From positions 930,001 through 994,000 of the forward strand of contig SMMW01000148.1 in NCBI GenBank assembly GCA_004794655.1: a stretch of DNA of 64,000 nt, in the 5' to 3' direction. A model generated the notes under the pieces. That model saw nothing but the letters and a program-made list of their open reading frames with translations, was not told the origin of the DNA and ran no database searches. This document shows, piece after piece, positions 1 through 64,000 of this stretch (position 1 is the stretch's first letter; each line of letters opens with the position of its first letter). The position numbers and the translations under genes are program-made. The DNA comes from Marisa cornuarietis (taxonomy: Eukaryota > Mollusca > Gastropoda > Architaenioglossa > Ampullariidae).

Positions 1-1250
1 GATCATTCTTCCTTACTTAGCTCCATGTCTGATCATTCTGTCTCACCTAGCTCCATGTCTGATCATTCTGTCTCACCTAGCTCCGTGTCTGATCATTCTG
101 TCTCACCTAGCACCATATCTGATCATTCTGCCTCTCCCACCATCATAGTCGATCATTTTGTTCTTTCTAGCTCCGTGTCTGATCATTCTGTCTCACCTAG
201 CACCATGTCTGATCATTCTGTCTCACCTAGCTCCATGTTTGATCTTTCTGTCTCACCTAGCTCTCCCACCACCATAATCGATCATTTTGTTCTTTCTAGC
301 ATCATATCTGATCATTCGTCCTTACCTAGCACCATGTCTGACCACTCTGTTCTGGCTAGCTCCGTGTCTGATCATTTTGTTTCACCTAGCACCATGTCTG
401 ATCGTTCTGTCTCACCGAGCTTCATGTCTGATCATTCTGTCTCACCTAGCTCCATGTTTGATCATTCTGTCTCCCCTAGCACCATGTCTGATTATTTTGC
501 TTCAACCAGTATGTTGTCCGATCACTTTGCTCTTTCTAGCACCATATCTGATCATTCTGCCTCTCCCACCACCATAATCGATCATTTTGTTCTTTCTAGC
601 ACCATGTCTGATCATTCTGCCTTACCTAGCTCCATGTCTGATCATTCTTCCTTACTTAGCTCCATGTCTGATCATTCCGTCTCACCTAGCACCATGTCTG
701 ATCATTCTGCCTTACCTAGCACCATGTCTGATCATTCTGCCTTTTCCAGCTCCATGGTTGATCACTTTGTTCTTTCTAGCTCCATGTCTGACCATTCTGC
801 TTTACCTATCACAATGTCTGATCATTTTTCCTTACCTAGCACCACGTCTGATCACTTTGTTCTTTCTAGCGCAATTTCTGATCATTCTGCCATAGCTGGC
901 ACCAGGTCTAATAGTTCTGTCTCACCTAGCTCCATGTCTGATCATTCTGCCTTTCCCAGCACCATGGTCGAGCACTTTATTCTTTCTAGCACAATGTCTG
1001 ATCATTCTGCCTTACCTAGCACCATGTCTGATCACTTTGCCCTTTTTAGCTCCATGTCTGACCATTCTTCCTTTCCTATAACCACGTCTGATCACTTTGT
1101 TCTTTCTAGCACCATGTCGGATCATTCCACTTTACCTAACGCCATGTCCGCTCAATTGTCATCCAGCTTAATTTCGGATCATTCTTCCTTACTAAGAACC
1201 ATGTCCAATGAGTTTGTCCTGTCTAACATTATGTCGGTTCCATCTAGCAC
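1..1250 (+). repeat. 30-bp coding repeat block (SDHS unit)
   Basis: About 40 diverged copies of a 30-bp unit encode the pattern (M/I)SDH(S/F)(V/A)(S/L)(P/S)S(S/T). A subset carries the DHFVLSS variant, giving a higher-order alternation of DHS and DHF units. Confidence 0.85.
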
Positions 1251-4200
1251 CATGTCTGTCTATCCTACAACCATGTCGTCTTCAATGGACGGCATGCTGT
1301 CAGTATTTTCGCCAAGACAGACCCTGGAGTTGTCCATGTTACAGTTGACCACCTGGTTACCTCCTGGAAGTGAATCTTTGTTCACTTCCTCTGTACCTCA
1401 GGCTTTCCTGGTGACATCCTCCTTCCCCCAGTCATCTGTCTCTCCTGTGCTCGTCACCGCGACTGTTGTTTTATCAGATTCGTTAATGGCATCGTCTTCC
1501 TCACACTCGTCATCACATATCATAGATACAGTCACCATAATGACACAGTCTGGAACAGAGTCCTCTTTGTTGAGCGAGGTAAAACAGTCTTTGACTTCTT
1601 CTTCACTACTTTTGTCAAAAGTGACATCGGTACAAGACTTCACAACACACCAATTATCACCTGGATTACCTGTAACGACAGAAGTACCCTCGCTTACTCA
1701 TACCTCATCGTCCTCACCTGGCTCCCCAACAGGAATGGTTTCCTCGTCTCTTGTGTCTTCTACAATGCCGTCCTTTTTAGACTATTCTTCGTCTGTCTTC
1801 CACTTTGGTCTTTCCAGGTCAGTATCATCCATGGCTGAAAATGTAGAAGTTTCCTCATATTCTTCACTTTCTTTGAGTGCATTACCGGCTTTGGTAACAT
1901 CAGCGCCAGTTGTGATGACAGTGCTGACATCCAGTGTCGCCTCATTTTATTCTGAGGTTCCAGTAAGTTCATCTGCCGTAAACACATTAAACGACATCGG
2001 GTCCAGTCAGCAAACTCCTGTCGTGCGCTCCTCCATGACAGCCGAGTCAGAATCACCACTGTCATCTATGTGGACGACGTCACCAGTGTCATCGGTTTCA
2101 GCAGTATCACCAGATTCATCAGTGTCATCTATGGGGATAATGTCACCAGTGTCATCGGTTTCAGCAGTATCACCAGATTCATCAATGTCATCTATGTGGA
2201 CAGCGTCACCAGTGTCATCTGTTTCAGCAGTATCACCATTATTACCAATGCTATCAGTGTCTCCAGGGTCGTCTGTGTCGACAGCATTACCATCAATGTC
2301 GACAATACTGTCTGAGTCATTTGTGGTATCAGTGTCACCAGAATCACCAATATCAGCACCACTGATGACTTCTGTGTCTACAGCACTACTAGAACCATCT
2401 TTGTCCATAGTATCACCAGTGTTATTGGAGTCATCGCGGTTGTCATCCGTATCATTACCCCTGTCAGAGCATTCGTCATCACCGGTATTTATGACACAGC
2501 AAGTGCTGTCAGACCTTTCGTCAGCGTCATTATTTTCATCATCGTCGATGACACCTGTGCTGTCTTTGTTATCGGCAGCTCCAGCGCACACTTACTCGTC
2601 TGCTTTGTCGTCTACACAGGGCGTATCAGTTCAGACATCAGCTATGTCCTCGTCGACAACTATAGACGGGCTGAGCAGCACTCCTCACACTTTAGTGTCT
2701 TCGCCCATCTTTAACTCTGTGCCACCAGCTCTGTCATCTACCCTCGACACCAACAACCCATCGTCAAGCCTGTATTCATCGTTTGTTTTTTCTTCTCTTA
2801 CCTCTTCGTCGTCAGTAACATTTCAATCGGAATCATTTCTCTCGACACCCACTGATGTTTCAGTGCCACTGTCTTCAGCATCTCTCCCGAACATGACTTC
2901 GGGTGGGCTAACACCAGCGTTAGTCACTTACTCATCTTCTGGCCAGAGTCTATCATCACTGGACCACGTGACATCTCCTCTGCATTTCTCTTCTGTCTCG
3001 GGTGCCACATCCACTTTGGGGATTTCAGAGCCAGGGGTTGGGACATTACCCACAACAAATTTCTTCTCAGTTTTCTCTAGCATTCCACCATTTTCATCCT
3101 CTCTCGCATCGGTTTTCACCGAACTAAAATCTAGCCACGAGTCTTCTTTCATGGTTAACGCCATTCAAAGTTCGACAAATCTTGTTCCCTCTGCAATGTT
3201 CTCTGAGGCAGTTGTTTCACCTTCGTCATCGTCAGCATTGTCTTTGTCATCGTTAATACAACCTGTTACACTTCAGTCGTCTACAATGCAGGCTTATTTG
3301 TCATCGCCTGGCTCTGCAATATTGTCATCGCCACATTCATTATCGCCAGCAGATTATTTATCATCGTCAGTTTCGTCATTATTTACATCATCAACGTCGG
3401 AAACCTCGTCTTTGTCGCCGTCTCTGTCTTTCACATCACCTGCAGTTCTACCACAGAGCCATTCTTCGTCCCTGTCGTCTACACTGGATATGTCTCTTCA
3501 GACTTCGTCATCGTTGTTTGCTTCTGATGTCCCCCAGACATCAGTCAGAACGATGGTGACACCGCTGTTGCCATATACCACTACAGACTGGACATCTGAC
3601 TCCTTATCAACGATGGCATCGGCTGCACAGTTATCGTCACAGTTGTCCTCACATTTGAGTTTTACAATGACTGGTTCACTTCTCACCAGGTCAGACGAAA
3701 CCTCTGTTGTCGGTAGTTTGTCAGTGCAGAACTTACAAGCATCAGGTATGTCGACAGAAGTAGCTTCCCTTGCCCAATCACCTTTGACTCAGGAGATCAC
3801 AACCGGGTCGCTTACTTTGTATTCCGCGTCATCTGTGATGATGTCGCCGTTATCCTCATCCGCATCTTTTATCTTTTTAGATATGTCCACCTATGTGTCA
3901 GCCTCAATCGACACGTCATCATCACTGATTTCTGCCGCCATGGCAACTTCAGCTTTGGTGTCAGACATGCCAATAAAGTCGACATCGTTGCTAGGGTCCT
4001 TTTCTGGTCTTGCATCTATACAACTGTCAGCTTCCATGTCCGACTCTCCGAGAGAAGCGACACCTTCTCTGCAATCATACTCTGGGCTTTCGTTAACCTC
4101 CCACACAGTTTTGATGTCAGAGAAGTCGACACAAACTTTGTTAGACACACAGATTTTAACAAGGGCTTCGACCGAGAGCATTTCTGTTGGGGCCACATCA

Positions 4201-7200
4201 ACTCAGTATCCATCGACTGAGGTTTCCAGTGCTGTTCGTACGTTGATGACGTCGGACTTTGGTTTAAGCTCCGCAGGAGCGACATCAACGACATCGTTAT
4301 CAACAGACTTGTCGGCGTCTTCCTCGGACGTCAGCCATCAGATCACAGCCACTCCATCACTTCTGTCATCTTTGTCAGTCACTGAGGCTATGACACATGG
4401 GAGTGGGACATTAACAGTAGCCACTCCATCAGTTCTGTCATCTTTGTCAGTCACTCAGGTTATGACACACGGGAGTGAGACATTAACAGTAGCCACTCCA
4501 TCACTTCTGTCATCTTTGTCAGTCACTGAGGCTATGACACATGGGAGTGGGACATTAACAGTAGCCACTCCATCAGTTCTCTCATCTTTGTCAGTCACAC
4601 AGGTTATGACACACGGGAGTGAGACATTAACAGTAGCCACTCCATCAGTTCTCTCATCTTTGTCAATCACACAGGTTATGACACACGGGAGTGAGACATT
4701 AACAGTAGCCACTCCATCAGTTCTGTCATCTTTGTCAGTCACACAGGTTATGACACACGGGAGTGAGACATTAACAGTAGCCACTCCATCAGTTCTGTCA
4801 TCTTTTTCAGCCACACAGGTTATGATACATGGGAGTGGGACATTAACAGTAGCCACTCCATCAGTTCTTTCATCTTTGTCAGTCACACAGGTTATGACAC
4901 ACGGGAGTGAGACATTAACAGTAGCCACTCCATCAGTTCTGTCATCTTTGTCAATCACACAGGTTATGACACACGGGAGTGAGACATTAACAGTAGCCAC
5001 TCCATCAGTTCTGTCATCTTTGTCAATCACAAAGGTTATGACACACGGGAGTGAGACATTAACAGTAGCCACTCCATCAGTTCTGTCATCTTTGTCAGTC
5101 ACACAGGTCATGACACATGGGAGTGAGACATTAATGGTAGCCACTCCATCAGTTCTGTCATCTTTGTCAGTGACTCAGGCTATGACACATGGGAGTGAGA
5201 CATTAACAGTAGCCACTCCATCAGTTCTGTCATCTTTGTCAATCACGCAGGTTATGACACACGGGAGTGAGACATTAACAGTAGCCACTCCATCAGTTCT
5301 GTCATCTTTGTCAGTCACTCAGGTTATCACACATGGGAGTGAGACATTAACAGTAGCCACTCCATCAATTTTGTCACAAGGAAGCGAAACATTAACGTCA
5401 GCCATTTCATCAGTGCTTTCGTCTTCGTCAATTACTGATGATATGGCACAAGAAAGCGGGATGTTAAGAGTCACTTCATCAGTTTTGTCGACATCATCAA
5501 ATACAGAGGTTATGACCCGTGGAAGTGAGACGACAATACCAGCGTTTTCATTCGCTCTTTCGTCATCGTCAAGTGCTGAGGCAATTACACATGGAAGTGA
5601 GATAACAACACCAACCACTTTACTAGCTCTGTCGTCGGTGTCAGTGACTGAAGCTATGACCATCGAAAATGTTACCCCAGGATCCCTGCTTCCCTCTTTG
5701 TCATCTTTGTTGGTGACTGTCATGAGCGAGCCTCCGACTACAGTTTTGTCATCTCTGTCGCTGACTGAATCTAGCGGTTTACTCTCTTCTTTCTTGGCCA
5801 TCCCCCAAACTGTAACACATACAACATCGACATCTTATTCACTGTCATCTTATTTACTGTCACTGTCATCTATGGCGGAACAAAGTCCGACAGTGACAGT
5901 GGCAACATCTCTACCGTCCTTACTTTCCTCGCTAACTGACTTTATAAAAGGTGTCGATATAACACCTGTCAGTACAGCTGCCCCGTCGTCGTCAGGGAGC
6001 GACATCATGAGCGTCACTGCAACGATACTATCGTCTGAACCCCTGTTGTCATCAATGTCAGTGAGCGAGGAAATGTCCAGCCCTAGAATGACTGTTGAAA
6101 CAGTTGATCAACTGTCATCTGCGTCATTGTCTGGATACATGAGTGATTTGACTATCGCTACTGTCATGCCATTAATGTCACCTGTGTCTTTATCTAACAT
6201 GATGACAGAGAAAAGTATAGAGCCAACAACGACAAGGTCCTCAGTGACAGAGATGGGGTCGGAGACTGTCATGACACCATCAGCAGACTTTGCTTTTTTT
6301 TCTTCGCCGCCAGTGACTGACAGCGTGGCCATCACCACAAGGACCTCTTTGTTATCAGTGACTGACATTCTGGCCAGCTTTACTGTGACTCCGTCCCTGT
6401 CAGTGACTGTTTCATCATCACCTTCCTCTTTGTTAATGTCGTCATTATTTTCCTTATCGTCTGCAGAATTCGTTTCTTTGTCACTATCGCCTTCATCTGT
6501 ATCGATGTTTTTGTCATCAGAAGTACCGTCTGTTTCATTGCCCATATCTTTTTCATCGTCTGCAGCTGCGCGACAGACCTACTCGTCTGATGTGTCGTCA
6601 CTGTCACCACTGACATCACTGTCACCACAGTCGCCTACAATGGATTTTTCTCTTCAGACGTCATCGCAGTCCTCTTCAGACACTGAGATTTCCTCATCTG
6701 ACATGTCTGACATGAAATCCAGTGCACTCGTGACAGACTCCACAAACGCCGCTTTCTTGTCGTCGATACCAGTGACCTCCATTCTGACCAGCTCCTCTCA
6801 GTCCAACATTCTGACCAGCTCACCACAGACCAACATTCTGACCAGCTCCTCTCAGTCCAACATACTAACCAGCTCCCCACAGACCAACATTCTGACCAGC
6901 TCCCCACAGACCAACATTCTGACCAGCTCATCACAGACCAATATTCTGACCAGCTCCTCTCAGTCCAACATACTAACCAGCTCACTTCAGACCAATATTC
7001 TGACCAGCTCCCCTCAGACCAACATTCTGACCAGCTCCATTGTGACTCTGTCGATAGATGTTACTGACATTCTTGCCAGCTCCACTCATACATCAATATC
7101 AGTTACTGACATCACAGCAATTTCCAGCGTGACGGAGTTATCTACTAACAGCCTTCCAAGCTCATCAGTGCCCTCCATTAATAACCTTCCCAGCTTCTTT

Positions 7201-10200
7201 ATAACTTCATCGCAACCATTAGATGTCGTTCTGGCCACATCCATGGTGATATCATCTTCATCAGTAACCGACAGCCTAGCAATCTCCACCGTGACGACAT
7301 GGAAACTATCGACTGATAGTCTCCCCAGCTCGACTCTGAAATCATCAATTGACATTGTCGCCATCTCTTCTTTGACGACGTCGTCATCTGTAAGCGACAG
7401 CCTCACCAGCTCTACTGCCAAGTCATCTGTATCATTAAGTGATAGCTTCTCCAGCTTTGTGATGTCATCGTCATCCTCTACTGCCAAGTCATCTGTATCA
7501 TTAAGTGACAGCTTCTCCAGCTTTGTGATGTCATCGTCATCCTCTACTGACATTGTTCCTAGCTCCACTATGACGCTGTCCCAATCAGCGACTGACTTAC
7601 TGGTCAGCTTTACTCTGTCGCCTTCACATCCTGTGACTGACAGCCCATCCATTCCCACTGTCACTTCGTCATTGTCAGAGACTGAGAACGTGCCAACACT
7701 CACTTTGTCCTCACAAACACCACTTACTGGCAGTCTGGCCAGCTTAACTGTGACATCCTCACTTTACTCGACTGACACCATGACAAGCGCCACTTTAATG
7801 CCATCGCTATCCCCGACTGAATATGTGGCTAGCTCCTATGCGGCGTCATTACTACCCTCGACTGACACTCTGGCAGTCTCCATATTGTCATCATCGCTAT
7901 TCAGCTCCACTTGGAAGTCATCTCTATCATTAGCTGACATTCTGGCAGGCTCCATTATAACTTCGTCAGTAGCATTTACTGACAGCATGCCGAGCTCCGC
8001 TTTGATATCATCGCTATCCTCGACTGATGTTGCAGCTAGCTCTACGCTGTCGTCATCGCAATCCTTGAGTACTAGCATATCCACTTCCATGGAGCTATCC
8101 CTGTCATTGCTATCCTTGACTGACACTTTAGCCAGCTTTAATTTAGCATCATCGATATCCTCAACTGACATTGTAGCCACCTCCTCGCTGTCAACTGACA
8201 TTGTAGGCAGTTTTACTGTGTCTGAGAGTGTCACTGTAACTTCATCACTAGTATTTACTGAGAAGCTAGCCAGTTCTACTATGACTTCATCACTAACCTC
8301 GACTGACACTTCAGCCAGTTCCACTTTGACATCAGCACTTTCCTCAAGTGACACTTTTGCGAGCTCCATTGTATTGTCATGGCTATCCTCTACTGACAGT
8401 GTGGCTCTCTCAACTCTGATGTCATCGCTATCCCCAAGTGACACTTTGGGCCGTTCTTCTTTAACGTCAATGCAATCGTTAAGTGACATGGACACTTCGA
8501 CACTTTTCTCGATGAAAACTTCGGTCACTTCTACATTAACCTCATCACTGTCATCGACAGACGTTCTGACCAGCGCGACCGTGACTGGGATCTCCGCTGT
8601 GACGTCACCAGTATTGACTGACAGTGTCAGCTTCACTTGGACGCCATTGCTATCCTCAATAGACAGTTTGGCCAGTTTCACTTGGATGTCATCGCTATCC
8701 TTTACTGACACTGCGCCCAGCTCTACTGTCACCTCATCGCTGCATTCCACTGATAACATTTCCAGCTCCATTTTCACGTCGACGATATTATTAATGGACA
8801 TTCTTGCAGGCTCGACTGTGTCTGCCATGAACTCGCCGGTAACATTTACTGGCAGCCTGACTAGCTCAACTTTGACCTCATCGCTTCTTTCGACTGACAT
8901 TGTGGCTAGCTCTGCATTGACATCATCGCAATCCTCAAGTGATGGCATATCCAGATCTTCTTCGGTGTCATCGCCATCCTTGACTGACGCTTCGGCCAGC
9001 TCCCCTTTGACACCTTCTATACCCTCGTCTGACATTTCGGTCAGTTTCACTTTGACATCATCTCTGTCCTCCACTAATTCTCCTCCAAGCTCGATTCCGA
9101 TATTATTATCAATATTATCCACAGACGTTGCAGCTTTCTCCACTGTGTCGTCGCTGCTGTCTCCATTTGACACTGCGTCTAGTTTCACGTTGACATCACT
9201 GCTATCAGATACTGATATCGCATTCAGCTCTACCTTGCCATCATCGCTATCATCATCTGACATTGTCGCTAGCTCTACTGTGGCTTCGCCCGTTGGATTT
9301 CCTGACAGTCTGACAGGTTTTACTTTGACACCCCCATTACCCTCTACCGACAGTCTCACAACTTCAACTTTAACCTCAACCTTATCCTCGACTGATGTTG
9401 TGGTTAGTATTACATTGACATCATCGCAGTCCTCAAGTGACATCACCGTGAGTGAGAGAATATCTGAAACTTCACCAGTAGTTTTAACTGAGAAGCCGGG
9501 AAGCTCCACTTTAGTATCATCACTATCCTCCACTGACACCTCGACTAGTTCCATTTTGATGTCATCGCTTTCCTTTATTGACACTTCGGCAATCTACACA
9601 TTGAGCTTGTCACAACCGTTAACGGACACTCCAGCCAGCTCAACTTTGACCCTATCGCTATCATCAACTTACATTGTGGCCAGTTCCACTGAGACAGAGA
9701 GCTCCCCTGTGATATCAGCATTAGCAGTTATCGACAGTTTTGTCAGCAACACTTTGGTGTCAACACTAACCCCGACTGACAGTGCGGCTACCGCTACTTT
9801 GACACCGGTGTCCACGACTGACATTTTGGCCAGTTTGATTTTGACATCATCGTCATCAACCACTCCTATCATTTCCAGCTCCACTTTCACGCCTTCAGCC
9901 GACACTCAAGCCAGCTCTACTTTCACATCATCACTAACACCGACAGCAGGTACATCCAGCTCCACCTGGACGCCATCGCTATCTTCCATTGAAACTTCAT
10001 CCACTTCTACTTCCCTCTGCTCACTTTCTTCGACTGATGTCGTAACCAGCTCCATGGTGAATTCACCAGTTGTAACTACTGACATCCTGGCCAGCTCCAC
10101 TTTGAACAACTTGCTATCCTCGACTGACAGTTCAAGTAGTTCCGCTTTCATGTCGTCACTGCCCTCAGTGGATACTTCGGCCAGTTCGCTCTTGACATTA

Positions 10201-13200
10201 TCGCAGTACTCGACTGATACACCATTAAACTCCCCTCTCATGTCATCGTTATCATCATCTGACATTGTCAAGAACTCTGCTGTGGGTTCAACTCTAGGAT
10301 TTACTGACAGTCTTAACGGAATGACATCATCACTACTGTCGATCAACAGTCTGACCACTTTGACCACATCCTTACCCTTGATTGAGAGTCTGACCAGTTC
10401 AGCTTTGACCACATCCTTACCCTTGACTGACAGTCTGACAGTCTTGACTGACAGTCTGACCACTTCAACTTTGACATCATCGTTAACCTCGACTGACAGT
10501 CTGTCCACTTTAACTTTGATTCCTTCCCTACTCTCGACCGACAGTCTTACCCCTTCAACATTGACTACATCCCTATCCTCGACTGACAGTCTGGTCCCTT
10601 TAGCTTTGACTACATTCTTACCCTTAACTGACAGTCTGTCAACTTTAACTTTGACTGAATCCGTACCCTCGACTGACAGTTTAACCACTTCAAGTTTGAC
10701 ATCATCATTAACCTCGATTGACAGTGTGCCCCTTTCAACTTTGAAGTTATCGATATTCTCGACTGACAGTCTTACTCCTTACTCTTTGACATCATTGCTT
10801 CCCTCAACTGATAGTCTGACCATTTCACCTTTGATGTCATCGTTAACCTCGACTGACAGTCTGTCCACTTCAACTTTGACTCCTTCCCTGCTCTCGACCG
10901 ACAGTCTTACCCTTTCAACATTGACTACATCCCTATCCTCGACTGACAGTCTGGTCCCTTTAGCTTTGACTACATTCTTACCCTTAACTGACAGTTTGTC
11001 AACTTTAACTTTGACTACATTGTTAACCATGACTGACAGTCTGACGCCTTCAACTCTGACTACATCCTTACCCTCGACTGACAGTTTGACCCCTTCAACT
11101 TTGACTACATTCTTATCCTCTAGTGAGAGTGTGACCCCTTCCCCTTTGACGTCATCGACAACCTCGACTGACAGTTTGACCCTTTCAACATTGACGTCAT
11201 CATTAACCTCGACTGACAGTCTGTCCACTTTAACTTTGACTCCTTCCCTACTCTCGACCGACAGTCTTACCCCTTCAACATTGACTACATCCCTATCCTC
11301 GACTGACAGTCTGGCCCCTTTAGCTTTGACTACATTCTTACCCTTAACTGACAGTCTGTCAACTTTAACTTTGACTACTTTGTTAACCATGACGGAAAGT
11401 CTGACCCCTTCAACTTTGACTACATCCTTACCCTTAACTGACAGTCTTTCCACTTTTACTTTTACTCCTTCCCTAATCTCGACCGACAGTCTTACCCCTT
11501 CAACATTGACTACATCCTTACCCTCGACTGACAGTTTGACCCCTTTACCTTTGACTACATTCTTATCCTCTAGTGAGAGTGTGACCCCTTCCCCTTTGAC
11601 GTCATCGTCAACCTCGACTGACAGTTTGACCATTTCACCTTTGACATCATCGTTAACCTCGACTGAGAGTCTGTCCACTTTAACTTTGACTCCTTACCTA
11701 ATCTCGACCGACAGTCTAGCCCCTTTAGCTTTGACTACATCCTTACCCTCGACTGACAGTTTGATCCCTTCAAGTTTGACTGCATTCTTATCCTCTAGTG
11801 AGAGTTTGACCATTTCCCCTTTGACGTCATCGTTAACCTTGACTGACAGTCTGACCCTTTCAACATTGACGTCTTTGCTAACCTCGATTGACAGTTTGAC
11901 CACTTTAACTTTGACATCATCGATATTCTCCACTGACAGTCTGACTTCACCTTTGACATCATTGCTACCCTTAGCCGACAGTCTGACCACTTCAATTATG
12001 ACGTCATCGTTAACCTCAACTGACACTCTGACCCTTTCAACCTTTACGTCATTGTTAACCTCGATTGAAAGCCTGACCACTTCAACTTTGACGTCACCGT
12101 TATCCTCGACTGACAGTCTGACAGCTTTAACTTTGACTACATTCTTATCCTCTATTGACAGTGTGACCACTCCACCATTGACTACATCCTTATCCTTATC
12201 TGACAGTCTAACCCCTTCAACTTTCACATCATCGTTAACCTCGACTGACAGTTTGACCTATTTAGTGATGACGGCATCCTTACCCTCGACTGATAGTCTG
12301 ACCACTTCTAGTTTGACATTGACCGACAGTGTGAACCCTTCAACTTTGACGTCATCGTTAATCTTGACTGAAAGCCTGACCCCTTCGACTTTGAGTACTT
12401 CTTTACCATTGACTGATAGTCCGACCCCTTTAACTTTGACATCATCACTACTCTCGACTGAAAGTCTGACCCCTTCAACGTTAACCTCGACTGACAGTCT
12501 GACACCTTCAACTTTGATGTCGTCGTTAACGTCGAGTGACAGTCTGGCCACTTCACTTTTGACCACATCCTTACCCTGGTCTGAAAGTGTGACCACTTCA
12601 CCTTTGACAGCATCGTTAACCTCAAATGACAGTCTGACCACTTCTAGTTTGACCGTGATTGACAGTGTTAGCCCTTCAACTTTGACGTCATCGTTAACCG
12701 TGACTGACAGTCTGAACCCTTCGACTTTGACTACATCCTTACCCTCGACTGACAGTTTGACCACTTCAAGTTTGACTACATTCTTATCCTCTAGTGAGAG
12801 TGTCACCACGTCTACTTTGACGTCATCGTTAAGCTCGACTGACACTCTGACTCTTTCAACCTTTACGTCATTGTTAACCTCGACTGAAAGCCTGGCAACT
12901 TTGACGTCATCTCTATCCTCGATTGAGAGTCTGACCCCTTTAACTGTGACATCATCACTACTCTCGACTGAAAGTCTGACCCCTTCAACGTTGACGTCAT
13001 CGCTCCCCTCCAGTGACAGTCTAGCGGCTTCACGTTTGACTACATCCTTACCCTGGACTGAAAGTGTGACCACTTCATCTTTAACAGCAACGTTAACCTC
13101 AAATGACAGTCTGACCACTTCAACGTTGACGTCATCCTTTCCCTTGATTGACAGTCTGGACACTTCAACGTTGACGTCATCGTTAACCATGACTGACAGT

Positions 13201-13878
13201 CTGGACACTTCAACGTTGACGTCATCGTTAACCATGACTGACAGTCTGGACACTTCAACGTTGACGTCATCGTTAACCATGACTGACAGTCTGGACACTT
13301 CAACGTTGACGTCATCGTTAACCATGACTGACAGTCTGGACACTTCAACGTTGACGTCATCCTTTCCCTTGATTGACAGTCTGGACACTTCAACGTTGAC
13401 GTCATCGTTAACCATGACTGACAGTCTGGACACTTCAACGTTGACGTCATCGTTAACCATGACTGACAGTCTGGACACTTCAACGTTGACGTCATCCTTA
13501 CCCTTGACTGACAGTCTGGACACTTCAACGTTGACGTCATCGTTAACCATGACTGACAGTCTGGACACTTCAACGTTGACGTCATCGTTAACCATGACTG
13601 ACAGTCTGGACACTTCAACGTTGACGTCATCGTTAACCATGACTGACAGTCTGGACACTTCAACGTTGACGTCATCGTTAACCATGACTGACAGTCTGGA
13701 CACTTCAATGTTTACGTCATCCTTTCCCTTGACTAACAGTCTGGACACTTCAACGTTGACGTCATCTTTAACCATGACTGACAGTCTGGACACTTCAACG
13801 TTGACGTCATCGTTAACCTTGACTGACAGTCTGACCACTACTTCAATTTTGTCTACATCCTTATCCTCGGCAGGTTGA
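1..13878 (+). CDS. Giant Ser/Thr-rich mucin-like protein, 5'-partial single exon
   Basis: The frame is open from base 1 (GAT CAT TCT) to a TGA at 13876-13878, at least 4,626 codons, so the true start lies to the left; the first ATG at 25 is only internal. The product is almost entirely Ser, Thr, Leu, Pro, Val, Met and Asp with almost no Cys. Repeat blocks follow in order: a 10-residue unit (MSDHSVSPSS-like, about 1-1250), unique Ser-rich sequence, a 24-residue unit (about 4348-5375), a 9-residue ILTSSPQTN unit (6781-7030), then a 15-residue TDSLTTSTLTSSLTS-like unit to the end. Imperfect repeats kept open over 13.9 kb argue for coding, while the opposite strand is open only in pieces. Such Ser/Thr density is typical of extracellular, O-glycosylated mucins. 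No signal peptide, membrane segment or Cys-rich domain is visible, so location and function are inferred. The stop appears to be a frameshift product. It could also be non-coding repeat DNA that happens to lack stops. Confidence 0.7.
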   Translation, partial: DHSSLLSSMSDHSVSPSSMSDHSVSPSSVSDHSVSPSTISDHSASPTIIVDHFVLSSSVSDHSVSPSTMSDHSVSPSSMFDLSVSPSSPTTIIDHFVLSSIISDHSSLPSTMSDHSVLASSVSDHFVSPSTMSDRSVSPSFMSDHSVSPSSMFDHSVSPSTMSDYFASTSMLSDHFALSSTISDHSASPTTIIDHFVLSSTMSDHSALPSSMSDHSSLLSSMSDHSVSPSTMSDHSALPSTMSDHSAFSSSMVDHFVLSSSMSDHSALPITMSDHFSLPSTTSDHFVLSSAISDHSAIAGTRSNSSVSPSSMSDHSAFPSTMVEHFILSSTMSDHSALPSTMSDHFALFSSMSDHSSFPITTSDHFVLSSTMSDHSTLPNAMSAQLSSSLISDHSSLLRTMSNEFVLSNIMSVPSSTMSVYPTTMSSSMDGMLSVFSPRQTLELSMLQLTTWLPPGSESLFTSSVPQAFLVTSSFPQSSVSPVLVTATVVLSDSLMASSSSHSSSHIIDTVTIMTQSGTESSLLSEVKQSLTSSSLLLSKVTSVQDFTTHQLSPGLPVTTEVPSLTHTSSSSPGSPTGMVSSSLVSSTMPSFLDYSSSVFHFGLSRSVSSMAENVEVSSYSSLSLSALPALVTSAPVVMTVLTSSVASFYSEVPVSSSAVNTLNDIGSSQQTPVVRSSMTAESESPLSSMWTTSPVSSVSAVSPDSSVSSMGIMSPVSSVSAVSPDSSMSSMWTASPVSSVSAVSPLLPMLSVSPGSSVSTALPSMSTILSESFVVSVSPESPISAPLMTSVSTALLEPSLSIVSPVLLESSRLSSVSLPLSEHSSSPVFMTQQVLSDLSSASLFSSSSMTPVLSLLSAAPAHTYSSALSSTQGVSVQTSAMSSSTTIDGLSSTPHTLVSSPIFNSVPPALSSTLDTNNPSSSLYSSFVFSSLTSSSSVTFQSESFLSTPTDVSVPLSSASLPNMTSGGLTPALVTYSSSGQSLSSLDHVTSPLHFSSVSGATSTLGISEPGVGTLPTTNFFSVFSSIPPFSSSLASVFTELKSSHESSFMVNAIQSSTNLVPSAMFSEAVVSPSSSSALSLSSLIQPVTLQSSTMQAYLSSPGSAILSSPHSLSPADYLSSSVSSLFTSSTSETSSLSPSLSFTSPAVLPQSHSSSLSSTLDMSLQTSSSLFASDVPQTSVRTMVTPLLPYTTTDWTSDSLSTMASAAQLSSQLSSHLSFTMTGSLLTRSDETSVVGSLSVQNLQASGMSTEVASLAQSPLTQEITTGSLTLYSASSVMMSPLSSSASFIFLDMSTYVSASIDTSSSLISAAMATSALVSDMPIKSTSLLGSFSGLASIQLSASMSDSPREATPSLQSYSGLSLTSHTVLMSEKSTQTLLDTQILTRASTESISVGATSTQYPSTEVSSAVRTLMTSDFGLSSAGATSTTSLSTDLSASSSDVSHQITATPSLLSSLSVTEAMTHGSGTLTVATPSVLSSLSVTQVMTHGSETLTVATPSLLSSLSVTEAMTHGSGTLTVATPSVLSSLSVTQVMTHGSETLTVATPSVLSSLSITQVMTHGSETLTVATPSVLSSLSVTQVMTHGSETLTVATPSVLSSFSATQVMIHGSGTLTVATPSVLSSLSVTQVMTHGSETLTVATPSVLSSLSITQVMTHGSETLTVATPSVLSSLSITKVMTHGSETLTVATPSVLSSLSVTQVMTHGSETLMVATPSVLSSLSVTQAMTHGSETLTVATPSVLSSLSITQVMTHGSETLTVATPSVLSSLSVTQVITHGSETLTVATPSILSQGSETLTSAISSVLSSSSITDDMAQESGMLRVTSSVLSTSSNTEVMTRGSETTIPAFSFALSSSSSAEAITHGSEITTPTTLLALSSVSVTEAMTIENVTPGSLLPSLSSLLVTVMSEPPTTVLSSLSLTESSGLLSSFLAIPQTVTHTTSTSYSLSSYLLSLSSMAEQSPTVTVATSLPSLLSSLTDFIKGVDITPVSTAAPSSSGSDIMSVTATILSSEPLLSSMSVSEEMSSPRMTVETVDQLSSASLSGYMSDLTIATVMPLMSPVSLSNMMTEKSIEPTTTRSSVTEMGSETVMTPSADFAFFSSPPVTDSVAITTRTSLLSVTDILASFTVTPSLSVTVSSSPSSLLMSSLFSLSSAEFVSLSLSPSSVSMFLSSEVPSVSLPISFSSSAAARQTYSSDVSSLSPLTSLSPQSPTMDFSLQTSSQSSSDTEISSSDMSDMKSSALVTDSTNAAFLSSIPVTSILTSSSQSNILTSSPQTNILTSSSQSNILTSSPQTNILTSSPQTNILTSSSQTNILTSSSQSNILTSSLQTNILTSSPQTNILTSSIVTLSIDVTDILASSTHTSISVTDITAISSVTELSTNSLPSSSVPSINNLPSFFITSSQPLDVVLATSMVISSSSVTDSLAISTVTTWKLSTDSLPSSTLKSSIDIVAISSLTTSSSVSDSLTSSTAKSSVSLSDSFSSFVMSSSSSTAKSSVSLSDSFSSFVMSSSSSTDIVPSSTMTLSQSATDLLVSFTLSPSHPVTDSPSIPTVTSSLSETENVPTLTLSSQTPLTGSLASLTVTSSLYSTDTMTSATLMPSLSPTEYVASSYAASLLPSTDTLAVSILSSSLFSSTWKSSLSLADILAGSIITSSVAFTDSMPSSALISSLSSTDVAASSTLSSSQSLSTSISTSMELSLSLLSLTDTLASFNLASSISSTDIVATSSLSTDIVGSFTVSESVTVTSSLVFTEKLASSTMTSSLTSTDTSASSTLTSALSSSDTFASSIVLSWLSSTDSVALSTLMSSLSPSDTLGRSSLTSMQSLSDMDTSTLFSMKTSVTSTLTSSLSSTDVLTSATVTGISAVTSPVLTDSVSFTWTPLLSSIDSLASFTWMSSLSFTDTAPSSTVTSSLHSTDNISSSIFTSTILLMDILAGSTVSAMNSPVTFTGSLTSSTLTSSLLSTDIVASSALTSSQSSSDGISRSSSVSSPSLTDASASSPLTPSIPSSDISVSFTLTSSLSSTNSPPSSIPILLSILSTDVAAFSTVSSLLSPFDTASSFTLTSLLSDTDIAFSSTLPSSLSSSDIVASSTVASPVGFPDSLTGFTLTPPLPSTDSLTTSTLTSTLSSTDVVVSITLTSSQSSSDITVSERISETSPVVLTEKPGSSTLVSSLSSTDTSTSSILMSSLSFIDTSAIYTLSLSQPLTDTPASSTLTLSLSSTYIVASSTETESSPVISALAVIDSFVSNTLVSTLTPTDSAATATLTPVSTTDILASLILTSSSSTTPIISSSTFTPSADTQASSTFTSSLTPTAGTSSSTWTPSLSSIETSSTSTSLCSLSSTDVVTSSMVNSPVVTTDILASSTLNNLLSSTDSSSSSAFMSSLPSVDTSASSLLTLSQYSTDTPLNSPLMSSLSSSDIVKNSAVGSTLGFTDSLNGMTSSLLSINSLTTLTTSLPLIESLTSSALTTSLPLTDSLTVLTDSLTTSTLTSSLTSTDSLSTLTLIPSLLSTDSLTPSTLTTSLSSTDSLVPLALTTFLPLTDSLSTLTLTESVPSTDSLTTSSLTSSLTSIDSVPLSTLKLSIFSTDSLTPYSLTSLLPSTDSLTISPLMSSLTSTDSLSTSTLTPSLLSTDSLTLSTLTTSLSSTDSLVPLALTTFLPLTDSLSTLTLTTLLTMTDSLTPSTLTTSLPSTDSLTPSTLTTFLSSSESVTPSPLTSSTTSTDSLTLSTLTSSLTSTDSLSTLTLTPSLLSTDSLTPSTLTTSLSSTDSLAPLALTTFLPLTDSLSTLTLTTLLTMTESLTPSTLTTSLPLTDSLSTFTFTPSLISTDSLTPSTLTTSLPSTDSLTPLPLTTFLSSSESVTPSPLTSSSTSTDSLTISPLTSSLTSTESLSTLTLTPYLISTDSLAPLALTTSLPSTDSLIPSSLTAFLSSSESLTISPLTSSLTLTDSLTLSTLTSLLTSIDSLTTLTLTSSIFSTDSLTSPLTSLLPLADSLTTSIMTSSLTSTDTLTLSTFTSLLTSIESLTTSTLTSPLSSTDSLTALTLTTFLSSIDSVTTPPLTTSLSLSDSLTPSTFTSSLTSTDSLTYLVMTASLPSTDSLTTSSLTLTDSVNPSTLTSSLILTESLTPSTLSTSLPLTDSPTPLTLTSSLLSTESLTPSTLTSTDSLTPSTLMSSLTSSDSLATSLLTTSLPWSESVTTSPLTASLTSNDSLTTSSLTVIDSVSPSTLTSSLTVTDSLNPSTLTTSLPSTDSLTTSSLTTFLSSSESVTTSTLTSSLSSTDTLTLSTFTSLLTSTESLATLTSSLSSIESLTPLTVTSSLLSTESLTPSTLTSSLPSSDSLAASRLTTSLPWTESVTTSSLTATLTSNDSLTTSTLTSSFPLIDSLDTSTLTSSLTMTDSLDTSTLTSSLTMTDSLDTSTLTSSLTMTDSLDTSTLTSSLTMTDSLDTSTLTSSFPLIDSLDTSTLTSSLTMTDSLDTSTLTSSLTMTDSLDTSTLTSSLPLTDSLDTSTLTSSLTMTDSLDTSTLTSSLTMTDSLDTSTLTSSLTMTDSLDTSTLTSSLTMTDSLDTSMFTSSFPLTNSLDTSTLTSSLTMTDSLDTSTLTSSLTLTDSLTTTSILSTSLSSAG
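4348..5377 (+). repeat. 72-bp coding repeat array (24-residue unit)
   Basis: About 14 close copies of a 72-bp unit encode SVLSSLSVTQVMTHGSETL followed by TVATP. Copies differ mainly by Val/Ile, Gln/Glu and Glu/Gly exchanges and are much more alike than the flanking Ser-rich sequence, which indicates recent homogenisation. All copies stay in frame with the giant reading frame. Confidence 0.92.
6781..7038 (+). repeat. 27-bp coding repeat array (ILTSSPQTN unit)
   Basis: Nine copies of a 27-bp unit encode ILTSS(S/P/L)Q(S/T)N, in frame with the giant reading frame. The SQSN and PQTN variants are interleaved, consistent with duplication of two-unit blocks. Confidence 0.9.
7421..7552 (+). repeat. 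66-bp in-frame tandem duplication
   Basis: Two nearly identical 66-bp copies encode the block STAKSSVSLSDSFSS then FVMSSSS. It is a small recent duplication inside the mucin-like frame. Confidence 0.8.
10400..13865 (+). repeat. 45-bp coding repeat array (TDSL unit)
   Basis: Dozens of 45-bp units encode the 15-residue pattern TDSL(T/D)(T/P)STLTSSL(T/P)(S/M). The same unit in more degenerate form begins near 7.1 kb. Units are most alike at 13130-13850, where most read TDSLDTSTLTSSLTM. Confidence 0.92.
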
Positions 13879-15468
13879 CCACTTTAACCATCTCTACTGT
13901 GTTTACAGCCCCAGTGGATAGTCTCATTATCTTTACGTTGACGGCATCACCACTCGACTGACACTCCGGAAAACCTGTCCTGGCACAACGACCAGCCCCG
14001 CTTAAACCTCATCGCTATTATCGACTAATTCATGCCACCTCCTCTTGGACATCATCACTTTCCTTGACTGACATTGTTACTGTCCTCACTTTGACATCAT
14101 CACTTTCCTTGACTGACATAGTTACTGTCCTCACTTTGACATCATCACTTTCCTTGACTGACATTGTTACTGTCCTCACTTTGACATCATTACTTTCCTT
14201 GACTGACATTGTTACTGTCCTCACTTTGACATCATCACTTTCCTTGACTGACATTGTTACTGTCCTGACTTTGGCATCATCGCTTTTTTTGACTTACACT
14301 TTTTCTACCTGACATTAGTTGTGATTATTGTCTCTGACTAATTGTTTAACGTCTTCCATTTTGACATCGTCGCTATTATTACCTGACGCTGCTGCCAGCT
14401 TCACTGTCACTCAGACCTCTACCTTGATGTCATCGTTTTTCTCGACATACATTTAGACCAGCTTTTTTATTGTTAGTGAGTGACAGCAGCTTTATTGTTA
14501 GTGAGTGACCGCACTCCTAGCGTGACTGTGATAGTCCCGTTTATTCCCCGATCAGTTGTGTTGATGTTAGTGACTGAGCTCAGGACTGGTTCAGAGACGA
14601 CCCTGACAACACCCAACGATGACTTCCCTATCCGAAACTAGTGCTTCAGCTACTGTCTTACATCTGGTGGCTGTTGTTTCGGAAACTAACATAACCACAG
14701 AAATAATTTCAAGGCTATCCTCCTGCTTATCTACTGCTTTGGTGTCACGTGATGTCACAAAGGGGTGGTGTACTGTATCCTCCCAAAACACAGCATGGTC
14801 GGTGTCAGGTACTAACACCTTAACAGAGGACCCTATCATTACCCGCCCTGGTGTCTGCGGTGTCATTTACTATCATTATTACAGACGTCACTGTAACCAT
14901 GACAACCAGTCTATCTTCTGTGGGTTTATCAGCGGCCACTGGTAAGCGTGTAACCGACGAAGCTATTACAATGACTGCAACAGCTCTTCCGCTGGTTGTC
15001 TGTATATCAGCTGCAAACGTCGGTACCAGTGACTTGTCAAGAAGTGCATGGTGGGCTGTGTATGCATGACTATCCTCAGTACCAATAACAGTATAGCCTT
15101 GTCAACAATACCATGAGCATGGCCGCCATCATACCAGGTACTAACCTCAGCACCCAATGCATGCTGGTCTTGTGTTAGACGTGGATGTAACCAAGGAAAC
15201 TGTAACCGTATCACCAACTACATGTGTGTCAGCTTCTGCCATCATAACGGGAGGAAATGTAACCACATCAATCACCTCTACAACCTGTTCTCGTATTGCT
15301 GTGACGTCAGCGCTGATGCCACTGTCCGGGCCTCGTCTGTCCCGCTCATCAATGCACTCACCTTTGTCAGTAACTGTATTCACTCTTTTCTCAACAGCAC
15401 AAGCGTCTAGTCCAGTCACAGAGTCCACGTCTCTGCCTGGAGGTTCCACGAGCCTCTCTGGATCCTAA
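13879..15468 (+). pseudogene. Decayed 3' continuation of the giant mucin-like frame
   Basis: Repeat-like coding sequence continues after the TGA but in other frames. Just past the stop, shifting by one base reads LTTLTISTVFTAPVDSLIIF, which matches the 15-residue pattern. Against neighbouring units the sequence at 13868-13878 appears to lack about 4 bases. Further pieces occur at 14064-14312, 14619-14945, 14851-15069 and 15157-15468; they are Ser/Thr/Val-rich but broken by stops. The likely history is a frameshift that truncated the protein, then decay. Alternative: some pieces are real downstream exons. Confidence 0.55.
14050..14290 (+). repeat. Five 45-bp units beyond the giant-frame stop
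   Basis: Five close copies of a 45-bp unit encode SLTDIVTVLTLTSSL in the plus frame starting at 14064. The period and the TD......LTSS pattern are those of the main array, so this is the same repeat family outside the intact frame. Confidence 0.88.
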
Positions 15469-16763
15469 AGTCCCCACGATCTGGCCATTCCTGGGTATAT
15501 CGACGCCAGCTACAGATGATCCATAAGGATCTTTCCCAATCGCTTTCTTCTTCCATGTCACCTTCTGACCTCACCGAAGGATCGGTAATATAACCTGCTC
15601 CTTCAAAGCTTCTGGGATCGTCATCAATGCTGAATGACCACTACAGATATGGGTCATCGATGACTGTTGCAGACCTTGGTCCCGCTTGGTCCCCCTTGAC
15701 CAGCGGACCAAACTGACGCTTCTGACGAGTGATCTACGATGACGCCCTCGACAACCATTTCATCTTGACGCAAAACTTCTTTCTTTCTCTTATGCAACAG
15801 CAAACTTGTTCGATTATTGGTCCTTTTATGACATCATTGCCAAGTTCAAGGCCGTATCCATGGACAGTGAAAATTTGGGCCTCGTTGAAGTACTGCTGCA
15901 CCGCCTGGTCGTAGTTCATAGACAAAAGGCTGGTCACCAACTCTTGAATCTTCTAGTGTGTGGTGCTGAGTGAACGATAAAATATTGTTTACACAATGGT
16001 GTTTATAAGAGTGGATGATGTAAATAGACACGAACAGCCTCATTTGTCAAATGTCATACGGCTTTAATTTTGTTCATTTTTCTCCAGAAACTAATATTTG
16101 TGTATATTGTTGATCAGACGTGTTTATCTCTGCTGGATGCACTCACACATGTTACAGATGGCACTGCTGACTTTGTCTCAGTACAGAGATAATGTTTTGT
16201 TATATTGAGCTGAAGGTGCACAAAGTCATTCTTTCAAGACGACAGAATTAACATATTTTAATACAGGAACTAAACACTGTGTGCCACTCGATAGTAAAAT
16301 TTGTTTTGCACTGTTACATGTTTATCTGTCGGCAATGCCATTGGGATTATTAATGTTTTACAATTATGTGTATCCTCCGAAATATCTCTAAACATACAGT
16401 TATCAAATCCTGCGAAGGGTATGCAATATGCTGTTCCTAGGATCCCCCCTGGGAGGAAGCACATTCCCACCAAGCAAAACACCAAACCATGGAATGTCTC
16501 TACTTAGTATGTACCATCCATTTAAAAAAAATGTTCATCAGTTTTAGACTATATCTATTTTAAAAAGTCTTTCTCTCGTAATTTAACTTTCTTTGTTGCT
16601 TGTGAGCACAGACACTGTGTTTGAAATCCGTTTATAGCAGGCAAGCAGCAGGTGTAGCATTGATAAAGAAGGCATTTTACTCATTTGGTCAACAACAGCT
16701 CTGGAATTACTCTTCAAAAAAGATACGCAAGAGCAGCTGCTATTAAGAAATTGTCTCTTTTCT
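15469..16763. other. Intergenic, no supported gene
   Basis: No convincing reading frame, RNA gene or repeat is visible. The sequence becomes AT-rich after about 15960. Short frames on both strands lack recognisable motifs. Confidence 0.5.
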
Positions 16764-16829
16764 TTTAACCTCGATTGAAAGCCTGGCCACTTCAATTTTG
16801 ACTACATTCTTATCCTCTAGTGACAGTGT
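16764..16829 (+). repeat. Orphan copy of the mucin-like 45-bp repeat
   Basis: About 66 bp closely match units of the giant frame near 12055 and 12780 (TTAACCTCGATTGAAAGCCT ... TATCCTCTAGTGACAGTGT), although 2.9 kb beyond the stop and surrounded by unrelated AT-rich DNA. It abuts a CA/CG microsatellite. Confidence 0.85.
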
Positions 16830-16831
16830 CT

Positions 16832-16832
<1 letters not shown>

Positions 16833-16878
<46 letters not shown>

Positions 16879-16884
16879 GCGCGC
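16833..16884. repeat. (CA)n(CG)n microsatellite
   Basis: An uninterrupted CA run is followed directly by a CG run of about 20 bases. Alternating purine-pyrimidine sequence of this kind favours Z-DNA. Confidence 0.95.
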
Positions 16885-18040
16885 AGGTAGATGCACAAAC
16901 GCATTAGCACGGTTCTTCTTTCCTTTCATTCTTTTTTTTAAACCTGTAGTAATCCCCCATTTCATATCCCCTCGTTCTCATTGTACCCTCAGTAATCTAC
17001 TCACTCAGATATTCTCACTTTTTTATACTTGTAATAATCTCCCCACACATATTTAGTATCACCATGCATGTATGGTACAGCAAGAAGAATATTTTAAGTG
17101 CACCTTCAGACCAAGTAATCAGAGTTATTTACAGAATTTCCCATTCTCTTTTCCTTCTTTTTTAGTTTTAATTTTATAGTAAGGCACAGTAACTAGAAGC
17201 TTACAAGTGTCATCATTGTAGAAGAAAGCACAAATGATTGTTTTTTTCACCTGTAATAACCTATAGTTACATGTAAGAAAGGTGTTGCGAAATTATCTTG
17301 TTCTACGTTTGCTGCATTAATTTTGTATTCCAGCGTGGTCCGAAGAATAAATGTATTTTTACTTCTTTACAAGGTAAATTGTAAAGAATGTACTTTGCTT
17401 TCTCACATTACTATTTCCTTACATGGTAAATTATTAAGAATGTGCAGTTATTGCTTACATGATTATTTCAATGCGAAATTGATCCTTGTTACCCTTGTGC
17501 CTGTTGAACATTGCTCCTGTTACCTTATCCTGGTTGAAGACGGGAGAGCCAAGCAATATGTTCGCTGGACGAACTTGTTACAGTTATTTGTGCGCCAATT
17601 TTGTTCTCGAATACATATCATTACTGCTGATTATAAAGTACTTATTGTACTATGTACAACATAAAGATAATAAATATTGAAAACATTTTTCTCTTCCTCC
17701 TCCTCACAGACGTCTTCACTCGCAACAATATGATTTTATTTTTCCCCTCCTACACGAACTTTCCTCGTGCTGTTTATTAATAATCAAAATTATTCTGTCT
17801 TTAGAGATGTGTATCCTGTTTCAGCTCTACAAAATGCTCGTGTGGTATTTGTGGATATATATTTTTTCTTTCTTTCTTAAAACTTGATTGACTGCCTTTT
17901 CCAATTCTTCTTTAAATAATCACATAATTCATCCCTGACTTAAAAGATGTTGGTTGTGATCGTCCTTACATAAAAGTTAACTAAGCGTTAATTTAAGGCC
18001 TGCTTATGACATATTTGTACTATTGTTTCACTGACTGGCT
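16885..18040. other. AT-rich intergenic, no supported gene
   Basis: Nothing recognisable is visible. The frame at 17323-17664 has no motif and biased AT-rich composition, so it is not called. Confidence 0.5.
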
Positions 18041-18140
18041 GGCTGGCTGGCCTGGCCTGGCCTGGCCTGGCCTGACCTGACTTGACTGGACTGGACTGGA
18101 CTGGACTTGACCTGACCTGACCTGACCTGAACTGACTTGA
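18038..18140. repeat. Short-period minisatellite (CTGGC/CTGAC/CTGGA)
   Basis: A run of 4-5-bp units passes from GGCT to CCTGG to ACTGG to CCTGA without interruption. It is a slippage-type minisatellite. Confidence 0.9.
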
Positions 18141-18339
18141 CTGTGCGGGATCAAATCTTCACGTGGGGAATGTGGCTCAGTTTATCTCCAGTATTCTTAG
18201 TCACATGGCTTCACATCACAAAAAGCTATTATAGAAAATAGAAACAGTATGAACTCCATTCAATCACTCTTACTGCACATCAGACCCACTTCCCCAGCCT
18301 CCACGCCCTCCCTCTCAACCTCCAGGCGTTCATCACTGG

Positions 18340-18545
18340 CAGACTGGGTACGTCCTCACGTCTTCACAACGGGTGACGTGTCACAGTGTTGACGGTAGAC
18401 GTTCCCGTCCTCACGTACTCACATACAACAAGGGACGTATAAGAGTGCTGACGGCAGACACTTCACGTCCTCGCGTACTTACGTCCTCACGCACTCACGT
18501 ACTAACGACAAGTGACGTATAAACGTGTTGACGGCAGACGTTTCA
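18340..18545. repeat. Three degenerate copies of a CGTCCTCACGT / GACGTATAA minisatellite
   Basis: Three variable-length copies share cgtcctcacgtactcac, then a gacgt(g/a)ta segment, then gtgttgacggcagacgtt. Confidence 0.7.
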
Positions 18546-18627
18546 GTTTATTTGCTCACCAAGTACGTTAATCAGGTAACAGTTCGACAGCAGCACTTTC
18601 TATGCGACGCTCGTTGTAATCAGTTGC

Positions 18628-18755
18628 TCAACAGATTGTAGTAGACGGTATAGTGGTTGTGAAGATCCCAGATGTTGTCGTCAGCGGTAAAGTTGTCGTT
18701 GGCCATGGTGTAGTGGTTGGAACTGGAGTGGTCGTTGGTATCGGAGTGGTGGGAG
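18628..18755 (-). CDS. Orphan terminal exon: Thr/Pro mucin-like tail
   Basis: On the minus strand a plausible acceptor (..ACCACCCAG) ends at 18756. Entered in phase 1, the frame reads PTTPIPTTTPVPTTTPWPTT, continues Thr-rich, and ends STTIC before TGA at 18630-18628. The phase and Thr/Pro composition match the last exons of the mucin-tailed genes at 34.8-58.8 kb. No upstream exon or signal-peptide exon was found nearby. It may be the last exon of a relative whose other exons I missed, or a gene relic. Confidence 0.4.
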
Positions 18756-19204
18756 CTGGGTGGTAAATGGGAGATTATGCCTAACTTTTTAAGAGCTCTG
18801 ACATTAAGGGCACTAAATGTGTTTACGAATGCATAAGTTAAAATTATTTGTGGATTCGTCACCAACTTCTTACGTGCGCAAGTACAAAGAGAGAGAGAGA
18901 GAGAGATAAAGAAAGAAAACAATTATGCATTTAAATTGCAATATCAGCATAGAAATATAATTAACCTCTTTCAGATTATATTACTCTATCCATTCTTGAC
19001 CACTTTAAATGACTGCTGATGTACATCAGCTAACCGCGGAATCTATTTTTCATATAGAAACTTTTGTTGAAGACAATCTGGTATCAAAGCGGTTAAGCGA
19101 AAATTTGCTATGAACACAAGGAAGAGTCAGGTACTTAACCCTTTTGAAAATGGATGCTACTAAGATATAGGCTGAGGTGGAAAGAGCACGATCCTTGTTG
19201 CAAC

Positions 19205-19445
19205 ACACGTCACCGACATCATACCACACACTTTACACCCTACATCACACAACATGCACCATACACCCCACATTATCCAACCTACATTATACATCACACA
19301 ACATGCACCATACACCACACATTATACAACCTACATTATACATCACACAACATGCACCTCACACCGTACACCCCACACCATACACCACACACTGTACACC
19401 CTACAAGCTGTACCATACATCACGCACCGTTCACCACACACTCTA
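19205..19445. repeat. Degenerate CACACATTATACAAC tandem repeat
   Basis: Repeated blocks of 'acatcacacaacatgcacc' and 'ttatacaacctacattata' occur in tandem with variation. This gives meaningless His/Thr/Tyr frames in several phases. Confidence 0.75.
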
Positions 19446-19621
19446 CTAGTAACACAAGAATTCAAAAGATACCAACAATCAGGGGCAGTAACTTACGTGG
19501 TAGAGTAGGTATTAGCTCCCCGGTAGGCAGGCGACCAATGCCCTTGAAGCAGATGCTTACCTCTGACTGGTACAAGGTCCTCATCGTCTGGAGCTTCGCT
19601 ACACGCTGAATTTGGTACTGC

Positions 19622-21540
19622 AGTCATAAATATAGAGACAGTCTATACAAGTAGGGCTGTCATAAATATAAAGACAGTCTCTACAAGTACAACTGTCATA
19701 AATATAGACACAGTCTATAGAAGTACATCTGTCATAAATATAAAGACAGTCTCTACAAGTACAACTGTCATAAATATAGACACAGTCTATACAAGTAGGG
19801 CTGTCATAAATATAAAGACAGTCTCTACAAGAACAACTGTCATAAATATAGACACACTCTATAGAAGTACATCTGTCATAAATATAAAGACAGTCTCTAC
19901 AAGTACAACTGTCATAAATATAGACACAGTCTATAGAAGTACATCTGTCATAAATATAGACACAGTCTATACAAGTACAACTGTCATAAATATAGACACA
20001 GTTTCTACAAGTACAACTGTCATAAATATAGAGACAGTCTCTGCAAGTACAACTGTCATAAATATAGACACAGTCTCTACAAGTACAACTGTCATAAATA
20101 TAGAGACAGTATCTACAAGTACAACTGTCATAAATATAGACACAGTCTCTACAAGTACAACTGTCATAAATATAGACACAGTCTCTACAAGTACAACTGT
20201 CATAAATATAGACACAGTCTCTACAAGTACAACTGTCATAAATATAGAGACAGTATCTACAAGTACAACTGTCATAAATATAGACACAGTCTCTACAAGT
20301 ACAACTGTCATAAATATAGACACAGTCTCTACAAGTACAACTGTCATAAATATAGAGACAGTCTATACAAGTATAACTGTCATAAATATAGAGACAGTCT
20401 CTACAAGTACAACTGTCATAAATATAGAGACAGTCTCTACAAGTACAACTGTCATAAATATAGAGACAGTCTCTACAAGTACAGCTGTCATAAATATAGA
20501 GACAGTCTCTAGAAGTACAGCTGTCATAAAAATATAAAGACAGTTTTCAGAGGTACAGCTGTCATAAATATAGAGACAGTCGTTAGAAGTACAGCTGTCA
20601 TAATATAGTCTTCAGAGGTACAGCTGTCATAATATAGAGACAGTCTTCAGAGGTACAGCTGTCATAAATATAGAGACAGTCGTTAGAAGTACAGCTGTCA
20701 TAATATAGAGAGTCTTCAGAGGTACAGCTTTCATAATATAGAGACAGTCTTCAGAGGTACAGCTGTCATAAATATAGAGACAGTCTTCGGAGGTACAGGT
20801 GTCATAAATATACAGTCTCTAGAAGTAAAGCTGTCATAAATATAGAGACAGCCTCTTGAAGTACAGCCGTCATTAATAAAGAGACAGTATTCAGAGGTAC
20901 AGCTGTCATAAATATAGAGACAGTCTCTACAAGTACAGCTGTCATAAATATAGAGACAGTCTCTAGAAGTACAGCTGTCATAAATATAGAGACAGTATTC
21001 AGAGGTACAGCTTTCATAAATATAGAGACAGTCGTTAGAAGTACAGCTGTCATAATATAGAGAGTCTTCAGAGGTACAGCTGTCATAATATAGAGACAGT
21101 CTTCAGAGGTACAACTGTCATAAATATAGTGACAGTCGTTAGAAGTACAGCTGTCATAATATAGAGAGTCTTCAGAGGTACAGCTGTCATAATATAGAGA
21201 CAGTCTTCAGAGGTACAGCTGTCATAAATATAGAGACAGTCGTTAGAAGTACAGCTGTCATAATATAGAGAGTCTTCAGAGGTACAGCTGTCATAATATA
21301 GAGACAGTCTTCAGAGGTACAACTGTCATAAATATAGACAGTCTTCAGATGTGCAGTTGTCATAAATATAGTGACAGTCAACTGGAAGTGCAACTGTCAT
21401 AAATATAGAGACAGTCTCCAGAGGTACAGACGTACAGCTGTCATAAATATAGAAACAGTCTCTAGAAGTACAGCTGTCATAAATATAGTGACAGTCAACT
21501 GGAAATACAGCTGTCATGCATATAGTGACAGTCTCTAGAA
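19622..21540. repeat. 36-bp satellite array
   Basis: About 50 copies of a 36-bp unit (GTCATAAATATAGACACAGT plus CTCTACAAGTACAACT) form a 1.9-kb array. The left part has the 'ctacaagtacaact' subtype. The right part has 'cttcagaggtacagct', with length variants of 30-36 bp and a loose higher-order alternation. Frames through it (MTVVLVETVSIF) follow from the 36-base period being a multiple of 3. Confidence 0.93.
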
Positions 21541-21749
21541 ATCCAGAAATGTAGTAATACTATAAAAAAGTACTTCAGACAACTAAAAGTAAATATTACT
21601 TCTGTCAAGTAACAGTAAGCAGTTGTGTAGACAAGTAACAGTAAGCAGTAGTGTAGACAAGTGACAGTAGGGGAAGGGAGGAAACTGATGCAGCCAGCAG
21701 CTAAGACTATATCAGGGCAAAGTACCAAGCCCTGTCAATAGATGTCAAA

Positions 21750-21851
21750 GGTAGAGAAAGAGTAGCGTGCTCGAGACGCCATCTGAACCTAGGCCAGCCA
21801 ACCGTCACTGTTTCGGTGACAGGGACTAACCGTCGCGCCACCGAACCACCC
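21750..21851 (-). mobile_element. tRNA-derived SINE, 5' part
   Basis: The reverse complement begins GGTGGTTCGGTGGCGCGACG and contains A-box-like (GGCGCGACGG) and B-box-like (GGTTCAGAT) segments. It aligns to the longer plus-strand copy at 28234. It ends at 'ctctttctctac', so the 3' half is missing. Confidence 0.8.
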
Positions 21852-22435
21852 AAGTAACATTAAATAGTATTTCAGACAAGTACCAGTAAGCAGTACTTCA
21901 GACAATTAAGTAATACAGTAAGTAAGTCAGTAAGTAACAGAAAGAAAACGCAATGTACGAAAAGCACGTGTTGAAAAGGGTGATCTGGCGAGTATTGTTG
22001 TGAGAACTATGAGGGTCACTACTCACAGATGTCGAGTGTTTAAATCTCAACTATAATTAGCGTCCATTAAAAACTATAGCCTGCTTAGTTTTGGTCAGTA
22101 ACGACCAGTGACCTCACAATCTGCTTAATGAACACATGTTCCAAACTATCTCGTTGGCTAAGGGATGGACAACGTGCTACGTGCTCACGTACTATCCTAG
22201 GTCTGTGTTGTGAACCTCTTTCTGCGCAAGGCAACGTTTATGTATCTTGAGATACCCGGAAAAGAACAGATACGGGTCTTCACTAAGATTGGGGAAATAG
22301 TAGCTTGTCCTAAGCTTTACTCACTCATTAGAAAACATTATTACACTGGTCATTTAATTACCAATCAAAGCAACAGTTTGGATATTTATACCGGCATGCG
22401 AAGTGGTTAAAACATTGGCGTCTAAAACCCTAGTC

Positions 22436-22583
22436 CAGCGTTTCTCAACCTTTTACTTGTGACGCCCCCCCAGACGAATAAAGGTACGTCCGCGCGCCCC
22501 CCTTAGCCACTAATACCTATATGAGATATGAGAAAATGACCGCCTTTGCGGCCCCCTTTTTAGCAGCTTGTTGAGAACCGCGG
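22436..22583. mobile_element. hAT-type MITE
   Basis: The element begins CAGCGTTTCTCAAC and ends GTTGAGAACCGCGG, an imperfect terminal inverted repeat of the CAGnG hAT type. It is flanked by 8-bp near-duplicates (ccctagtc at 22428 and cccaagtc at 22584). The roughly 148-bp interior has no coding capacity. Confidence 0.8.
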
Positions 22584-22853
22584 CCCAAGTCGATCCTGCT
22601 GTCAGGAATGGCTACTGCAGAAGGTTGGGGATGGAAAACAGCTAGAGGGAGAGGAGATGGGAACGGCCTTTAGAAAAAGCTGGCCCCGTGAAAATGGGGA
22701 TGTCTTAAACTCTCTAAAAACGTTAGGACACGACCCCTTCGTTTTTCAACTTGGCCAAAGATCAATAGTTGCCAGGATATAAACATGTTACAGAGTTACA
22801 AGATTTCTGGGTGCAAAGATAGATTACATTGCTACTGAAGGGAGTTTTACAAG

Positions 22854-23610
22854 TTAAAATAATACTTGGCTGCGCTTGTCGCTGTTGATTTTGATGAAGC
22901 TGAAGCCTCCCAGCTTTATACACCACCGCAACAGCCGGATGAGGTTCGCCACGTCTAGTTCCAGAGCGCGAATCACGTTCGGGTAGTCTGGGGTGGAAGG
23001 AGAAGGAGTCCGCGAAGCCATGGCCTAAAAATGGCAACAAGAAAAAAAGCTCAGTCCTCTTATTGCGGATTATTTCGTGCAAACAGAAGACACACACACA
23101 CACACACACACACGATACCTGTTGACACCTGAGCAACTCTTGCTCCAGCAGGGACAGCTTCTCTGCGAGGTTCTGCACGTAAGTGTAACCACTGTTTTGC
23201 CTCTTGCGACGGTCGTCATAGGGAACCCACCAGGGCCACCTCCAGCTGGTGCTGACGACGATGCGGGGCATGGGCCAGCCCATCTCTCGACAACACACCT
23301 GCAGCTCCCGCTCCTTCTGAGCGATCTTCTGTTGGTAGCTGTAATCAATCGGATAGCTGTATCTCTTCTTTGCCACTTCTCTTACAGACAAAGCCTCGTT
23401 CTCGATGAATGACTGGTCGCCGGTCTCATCTTCCACTAAGCGTTTGTTACCGCCAAACTCGTCTAGGACGTCCCTCTTCTGGTCAAGAACTACGTTCTTC
23501 GCCATGAGCTGAAGGCTTTTGGTGTCATGAAGCTCCCCGTCAGCGCCACCTGTGACAAACTGAACCAGCAGTAAGGCCAAAGTCAGTGTCACCCTAGTCA
23601 CTGCCATCAT
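22854..23610 (-). CDS. Secreted dibasic-processed Tyr/Trp-rich protein (gene F), two exons
   Basis: Exon 1 is 23610-23119 and exon 2 is 23024-22854 (TAA at 22856-22854), phase 0, with donor CAG|GTATCG and acceptor TTTTTAG|GCC; 220 residues. The first ATG of a pair is taken as start. Residues 1-25 form a signal peptide (hydrophobic LTLALLLVQFVTGG). An acidic pro-like region follows to KKR at 81-83, then YSYPIDYSYQ, a Cys-Cys pair at 107-108, a Trp/Pro stretch WRWPWWVP near 123-130, and a second basic site RRKR at 134-137. A helical segment ends with Cys162; exon 2 adds a hydrophobic NLIRLLRWCIKLGGFSF segment with Cys201. The layout suggests a secreted pro-protein cleaved by furin-like enzymes. 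No family is recognised. The NLIR..L..C motif resembles the end of exon 3 in the genes at 35-58 kb (NLIRSLQNC), possibly distant kinship. Confidence 0.72.
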
Positions 23611-23680
23611 TTGAGGGTCTGCGCGCGCATCCGGCGCTACAGGCGGAACGACTGCGCACTGCGCCACTGAGGCCACGGCT

Positions 23681-23687
23681 CTTTATA
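23681..23687 (-). promoter_or_regulatory. TATA box of gene F
   Basis: TATAAAG on the minus strand (within ACTATAAAGAGC) lies 71 bp upstream of the chosen ATG. It implies a short 5' leader of roughly 45 bases. Confidence 0.65.
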
Positions 23688-23699
23688 GTCCAATGACAA

Positions 23700-24345
23700 G
23701 AGCCTTTGGGCTACCAGCTTAATTACTGTCAGCCTGCAGACCTCAGGCTTCTCTCTTATTAGACTGCTCTGATTTCTCTTTTCATCAGCTTGTGACAATA
23801 AGCTTTTCATGGAGATAAAATATTCTGACACAATCTTCTAACAGGATAATTTAAACAAAGCAAACTCGCTGTCAAAGTATTTTGCACAGAGGAAGGTCTT
23901 GTTTTTCTGTCTTGTGGTCAGACAGAAAGCAGTCATGGCAACACATAGTGATTACATTTAGATAATCACACTATTTCAGGGACATCTGTCGGGCCCAATG
24001 CCTTTAATAAAAATGCCATTAGTTGGTTAGAAATATTATAGTTGAAGTTGGAATCTGAAAGGCAAAATATAAATATATACGACACGACACAACATTACGA
24101 CACGACATCTTTTAATGTCAATGGCTTATACTCATTTTGACATGGGGGGGATTCATTAAACATAGTGATAATACAAAGCAGTATATTCTACAACAACCAG
24201 ATTACATTTCCATATAATGTCTTTGGCCATCAGAGATTGAAGCTTTACACACACACACACACTACTTATCTTGCATGTGTCAACTCTATTGCCTTGAGAA
24301 TATTCCTATCTATATAAAGGTGGCTACAGTTGGGAAAAAAAATTA
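23700..24345. other. Intergenic, upstream of gene F
   Basis: No gene is seen. A short CA run is present at 24246-24263. The sequence borders the 3' end of the minus-strand LINE. Confidence 0.5.
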
Positions 24346-27300
24346 AAATTAAAAATCAAATGATCTCTGTTCTACATATTGATTCTAGTTCTTTTAATTG
24401 CATTTTATTTGCTTCGGCTACAAATTTTGCTAAGCATGTCAGTAATTCTTCATTAGTGAGTGAAAGGTAAACCTCTATTCTTTGGATAGCACGTGATTGA
24501 TAGAGCTGGTTATTCTTTCGAAGAATTTCATAATATGGGCATCTAAACAGGAAATGCTCTTTATCTTCTATGATAGTTGTTCTAAAAACTGGGAAACCTA
24601 AGTGAACTTCCATAAAAGGTTAAAACCATCTTTTGTTCGCATTAAGGCCTGAGGTTCTTGTTTTAAGTCTAGCTAAGGCACTCCTGTTCCAATTATTGCT
24701 TAAGGTAGATAAATATTTTTCTGGCTGTAGATTATCTTTAAATGATAGGAACCACTCATATTTTGTGTCATTTTCCATGTTTGAGTGTCTGTTTTGTTTG
24801 AAGGAGCATATAATATGGTCTTTGAATTCTGAAAGGAACATGTCTTCATCCCCCACCCCCTGGTTGACCCATACTATCCCAAATCCATTTTCTGATACCC
24901 AGTTAAGCTTTCCCGACTCATGCTGTTGGTAAAGCATTTCATAAGCTTGTTTACAAAGTCTTGTTATGGGTAGCTTAAAGATGAGTAGCCAGAATGTTAT
25001 ATATTTCATGTAAAAATCTATATACAGGGGATACCTACCCACTTCACCATATACAACCAAATTTGAGGAGGGCAGGGGAACATTTAAAAAACGCTTAATT
25101 GCAAATGTGTGCATTTTTTCTATAGAGTTATTTATAGCTAAGCCCCAGATTTTTGCAGCATATGTTAACATTGATTTTACCTGGGAGTCAAAGAATTTCC
25201 AAAAAATGGATGAGTTATTTGAGTTCAGCTTTCTAAGGGCCCTAACAATTTCTATGACACCTTTTTTTCCTTTCATACATAACACATTCCATGCTGCAGA
25301 AAAGCTCATCCTAGTAGAAAAGTATACTCCCAGATATTTGTAGGTATTTGTTTGACTTCTAGATTGCCATACATCCATTTCTCATTGGAGGAGAGGTAAC
25401 CACCTTTCCTGAAAACCATAACATTAGTTTTATCCAAATTGACGGTCAGCTTCAGTCTATCTGCTTCTTGTTTCAGTAAATTTAGCTGGTTCTGTAAGCC
25501 AATAACTGTAGCTGAAACAAGGACCACATCATCTGCAAACAATAGTAAAAATTTTCTACAGCCTCAGGTAATAACTGGATCCCATGTTTACCTCCCTTGC
25601 TTATTTCTATTGCTAACTCATTAATGAAGAAGAAAAACATTAAAGGACTGAGTAAACAGCCTCGCTTGACTCCTTGAGGACATTCAAACACATCTGTAGT
25701 TACAAACTTATCTCTAACACTATATATTGCTCGCAAGCCCATGTACATTCTTCCATTCACAACATTCTTTCTCAAAACACTCCAGAGTAGATTTCTATTA
25801 ATGGAGTCAAAAGCTCGCTTAAAGTCCAGGAAAGCAACATGCATCTTCTTCTTTCTTAGTGTTTCTGCACTATAGCAAACAAGGTGAAGATATGTTCCAT
25901 TGTACTATAGCCTTTTCTAAAGCCTGCCTACTCTTCTATAATCTTTTCTTCTGTTTCCGCCCATCTTGACAATCTCTTATTCAATCTCTTATTCAATATA
26001 TGTGTAAATTTTACTAATAACACTTGTTAGTGTCACTCCTCTATAGTTTCCTGGTTCATTTCCTTTTTTATGTATTGGTACTATAATGGATTTGGACCAT
26101 TCACATGGGAAAGTGCCTTTCTCAAATAAAATGTTGAACAGCTTTAGCAGGAAGTCAAGAATAGCTTCATTAGAGTTTTTTAACATTTCACTAATAATTT
26201 TGTCTGTACCTGCACTTTTTCCACTTTTTAAATGCTTAATACTGTTTTTAACTTCCTTAAGGGTTATTGGGTCATTGAATAAACATTCTTCACCGGTCGA
26301 TTCCTGCCATTCTTCATTTGTATCTTCATCGGTAGATAAATTAGGGGTATTAAAGACTTTGTAAAAGTGAGTATACCACTGCTGTTGGTCTATCTCATTG
26401 TGAATACTTGTCTTTCTGTTTACTTCCTTGATTGTTGTCCAGAATAGTTTGGGATCATTTATAGCGGTTTTCATTTTATCTAACTGGGCTTTATTCCATT
26501 TTCTCTTTTTTTCCCTGATTAACCCAATATATTCTTTTCTCCCTCTAACATATGTATCTTTCTACACAGTTTTAGTTTACATAGTTTTTGCTCTTTGAAA
26601 ATGTTTAAGAGATTGCCTGACTCTCTTCCTCATTTGCTGACATTCAATATCAAACCATTTATTATATCTAGGTCTTTTCCCTCCTACTTCTCTCAGCATG
26701 CTACTAGCAGCTCCATGTAGACCCTTGATTAAAGTGTCCAATGCACAATCTATATCTGATGCAAGTAACTGGTTAGCCTGGGTTAGACACTCTTTGAATT
26801 CATCAGAATCTAATTCATCTTTATACTTAGTGGCATTTTCCTCACACCATACAATTCGTTGATCATACTTTTTACCCAAAGGAGCCTCATCTGCCTTAAT
26901 AAATAAGCCATCCCATACTAGTTCAACTGGGAGATGCCAGGAGTGGAGTGCATTACTGACATGAAGATTACACAAGTCTGTGAGGTTCTCTGAGACAATA
27001 AAATAGTCTATAACGCTACTACCTTGTGTAGACACAAATGTAAATTCTCCTTCTAAATCATCTTTACAAGCTCCATTCACTATAACTAGGTCATAAGTAA
27101 AACATAAGTCTAGCAGTGACTTGCCAAAGCTGTTAATGGTGAGATCTTTAGAGTTCTTTTCCCGTATATTGTTTGCCTCTTCTGTGTCAAAAGGAAAATA
27201 ATTTACAATATTGTCTTTACTAACTTGCTCTGTCCCTGTCTTTGCATTGAGGTCCCCACACAAAATTAAGTAGAATACATCTTTGTCTATATACTGCAAT

Positions 27301-27892
27301 ACACTTTCGTCTAGTAGATGAATACCATCTTTTATCTCTAACGGGTTGTAAAAAGGGCTGCCTTTTGGCACCACATCGCATGATATCAAGATAACATCTT
27401 TGTCAGAGTTTGTTAATTTTTTTTAATCAATTTTCACTGTAACTATGTTAGCTGAAGCAAATCTTACTTTCTTGACATATTGCGACCAACAGCTTTTTAC
27501 CATAAGAAGAACCCCACCTGAACATCTGCCCTGCTTAGACAATTTTCTTACAGGGGCATAAATCTTAATGTATTCTGCCAAGATGTTTGGAGTATCTATA
27601 CTTCTCTCCATGTGAGTCTCTGTTAGACAAATGAAGTCAACTGATGTGATCTAATCTACAAACGAGTTGTCTCCCAGTTTGCTGAGTAAACCCTCTACAT
27701 TATAGTTGAGAAAAGTCAATCGTCTTGCCTGACGGCCAGTTTTTTCCTGTCTCCACTTGGGTTGTGTTGCACTGTCTGAAGTGTTTCTTTCCCTTTTCGC
27801 TTGGTCCTCTGTTCTTGTTCTTGCGCCGCTTAGATGTACCACGGACTGTTTGAAGACGTTGTTTTCGTGAAATCATAGAACGAGGCTGGTTA
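24346..27892 (-). mobile_element. Non-LTR retrotransposon ORF2 (APE endonuclease + reverse transcriptase), degraded
   Basis: Read right to left on the minus strand, frames give an endonuclease domain (LTFLNYNVEGLLSKLGDNSF near 27.7 kb, FICLTETHME near 27.6 kb, LILCGDLNAKTG near 27.25 kb). Next are reverse-transcriptase blocks (AFLDFKRAFDSINR near 25.83 kb, GVKRGCLLSPLMF near 25.66 kb, FADDVVLVS near 25.54 kb) and a C-terminal part (KYLGVYFSTRMSF near 25.34 kb; EDKEHFLFRCPYYEILRKNN near 24.55 kb). Several frameshifts and stops make it a pseudogene. It supplies target-primed reverse transcription in intact relatives. The clade is not determined; ORF1-like sequence continues upstream to about 31.4 kb. 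Confidence 0.88.
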
Positions 27893-28077
27893 CGATATAG
27901 CTTCCGGTTTAGTCACTTTTCAGTTTAACTACTACAACGAGGCACGACGATATAGCTTCCGGTTTAGTCACTTTTCAGTTTAACTACTACAACGAGGCAC
28001 GACGATATAGCTTCCGGTTTAGTCACTTTTCAGTTTAACTACTACAACGAGGCACGACGATATAGCTTCCGGTTTAT
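27893..28077. repeat. 55-bp tandem repeat, 3.4 copies
   Basis: Three full copies and one partial copy of a 55-bp unit start at 27893, 27948, 28003 and 28058 (CGATATAGCTTCCGGTTTAG...) and are essentially identical. They sit just upstream of ORF2 of the minus-strand LINE, as monomer-type promoter or linker repeats do in some LINEs. Confidence 0.93.
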
Positions 28078-28233
28078 TCACATTCATTGTTAAGGCTCAC
28101 AGAGACTAACAGCGGAGAACTTCGCGAGAGGCTCAGTGTTGGTCTCGGCAGACAGACAGCAGTCCACCTGTACACGTCCGTGGATTTACTGTCATCCCAC
28201 ATCGGTTGCTGAGCCCCTTTGGCGCCTTTTCAA

Positions 28234-28427
28234 AGGGTGGTCCGGTGGCGCAACGGTTAGCGCCTGTCACCAATACAGTGAAGGTTGGCTGTCCTGGGTT
28301 CGTTTCTCGTCTCGGGCACGCTGTTCTTTCTCTGCATGAGGCATCTGTTTACAGGGCTGGCTGCCTTGCCGTGATATAGCCTTAGTTGCTGGCTCGGTGT
28401 AAAACACTAATTCCCCCCCCCCTTGGT
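28234..28427 (+). mobile_element. tRNA-derived SINE, full-length with target-site duplication
   Basis: It starts AGGGTGGTCCGGTGGCGCAA with an A box (TGGCGCAACGG) and a B box (GGTTCGTTTCTCG) about 45 bp apart. A non-tRNA body follows (GGCTGGCTGCCTTGCCGTGA) and it ends in a C-rich tail. The 8-bp CTTTTCAA occurs immediately on both sides (28226-28233 and 28428-28435). In intact elements it is transcribed by Pol III from the internal boxes. It lies in the ORF1 region of the minus-strand LINE. Confidence 0.9.
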
Positions 28428-28679
28428 CTTTTCAATATTTCCGGCCGCCATGCTCGTCTACCCGACTCGTCTGCACGGGTTTCACGCTGTTTTGGACACT
28501 ATATTCCGTGTTCGATGCCGTAGGGTCGTCCGTTGGTGGGTTTCGGTCAGCGAAGTCGAGGTTACTGTACCACTGATTATTAGGCTGTCTGCTATTGGTT
28601 ATGTTTTCGATCGTTGCCTGGATACCAAGGGTCGTGAAAAGTTCGTCGTCCCTGTTTTGTCGGCCCGTGTCAGGTCGGG
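28428..28679 (-). pseudogene. LINE ORF1 C-terminal remnant
   Basis: On the minus strand a frame reads RPDTGRQNRDDELFTTLG...NPPTDDPTAS, entered from the boundary of the terminal-inverted-repeat element. It continues the ORF1-like frame that is cut at 30455, so both appear to be halves of one ORF1 split by the insertion. The plus-strand frame here (28423-28752) runs across the element boundary and is not called. Confidence 0.45.
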
Positions 28680-30454
28680 CCCAGATAGCATTGAAGCATT
28701 TTATAAACGTTTGAAAAGCGCTAACATGGCTGTAATAATGTTAAAGTTTTAGATGAAACATTTTAGAAACATGTTAGGAACATTTACGAAATAAACATGT
28801 AAAAACATGTAAAAACTGAAACATTGTGCAAACATTTTAAATTGGTAGGAACAATAACATTTAAACAAAAATATTAAATAGATGTTCTGTAAACGTGTAC
28901 TAAAACTTCCGGCCGTCGCGTGGTTTAGAGCTGAAAGGCCGCCATTTTGTTTGCCGGTTTCTCAATTCTACATGGATTTGTACTCCAACAATCGAAAATG
29001 ACAAGAAAATAGTAAGTAATATTCATACTCTAATGTGTGTTCTAATAAAATATATGTTTGTTTGGTACTATTAAGTTTGTATATAATCTGTAAATAATTT
29101 GTTATTAATTCCCGACTGCTGACTTCTTCACGTTATGAGTCGAATGCAGTTGCGATCTTTAATTTCATTATAGTACAAGAAAAAAAGCTATATTTCTGAA
29201 GAGTTACACTATCTGAATGTTTAAACACTGCTCTTTAAAACGGTGCATCACATATGGTTGTCTTTATTATAGGTTAATAGTTATAAATATTCAAAATCTA
29301 CAGTCCCATTGTTGAATCGAAGGCATTTCCGCCATAAGCAATGGATTAAAACTTAAAAATTCAGTTATTTACAGTTCTCACAAATAATATTTTAGAAGCT
29401 TATTATATGTCACATCACTATGTGTGAGATTTGAAACTGTTGTAAAATCGGTCATCTCGAAACACGGTTACACACCATGCACTTCATATAGGTTGTTTCC
29501 CTTGCACTCGGAGAAGTATTGTTTCAAAAACAAAATTTTTATCATCGTTTTCTTAGTGAACCTTCGTAGAAATACGGTAAAACGTTGAAGATAACAACTA
29601 CAGTCAGAATATCAAGTGAGTCCTTAAAGAGATGGCGCCATTCTAAATTAAAAGTCACTTAATCGCCATGCTATGTTGCCGAACCCGAATGCTAGATGCT
29701 TTTGTCCTACAGTATTAATAGCTGGCGTGTCGCTATTTGGTCTTGAAGGGGCCCCCGGTAGTGTACTCCCCTTCCCTTTCCCCCCCCCCCATAGTGGATC
29801 AAACATTCACCTGTCACCACTTCAGATGTCGTCTCGGAACTCAGTATGTGACACTGACAGGATGGGGATAGATGCGGCAGCGAACTCGCGTGATGTGTCA
29901 GCAGCTGCAGTACAGACAACCAGCCCAGTCTTTGACCCTCGTGACTCTGACCACCGTGGATACACGTCGCCGTATGTAACTCATGGTCGCGCTTCCAATT
30001 GAAACGAAAAACTATTCGGTCTTGAATCTGAGGTGAACGTTCAGAGCACTAATTTGGACATTAGGGGCACGCAGTTTTTTTTCTCTCAGCACTTGACATC
30101 TGTTAACAGGGCTGGCTACCTTGCCGTGATGCAGCGTTAGTTGCTGGCTCGGCATAAAACCACCTCGTTTCAGTGAGCAGCATATTAAAATGTCACATAA
30201 CAAAATTAAGTTTAACCTCTTTCTGGGTGAGAAAATTTGTTAAATGGTTGGATAAGTGTTTAAAATTCAGAACAACTATGAAATGTTTGAAAAAAGGCTG
30301 TAAAAGGTCGACAAAAAGTTGGAATGCAAACATTAATAACACATTACTTTGATGGGCATGATAAGCGTTTCAAAAACATTTCCTGCGAATATTATTTGAA
30401 CATTTCTCGAGAACCATTTGTAAACGATTATAAAACGTTCAAATGCTATCTGGG
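28680..30454. mobile_element. ~1.8-kb DNA element with CCCAGATAGCATT terminal inverted repeats
   Basis: The left end is CCCAGATAGCATTGAAGC and continues TTTTATAAACGTTTG. The right end is the inverse (CGATTATAAAACGTTCAAATGCTATCTGGG), an imperfect inverted repeat of about 35 bp. GGG flanks both ends, a possible 3-bp target duplication. The interior is AT-rich with recurrent 'aacattt/aaacgttt' motifs and no transposase frame, so it is non-autonomous. It contains a SINE fragment near 30.1 kb. The superfamily is not assigned. Confidence 0.65.
30083..30168 (+). mobile_element. SINE fragment (3' body)
   Basis: It matches the body of the SINE at 28234 (CATCTGTTAACAGGGCTGGC ... GTTAGTTGCTGGCTCGGCAT). 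The tRNA-like head is absent. Confidence 0.85.
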
Positions 30455-31410
30455 GGGTGTCCCGAGAACAGCCTCTGCATAACTTGGTGCAAACGCTCGT
30501 GTTGCGGAGGAGGTTTCCGTACTTGAGATGTTGTTCCTCCCCTCCAATAGCTGTTGCCCCTCCGTACTCCGTCGGTTGAAGATCGAACTGGGCCGGACAC
30601 AACTAGCCTTCCTCCTTTGAAGTAAGCGAATTTGATTCCTTTGCCTCTGAGTTCGTTTTTTCCTTCCTTCAGTACGAGCATTATTGTCTGCGCACTGAGA
30701 GAATTTAACGATCATCGGACGTGGATTGGATGTGCGCCGCTGCCCTACACGATGCGCACGTCTGATATCTGTTATTGACCATGTCTTCTGCGGAACAAAC
30801 CTCTGTAAAAAAAAAAAAATCCAGAATATGATGCGCACATGCAGAGAACGACTCGTCTGCGGACTCTGGAATCCCGAAGAAATTTAGATTGTCTCGCCAC
30901 GAGGTCATTTCTAGTTGATCCAACTTATCGTTTAACTGTTTTTCCAAATTCTCAATTTTGTCCTCTAAGACAGACACAGCTGTCTTGGCATCCATGCACT
31001 CGGTACGCACTTCAAGTATATCTCCTTCGAGTTGTAAAGTTCGTGTCCGTAAGGTGTCAACATCTTTGCCAACTCTCGAGAGATAGTAGTTTGGACTTCC
31101 TCCACTTGTCTAGAGATTATATTAAAGTTCTCTTGTTTCAGTTTCAGTTTACACAAAAGTTTCAGTACTCACATTGGGTTCAGGATTCGTCTCTATATCC
31201 CCAGAGCACAACAGCTGGGAGATAAAGCAGGCAATGATGACCCCCAGTATAGTCCTCGCCTTACCGTGTGTGTGATCACCATGGCCCGTGCGCGATCAAA
31301 CATGAAAGTCCAAAATGTCCATACAAATCGGCCACAAACGAGCCTGAAATTTCGACATTCAGCAGGCATGTTCTCACAGCACTGACACTGGCACAAATGA
31401 TTTAGATGAA
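30455..31410 (-). pseudogene. LINE ORF1 remnant with degenerate 2A-like peptide and coiled coil
   Basis: Minus-strand frames, right to left, give a hydrophobic segment followed by LLCSGDIETNPEPN (31214-31173) and a Glu/Lys-rich coiled coil (VEEVQTTISRELAKML, then VSVLEDKIENLEKQLNDKLD). RRM-like ORF1 signatures follow (WRDNLNFFGIPE, DIRRAHRVGQ, PRPMIVKF). The order 2A-like, coiled coil, RRM-like region is that of ORF1 in several APE-type LINEs. ORF1 proteins bind the LINE RNA. Several frameshifts mark it as dead. It lies on the same strand as the ORF2 at 24.3-27.9 kb and is probably the same element. Confidence 0.7.
31176..31202 (-). other. 2A-like ribosome-skipping motif, mutated (GDIETNPEP)
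   Basis: Active 2A peptides end D(V/I)ExNPG followed by P. Here the motif reads DIETNPEP, with Glu in place of the essential Gly, after a hydrophobic/LLC stretch. It is a relic of a translational recoding signal in the LINE. Confidence 0.65.
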
Positions 31411-31492
31411 ATTCGATTAACTTGTAATTAAACAGAGAAAATTAGCCTACATCAAGCACTGAACAAAACTGCGCGTGCACCGCTAGTGAGCA

Positions 31493-31495
<3 letters not shown>

Positions 31496-31549
<54 letters not shown>
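31496..31549. repeat. (GT)27 microsatellite
   Basis: Uninterrupted GT dinucleotide run. Confidence 0.98.
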
Positions 31550-31550
<1 letters not shown>

Positions 31551-31749
31551 TGTAGGTGCATACTTGATTTCCTTGTAATTTTTTTTATCTGTATATATAT
31601 ATATATATGTATATGATATATGCTACTTGCCCACTTCTTTTTTTTTTTTTTCACTGTTGAACTAGACCACATTCCCATAGTCAAATTGCCCACTGGGACA
31701 AATAAAGTTGGTCATTGTCATTTTCATTGTCAGATCTCACCCCCCTATA

Positions 31750-32480
31750 TATATATATACATAGAGAGAGAGAGAGAGAGTAAATGAAGCTCATGTCCAA
31801 CAGCTGGATGAGACTCGTACACACTATAACATATCCGGTAATATTTATTCTAACAAGAAAATTAATATTAAGCTGAGTTAGGAATACGTGTACAGTGGTG
31901 CTAGTTAAACAGCTATTATGCAGTCAAAAGCTTGTTATCAAATTTGCCAATGTTGCTGAAACCGTAATTCCTCGTCATCTCTTCTTTCTGTTCAGTATTA
32001 TTTTGGTTGGTCGCAAGGCATGCTGATTGTGTGTGCGAGTGAGGTAACATGCACTCAGATATTATTAATATACATACATTTATACAAATAAGTGTGCAGA
32101 TATATGCTGCTTTAATATCATTCCATCATCACAATATTATTTTCTTATCTACATATTTTTTCATAAGCTATAACGATGGAAAGAGGCGTTATTTGTGGAA
32201 ATTATTTTCGTCAGTTAATTATGGATGCATTTCGTCAGTTACTTCTTTTGCTCTGTGTTTGCTGTTTGACAGTACTAAATGTACTCTAGTGATCGGTTAT
32301 AAAGATCTATTGTGTCTGAGAACTACTGTGGATTATAAGAACGGGTGTATTCCTTCGATCTGGAATGATATACTCATACGATCGTCTTTTGCACCACGTA
32401 GTCAGCCACGCACGACAAAGCGCGAGAGATGGGGGCTCCGGCTTGCTGGTTCCATATCGCAATCGCTCTAACCAACATCC
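31750..32480. other. Intergenic, no supported gene
   Basis: AT-rich, with a short GA run at 31764-31779. The frame at 32049-32471 shows no domain, though its last part may belong to the LINE remnant that follows. Confidence 0.5.
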
Positions 32481-32489
32481 ACTGCCTGC

Positions 32490-33290
32490 TGTTTCTTTCT
32501 AATGTACCGAAATAAGAAAGATGAACTCTTCCTTTTACTTCATCCTCATCGAGACTTCAGAGACTGCCCAGTGTTTTGCTTCACTGAACCATTGCTTAAT
32601 CTCGGCTACTCGGACCTTCAACCACCTGATTTTTCAATGCATCTTGTCGATTGTTCGCCAAAACTTTCTGGCAAGAATACGGTAGACGGTGTGTGCTTCC
32701 TCACAATCAATAGATAGGAGCTCAGTTCCTTGTTCAGGTGGGTATGCATATCCACCAAAAGGCACATGCGACAACGGCAATGTGTGCGACATTGAAGTCA
32801 AGTCCCCAGACTGTCTCGTGCTAGTAATTGGAGAACTTCAGTCACTCTAATGTTTTCTGAGCTTCCGCTTTGTCAACAGCAAGTGGACATTGAGACCAGA
32901 GGTGATACTACACTTGATCCTTGTGACTGTGTGATCAAAGTTGCCTACCGTGTCATACGCTGCCCTCCTCTTGGTCGCTCCGACCATACCATGGTGTATC
33001 TGCTGTCCTCCTACCACCAACGCCTCAAGTCGGCCAGTCTGCAAATGAGGGCCGTCAGGTGCTAGAGCCAAACGGCTACGGATAAACTTCAAAGCTGACA
33101 GACTCCTGTGCCGACATCCATGACCTGTTCTGTCTCATGTCTTCTGGGGTCAGGTATAGACACCTCCGGGCCAGAACTTCTCGGTTGATAAACAGATTCT
33201 TTGCTGAAGCAATAGCCTTTCTGAACTCCGCCATAGCTCGTGTTAGAACCAATGATAGCTGAAGGTTTTCTTTTTTCAGTCTGTAAGGGT
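32490..33290 (+). mobile_element. Internally deleted LINE (endonuclease start + extreme C-terminus)
   Basis: Plus-strand frames read NKKDELFLLLHPHRDFRDCP and NTVDGVCFLTINR, then a frameshift, then VDIETRGDTTLDPCDCVIKV, PPLGRSDHTMVYLL. These are typical of the APE endonuclease of Rex1/L2-like LINEs, with the SDH motif present. Directly after 33.08 kb comes RYRHLRARTSRLINRFF..AIAFLNS, typical of the end of such ORF2 proteins. The whole reverse transcriptase is missing between them. Confidence 0.65.
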
Positions 33291-33299
33291 CATACGTAG

Positions 33300-34290
33300 T
33301 GGAAGTTGGGTAAGCAAGCATCCATGTATGCCTGCTTGCATATGTTTGGTATCTATGGCGACTCTGAAATGTGGGATGGGGGTAATGTTTAGTCAAATTG
33401 TGCAATGCCTGTGTATGTGAAAAAAGGGAATGAGGAAGAGAGAGCAAGCAAGAAAGAAAGATAGTGTGAATGTACGTGTGTAATGTGTATGTACCTGCAG
33501 ATGTATGTGGAGAATATTTACAGGGGGCAGGGGGGGTGTAAACAGCAGTGCGAGCAGCAGTAGCGTCTGCAAGTGTGGGTGTGGATGTGATCGGTATTTG
33601 TCAAATAACTGGTGAACACCATCAAATCAAAATCCTAGTGTAATATCGCTTGTAAAATAAACGAGTTTTTATTGTTCTTCATTTTATTATGGGATGTATT
33701 TCGTCAGTTTGACTCACAATCCGGGAAGGACTATGATTTCTTTTGAAAAAAAAATTTCTGGGGGAGTGACGAGTTAGAGCAAAAACATTCAGAGAGCTGG
33801 AAAAGTACAAATCTCTACAGAGAAGAAAGTTGAAAATAACAGGAAATACATGTACATGGTCTTTTACAACAGAATCTCGGAAAAGCCAATGCCAGCCAGT
33901 TTTATCAATAGCTTTCAAAGGGCAGTGAAAAATAAAGCAAGAGGCATGATACGTAGTTCCTTGTTTTCACATTTAAACTATTGATTGATTCATTGATTTC
34001 AAAAAGCTTTTGACGTTTACCCCTTTACTCGAGGAGGAAGTGTATGGGAGTAGAATTTGAGAAACAGGTTAATTTTTTTTCTAAAAGTAACGATCACAAC
34101 ACTCATCAGCTATTTGCAGATTTATTTGGTCTTTACCCTAACAGCACTAATACCTTCCATATACCTCATGGTAAAAAAATTCAGGAGCAAATATTTTCGG
34201 TATTCTGATCGGGTATTCGGTATTGGGTAAGTAACATTGATGTCAATTTTGAGAATCAAGTAAACAGCAACTCAGAAAGAGTGCAATTCT
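33300..34290. other. Intergenic between LINE remnant and gene A 3' end
   Basis: No gene is seen. The LINE tail may reach about 33.66 kb. From about 34.27 kb the sequence is the 3' flank shared by all paralogs. Confidence 0.5.
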
Positions 34291-34291
34291 T

Positions 34292-34297
34292 TTTATT
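34292..34297 (-). terminator. AATAAA of gene A
   Basis: A minus-strand AATAAA lies about 560 bp after the stop, in a block conserved downstream of genes A-E. Confidence 0.55.
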
Positions 34298-34855
34298 ATG
34301 TCATCATAATGGCATCTAATTCACATACCTAAATTTCTTATGAAACAAGTGGAAGCGAAATGAAACTTTCGATGGTAAATACATCTAACACAGTGACAAT
34401 ACATTTGTCAGTTTGTCAAGCTGAGAACTGTGTTGAGTAGCATTATGAATGTGTCTTAACCTTACTGACGGAGCAGAGAGCTACTGGGGTTTCAAAAAAT
34501 AGGTAATGCAGATCATTGCCACCAGCATTTAAGAGCTCAATGTTTCTTTCGTTGTTTCACGTCTTAATTATCGATATGCTCAGTGCCAACGCTGGTGTCA
34601 ACGCTGAAAAGAAAATTCAACCATCGGGTGGAAGTTGATATCACATGTTCTATCTGCGCTCAGTTCTCTGAAGATTTTTGTTAATGTAAATAATATGCTT
34701 TCCTACGAAATAATTTTCACTGAGAAACCTTAAATTAAGACTAGGTGGCATCTTTGAGGAAGAGGAAGCAGTGGTCTCTACAGGGTGGAAGGTTAGCATA
34801 TCGTCTCTACGAGACCCTAAGAGGTCACTGTGGTTTCTACGGGCGATAAGGGAGG

Positions 34856-37425
34856 TCATGCAGGATCAACTGGACCAAAGGAGCCACCTGTCTCCACGGG
34901 CACAGTAGAGGGAATCTCTACGGGCAAAAGAGGAGTGCCTGTGGTCTCTACCGGCAAAAGAGGGGCACCTGTGGTTTCTTCGGGCAAAAGAGGGATGCCT
35001 GTAGTCTCTACGGGCAAAAGAGGGGCACCTGTGGTTTCTACGGGCAAAAGAGGGGCGCCTGTGGTCTCCACGGGCAAAAGGGGAGCGCCTGTGGTCTCTA
35101 CTGGCAAAAGAGGGGCGCCTGTGGTCTCTACGGGCAAAAGAGGGGCACCTGTGGTCTCTACGGGCAAAAGAGGGGCGCCTGTAGTTGCTACGGGCAAAAA
35201 AGGGGCGCCTGTGGTCTCTACGGGCAAAAGAGGGGCGCCTGTAGTTGCTACGGGCAAAATAGGGGCGCCTGTGGTCTCTACGGGCAAAATAGGGGCGCCT
35301 GTGGTCTCTACGGGCAAAAGAGGGGCGCCTGTAGTTGCTACGGGCAAAATAGGGGCGCCTGTGGTCTCTACGGGCAAAATAGGGGCGGCTGTGGTCTCTA
35401 CGGGCACGTAGGGGGTGCGTGTGGTCGTCGACGCTTGCGTTGGTTTTGTGGTAGTAGTAGTTGCTGGAGCTGGAGTACGCAATTCTGCAAAGTTAAATAT
35501 TATGGACTTTAAAACTGAGACAAACGTGTCGTGTTTACTCAATATTATCTGTTTACTAATCATTAGTATAACTACTCAATCATTTGTGTGCTCAGTATTC
35601 CACTTGTTTAATCTTGATTTCACTTACTAAACAATTAATTTACCCTGTTCTAAATACTCACCGAAACCAAAAAAGCTGAGGCATCGGCGGCAGTTCTGGA
35701 GAGAGCGGATGAGATTGTTGTACTGTTCCCTGTAGAAGTTGTGGTAGTAGCTGTAGTAGTAGTACTCATTCCAGCTGGACGGCCATTGGCGCTTCACCTG
35801 CTCGCTCTCACGTTTTTTGTCGAAATCCCAGTCATTGCCTCGCGTCAATTGTGTGTAAAGATTTATGTAGTAGTTCTGTTTCGTAAACACACAAACTACT
35901 TTACATAGTAGTCCTATACTGTAAACACACAAATTTAACTCAATAGTATTTTCATCGAATTGGCAACGATTTCCCGACACTCGGGGCAACAAAAGTCAAG
36001 GAGCGGGTGTCCACATGCTTTTATGTTAGCTTTGGGGACATGAAGGAGCTTTCTGTGTGTAAAAAGGAAGTAGCAGGCGCGATAGTAAGAACTAAAGACA
36101 CTGACAGAAAACAATGCAGAACGAGTTTTGTTTTGTTGAAAATATAATATCATCAGCATACTTGCGAGAACTAAACAAGAAAAACAGCAAGATTTTTCGA
36201 AGATCGCTGCATAAAGGAGTTGTCTCCTTTGTTGATGTATACAGTCCCTGCTTACATGACGAAAATTGGAAGATGGGGAGTCATGGTAGCATGATGGTCA
36301 ACCTAACAGCAGGGAGGATTGTCAAGGTCTCATATTTTAAGACACAGGTATATCTCTCTGGATGTCATACCAGTTCTCGAGACTGGCCTCTAGAGTTTCC
36401 TCCAAGTACTATGGTTTCCTCCCCTTCATTTCCAGTTGCCAATTTCTCTCCACAGATAGCACGTGATGTCAGTGTCGGCAGATAACTGTCTTCAGCCCTC
36501 TCTCTAACAAAGTGTGGCATCAGTGACAGGAGATAACTGTCTGGCTCTCAAACAGAATGTGACTTCTCTAGGTGTAGCTCGGTAACCACGCTCGGGGGTG
36601 AGGACGATAACGGCATGACATCAATTATCACGGCATTAGAACGCATGCACCTGTCACGTGGGCAGCTAGAAGTCAAACATCGTCATCTCAGCGTATCCCG
36701 GCATCCACCGGAAGTAAAACAGGCAGATGCTTCGCCAGTCCTGCAGTTCGCACTAGCTAGAGTCTTACTGCAGCCACTCGTATTTACATACAGCCTAAGA
36801 TTTAATGATTTATGATTAAGTATATTCTAACCTATATAAATCTATACTCTCCTGTCATGGTAATATTTCTTTCTTTTTTAGTTTGGGAAATAAGTAAACA
36901 ATTTTTTTACAAAATAAAATTGCGATACTCACACAATAGTTCATGTCATAGACGTTTCGCAGGTATGAATTCACCTGGGAGAGCCGACTGACTTCCTGTT
37001 TTAGATAGTCGAGACTTGGCCGAGTGACGCGGGATCCAGCCTGGCCTTCAAACCAATAAATTTAAGAATAAAGTTTACCAGTAAAATATGTAACTTTTGA
37101 CTCTTAATACTGCTTTTACTAAAATTAATAAAGTGCTTTTTTCTTGTTTTGCATAAAGCTCAATGTGACTATATATCTATATTATGTCATTGCAGGATTA
37201 TTCCTAAAACAAAAAAAGACAAAATATTTAGAGGCGAATCCTGATTACAAACAGATTTCTATTACAACACTTTGCTTAGGTATCATTGCATTGACGAAGA
37301 AAAAAAAATTACCACTACACTTATGTACACTACACATAAACTGCATAAGAGAACTTACCTTGAGCCATGCCATCAAACAGACATGGAATGACTCCAACTA
37401 CAAACACAAAGACTGTCGTTCTCAT
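34856..37425 (-). CDS. Secreted mucin-tailed protein, gene A (four exons)
   Basis: Exons: 37425-37359, 37045-36933, 35875-35662, 35484-34856; phases 1-0-1; 340 residues. Donors are GTAAGT, GTGAGT and GTGAGT; acceptors are TTGAAG, GAAACAG and TTTGCAG. Exon 1 is a signal peptide (MRTTVFVFVVGVIPCLF). Exon 2 is helical ([20 protein letters not shown]) and ends in Cys. Exon 3 has a dibasic-rich stretch (DKKRESEQVKRQW), a Tyr cluster (EYYYYSYYHNFY) and NLIRSLQNCRRC. Exon 4 encodes about 17 copies of the 10-residue unit PVETTGAPLL, a likely O-glycosylated mucin domain, and ends GPVDPA without the Cys-basic-Cys tail of its paralogs. All four exons match genes B-D. No known family is recognised; it is secreted, function unknown. 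Confidence 0.82.
34890..35415 (-). repeat. 30-bp coding repeat of gene A
   Basis: About 17 copies of a 30-bp unit encode PVETTGAP(L/I)L. Recent copies differ by one or two bases (Val-Glu to Val-Ala, Leu to Ile). Confidence 0.93.
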
Positions 37426-37511
37426 TCTGATGCCTGCCAACTGCACATTCAGTCTGTGAGTTTACTGGATTTTTTTTCACCTGAGTGTTCAAGTGATCAT
37501 TCTCGGCTGAG

Positions 37512-37519
37512 TATTTATA
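37512..37519 (-). promoter_or_regulatory. TATA box of gene A
   Basis: TATAAATA on the minus strand lies 87 bp upstream of the ATG. The surrounding roughly 200 bp (GCGAGA.TTCATTAA.., GCTCACCGCAAGAGACAT) is conserved in genes B, C and D. Confidence 0.8.
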
Positions 37520-37944
37520 GTCTATGCGAGACTTCATTAAGAGTTATGATCCGCAAACAAGCGTGTGATCTCTGAGAAAAAACTGATTCAAAGCGAGATA
37601 ATGGTAGCGATGACCGTCAACCCTTTGTGGAGTTAATAACGCTCACCGCAAGAGACATTTTCTTTTTGTTTTTCGTGCCGAGTCACTGATACCTTCCTGT
37701 GGTGTTATTAGATTACAGACATAACAGTGGAATTTACTGTCGGTTTAGTCCCTATTTATATTATCTTCATATCTCTTCTTCTTGTCTTTCTACATTTTAT
37801 TGAGAATGAGGAAAATGTTTTTTGTCGTTAATGTATTTTATGCCACGTGTGTATTTGTATCAGCATGGAAAAATGTTCTACAAACTTTTATCGATAAACT
37901 TTCCCTTCCCTAAATAAAAGACAGTTATTTTAGAAAATAATTGT

Positions 37945-38790
37945 AGGGGAATTAAAGATTCCTGACATAACATTTCTTAAGTTTTATACAGTGCATCCCT
38001 AAGCGAGGGATGTGACAGGAGTCCCTGTTCGTGTTGCTGTCCGCTTGTGGCCATTCAACTGACGGCAACTGTCGTCTTCCAGAGGAGGCCCGTTGTCTTT
38101 GTTGTCATCCGTGTCGTTAGGTTTTATCCCAATATCATTTAAGGTCTGTCTGCGGGCTGCTTACGTGTATAGTAGTGTATTAGAACAGCAGCTAATTATA
38201 CTGTATTCTGTATTACTTGTGTAGAAATTTCTTATGCAAATGTTGATAATTACGTAGGAAGTTGCAAACAACCCGAAGAAACTGCACTTTTTTATTACGT
38301 TATCACAACAGCATCATGTTAACATATGGGTGTTTTTTTAGGAAAAAAGCTGTGAACAGTACAGCAAACTGAAACTCCAGAAAATACATCTAAAACAGTG
38401 ACAATAGACGTGTCAGTTTGAAAAGTCCGGATCTGTGTTGAGCAGCCAGGAGGATTTAAATTTTAAAAACGTTCAGGTGTATGTTACTTTATCTCATTGA
38501 CAGAGTTGAGATAATGTAAATATTCCTAAGAAATGTCATCTCTTTGATCATTACAAATGGAATGTCTATCGCACTGGTTTGCGTACAGTTCTGTAAGTAG
38601 GTTGAGTTTTGCGCACGTTTGCATTATAGCATGCCTTACACATACGTCACAAAAAAAGATAAGTTCAAGGTTGACCATAATAAAGAATTTCTTGACACTG
38701 TTTCCAAGTGTTTCTCAATACCGTGCAGTTTCTGATAAGTGCATAGATCGGTTTCGGTTAGCATTTCTGGTTAGACAACGTTTTTGGCTT
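37945..38790 (-). other. 3' UTR and downstream flank of gene B (shared block)
   Basis: The block matches those at 48.98-50.33, 58.81-60.06 (inverted) and 61.38-62.13 plus 63.07-63.84 kb. It includes 'gttgctgtccgcttgtggcc', a polyadenylation signal and 'gcatagatcggtttcggt'. No gene is seen on it. Confidence 0.75.
38291..38296 (-). terminator. AATAAA of gene B
   Basis: A minus-strand AATAAA (plus: TTTATT in CACTTTTTTATTACG) lies about 500 bp after the stop, at the position equivalent to genes C, D and E. Confidence 0.6.
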
Positions 38791-38792
38791 CA

Positions 38793-41700
38793 TTAACACG
38801 AAGAACCCCCTCTGCGACGTCTCATGCAGGGTTTAGGAGCGTTGATGGCGTCATTGCTTGGTTGTCCAGGTGGAATCTTAGTGGTTCTCGTTGTCCTAGG
38901 CGCTTGTGTATCTGGAAGTTGCGTGTTCGTAATTCTGCTCCCGGGTGCTTCTGTTGACGTAGAAGGCGAAATGGCGCGTGTGGTGTCTACGGGAGCCACG
39001 GATGCCACAGGGGCGCCTGTTGTCTCTTGGGGGGCTACGGGGGCGCCTGTGGTGTCTACAGGGGCCAAAGGGGCGACTGTTGTCCCTTCTGGGACCCCGG
39101 GGGCGCTTGTGGTCGGTACGGGGGCCGTAGGGGCCCCTGTTGTCCCTACGGGGGGGCCTGTGGTTTCTACGGGGGCCACGGGGGCGCTGGTGGTCTCTAC
39201 AGGGGCCACGGAGGCGCCTGTGGTCTCTACAGGAGCCACGGGGGCCACAGGGGCGCTTGTTGTCCCTTCTGGGAGAACGGGGGCGCTTGTGATCGGTACT
39301 GAGGTCATAGGGGCCCCTGTTGTCCCTTCGGGGGCTACGGGGGTGCCTGTGGTCTCTACGGGGGCCTCGGGAGCCACAGGAGCGCCTATTGTCCCTTCAG
39401 GGGCCACAGGGGCGCCTGTTGTCCCTTCGGGGGCCACAGGGGCGCCTGTGGTCTCTATGGGAGTGCCTGTAGTTTCTACAGGGGCCAAAGGGGCGACTGT
39501 TGTCCCTTCTGGGACCCCGGGGGCGCTTGTGGTCGGTACGGGGGCCGTAGGGGCCCCTGTTGTCCCTACGGGGGGGCCTGTGGTTTCTACGGGGGCCACG
39601 GGGGCGCTGGTGGTCTCTACAGGGGCCACGGAGGCGCCTGTGGTCTCTACAGGAGCCACGGGGGCCACAGGGGCGCTTGTTGTCCCTTCTGGGAGAACGG
39701 GGGCGCTTGTGATCGGTACTGAGGTCATAGGGGCCCCTGTTGTCCCTTCGGGGGCTACGGGGGTGCCTGTGGTCTCTACGGGGGCCTCGGGAGCCACAGG
39801 AGCGCCTATTGTCCCTTCAGGGGCCACAGGGGCGCCTGTTGTCCCTTCGGGGGCCACAGGGGCGCCTGTGGTCTCTATGGGAGTGCCTGTAGTTTCTACA
39901 GGGACCACGGGAGCGCCTGTAGTCTCTATGGGGGCCACGGGGGCGCTTGTTATCTGTACGGGGGCTACGGGGGCGCCTTCGGTCTCTAAGGGGGCCACGG
40001 GGGCGGCTGTGGTCTCTACAATTACAGGATTGGTGACGGGAGCCATAGATGTTGACTGAATACTGGTGGTGATCATCCTGGTTACACTGGTGATGGTTCT
40101 GGTGGGCGCTGGTGTACTTGGGCGAATAGTGGTGGTGGTGGTTGTCGTTGGCGCTGGCATACTTGAAATCTTTGTGATCTTGGTGGGTGTCGTGGGCAAT
40201 GGTGTACGTGGACGTGTAGTGGTGGTGATTGTCGTGGGCACTGGTGTAGAGGGACGCTTAATGATAGTGGTGGCTACCGTAGGTCTTGGTGTAGGTTGAC
40301 GTTTAGTGGTAATGGGGGTTGTCGTAGGCGCTGGTGTTCTTGGTTGCTGCGTGGTCGTGGTTCTGAGCGTAGGGGCTTGCATTGATTTTGTTGTCGTACG
40401 AATAGCAGGAGCGGGAGTACTCCATGCTGCAAATTTCAAAGTTCAGTATTAGAGATTTTTAAAATAAGACCAACCAGTCTTCTTTTCAATGTTTTTTTTT
40501 TCTTTTTACTAATGCATAGTTTAAACCACTCAGCCATCTCGGCAGCAACAACTAAAATCTCCAAAACGTTACAGACGTTAATCGACCTTGTTCTAAACGC
40601 TCTGCTCACCTAAAATATTTTGTGCTAAATAATCTACTCACTTATTATTCTTTTTGCTAAAAACTCACGTAAACCAAAGAAGTTGAGGAATCGGTGGCAG
40701 TTCTGGAGAGAACGCATGAGGTCGTTGTACTGTTGCATGTAGCGGTTGTAGTAGTAGTTGTAGTAGTAGTAATCATTCGAGTTGGACGACCATTGGCGCT
40801 TCCCCTGCTCGTTCTCGCGCTTTATCTCGAAATTCCATGCATTACCAAGACTCCATTGTTGGTAAAGGCTTATGTAGTACTCCTGTTATCCAAACACACA
40901 GACTTCATAATGTAGTAGTCTTTTTTTAATAAAACATACTACATTATGTAGCAGTCATGTTGCGTAAACACACACACACACACACATGTATACAGGAGTG
41001 AGGTGAGGTCAGTCAGCTGCTGATCCACACAGCCGTTACAGGTCAAGGCCAGGTCTCGTTTTCCTATCCACGTACCACGTGCTAGAGTTATTCTATACTA
41101 TAAGGTCAACAGCACTAAAAGGGTTATAACCATCTGGCTGCTATGAGCGCTTCATCCTTCTTGATGCCTTTAACACAGTGTGAGCTTTCTACATGTACAT
41201 CAGTTATCACACTGGCGATCGAGTAAGATAATGATGACTATGCCCTTGAAGGACCGCGGACGTGATGTCACGTGATGCGACAGCACAACGCCTACTCTTG
41301 TCACGTGAGCGACTAGGGAGCGCAACATTCTTGCGTCAGCGATTTCCGGCATCCTACCCATACATTTATTGTCCCAACAAAATTTTAAGTGAACTCAAAC
41401 GAGTATAATTTAAAGTCTGCTCTTATTTAAGTAAACTTGCCCAATATCGATATTTTTCATGTTTTTCAATTTGCAAAATACGTAAACAAATATGTCAATA
41501 TAAAAATCACTCACACATCTGTTCATGGTGTAGACATTTTGCAGGTAGGAATTCTCCTGGGACAGCCGATTGACTTCCTGTTTTAGGTAGTCGAGACTTG
41601 GCCGAGTTGTGCGGGATACAGCCTGACCTTCAAATCAATAAAAACGAGAAATAATTTTTTTTGGGGGAGGTCTTAGGTGAAGAAATTGTGTAACCCACGA

Positions 41701-44700
41701 TGTCACCCAAGAAAATGGTTGCTAAGGATAGTGCCGCTAAAAGGAAGAAGAATGCAATTTCCATAGAATCAAAGAAAGAGATCATAGGAAAACACGAGCG
41801 TGATCTACGTGTGGCTGAGCTCGCGAAGTTTTTCGGCCGTTCAGCATCAACAGTCTGCAGTATTCTGAAGGAGAAGGAAGAAATTTAGAAGCTTGATGTG
41901 GTCATAGGTGTAACCATGATTACCAAACAACGTCCAAAACTCCTGGAAGATGTTGAGAGGCTGTTGTTAGTGTAGGTCAACGAGAAGCAGTTAAAAGGCG
42001 CTTTCTTTTCCCCCCTGTTGGATCATCACCTTATCGTGGTCAGGGGGCTTGCGTGTCTCGATGACCCTATGAGCTATGCCGACAAGAGCATTAGCTCCTA
42101 GCAGGGTCACCCATGTCGGACAGGTCGAAGGGTAGAGACCAGACAAAGAGTGGTCCACTGTTCCCCCGGGTTACAGGGGGTTGGGCAATGGACTAACAAT
42201 TCATTCCTATACAAATAAATCCCTGTTATGGAAACAGAAACTAGAGACAATCTAACCAATGGTGGCAGTGGCAAGGCAAACCAGGTAACTGGACCTATGA
42301 CAGTTGGGGACCAAAGCCACAAGGATGTTCCCAATTTGACAGCCAATCTGCTTTCACCCCCCAAAAAACCTTTACTATTGGTTGCTGGAATGTAAGAACG
42401 TTAAACCAAACAGGAAAGTTTGCAATGCCCTCCAAGAAATGCATCTATACCGGCTTGATCTACTCGGAATTACGGAAGCAAGCTGGACAGGCAAAGGAAA
42501 GAGAACCCTTGCAAATGGTGACACTATATTGTGGTCTGGAAAAAACGACGACCAACACAAAGAAGGGGTTGCAATGATTATCCCAAAACAACATAAGAAA
42601 TCGCTGCTGGAATGGAAGCCAATCAGTGAACGCCAACTATACACCAGGCACAATTCTAGATTTAGCAAGCTCTCCATCCTGACCGGCTATGCACCTATAG
42701 AAGAGGCCGAGGAAGAGGACAAAGAAAGCTTTTATAACAGTTTATAGGCAGCAATAGAAAACATCCTTAACCATGATGTAATAATAGTACAGGGAGATTT
42801 TAATGCTAGAGTAGGCAGCAAGAACAAAGGAAGAGAAAGAACCATGGGAAAAAAGGTATAGGGGAGATGACAGACAACGGCAGCAGGTTGTGTGACTTTT
42901 GTGAACAAAATGACCTTGTAATAGGAGAAACACTTTTTCAGCATAAGAAGATACACAAGGTAACATGGAAATCACCTGATGGCAGGACAGAAAGCCAGAC
43001 TGACCACATTATCATCAATGGTAAATGGAGACACACGCTTCAAGATGTCAGAGTAAAAGGGGGGCAGACATAAGCAGTGATCATAACCTGCTCGTTGGCA
43101 AACTTACCCTAAAGCTTAGGAAAGCTAAGGCGGGAGAACAAAGACACCCACGCTTTGATAGAGAAAAGCTTAAAGACTCAGCAAACCAACGTCATGCCAT
43201 TAAAAAAAATTTAGCGCCCTAACAAATGACACCCAAATGACAATCACCAACTTTAACCATGCAATGAAAGAAGCGGCTAAAGAGAACATAGGCTACAGAA
43301 AAGCAGTAAATGAGAGCTGGATCTCCATGGAAACATGGAAATCAATTGAGCAGAGGAAAGAGATAAAACAGCAGTTGCTTAACGCAAAGTCTCCACGCTT
43401 AACAGAGAAGTTGAGAAAGGAACATTCACAGAAAGACAAGGAAGTAAAGAGATAAAAGAATGTTTGCAGAGAACCTGGCTCTAAGAGCAGAAGAAGCTGC
43501 AGAAAGACAAGACATGAATGTGGTTTATAAAATCACAAAAAGGCTCGCAGGAAACAGAAAGAGCAGTCAAGACATACCTTTAAAAACCCAAGATGGAAAC
43601 ATCATCACTGAAGAAAATAAGAAAGTAGAAAGATGGAATGAGCATTTCGAGCAAGTGCTCAATCGACCCAACCCCCCAGTACTAGCCAACATCCCAGAAA
43701 GTAAAGAAGACCTGGGCATAAATCTCGGCCCCATCACTATGGCCGAAGTAAAAGAAGCCATCCAACAACAACAAAAATGGCAAAGCCCCAGGACATTACG
43801 AGCTTTGCCCTGAAATGTTAAAGCTGGAAGTAGAAGAAATACCGAAGATGCTCTGCAAGATTTTCCACAAAATATGGGATACTGAACAAGCACCAGAAGA
43901 ATGGAAGAAAGGTATAATCTTCAAATTACCAAAGAAGGGTGACAGGGGACTGTAATAATTGGCGACGTATAATTCTGCTATCACAGACAAGTAAATTTTT
44001 CAGCCGTATCATTTTGAAAAGGCTCACAATTGTCCTGGATAACAGCATCAGGCAAGAACAAGCAGGCTTCAGAAAAGGAAAGTCATGCAGTGATCAAGTC
44101 TTCACCTTAAGGAAGATCATAGAACAAAACACATAATGGAACAGCACTCTTTACGCTGTGTTCATAGACTTTGAGAAAGCATTTGACAGCATACATCGTG
44201 AGTCATTATGGAAAATTAATCGCCATTATGGAATACCACAAAAAATAGTAAATGTAATGAAAGCGTTATACACAGAATTTCACTGTCAGGTGATTTGTAA
44301 TAACAGCGAACTAACAGATAACCTTAATATTACAACCGGAGCCAAACAATGATGCATTCTCTCGCCTTTCCTATTTATACTAGCCATGGACTGGCTTATG
44401 AAACAAACAACAAAAGACAAGAAAAGAGGAATCCGCTGGACACTTACATCAGTATTGGAAGACCTAGACTATGCTGATGACATTGTTATACTATCCAGCC
44501 AACACAAGGATCCCCAGGAAAAGATCAACGAGCTAACCACGACTGCATCAAAAATAGGACTAAATGTAAACATAGGAAAAACAAAAGAAATGAGACAGAA
44601 TGCCAAGTCAACAGAGCCCATCACAAATAACAACGAAGAAGTGGAAAAAATTCATGAATTTACATATCTTGGCAGCCTAGTAACAACAGATGGAGATACA

Positions 44701-46122
44701 GAAAAGGATGCTAAGAACAGACTTATCAAGGCAAACCAAACCTTTGCCATGCTTAAAGAAATTTGGAAGTCCAAAGTACTGAAGAGAAACACTAAATTAA
44801 GAATCTACAAAAGGTATGTTCTCCCAGTCTTACTCTATGGTAGTGAATGGTGGAAAATATCAACAAAATCCGGCAGAAAATAGAGACTTTCCACACCAAA
44901 TGTCTGAGGAAAATTTTCAGGATATTCTGGCCAACCATAATAACCAATAACGATCTCCTCACAAGAGCCAGCTGCACAAATATAACCACCATAATTAAAA
45001 AAAGAAGATGGAGATGGCTCGGACATGTGTGCAGAATGAAACCAGAGGCACCTCCCAAAATAGCCCTTCACTGGACAGCGGATGGCAAGAGGAAACGCGG
45101 CCGGCCAAAAGAAACGGCGACGGTCAGTAGAGAAAGAACTCAAAGACCAGAAACTAACCTGGAACGACATAACCAAACTTGCTACTGACAGACAAAAATG
45201 GAGGTCTCTAGTGCATGCCTTATGTACCACCTAGGTACGAAGAGGACTAAGTAAGTAAAAGTAAGTTCGTGTCTGAAGGTATCACGCGCGCAAAAGCAAA
45301 GGCGCTGGATGTAGACCTTGTCAGGAAGACACCAAGCACGTTGTCTGAAGATGAGAAGGCATTTAAAGCAAACCGGTAAGGGTTCGAAATTTTTAAAAAG
45401 AGAACTAGCATACAAAGTATAGTATGAGGGGAGGAGGCTACAGCTGCTGAAGAGATGTTTGTGCCCGAGTTCCAAGAAATCATCACTAGTGAGGGGACCT
45501 ACATCACGGCAAAGGAGAAATCTTTGCCTGGCCACAAGCTAATGAAGGACAAGCTCATCCTCTTGCTGTACGCCAATGCAAGTCAAGATTACAAAATCAA
45601 GCTGCTGTTTGTCTACCACTTAGAGAAACCACGAGTTTTCTTTGTAATTTTTTTTTAGGAAAATTACTTTAATTCTGCATAAAATAACATGTTAATTGAT
45701 TTTTATTGATACTTTTGGGGTGTGGAACGGATGAATTGGATTTTCACTATTTTAAATGGGTAAATTCGTTTCGAGACAGGAGTATTTCTTGATACGAGCT
45801 GCGTTATCGAACGAATTAAATTTGTAACCCGAGGCGTGACTATACTGATAATAAAAACTACATAGAATCGCATTTCTCACTCAGTAGAGAGCTCAATATG
45901 CCAGGTGAATGTTTATGATTACAAAAGAATTTTTATAATAAAACACTTACGTATGGAAATAATTTCCTCGGCGCCAAAGAAAGGTGTTGAGAAAATTATG
46001 TCGAAAAGGTGATGCGAAATTTAACCAACTGATGACCTGCACTAAGGGCACTTACCTTGAGCCATGTCTCCAAACAGACATGGACTGATTCCAGCTATGA
46101 ACAAAAACACTATCGGACTCAT
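38793..46122 (-). CDS. Secreted mucin-tailed protein, gene B (four exons, long intron 1)
   Basis: Exons: 46122-46056, 41627-41515, 40882-40669, 40426-38793 (TAA); phases 1-0-1; 675 residues. The signal exon begins [18 protein letters not shown]. Exon 2 reads [20 protein letters not shown] and ends in Cys. Exon 3 is as long as in gene A (71 full codons), with [18 protein letters not shown] and LMRSLQNC. Exon 4 begins with Thr/Pro/Arg repeats, then many units of the type [10 protein letters not shown], and ends with a Cys-Met-Arg4-Gly-Gly-Ser-Ser-Cys tail. A perfect 420-bp duplication lies inside exon 4. Intron 1 is 4.4 kb and is filled by a Tigger remnant with an RTE LINE inside it. It is a probable secreted, O-glycosylated protein; family not recognised. 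Confidence 0.83.
39061..39900 (-). repeat. Perfect 420-bp tandem duplication in exon 4 of gene B
   Basis: 39061-39480 and 39481-39900 appear identical base for base. The period is 140 codons and in frame, so it adds 140 residues to the mucin domain. Confidence 0.95.
41645..42005 (+). mobile_element. Tigger/pogo-like transposon, 5' part (DNA-binding domain)
   Basis: The frame from 41700 reads [20 protein letters not shown] then [20 protein letters not shown] and [18 protein letters not shown]. This is the CENP-B/Tigger N-terminal helix-turn-helix, broken by TAG at 41886-41888. The element is then interrupted by the RTE LINE at about 42006. It lies in intron 1 of gene B, opposite to that gene. 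Confidence 0.82.
42006..45245 (+). mobile_element. RTE-type LINE, near full length but inactivated
   Basis: It starts with a GGATCATCACCTTATCGTGG 5' region. Frames then give an endonuclease ([20 protein letters not shown] near 42.44 kb, [20 protein letters not shown] near 42.78 kb, [13 protein letters not shown] near 43.0 kb, SSDHNLLVG near 43.08 kb). Reverse-transcriptase blocks follow ([17 protein letters not shown] at 44.16 kb, [13 protein letters not shown] at 44.46 kb) and a C-terminal region with [12 protein letters not shown] at 45.01 kb. The 3' end is TAAGTAAGTAAAAGTAAG-like, typical of RTE. Stops and frameshifts occur throughout. It is inserted in the Tigger element in intron 1 of gene B. 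Confidence 0.9.
45246..45840 (+). mobile_element. Tigger/pogo-like transposon, 3' part
   Basis: The frame 45455-45658 reads [14 protein letters not shown] then [45 protein letters not shown]. This is the Tigger transposase DDE region with an internal deletion between the halves. It ends near 'aacccgaggcgtgactata', a Tigger-like terminal repeat. Confidence 0.82.
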
Positions 46123-46204
46123 TGTGATGCTTACAAACTGAAGACAGTCTTTGACTTCACCGTTTCTTCAGATGAGTGTTCGAGCGATTCATTCCAGTAG
46201 AAAG

Positions 46205-46212
46205 TATTTATA
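46205..46212 (-). promoter_or_regulatory. TATA box of gene B
   Basis: TATAAATA on the minus strand lies 83 bp upstream of the ATG. The flanks (AATGAATCGCTCGA.., GGCTATAAATAC..) are nearly identical to genes C and D. Confidence 0.82.
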
Positions 46213-46344
46213 GCCTGTGCGAGATTTCATTTAACTGCACGATCAACAAATTCGTGTATACAAAACTGATTCAGAACTAGATAATGAAACTGAAACGCCT
46301 TGTGGGCTTAATAATGCTCGCTGCAAGAGACATCTCACTTTTAT

Positions 46345-47225
46345 ATTTTTGTTTGAAAGTCCGTGAAAAATTCGTGCGATTATAAAAGATTACAGACATA
46401 CCAGTCTGAATTCATATTTGTTTTAATCTTCTGGTGCAGTATTTTCATCTCTCTTCTTGTCTTTTTATCTGTGTATTATATTGGTTTAGCATGAGTCAGA
46501 CCTTTTCAATTTATGAAATGTATATTTGTTTCGGTCTTGCAATATTGTTTTACATATTGCTAACCATGGTTTTATTTTTATAGTTACTCGTATGAAAATT
46601 TGCTTTCCTGTACATTAGTAACTCAACACTTTGTACACTTAAATAATAATATTAGGTAGTAATATGAGTCAATTTTTATTACCTTATGATTAATCTCAAA
46701 ATATGTTTCAGTTGAGACTACTTGCTTTGAGAATGTGCTTTGATCTTCTCGTCTTTCTATGAATCTGCGCTGTATCTTGTGGTCCTTGCTATGTGCAGAA
46801 TATCTCCTGAAACTTGTTGCCAGTTTGTTTCGATGTACACATAACAGATTTGCCTCTCAACATGTGTCACCTTTGTCTTACCTTTTGAGCGTACTAGCTT
46901 TGTCTCAAGTTTTCACTCATGGAAGCAATATTTTTTTTTATAAAACTTGTTTAAATCTTGACTTACCTGATTTTTTATTTGTTTCTCAAACCTTGCAAAT
47001 TGCGGGGATCCTTATCCTGTGTTGGTCCTCTACGCTGTATAAGCCCACGTTCACATGGATTATTGTTAAATTATATATATATATATATATATCTTTATAT
47101 GTGTATTTTATTTAAGAACATGGAAACGGTTATGAATAATGTGTCAACGAAACTAGCTCTGTATCAGACACCTGTCAATAAGACGAAAGGTTGTCGTGTA
47201 GAAGAAACCTGGCAAACATGAGAAA
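46345..47225. other. Intergenic upstream of gene B
   Basis: AT-rich, with a (TA)n run at 47072-47091. The frame 46759-47115 has no recognisable domain and is not called. Confidence 0.5.
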
Positions 47226-47229
47226 TATT

Positions 47230-47345
47230 TGATTCAGTAGAAGCTAACCTGGATCAACGAAAGTAAATGCGCTGATTACAGTCACAAATGGAGGGCATTT
47301 TTTAACGCCTTGTTTACCACCTAGGTACGAAGAAGACTAAGTAAT
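47230..47345 (+). mobile_element. 5'-truncated RTE 3' end
   Basis: The sequence CAAATGGAGGGC..TTTTTTAACGCC then TTGTTTACCACCTAGGTACG AAGAAGACTAAGTAA matches the end of the RTE LINE at 45.19-45.24 kb. It is a dead-on-arrival copy. Confidence 0.8.
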
Positions 47346-47709
47346 TGTTGTCTGCTATGTGTATATTAATTATAAATGAAGTATGATTTGGTACAAAATT
47401 AGTTATGATTAATCGCTAAATAATACAACACTGTTAACTAATTTATCGCTCAATTATAAAACTTACATAAATATATTTCTTATTACTGAATTATTCATGT
47501 GGGCGGGTGTCCTTCTACACCTCACACAGCTTATCTACAGGTCTCAGGGTCCCGAGGTGTTTTGTAGATAAATCTAAATTATATATATATATATATATTA
47601 TCAGCATCATTACGCACAACATCCCACTTCAGCAGCAGCCCCCACATGAAGCACTCCCAACATCTACCCTAGTGCCAAATAAAAAAAAACATAATGCATA
47701 TAGACAGTG

Positions 47710-47780
47710 AAATGGGTGCACGCACGCACGCACGCACGCGCGCACACACACACACACACACGCACACAGAGGGGGGGGGG
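47710..47780. repeat. (CACG)n(CA)n(G)n simple repeat
   Basis: A CACG tetranucleotide run passes to CA and then to a 10-G run. Confidence 0.92.
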
Positions 47781-48096
47781 ACGGGCACAAACATGAATTG
47801 ATACATGGAATGCGTGGGCTATTTGTTGTTATTTTTCTAAGCGTGACAGTGAATGCAAAGGACGCGCGTGTGTGGCTGTCACACGTTCTGTTGCCATATT
47901 TATCCCACGTAAGTCTTCTACCCTTTCAATAACCATACTTGGACACATTTAATGAAAACATAAGGAGAACGGGCAACAGACGTGACACAGGATTGCCACA
48001 TATTAACCACAGTTTACAACACGCACTCCAACAGCTGGATATACAGCTTATAAAACGTCAACAGCTGATATAGTGTAAGTGTAAGAACTTACTCAC

Positions 48097-48157
48097 GCCA
48101 AGCTGTGCTATTCCCGAAGAAGAGTGTGTTGAAGCTGTTGTTAGTATCTGAAGGTTG
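48097..48157 (-). pseudogene. Possible orphan exon, phase 0 in / phase 1 out
   Basis: On the minus strand 61 bp lie between an AG acceptor (ATTACTTTAG) and a donor (GGC|GTGAGTAAG). They read QPSDTNNSFNTLFFGNSTAW in phase 0 and leave in phase 1. The entry and exit phases and the FFG..-C|GTGAGT context match exon 3 of genes A-D, but the body does not. It may be a relic of another paralog or chance. Confidence 0.25.
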
Positions 48158-48284
48158 CTAAAGTAATTTTGTTCAGAAATGTATGTTCACTCTACAGTAG
48201 TAGAGGGATCTGGCTTCTTTTTGTGATCAGCAAATTGATAGAAAAGCTTTAAACATTTTGTCCATAACCGAAAATGTCCTAGCG

Positions 48285-48545
48285 GAAGAATGCTTTTTAT
48301 AATTGGGGGAAATGTTATACTACGTCTGTATGCAGAGGTAATAGTGAGTTTATATCGTTTGTGCCTTCAGCAGTATGACTGCTCAACCCAAGATGAAATG
48401 TCAGTTTGTGTGGACTGGGGTGGGGTGGGGTATGTTTGTCTTAAGATTGGAGTCGGTTGCTGATCAAGTTACCTGCAGTCTCGTGCCAAAACTTTGCGCA
48501 AAATGTTTGCTTTTATTACTATTTTTGTAACCGCACTGATCGTTA
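48285..48545. repeat. Direct repeat copy 1 (outer flank)
   Basis: About 260 bp (ATGTTATACTACGTCTGTAT...) recur in the same orientation at 60252-60515, outside the inverted arms. Confidence 0.85.
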
Positions 48546-48975
48546 TACATTATTGTAAGTAGATGACGTGTGAAAATTATACGTGATTGTAAACGGATGA
48601 CGTATGAACACTACACGTGATTGTAAGCGGATGTCGTGTGAACATTGCACGTGAGTGCAAACGGATGCGGTGGGAACATTGTCGTGATTGTGAGCGGATG
48701 AGGTGTGAACATTGTAGTCATTGTAAGCAGATGACGTGTGAACATTGCACGAGAGTGCAAGCGGATGAGATGTGAACATTGTAGTCATTGTAAGCAGATG
48801 ACATGTGAACATTGCATGACAGTGCGAGTGGATGACGTGTTAACATTGTAGTCATTGTAAGCGGATGACGTGTGAACGTTGCTATGTGATTGTAAGCGGA
48901 TCACGCGTGAACACTGTACGTAACTGTGTGGATGACATGTGAAAGTTGTACGTGATTGTACGTGATTTCTAAAGT
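48545..48975. repeat. ~32-bp GATGACGTGTGAACATTG tandem repeat
   Basis: About 13 degenerate units (gtgattgtaagcggatgacgtgtgaacattgcac-like) are present. A related array lies at 60885-61065, and a short inverted remnant at 60115-60205. Confidence 0.85.
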
Positions 48976-49269
48976 TGTATACAGTCGTCACTAAGCACAC
49001 GATGTGACAGAAGTCAAGTCACTGTTTGTGTTGCTGTCCGCTTGTGGCCATTTTACTAACGGAAACTATCGTCTTGCAGGGGAGGCTCGTTGTCTTTGTT
49101 GTCATCCTTGTCGTTTGAGAGCTTTTGGACTCTATCAATATTTATCAACCTCCATCAACCGTCATTATCATCGTCATTGTCGTCGTCGTGGGTCGTCATC
49201 ATCATCATCATCATTGCTCAGTTCGAAAATAAATGTTAAGTTCGAGTCGAATGTTTTGGGTGAAAAAAG

Positions 49270-49271
<2 letters not shown>

Positions 49272-49319
<48 letters not shown>
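49272..49319. repeat. (GT)n microsatellite
   Basis: Uninterrupted GT run in the 3' flank of gene C, with further GT-rich stretches to about 49492. Confidence 0.96.
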
Positions 49320-49322
<3 letters not shown>

Positions 49323-49661
49323 TTCTATGTGCATTGTGTCATCCCAGTATCATTTTATGTCTATGGGTGTAAGGGTGTGTGTGTGTATGCTCGCGCGCGT
49401 ATGGTTCATACGTAAAGCATTATCTCAATATCATTTCATTTGTGTGTGTGTACGTGTGCGTGCGTGTGTGTGTGTATGTGTGTGTGTGTGTGTAAAAAGT
49501 ATTATCCCATTTAAAGTATGTGTACGTGCTTTTTACGTGTATAGTAAGGTATTAGACTAGTAGTCAATTATGCCGTATTCCGTATTACTATGACATATAT
49601 TTGTAATAAAATGTAAATAATTCCATAGTAAATTACAAACAACCCAAAGAAACTGCACTTT

Positions 49662-49667
49662 TTTATT
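49662..49667 (-). terminator. AATAAA of gene C
   Basis: A minus-strand AATAAA (plus: CACTTTTTTATTATG) lies about 670 bp after the stop. It is conserved with gene D at 59458. Confidence 0.6.
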
Positions 49668-50334
49668 ATGTCCTCATTATAGCATCATGTTAACATAGGT
49701 ATATTGATCAGGAAACAAGCAGTGGACAGTATAGTGAAATGAAACTCCCTAAAGTACGTTTAAAAGAGTGACAATAATCCACATCAGTTTGAAAAGTTCA
49801 GATCTGTGTTGAGCACCCATGATGTTTTAAATTTTATAAAGGTACAGTTGTATTGTTTCTTTACCTCAGTGACAGACAAGAGAAATACTTCGTTCCAAGA
49901 AATAAACAGGTCGTGCAGGTCATAACCCTGAACATGTAGGTCCTCTCTTGTTTCCGTGATCTCTCATCTAACTTATTATTATTACTATTATTAAAGTTAC
50001 TATTATCCTTGGTGTCATCATTTCCACCTCAGGTCAACGCTAGAAAGACGAATTGAAACAAAGTGAGAAATGTTGGACAACATGCTCCTAGTGAACCTAC
50101 TTCTATCCTCAAAATAATGTCATTAGGCGATGTGTGTGCACGTATGTATCATAGCCTGCTTTACACATGCGCCACTACCAAGATTACTTTAAGGCTGACC
50201 ACGTGTCAGAATTGCTTGACATTGTTTCCCAGTGTTTGTCAATACAGTGCAGTTTGTATTCATAATCCTCCGTTTGTAATAAGTGCATAGATCGGCTTCG
50301 GTACGACATTTGTGGTTAGGTAACGGGTTTGGCT

Positions 50335-52240
50335 TCATGGTGGGCATCCCCGTTTTTTCCCGCATCCTCCGGGAGGTGAGGTGGTTGTGGTTTCTACGGT
50401 GGGCAAAGGGGTGGTTGTGGTTTCTACGGGGACCGAGGTGACAGCAGTCGTGGTGGTTGTCGTGGGCGCTGATGTACTTGGATACTGCGTGGTCCTGGTT
50501 CTGTGGTGGTGTTCGTACTCTGATTCTGTGGTTGTAGTAGTCGCTGGAGCGGGAGTACTCCATGCTGCAAAGTAAAAGTTCAGTATAACAGATTTTCAAA
50601 ATAACACCAACCAGTCTTCAATGTTCTCTTCACTAAAGCATAGCTTATACCACTCAGCCATCTTGGCATCAAATAGAATAATCTCAAAAACGTAACAGAT
50701 ACTCTATGTGCTTAGTGGACCTTGTTCTAAACACTCTGCTCACCTAATCTGTTTTGTGCTAAATAATCTCTACATTTAATCTTTTGCTAAATACTCACGT
50801 AAACCAATGGACTCAATGCATCGGCGGCATTCCTGGAGAGAACTCACGAGGTTGTTGTACTCATTCTGGTGAGACGACTGTTTCCTCTTCGCCTGCTGAC
50901 TCTCGCGTTTTCCGTAGTAACCCCCTGCATGGCCTACAGGCCGATGTTGGCAAACACGTATGTAGTAGTCCTGTTACACAAACACCCAGACTTCATTATG
51001 TAGTAGTCCTGTTACACAAACACCCAGACTACGTTATGTAGTAGTCCTGTTACACAAACACCCAGACTACGTTATGAAGTAGTCCTGTTACACAAACACC
51101 CAGACTACGTTATGTAGTAGTCCTGTTACACAAACACACAGACTACGTTATGAAGTAGTCCTGTTACACAAACACCCAGACTACGTTATGTAGTAGTCCT
51201 GTTACACAAACACACAGACTACGTTATGTAGTAGTCCTGTTACACAAACACACACACTACGTTATGTAGTAGTCCTGTTACACAAACACCCAGACTACGT
51301 TATGTAGTAGTCCTGTTACACAAACACACAGACTACGTCATGTTGTAGTCCTGTTACACAAACACACAGACTACGTCATGTAGTAGTCCTGTTACACAAA
51401 CACACAGACTACGTTATGTAGTAGTCCTGTTACACAAACACACAGACTACGTTATGTAGTAGTCCTGTTACAGAAACACACAGACTACGTTATGTAGTAG
51501 TCCTGTTACACAAACACCCAGACTACGTTATGTAGTAGTCCTGTTACACAAACACACAGACTACGTTATGTAGTAGTCCTGTTACACAAACACACACACT
51601 ACGTTATGTAGTAGTCCTGTTACACAAACACCCAGACTACGTTATGTAGTAGTCCTGTTACACAAACACACAGACTACGTCATGTTGTAGTCCTGTTACA
51701 CAAACACACAGACTACGTTATGTAGTAGTCCTGTTACACAAACACACAGACTACGTTATGTAGTAGTCCTGTTACACAAACACACAGACTACGTTATGTA
51801 GTAGTCCTGTTACACAAACACACAGACTACGTTATGTAGTAGTCCTGTTACACAAACACACAGACTACGTTATGTAGTAGTCCTGTTACACAAACACACA
51901 GACTACGTTATGTAGTAGTCCTGTTACACAAACACACACACTACGTTATGTAGTAGTCCTGTTACACAAACACCCAGACTACGTTATGTAGTAGTCCTGT
52001 TACACAAACACACAGACTACGTCATGTTGTAGTCCTGTTACACAAACACACAGACTACGTTATGTAGTAGTCCTGTTACACAAACACACAGACTACGTTA
52101 TGTAGTAGTCCTGTTACACAAACACACAGACTACGTTATGTAGTAGTCCTGTTACACAAACACACAGACTACGTTATGTAGTAGTCCTGTTACACAAACA
52201 CACAGACTACGTTATGTAGTAGTCCTGTTACACAAACATA

Positions 52241-52295
<55 letters not shown>

Positions 52296-54125
52296 AGACA
52301 AGAGTGAAATGAAATCAGTCAGTTGGTGATGTCCTCACAACCGTTACAGGTCAAGGCCAGGTCTCGTTTTCCTATCTACGTACCACGTGTTAGCGTTATG
52401 CTGTGCTACGAGGCCAACAGCCCTTAAATCGTACAAAACCTCTCAAATCATGAAATTCAAATATGTACTTATGTTAAACATTCTTGCGTCATCGACTCCC
52501 GACATTTTTCGGAAGATAACGGGCTGATGGTCCCGCAGTTTGCACTAAGGTCGTCTACGTCTACTCGTACATGTCTTGTCCTAACAAAAATTTTAAGAAA
52601 CTTGTATAATTTAAAGTCTGTTCTATCTAATGTAAACTTCCCCAATATAGATATTCTTCATGTTTTTTTTCAATTTGCAGAAAAAGTGCAAACATTTATG
52701 TCAATATAAAAATCACTCACACAATTGTTCAAAGTGAAGATGGCTTGCAGGTAGGAATTCTGCTGGGAAAGCCGATGGCCTTCCTGTCTTAGGTAGTCGG
52801 GACTTGGCCGAGGGGTACGGGAACCTTGAAACCAACAAAACGAAGGATAAAGTTCATCCCGTTTTCTGCTTTCTCAAGATGATAACAGTAATCCACTAAA
52901 ATATGCAACTTAATGCTTTAGAAGTATGTAGCCTTATACGTTTCTCTCCAAGTAGTACTGTTGCTACTATTAGTAATAATAATAATAATAAATAATAATA
53001 ATAATAATAACTACAGTCAAACCTCGGTGTTTTCGTCGGTAATTTGTTCTAAGACCAGCGGCGACATCCCAAACGACGAAAAGTGAGGCAAATATTTCTA
53101 TATGAATGTAAATCCAATTGATTCGTTCTAAGCACTACAAAATACATACCACAAACATATTTTGTAGAGAATAAATGTAGTTTTTAATACTAAAAACAAT
53201 AAAAAAAACTAATCTAAAATGAACATAAAAGACTAATGTAAAGAGCTGCTGGCTGTGGAAACTTTCTTTCCTCCCATGATGGAGCTAAAAGGAAAGGGCT
53301 AACTAATTAGCAGGGAAAACACTTAACGGTGACGGTGAGACTTGACCACACGTGATTTTATCTAACTAGTGTTACGTTCACTTTGAAAGTGAAAAATGCA
53401 AAATAAACACATGACACCGAATACTGTGTTCGCAGTAACCACTTACCGTAGACTACGGACTATAAGCCGAGACTTTTGTCCCCAACTATAAACCCTGCGC
53501 CTCAAACAGCCACCGCCACTGCCACTTGTTAGCGGATTTTTCCGGATTTTTCAGATTCCGATTAATTTTTTGATGAGCTCCGTGTTTAACTGTTCACATT
53601 TTAAAATCAAAGTCGCATACAAATGAAGCATTAACACTCGCAATCAACAAAAACAGCACAAAAACACTGAAAAGCAATGGAATTGTGTGGCTAACAAGCG
53701 GGTGGATGCTCACAAGAGAAACAACACCACACTGAGCAGCAGAACGCGTGGGTCGCCCTTTGTTTTCTCACAATTAGCAGCGAGGTCACGTGGGCACGCT
53801 GACGAAATCCGAGGCAAATTTTATGCGGGGGGGGGGGGAATCGACAAAAACCGAACCGACGATAACCATAGGCAACGAAACCCACTCAGTAGACAGCTGA
53901 ATGTGCCAGATGAATAAGATTACAAAAACGAATTTCTGTAATAAAACAATTTTTTATGGAAATAATTTTGTTGGCGCCAAAGAAAGATGTTGAGAAAATT
54001 ACGTCGAAAATGTGAAACGAAAATGAGGCAACTGCTGACCTGCACTAAGGGCACTTACCTTGAGCCATGTCTCCAAACAGACATGGACTGATTCCAGCTA
54101 TGAACAAAAACACTATCGGACTCAT
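50335..54125 (-). CDS. Secreted mucin-tailed protein, gene C (four exons, short form)
   Basis: Exons: 54125-54059, 52824-52721, 50970-50799, 50564-50335 (TGA); phases 1-0-1; 190 residues. Exon 1 encodes the same signal peptide as gene B. Exon 2 (RPSPDYLRQEGHRLSQQNSY ..NNC) lacks two codons after the junction. Exon 3 begins DYYIRVCQHR, carries GKRESQQAKRKQ, and has lost the Tyr cluster; it ends SLQECRRCIESIGL. Exon 4 is short: Thr-rich (TTTTT, SAPTTTTT, VETTTTP twice) and ending GGCGKKRGCPP. The exon-4 frame was chosen by the phase-1 junction; another open frame over the same DNA starts MKICYTELLL and is rejected. Intron 2 contains the 39-bp satellite with repeated acceptors. It is secreted; no known family. 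Confidence 0.82.
50971..52240 (-). repeat. 39-bp satellite carrying the exon-3 splice acceptor of gene C
   Basis: About 32 tandem copies of a 39-bp unit. On the minus strand each copy reads TTTGTGTAACAG followed by GACTACTACATA, i.e. the 3' splice site and first four codons of exon 3, then ACG and an in-frame TAG. The array lies immediately upstream of the true exon 3 (starting 50970). Gene D has only one extra unit at the same place. Confidence 0.95.
52246..52293. repeat. (CT)n(CA)n microsatellite
   Basis: A short CT run followed by a long CA run borders the satellite. The counterpart in the other arm is the GT run at 58043-58092. Confidence 0.96.
52972..53012. repeat. (TAA)n microsatellite in intron 1 of gene C
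   Basis: AATAAT repeats correspond to the (ATT)n run at 57306-57351 in gene D. Confidence 0.92.
53014..53935. mobile_element. Tigger-like non-autonomous element(s) in intron 1 of gene C
   Basis: The left end is CAGTCAAACCTCGGTGTTTT and the interior contains 'cgtagactacggactataagcc' and a G10 run. There is no intact transposase. The CAGTCAAACCTCGG start resembles Tigger/mariner-type termini. The same insertion is in gene D, so it predates the inverted duplication. Confidence 0.55.
54059..54125 (-). CDS. Signal-peptide exon 1 of gene C
   Basis: 67 bp, from ATG at 54125 to the CAAG|GTAAGTGCC donor. It is identical to exon 1 of gene D and to the exon-1 protein of gene B; part of the gene C model. 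Confidence 0.8.
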
Positions 54126-54207
54126 TGTGATGCTTACAAACTGAAGACAGTCTGTGACTTCACCGTTTCTTCAGATGAGTGCTCGAGCGATTCATTCCAG
54201 TAGAAAG

Positions 54208-54215
54208 TATTTATA
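54208..54215 (-). promoter_or_regulatory. TATA box of gene C
   Basis: TATAAATA lies 83 bp upstream of the ATG in a promoter nearly identical to those of genes B and D. Confidence 0.82.
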
Positions 54216-54785
54216 GCCTGTGCGAGATTTCATTAAACAGCACGATCGACAAATTAGTCTTAACTCTAACAGAATAAAACAGATTCATAAGTAGATAATG
54301 GGAACCCCAGCCACCATCGCCCTGTGGGCTTAATTATGCTCGCTGCAAGAGGCACCATTTTGTGTTTTTTTTATGTGAAAATTTCTGTAATATTCGTGCG
54401 ATTTTAAAAGATTACAGTCTCACCAATCTGAATTCACATTCATGTTAATCTGCAGGTGAAGTATTTTCATCTGTCTTCTTACCTTTCTATCTATATTCGA
54501 TATATATATATATATATTGAATACAGGCCGTTTCAATTTATACAACGTTTATTTCGGTCTTTGAAATTGTTTTTACATATTACTTATGATGTTTACTTCT
54601 CATAGTAACTCAAGTATGAAAATTTACATTCATACGTGCGCACACATACACGCGTGAATACATATACACACAAACGCACACTCGCATATATACACAGGAC
54701 CGTGCACGCACACACACACACACACACACACACAAATATGCACATAAATACATAAACACACAGATTTATAAACTGTACGGGCGGT

Positions 54786-54902
54786 GTTTTCTGCTGAACT
54801 TTTGCAGAAAATAGACTCGTACTACCAATAGTAAGCAGTTTCCATGTATGTGTGTGAGTAAGCAACTTTTCAACATTCCAAGCTGTAAAAACCAGCGTTT
54901 GT

Positions 54903-54953
<51 letters not shown>

Positions 54954-55499
54954 CGCGCATGGGTGCGTACGAGTGTACATATGCGTGTGCGATTGTTTGT
55001 GCTTGTGTTTATGCGTGTGTGTGTGCGTGTGCGTGTGTGTGTGTTTCTGCGCGCGCTTCTTTACTTTCGTCAATGAATCTCCACCACAGACTATAACAAA
55101 CTGAGTGGCTTAATCCCATTCTTTATTAATTATCGTTTAAGAAGATTGAGTGAGACCAGCTGCGAAGAAATTAAGTAGCGTGTCTATAAAACTGACGAGA
55201 TCTTTCGTTCGCCGCATGTAGCCCTAAAAACACATTTCCATTGCCGCTCAGTCTAATCCTTCTGACCTCCTACCTGGTGGTAACTGTTATTCCCAGGTGA
55301 TCTATGTTAGCTTAATTGACATCCTGTCCCTAGCTCTCCGCCCGAACCTTTTCTCCTGAAGTTAAACAGTTCTACAAGCCTTCAAAAGATTCTAAAGATT
55401 TGTCTCTTCTGAGGGGAAGCTGCTTTGTTTGTTTGTGGGTTGTGCATGCGCGAACACAATTAGTAGTATTTATCTATTTATTCAGTAGGAGACCCTTGG
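54786..55499. other. Spacer between the inverted arms
   Basis: About 0.7 kb without a match in either arm. It contains a (GT)n(GC)n run at 54907-54958 followed by GT-rich sequence to 55045. No gene is seen. Confidence 0.7.
54907..54958. repeat. (GT)n(GC)n microsatellite
   Basis: Alternating purine-pyrimidine run of about 50 bp with a GC end. Confidence 0.96.
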
Positions 55500-55590
55500 A
55501 ACACCGCCCGTACAGTTTATAAATCCGTGTGTTTATGTATTTATGTGTATATTTGTGCGCGCGTATGTGTGTGTGTGTTTGTGTGTGTGC

Positions 55591-55594
<4 letters not shown>

Positions 55595-55685
<91 letters not shown>
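55595..55685. repeat. (GT)~45 microsatellite
   Basis: Uninterrupted GT run of about 90 bp near the inner end of the right arm. It faces a shorter CA run at 54707-54733. Confidence 0.97.
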
Positions 55686-55686
<1 letters not shown>

Positions 55687-56161
55687 AAGCACGGTCCTGT
55701 GTATATATGCGAGTGTGCGTTTGTGTGTATATGTATTCACGCGTGTATGTGTGCGCACGTATGAATGTAAATTTTCATACTTGAGTTACTATGAGAAGTA
55801 AACATCATAAGTAATATGTAAAAACAATTTCAAAGACCGAAACAAACGTTGCATAATAAATTGAAACGGCCTGTATTCAATATATATATATATATATTGA
55901 ATATAGATAGAAAGACAAGAAGACAGATGAAAATATTTCACCTGCAGATTAAAATCAATGTGAGACTGTAATCTTTTAAAATCGCACGAATATTACAGAA
56001 AGTTTCACATAAAAAAACACAAAATGGTGCCTCTTGCAGCGAGCATAATTAAGCCCACAGGGCGATGGTGGCTGGGGTTCCCATTATCTACTTATGAATC
56101 TGTTTTATTTTGTTTAAGACTAATTTGTCGATCGTGCTGTTTAATGAAATCTCGCACAGGC

Positions 56162-56169
56162 TATAAATA
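56162..56169 (+). promoter_or_regulatory. TATA box of gene D
   Basis: TATAAATA lies 83 bp before the ATG. The block from about 56035 to the ATG is the inverted copy of the gene C promoter. Confidence 0.82.
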
Positions 56170-56251
56170 CTTTCTACTGGAATGAATCGCTCGAGCACTC
56201 ATCTGAAGAAACGGTGAAGTCACAGACTGTCTTCAGTTTGTAAGCATCACA

Positions 56252-57305
56252 ATGAGTCCGATAGTGTTTTTGTTCATAGCTGGAATCAGTCCATGTCTGT
56301 TTGGAGACATGGCTCAAGGTAAGTGCCCTTAGTGCAGGTCAGCAGTTGCCTCATTTTCGTTTCACATTTTCGACGTAATTTTCTCAACATCTTTCTTTGG
56401 CGCCAACAAAATTATTTCCATAAAAAATTGTTTTATTACAGAAATTCGTTTTTGTAATATTATTCATTTGGCACATTCAGCTGTCTACTGGGTGGGTTTC
56501 GTTGCCTATGGTTATCGTCGGTTTCGGTTTTCGTTGATTCCCCCCCCCCCCGCGTAAAATTTGCCTCGGATTTCGTCAGCGTGCCCACGTGACCTCGCTG
56601 CTAATTGTGAGAAAACAAAGGGCGACCCACGCGTTCTGCTGCTCAGTGTGGTGTTGTTTCTCTTGTGAGCATCCACCCGCATGTTAGCCACACAATTCCA
56701 TTGCTTTTCAGTGTTTTTGTGCTGTTTTTGTTGATTGCGAGTGTTAATGCTTCATTTGTATGCGACTTTGATTTAAAAAACGGAACAGTTAAACACGGAG
56801 CTCATCAAAACATTAATCGGAATCTGAAAAATCCGCTAACAAGTGGCAGTGGCGGTGGCTGTTTGAGGCGCAGGGTTTATAGTTGGGGACAAAAGTCTCG
56901 GCTTATAGTCCGCAGTCTACGGTAAGTGGTTACTGCGAACACAGTATTCGGTGTCATGTGTTTATTTTGCATTTTTCACTTTCAAAGTGAACGTAACACT
57001 AGTTAGATAAAATCACATGTGGTCAAATCTCACCGTCACTGTTAAGTGTTTTCCCTGCTAATTAGTTAGCCCTTTCCTTTTAGCTCCATCATGGGAGGAA
57101 AGAAAGTTTCCAGAGCCAGCAGCACTTTCATTTTAGATTAATTTTTTTATTGTTTTTAGTATTAAACACTTCATCTTTTCTAGTGCTTAGAAGTGATCAA
57201 CTGGATTTACATTCATATAGAAATATTTGCCTGATTTTTCGTTGGTCTCGGATGTCGCCGCTGGTCTTAGAACGAATTACCTACGAAAACCGAGGTTTTA
57301 CTGTA

Positions 57306-57352
<47 letters not shown>

Positions 57353-58040
57353 CACCATCACTAATAGTAGCAACAGTACTACTTGGAGAGAAACGTATAA
57401 GGCTACATACTTCTAAAGCATTAAGTTGCATATTTAAGTGGATTACTGTTATCATCTTGAGAAAGCAGAAAACGGGATGAACTTTATCCTTCGTTTTGTT
57501 GGTTTCAAGGTTCCCGTACCCCTCGGCCAAGTCCCGACTACCTAAGACAGGAAGGCCATCGGCTTTCCCAGCAGAATTCCTACCTGCAAGCCATCTTCAC
57601 TTTGAACAATTGTGTGAGTGATTTTTATATTGACATAAATGTTTGCACTTTTTCTGCAAATTGAAAAAAAACAATTGAAGAATATCTATATTGGGGAAGT
57701 TTACATTAGATAGAACAGACTTTAAATTATACAAGTTTCTTAAAATTGTTGTTAGGACAAAACATGAACGAGTAGACATAGAAGACCCTAGTGCAAACTG
57801 CGGGACCATCAGCCCGTTCTCTTCCGAAAAATGTCAGGAGTCGATGACGCAAGAATGTTTAACATAAGTACATATTTGAATTTCATCATTTGACAGGTTT
57901 CGTACGATTTAAGGGCTGTTGGCCTCGTCGCACAGCATAACGCTAACACGTGGTACGTAGATAGGAAAACGAGACCTGGCCTTGACCTGTAACGGTTGTG
58001 AAGACATCAGCAGCTGACTGATTTCATTTCACTCTTGTCT

Positions 58041-58097
<57 letters not shown>

Positions 58098-58803
58098 AGA
58101 GAGAGAGTGTGTGTGTGTTTGTGTAACAGGACTACTACATAACGTAGTCTGTGTGTTTGTGTAACAGGACTACTACATACGTGTTTGCCAACATCGGCCT
58201 GTAGGCCATGCAGGGGGTTACTACGGAAAACGCGTGAGTCAGCAGGCGGAGAGGAAACAGTCGTCTCACCAGAATAAGTACAACAACCTCGTGAGTTCTC
58301 TCCAGGAATGCCGCCGATGCATTGAGTCCATTGGTTTACGTGAGTATTTAGCAAAAGATTAAATGTAGAGATTATTTAGCACAAAATAGATTAGGTGAGC
58401 AGAGTGTTTAGAACAAGGTCCACTAAGCACATAGAGTATCTGTTACGTTTTTGAGATTATTCTATTTGATGCCAAGATGGCTGAGTGGTATAAGCTATGC
58501 TTTAGTGAAGAGAACATTGAAGACTGGCTGGTGTTATTTTGAAAATCTGTTATACTGAACTTTTACTTTGCAGCATGGAGTACTCCCGCTCCAGCGACTA
58601 CTACAACCACACAATCAGAGTACGAACACCAGCACAGAACCAGGACCACGCAGTATCCAAGTACACCAGCGCCCACGACAACCACCACGACTGCTGTCAC
58701 CTCGGTCCCCGTAGAAACCACAACCACCCCTTTGCCCACCGTAGAAACCACAACCACCTCCCCTCCCGGAGGATGCGGGAAAAAACGGGGATGCCCACCA
58801 TGA
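56252..58803 (+). CDS. Secreted mucin-tailed protein, gene D (four exons, inverted copy of gene C)
   Basis: Exons: 56252-56318, 57510-57613, 58168-58339, 58574-58803 (TGA); phases 1-0-1; 190 residues. Donors are GTAAGT, GTGAGT, GTGAGT; acceptors are TTTCAAG, GTAACAG and TTTGCAG. Architecture is as in gene C: signal peptide, helical DYLRQEGHRLSQQNSY exon ending in Cys, basic Cys-containing exon 3, Thr-rich exon 4 ending GGCGKKRGCPP. Exons 1 and 2 are identical to gene C. Exon 3 differs by three replacements (Glu to Val, Lys to Glu, Glu to Lys) and exon 4 by three (Glu to Gln, His to Gln, Ser to Pro) plus one silent change. The Glu-to-Val change creates GTGAGT at 58234-58239, a possible internal donor. 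It is transcribed opposite to its relatives. Confidence 0.83.
56470..57304. mobile_element. Tigger-like non-autonomous element(s) in intron 1 of gene D
   Basis: Inverted counterpart of 53014-53935, ending AAAACCGAGGTTTTACTGTA before an (ATT)n run. The frame 56665-56925 lies inside it and is not a gene. Confidence 0.55.
57306..57351. repeat. (ATT)n microsatellite
   Basis: About 15 ATT units in intron 1 of gene D. Confidence 0.95.
58043..58127. repeat. (GT)n(GA)n(GT)n microsatellite
   Basis: A GT run of about 50 bp, then GAGAGAGA, then GT again, in intron 2 of gene D directly before the single 39-bp unit. Confidence 0.95.
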
Positions 58804-59457
58804 AGACAAACCCGTTACCTAACCACAAATGTCGTACCAAAGCCGATCTATGCACTTATTACAAACGGAGGATTATGAATACAAACTGCACTGTATTGAC
58901 AAACACTGGGAAACAATGTCAAGCAATTCTGACACGTGGTCAGCCTTAAAGTAATCTTGGTAGTGGCGCATGTGTAAAGCAGGCTATGATACATACGTGC
59001 ACACACATCGCCTAATGACATTATTTTGAGGATAGAAGTAGGTTCACTAGGAGCATGTTGTCCAACATTTCTCACTTTGTTTCAATTCGTCTTTCTAGCG
59101 TTGACCTGAGGTGGAAATGATGACACCAAGGATAATAATAACTTTAATAATAATAATAATAAGTTAGATGAGAAATCACGGAAACAAGAGAGGACCTACA
59201 TGTTCAGGGTTATGACCTGCACGACCTGTTTATTTCTTGGAACGAAGTATTTCTCTTGTCTGTCACTGAGGTAAAGAAACAATACAACTGTACCTTTATA
59301 AAATTTAAAACATCATGGGTGCTCAACACAGATCTGAACTTTTCAAACTGATGTGGATTATTGTCACTCTTTTAAATGAGTTTCAGTTTACTATTCTATC
59401 CATTGCTTGTTTCCTGATATATATACCTATGTTAACCTGATGCTGTTATGAGGACAT

Positions 59458-59463
59458 AATAAA
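59458..59463 (+). terminator. AATAAA of gene D
   Basis: CATAATAAAAAATG lies 655 bp after the stop and matches the signal in the 3' flanks of B, C and E. Confidence 0.6.
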
Positions 59464-59635
59464 AAATGCAGTTTCTTTGGGTTGTTTGCAGCTTACTTTG
59501 TGAGTATTCAGATTTGTATTAGAAATAAATATCATAGTAATACGAAATACAGCATAATTAACTTCTTTTCTAATACACAACTATACACGTAAGTAGCACG
59601 TATAATACCTTAAATGGTTTTTGGATAATACTTTA

Positions 59636-59637
<2 letters not shown>

Positions 59638-59669
<32 letters not shown>

Positions 59670-59724
59670 TTACATAAGATTGGGATAATACTTACACATA
59701 AACGACGCACGCACACACAATCAC

Positions 59725-59760
<36 letters not shown>
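59638..59760. repeat. (CA)n microsatellites in the 3' flank of gene D
   Basis: Two CA runs (59638-59667 and about 59728-59760) are the inverted equivalent of the GT-rich 49270-49492 stretch. Confidence 0.93.
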
Positions 59761-59763
<3 letters not shown>

Positions 59764-59815
59764 CCTTTTTAAGAAAAGTGCGACCAAAACAAAATGATGA
59801 CAACGACGACAACTA

Positions 59816-59816
59816 C

Positions 59817-59887
<71 letters not shown>
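59816..59887. repeat. (GAT)24 trinucleotide repeat
   Basis: Uninterrupted GAT run. The equivalent in the left arm (49196-49215) has only about five units, so this copy expanded after the duplication. Confidence 0.96.
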
Positions 59888-60251
59888 CGGTTTATGGAGG
59901 TTGATGAATGTTGATATAGACCAAAAGATCTACAACGACAAGGATGCCAACAAGGACAACGAGCCTCCCCTGCAAGACGATAGTTTCCGTTAGTAAAATG
60001 GCCACAAGCGGGGACCAACACAAAACGTGACCTGACTTCTGTCACATCGTGTGCTTAGTGACGACTATAAACAACTTTAGAAATGTGGTGTCAGGGATCT
60101 TTAAATGTGCTAAAATAATCACGTACAATCACGTACAATGACGTACAACTTTCACATGTTATTCACTTACAAATCAATGACGTACAGTGTTCACACGTGA
60201 TCGGCTTACATTAACACCTCCAACAGCTTCCAACATCTCTGCCGCAAGAGA

Positions 60252-60515
60252 TGTTCTAGCGGGAGACTGGTTTTAATTGAGGAGAATGTTATACTACGTC
60301 TGTATGCAGAAGTACTAGAGACTTTATATCGTTTGTGCCTTCAGCAGTTTGACTGCTCAACCCAAGATGACATGTCAGTTTGTGTGTTTGTGTGGACTGG
60401 GGTGGGGTATGTTTGTCTTAAGATTGGAGTCAGTTGCCGACCAAATGACCTGCAGTCGCGTGCCAAAACATTGCGCGAGTCTTGTGCTTTTGTTACTATT
60501 TTTCTAGCCCCACTG
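60252..60515. repeat. Direct repeat copy 2 (outer flank)
   Basis: Same orientation as 48285-48545 (ATGTTATACTACGTCTGTAT...). It marks the start of the unit that contains gene E. Confidence 0.85.
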
Positions 60516-60884
60516 CAGACATAGGTAGCACGGGCAGCCCTAAGTAACTCACGCATATATTTTGAGACCCACTTCACACATGTGTACAGCTGTTTAGCCA
60601 GAGCGATTGATAGAATCCATAAATGATAAACAATCGGGATCATTAATTCAACTCACCAATGATCGTCATTTTCAGACCTGCTACCCGCCTCATCACAAGC
60701 GTAGACTCGTCCCGTGCAGATACTGAGTACGGGTAGGACGGATATAGTAGTCTGTTAATAACACATGTTGTGTGTATGTACTCCACATAATTTCAACGCT
60801 TAATAAATATTTTCTTTCTCTACTTTGATTCGCAAGTCGTCAATTCTTTGTTTGGGGAAGCCCGGGTTGGTGAGCCGCATTCCG

Positions 60885-61065
60885 TGATTGTACGTGGTTT
60901 CAAGCAGGTGACGTGTGAACATGCACGTGATCGCAAGCAGGTGACGTGCGAACATTGTTCGTGGTCGCAAGCGGGTGGCGTGCGCACATGTACGGGATCG
61001 CACGCAGGTGACGTGTGAACATTGCACGTGATTGTAACCAGGTGACGTGTGCTCAATGTACGTTA
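60885..61065. repeat. ~33-bp GTGACGTGTGAACATGCACG tandem repeat
   Basis: Five or six degenerate units related to the array at 48545-48975. Confidence 0.85.
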
Positions 61066-61379
61066 TGTATTCGTTGCAGGACGTTGAAGGCGGGTGGTAT
61101 GAGTTAGGTCATATCGGTCACGCTTGTCCAGCTTCCCGGGGCCAGTGTCTCGAGTTTTGACGAGAAAACGCTGGAGCTTTGCAGAGAAGAGACCAACTGG
61201 GGCGGGTTTAGCGGGAAAGAATATCACTTGTAGGGGGGATCGTAACCAAGTGTTGGCGAAGAAAAATAAAGTCATCCATCATCATCTGGTTTCATATGGC
61301 GCCATGACTTAATAGAATAAAAATGTTTTCAATCTAAGGACAGGGTGTACGGACGGATAGTGAGTCTGACTAGAAAATA

Positions 61380-62130
61380 ATTGTAGCAGATTTAAAGATT
61401 ATCGACACCACATTTCTAAAGCTCTGTAAGTGCATCCCTAAGCGAGGGATGTGACAGGAGTCACTGTTCGTGTTGCTGTCCGCTTGTGGCCATTGAAGTG
61501 GCGCAAACTCGTCTTGCAGGGAAGGCCCGTTATCTTTGTTTTCATCCTCGTCGTTTGGTTTTTTGGTCGTCGTCGTCCTTCTCCTCCTCATCATCATCTG
61601 TTTAATTCGAAAATGAAGGTGTTAACTGTTGGTCGGACGTTTTTGGTATAAAAAAAATCTAGTTCACGGTTCGTAGATAAACCTTGTAACATCCCCCGTA
61701 CAGTGTAGGAATCCGTGTGTTTATGTATTTGTGTGTGTGTGTGTGTGTGTGCGCGCGCGCGCGCAGACACGCGCGTGGGTATATATGTGAGTGTGCGTTT
61801 ATATATGTATTCTTGCGTGTATGTGAGCGCCCGCATGAATGCGTGGGTGCGTGTTTCTGTGTGCGTGTGTGTGTGTGTTTCTGTGTGTGTGTGTGCGTGT
61901 CATGTAGAAAGTATTATCCCAATCATTTAGAGTGTGTGCGTGTGTTTATCATTTATCATTTAATTTAAGGTATGTGTGCGTGCTGCTTACGTGTACAGCA
62001 GTGTATTAGAATAATAGTGAATTATGCTGTATATTGTATTACTCGGGAATATATTTGTAATACAAAATTTATTGCGTAATAACTGCAAACAACCCGAAGA
62101 AACCGCACTCTTTTATTATGTTATCAGTGT
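61380..62130 (-). other. 3' flank of gene E, distal part
   Basis: Matches the downstream blocks of genes B and C ('gttgctgtccgcttgtggcc', a GT-rich stretch at 61731-61765, and the AATAAA block). The stretch 61690-61730 also matches the inner ends of the inverted arms. Confidence 0.75.
62112..62117 (-). terminator. AATAAA of gene E, displaced
   Basis: A minus-strand AATAAA at the equivalent position to genes B-D, but about 930 bp of foreign sequence separates it from the rest of the 3' UTR. Confidence 0.5.
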
Positions 62131-63068
62131 CACGGTCACGCCCCCGGTGTCACCGGATGCACAAACGCAGCCACTCACTCAGCCGCCACGCTCACACAGT
62201 CACTCACTCGGCCAGGGGTGGAACAGGACGTGCCTATCGAACCATAGATGAGCGCAGACCAAAACAAAGTCGGTAACGGTACAAACAACAGTATTATACA
62301 CAGTGAAAGAAAGGTATTATACACAGTGAAAGAAAAAAAACGAATAAAAAGGAACAAATAAAACTATATAAAATCCTGTGCGTGCGGGCGCACACACGCC
62401 CAAAAATAAAATGAAACCTGCCTCGAGCAAGGGGAGGGACACCCACACAAAAAGGGGGGAGAGAGAACACAAAACCACTAAAAGGGGGGGGGGGTGGAGC
62501 AGGGGACACAACACTCGCACACACTGTGGCGTAGCAGTGGGGGAGCAAACTGTCCGTGGAGTGTATGGGGCGCCAAGAGGGGAATTTTCTCAAATTTGCT
62601 ATTTCTAGCTATACATTGCAATGTATAATTATAGAATGCAATGTATAACTATACATTGCATTTTATACTTATAGATTGCATTTTATATTTATACAATTCA
62701 TTCTATACTTATAGATTGCATTCTATAGCTATACATTGTAATGTATAATTATACATTGCAATGTATAGCTAGAGAGAGAAAACTCGGTAAAAACCGAAGT
62801 GTTTCATTTATATTATACTCAGAAGTTGCTATCCAATTCATTTTAGATATACCTTTCAATTCTTTAGCTATAGAATGCATTCTAGCTATACATTTTAAAT
62901 CTATATTTATAGATTGCATTCTATAACTTTTGACTTGAAATGTATACGGAACGAGGCTGGCTCATTTGCATATGGGAAAAGAAGGTCAAAGACCAACCAA
63001 TCGCAGAGTTTGAGAAGGAAACAAGAGAACTGAAGAAATAATCGCAGACACGCAACAATCACAAAGGC
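62131..63068. mobile_element. ~930-bp insertion in the 3' UTR of gene E
   Basis: In genes B-D the AATAAA block runs straight into 'catgttaacat'. Here the two are separated by unrelated sequence with G-rich runs (62454-62494) and an AT-rich palindromic array. No transposase is seen. The nature of the insertion is unknown. Confidence 0.55.
62605..62935. repeat. AT-rich palindromic array
   Basis: Many copies of TATACATTGCAATGTATA-like sequences occur. The perfect 18-bp palindrome is at 62610-62627 and 62750-62767, with imperfect versions throughout (tatagaatgcattctata types). Confidence 0.88.
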
Positions 63069-63840
63069 TTTATGTTAACATAGATTTATTTATCAGGAAA
63101 CAAGCAGTGGACAGTAAAGCAGAATGAAACTCCCTAAAATAATTTAAAACAGTGACAATAATACAATTGTCAGTTTGAAACGTTTGGATCTGTGTTAAGT
63201 AACCAGGAGAATTTAAATCTAAAAAAACGTTGAGGCGTATGTTTCTTTACCTCATGGACAGAGCAGAGAAATAAACAGGTCGTGCATGTCATGACACTGA
63301 ACATGTAAAGTCCTCTCTTGTTTCTGTAATATTACCTCCAAATTATTGGCATTCTCACTGTCATCATCTCCACTTTAGGTCAACGCTAAAAAGACGAGTT
63401 GAGACAAAGTGTGCAATGTTGGACAACATGTTTCAATGGAATCTAGTTTTCCACCATAATAATGTCAACGTATATTTTAAGAAATGTCATCTCTCTGATT
63501 ATTAGTGACAAAAATAGAATTTCTATATCATTAATTTATAAGTAGGTGTGAGTTGTGTTCATAGACCTCAAATTAGGCGATGTGAGTGACGTATGTATTA
63601 TATCCTGCTTTACACGTGCGCCACTAACAAGATTAAGGCTGACCACGTGTCAGAATTGCTTGACATTGTTTCCCAGTGTTTCTTAATACAGCGCAGTTTG
63701 TATTCATAAACATCCGTTTCTGATAAATGCATAGCTCGGCTTCGGTACTACATTTGTGGTTAGGTAACATTTTTGGCTTCATAGCTAATATATCCCTCTT
63801 TTCGTGCACGTTACAGGAGGTGGGATGGGCTCTGTGTTAT
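63069..63840 (-). other. 3' UTR of gene E, proximal part
   Basis: Matches 49690-50334 downstream of gene C and 38330-38790 downstream of gene B ('gaattgcttgacattgtttccc', 'gctcggcttcggtac'). Confidence 0.75.
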
Positions 63841-64000
63841 CTACAGAGCCACTGTGCAGTCAGAACTCTCACTGCCTCTTTTCCTGCACGTTACAGGAGG
63901 TGGGATGGGCTCTGTGTTATCTACAGGGGCCACTGTGCAGTCAGAACTCTCACTGCCTCTTTTCCTGCACGTTACAGGAGGTGGGATGGGCTCTGTGTTA
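63841..64000 (-). CDS. Secreted mucin-tailed protein, gene E, last-exon fragment
   Basis: The minus strand is open from the right edge to TAG at 63843-63841. It contains two copies of an 81-bp unit (27 residues) with NTEPIPPPVTCRKRGSESSD followed by Cys. The Pro-rich stretch plus Cys-basic-Cys motif matches the tail of genes B-D, here repeated. The 3' flank is the shared paralog block, which fixes its identity. A one-base deletion in the last linker (CTACAGAGCC on plus, against CTACAGGGGCC) makes the stop; without it the frame would run through a third, partial unit to about 63788. The other exons lie outside the window. Confidence 0.65.
   Translation of the reverse strand, partial: NTEPIPPPVTCRKRGSESSDCTVAPVDNTEPIPPPVTCRKRGSESSDCTVAL

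What the first reader, a model, noticed from the sequence alone, without database searches (positions are those of the whole stretch)
34856..64000. Cluster of five secreted, mucin-tailed paralogs with no recognised family
Genes A-D share a four-exon design with intron phases 1-0-1: signal peptide, short helical exon ending in Cys, Tyr/basic exon with a LxxSLQ(N/E)C motif, and a Thr/Pro repeat exon of very different length (209, 544, 76 and 76 codons in A, B, C and D). Gene E is cut by the window edge. Promoter, splice sites and AATAAA are conserved, as expected for live genes. I recognise no described family.
Basis: partly seen in the sequence, partly recalled or inferred. Interest (0 to 1): 0.88.

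Follow-up and report, generated by a model that had tools for sequence, protein, structure and literature searches.

The report
Apple-snail clustered mucin-like secreted proteins
A snail genome carries five neighbouring related genes, with one uncharacterised relative found in an apple snail, that are predicted to encode secreted mucin-like proteins and would likely help to build mucus, glue or egg jelly; the family looks new, its general kind does not.

Summary
Four complete four-exon genes (A, B, C on minus, D on plus) lie at 34856-58803, with GT-AG junctions and phases 1-0-1 throughout. Gene E, cut by the window, is complete in the next 4.5 kb of the contig: 389 codons, same architecture. 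No further copy was found in the 333 kb of contig examined. In three searches of 5.8 billion proteins the only relative was C0Q70_21392, an uncharacterised Pomacea canaliculata protein. Assembly size suggests Marisa cornuarietis. Pfam and PDB gave no family above cut-off. The proteins have a predicted signal peptide (exon 1), a likely helical head with shared cysteines (exons 2-3) and a Thr/Pro-rich tail; four of five tails carry a Cys-basic-Cys loop, seven tandem copies in E. Exon 1 is identical in B-E (0 of 67 bases), while exon 3 differs more than intron 3 in B-C and C-E; dN/dS is about 1, so conversion of the flanks explains this as well as selection. The best analogue is the Drosophila salivary glue (Sgs) genes, by analogy, not homology. 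Expression and O-glycosylation are untested; gene C may splice poorly.

The parts
37359..37425 (-). gene A exon 1, predicted signal peptide
36933..37045 (-). gene A exon 2, ends in Cys60
35662..35875 (-). gene A exon 3, Tyr/basic exon with Cys122 and Cys125
34856..35484 (-). gene A exon 4, Thr/Pro repeat tail, no C-terminal Cys loop
46056..46122 (-). gene B exon 1, predicted signal peptide
41515..41627 (-). gene B exon 2
40669..40882 (-). gene B exon 3
38793..40426 (-). gene B exon 4, 544-codon tail ending in one Cys-basic-Cys loop
54059..54125 (-). gene C exon 1, predicted signal peptide
52721..52824 (-). gene C exon 2
50799..50970 (-). gene C exon 3, lacks the 14-residue Tyr stretch
50335..50564 (-). 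gene C exon 4, 76-codon tail with one Cys loop
50959..52238 (-). 38-bp minisatellite in intron 2 of gene C, its unit holding a copy of the exon-3 acceptor; 34 acceptors, 1 gives the frame
56252..56318 (+). gene D exon 1, predicted signal peptide
57510..57613 (+). gene D exon 2
58168..58339 (+). gene D exon 3
58574..58803 (+). gene D exon 4, 76-codon tail with one Cys loop
49464..54762 (.). left arm of the inverted duplication holding gene C (mate 55632-59666; 94.9% and 92.5% in two blocks, the minisatellite between them)
55632..59666 (.). right arm of the inverted duplication holding gene D
63841..64000 (-). gene E, 3' end of exon 4 (rest at window coordinates 64001-68542, in L003): Cys-loop repeat tail

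Best explanation
Genes A-E are paralogs of a family that my searches found only here and in the apple snail Pomacea, predicted to encode secreted proteins with a likely helical, probably disulfide-held head and a Thr/Pro-rich, probably O-glycosylated tail, which would act as structural parts of a mucus, glue or egg jelly. Shown: the gene structures, the paralogy, the shared cysteines, the tail repeats of very different length and the Cys-basic-Cys loops (0 in A, 1 each in B, C and D, 7 in E, 2 in the Pomacea protein). Inferred: exon 1 is cleaved off as signal peptide; head helices pack together and are tied by Cys60-Cys122 and Cys67-Cys125 (B lacks both of the latter); odd cysteines (three in A's mature head) and the loops link molecules to one another; the tail holds water and its length sets viscosity or reach; the basic loops bind acidic glycans. 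Repeat copy-number change, duplication, inversion and likely exchange between copies vary the set within the cluster.
For: Gene models and conserved regulatory sequence. Tail composition 44-58% Pro+Thr+Ser. Cysteine pattern across A-E and P0001. Two AlphaFold models of the Pomacea relative give helices near 34-54, 56/60-72 and 95-128, with ten-residue blocks there at pLDDT 64-87, and a low-confidence tail. C/D inverted duplication. Exon 1 identical in B-E against 12-17% difference of aligned introns in B-C, B-E and C-E. A similar set of traits in Drosophila glue genes: signal peptide with phase-1 intron, Pro/Thr/Ser repeats of varying number, cysteines suggested to cross-link, clustered duplications, inversions and gene conversions (passages of PMC6352337 and PMC10835880).
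Against: No transcript, protein or tissue data. The leucine-heptad reading of exon 2 is not significant (5 of 5 proteins with shuffle p 0.05 to 0.18), and C and D carry Pro and Gly in it. Models are low in overall confidence (mean pLDDT 58 and 54) and match no solved fold clearly. Tails of A, B and E are only 24-29% Thr+Ser. A has no Cys loop, so the loop is not shared by the whole family. dN/dS of about 1 leaves weak constraint possible. The use as mucus, glue or jelly is an analogy.
Confidence: 0.5

Rival explanations
1. The proteins are defence or reproductive effectors: the head binds microbes, parasites or a mating partner's molecules, and the mucin tail only displays it.
For: Exon 1 is fixed while exon 3 differs more than introns in B-C and C-E, a pattern recalled from toxin, immune and reproductive families. 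The basic Cys loops resemble small antimicrobial loops (recalled, untested). MUC7 is a precedent of a secreted mucin with an anti-fungal domain (abstract of PMC4997351).
Against: Nonsynonymous excess in exon 3 was significant in 0 of 6 pairs. Synonymous sites in exon 3 are also raised (dS 0.24-0.30 among B, C, E), which points to exchange between copies outside exon 3. No Pfam family above cut-off supports a binding or killing role.
Confidence: 0.25
2. Organic matrix protein of the egg covering or shell, with the Tyr-rich exon 3 used for oxidative cross-linking.
For: Tyr is 11% of the heads of A and B. Albumen and capsule glands of Pomacea are enriched for mucin-type O-glycan synthesis and tyrosine metabolism pathways (passage of PMC13394694).
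Against: C and D lack the Tyr-rich stretch. The passages of that paper that I saw name no such protein, and nothing I have links these genes to a gland.
Confidence: 0.15
3. Partly decayed or unexpressed copies: A, B and E may work, but C and D are recent by-products of an inverted duplication.
For: C and D differ at 7 of 573 coding bases, 6 of the 7 nonsynonymous. In C, 33 of 34 tandem acceptors lead to early stops. C and D lack 14 residues of exon 3 and have Pro and Gly in exon 2.
Against: C and D keep six mature cysteines, full reading frames, promoter and 3' block. D has only two acceptor copies before exon 3.
Confidence: 0.1

Closest known systems
C0Q70_21392 (P0001), hypothetical protein of Pomacea canaliculata
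   Same: 61% identity to B and 49% to A over the head; same signal region, head cysteines, Thr-rich tail and two CRKRG...C loops
   Different: No function assigned; its exon structure was not examined; one annotated protein found there against five genes here
Drosophila salivary glue genes Sgs1/3/7/8 and Eig71Ee
   Same: Clustered secreted paralogs, phase-1 intron at the signal peptide, Pro/Thr/Ser repeats of variable number, cysteines, local duplication, inversion and conversion (passages of PMC6352337 and PMC10835880)
   Different: Two coding exons in Sgs1/3/7/8 against four here; intron inside the signal peptide there, at its predicted end here; no Sgs protein was listed by the protein searches; a helical Tyr-rich head and a Cys-basic-Cys loop are not described in the passages seen
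MUC7 (small salivary mucin of mammals)
   Same: Secreted protein with a copy-number-variable Pro/Thr/Ser repeat region inside one exon (abstract and start of text of PMC4997351)
   Different: Not listed by the protein searches and not compared directly; different exon design (recalled)
Gel-forming mucins (MUC2/MUC5 type)
   Same: Thr/Pro-rich, probably glycosylated stretch and possible disulfide linking
   Different: No VWD, C8, TIL or cystine-knot domain by Pfam in the proteins scanned; far smaller (sizes of MUC2/MUC5 recalled)

Membership tests
Gel-forming mucin | VWD/C8/TIL domains and C-terminal cystine knot (definition recalled) | tested here: not met
   Pfam scans of the heads of A and B and the full C and of the tails of A and B, the full E and P0001: no such domain; D, a near copy of C, was not scanned
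Mucin-like secreted protein | Pro/Thr/Ser-rich repeat region | tested here: met
   44-58% Pro+Thr+Ser in six of six tails (A-D and P0001, E)
Mucin-like secreted protein | Dense O-glycosylation | not testable with these tools
   needs purified protein
Mucin-like secreted protein | Signal peptide | tested here: inconclusive
   Read by eye: hydrophobic core, likely cut after A-Q-G at the exon 1/2 border; no predictor run
[quoted passage not shown]
   Phase 1 is met; the intron falls at the end of the signal peptide as judged by eye, not inside it
Drosophila Sgs glue family | Sequence homology to Sgs ends | tested here: inconclusive
   Three protein searches listed no insect protein, but they need shared 5-residue words; Sgs itself was not compared
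Drosophila Sgs glue family | Expression in a glue-secreting gland | not testable with these tools
   no transcript data held
Apple-snail family typified by C0Q70_21392 | Aligned head with Cys60, Cys122 and the RPSxDYL...QxxSYL and YNxxxxxLxxxC motifs | tested here: met
   E = 3e-28 for A alone; 3e-75 for the profile of A-D and P0001, which is not independent as it holds P0001; E aligned

The most novel reading that the evidence does not exclude
An undescribed, apple-snail-restricted family of secreted modular polymers that diversifies like a toxin family: the signal exon is held identical across four copies, the folded head exon changes faster than the introns beside it, the tail length ranges sevenfold, and a disulfide-closed basic loop is multiplied from none to seven copies, so that one small cluster produces a graded set of cross-linking mucins.
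Probability: 0.3. Interest if true: 0.65.

Novelty: new variant of a known kind. Interest (0 to 1): 0.45.

Why it matters
Apple snails lay eggs under water (Marisa) or in air (Pomacea diffusa, Pila; passages of PMC13336756), and mucus and egg coverings matter to them, yet the one database relative of these proteins is named only 'hypothetical'. If they are the gel or glue of such a secretion, the cluster shows how a new mucin-like family arises and diversifies in one lineage, next to cases such as the fly glue genes. It also allows a test of whether signal-exon conservation with head-exon change comes from selection or from conversion.

Tried and rejected

A leucine-zipper reading of exon 2 was tested by shuffling and dropped as a claim: p 0.05-0.18 in 5 of 5 proteins. 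Exon 3's helix gave p 0.013 in P0001 but 0.10-0.35 in A-D, and was not used either.

Positive selection on exon 3: exon 3 differs more than introns at p < 0.05 in 4 of 6 pairs of A, B, C, E (D left out as a near copy of C; A-C rests on 55 intron columns), but not in A-B or A-E, and BLAST-aligned introns are biased to the similar parts. With full-length intron 3 as control, 2 of 3 pairs hold (B-C p 0.003, C-E p 0.003, B-E p 0.095). Nonsynonymous excess was not significant in any pair. I therefore state divergence, not selection.

A link between the family and the secreted-looking ORF at 22765-23682 was tested against E's head only and not found.

Paper searches for the relative's locus tag (0 papers), for Pomacea mucin in the albumen gland, Marisa mucus and egg mass, Pomacea mucus proteomes and taxonomically restricted mucin-like secreted proteins in apple snails listed no paper that I could tie to the family; a search for minisatellite acceptor arrays listed none that I used. 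Only open-licence PMC papers are held. I saw passages of six papers (PMC13394694, PMC13336756, PMC7566022, PMC5839033, PMC6352337, PMC10835880) and the abstract and start of the text of a seventh (PMC4997351).

A whole-genome count of the family failed: the protein search of the window's own genome did not complete.
Full report
WHAT IS THERE. I rebuilt the genes from the sequence. A (340 aa), B (675 aa) and C (190 aa) lie on the minus strand, D (190 aa) on the plus strand. Each has exon 1 of 67 bases, exon 2 of 104-113, exon 3 of 172-214 and exon 4 of 230-1634 bases; 12 of 12 introns are GT-AG with phases 1-0-1. Gene E was completed from the neighbouring contig sequence: exons at window coordinates 68476-68542, 67998-68110, 64856-65069 and 63841-64616 on the minus strand, 389 aa. 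No further member was found in contig C51 from 720001 to its end at 1052983: the tblastn hits outside 34000-70000 were at E 0.049 or weaker, and of 80 hits inside that stretch 2, at E 3.4 and 8.8, lay off the known exons. The rest of the genome was not searched for the family; one 37-base exon-3 pattern was found twice in the whole genome, in C and D.

WHICH ORGANISM. The window is G000:C51:930001-994000 of an assembly of 534,278,870 bases in 572 contigs. A table in PMC7566022 gives Marisa cornuarietis as 535,287,142 bases in 659 scaffolds (passage). With a Pomacea canaliculata protein as the only relative this points to Marisa, by inference.

RELATIVES. Search of A, of a profile of A-D and P0001 and of B in 5.77 billion proteins returned one protein, C0Q70_21392 of P. 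canaliculata, 231 aa, named 'hypothetical protein'; B's search returned none, and its length window excluded that protein. Pfam and PDB sequences gave nothing above cut-off. Absence from these collections does not prove restriction to apple snails: fast evolution and missing annotation could hide relatives.

DOMAIN PLAN. Exon 1 encodes a predicted signal peptide with a likely cut at its border with exon 2 (by eye). The head (exons 2-3) has Cys60 and Cys122 in all five genes and in P0001; Cys67 and Cys125 are both present in C, D, E and P0001, both absent in B, and A keeps only Cys125 (alignment numbering of B). Loss of both in B suggests a Cys67-Cys125 bridge. AlphaFold models of P0001, alone and with eight single-exon rows of A-D (ends of some rows misplaced by the aligner), agree on helices near 34-54, 56/60-72 and 95-128 and a low-confidence tail; mean pLDDT is 58 and 54, so only the helical nature is taken from them. 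Tails are 44-58% Pro+Thr+Ser. B, C, D and E end in, or repeat, a loop of two cysteines around a basic stretch, P0001 has two, A none. In E the 27-residue unit with CRKRGSESS(E/D)C occurs seven times.

EVOLUTION. C and D are an inverted duplication of 94.9% and 92.5% identity in two blocks, with 7 differences in 573 coding bases. Exon 1 has 0 of 67 differences in B-C, B-E and C-E, where aligned introns differ by 12-17%; D's exon 1 is identical too, and A differs from B, C and E at 13 of 67. The stretch from near the TATA box to the end of exon 1 differs at 2, 7 and 5 of 155 bases in these pairs. Exon 3 differs at 28%, 20% and 24% in B-C, B-E and C-E against 16%, 15% and 13% in the full intron 3 (p 0.003, 0.095, 0.003). 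dN/dS in exon 3 is 0.96-1.30 for these pairs and 0.66, 1.03 and 0.83 for A-B, A-C and A-E; no exon-3 test is significant in either direction. Because dS in exon 3 is also above intron divergence, the simplest account is that old paralogs had their 5' ends and introns levelled by gene conversion while exon 3 was left alone; selection on exon 3 is possible but not shown.

A SPLICING ODDITY. Intron 2 of C ends in a 38-bp minisatellite, whose unit is the exon-3 acceptor plus the first exon bases. Of 34 acceptors, 32 would give a stop after 5 codons, 1 after 24, and only the last gives the frame. D has two copies, and A, B and E show one or two decayed ones, by eye. How C is spliced, if it is, is open.

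HOW IT MIGHT WORK. Secretion, head folding, cross-linking by odd cysteines and loops, and a hydrated glycosylated tail would give a gel or glue component, with tail length and loop number varied by repeat slippage and by exchange between copies. The fly salivary glue genes show a similar set of traits and are described as making a bioadhesive (passages of PMC6352337 and PMC10835880). This is analogy: the phase-1 intron sits inside the signal peptide there and at its predicted end here, and no sequence relation was found. I put 0.5 on a structural role in mucus, glue or egg jelly, 0.25 on defence or reproduction, 0.15 on egg covering or shell matrix, and 0.1 on C and D being by-products.

NOVELTY. 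My paper searches reached no description of the family; I saw passages of six papers and the abstract and start of a seventh. Lineage-restricted, repeat-tailed secreted proteins are a known kind, so I rate it as a new variant of a known kind with interest 0.45.

Noticed in passing
window 1-13878 (starts at window coordinate -6188, L009): Plus-strand open frame of 6,688 codons, 52% Pro+Thr+Ser, with 10 Cys and several tandem repeats: a giant mucin-like coding stretch ending 21 kb from gene A. No Pfam match in its first 1000 window codons.
   Followed up: partly
window 22765-23682, minus strand: Open frame that contains a signal-like start (MMAVTRVTLTLALLLVQFVTGG), basic KKR and RRKR sites, a CC pair and a leucine-rich Cys-ending stretch: looks like an exon of another secreted precursor; no Pfam match and no similarity to the head of gene E.
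   Followed up: partly
window 42340-45230, plus strand: Broken LINE-type element (span judged by eye); reverse transcriptase match at 44353-44880, none at 42340-42744. It lies in intron 1 of gene B, which is 4,428 bases long.
   Followed up: partly
window 24623-27422, minus strand: Another broken non-LTR element: reverse transcriptase match at 25485-25904 and an endonuclease match just below its cut-off at 26580-27422; none at 24623-25381.
   Followed up: no
window 19615-21540: 36-bp minisatellite of 54 copies.
   Followed up: no
3' flanks of genes A-E: A conserved block around an AATAAA (form in C: GACATAATAAAAAAGTGCAGTTTCTTTGGGTTGTTTG) lies about 500-670 bases after the stop in A-D and at +1723 in E.
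   Followed up: partly
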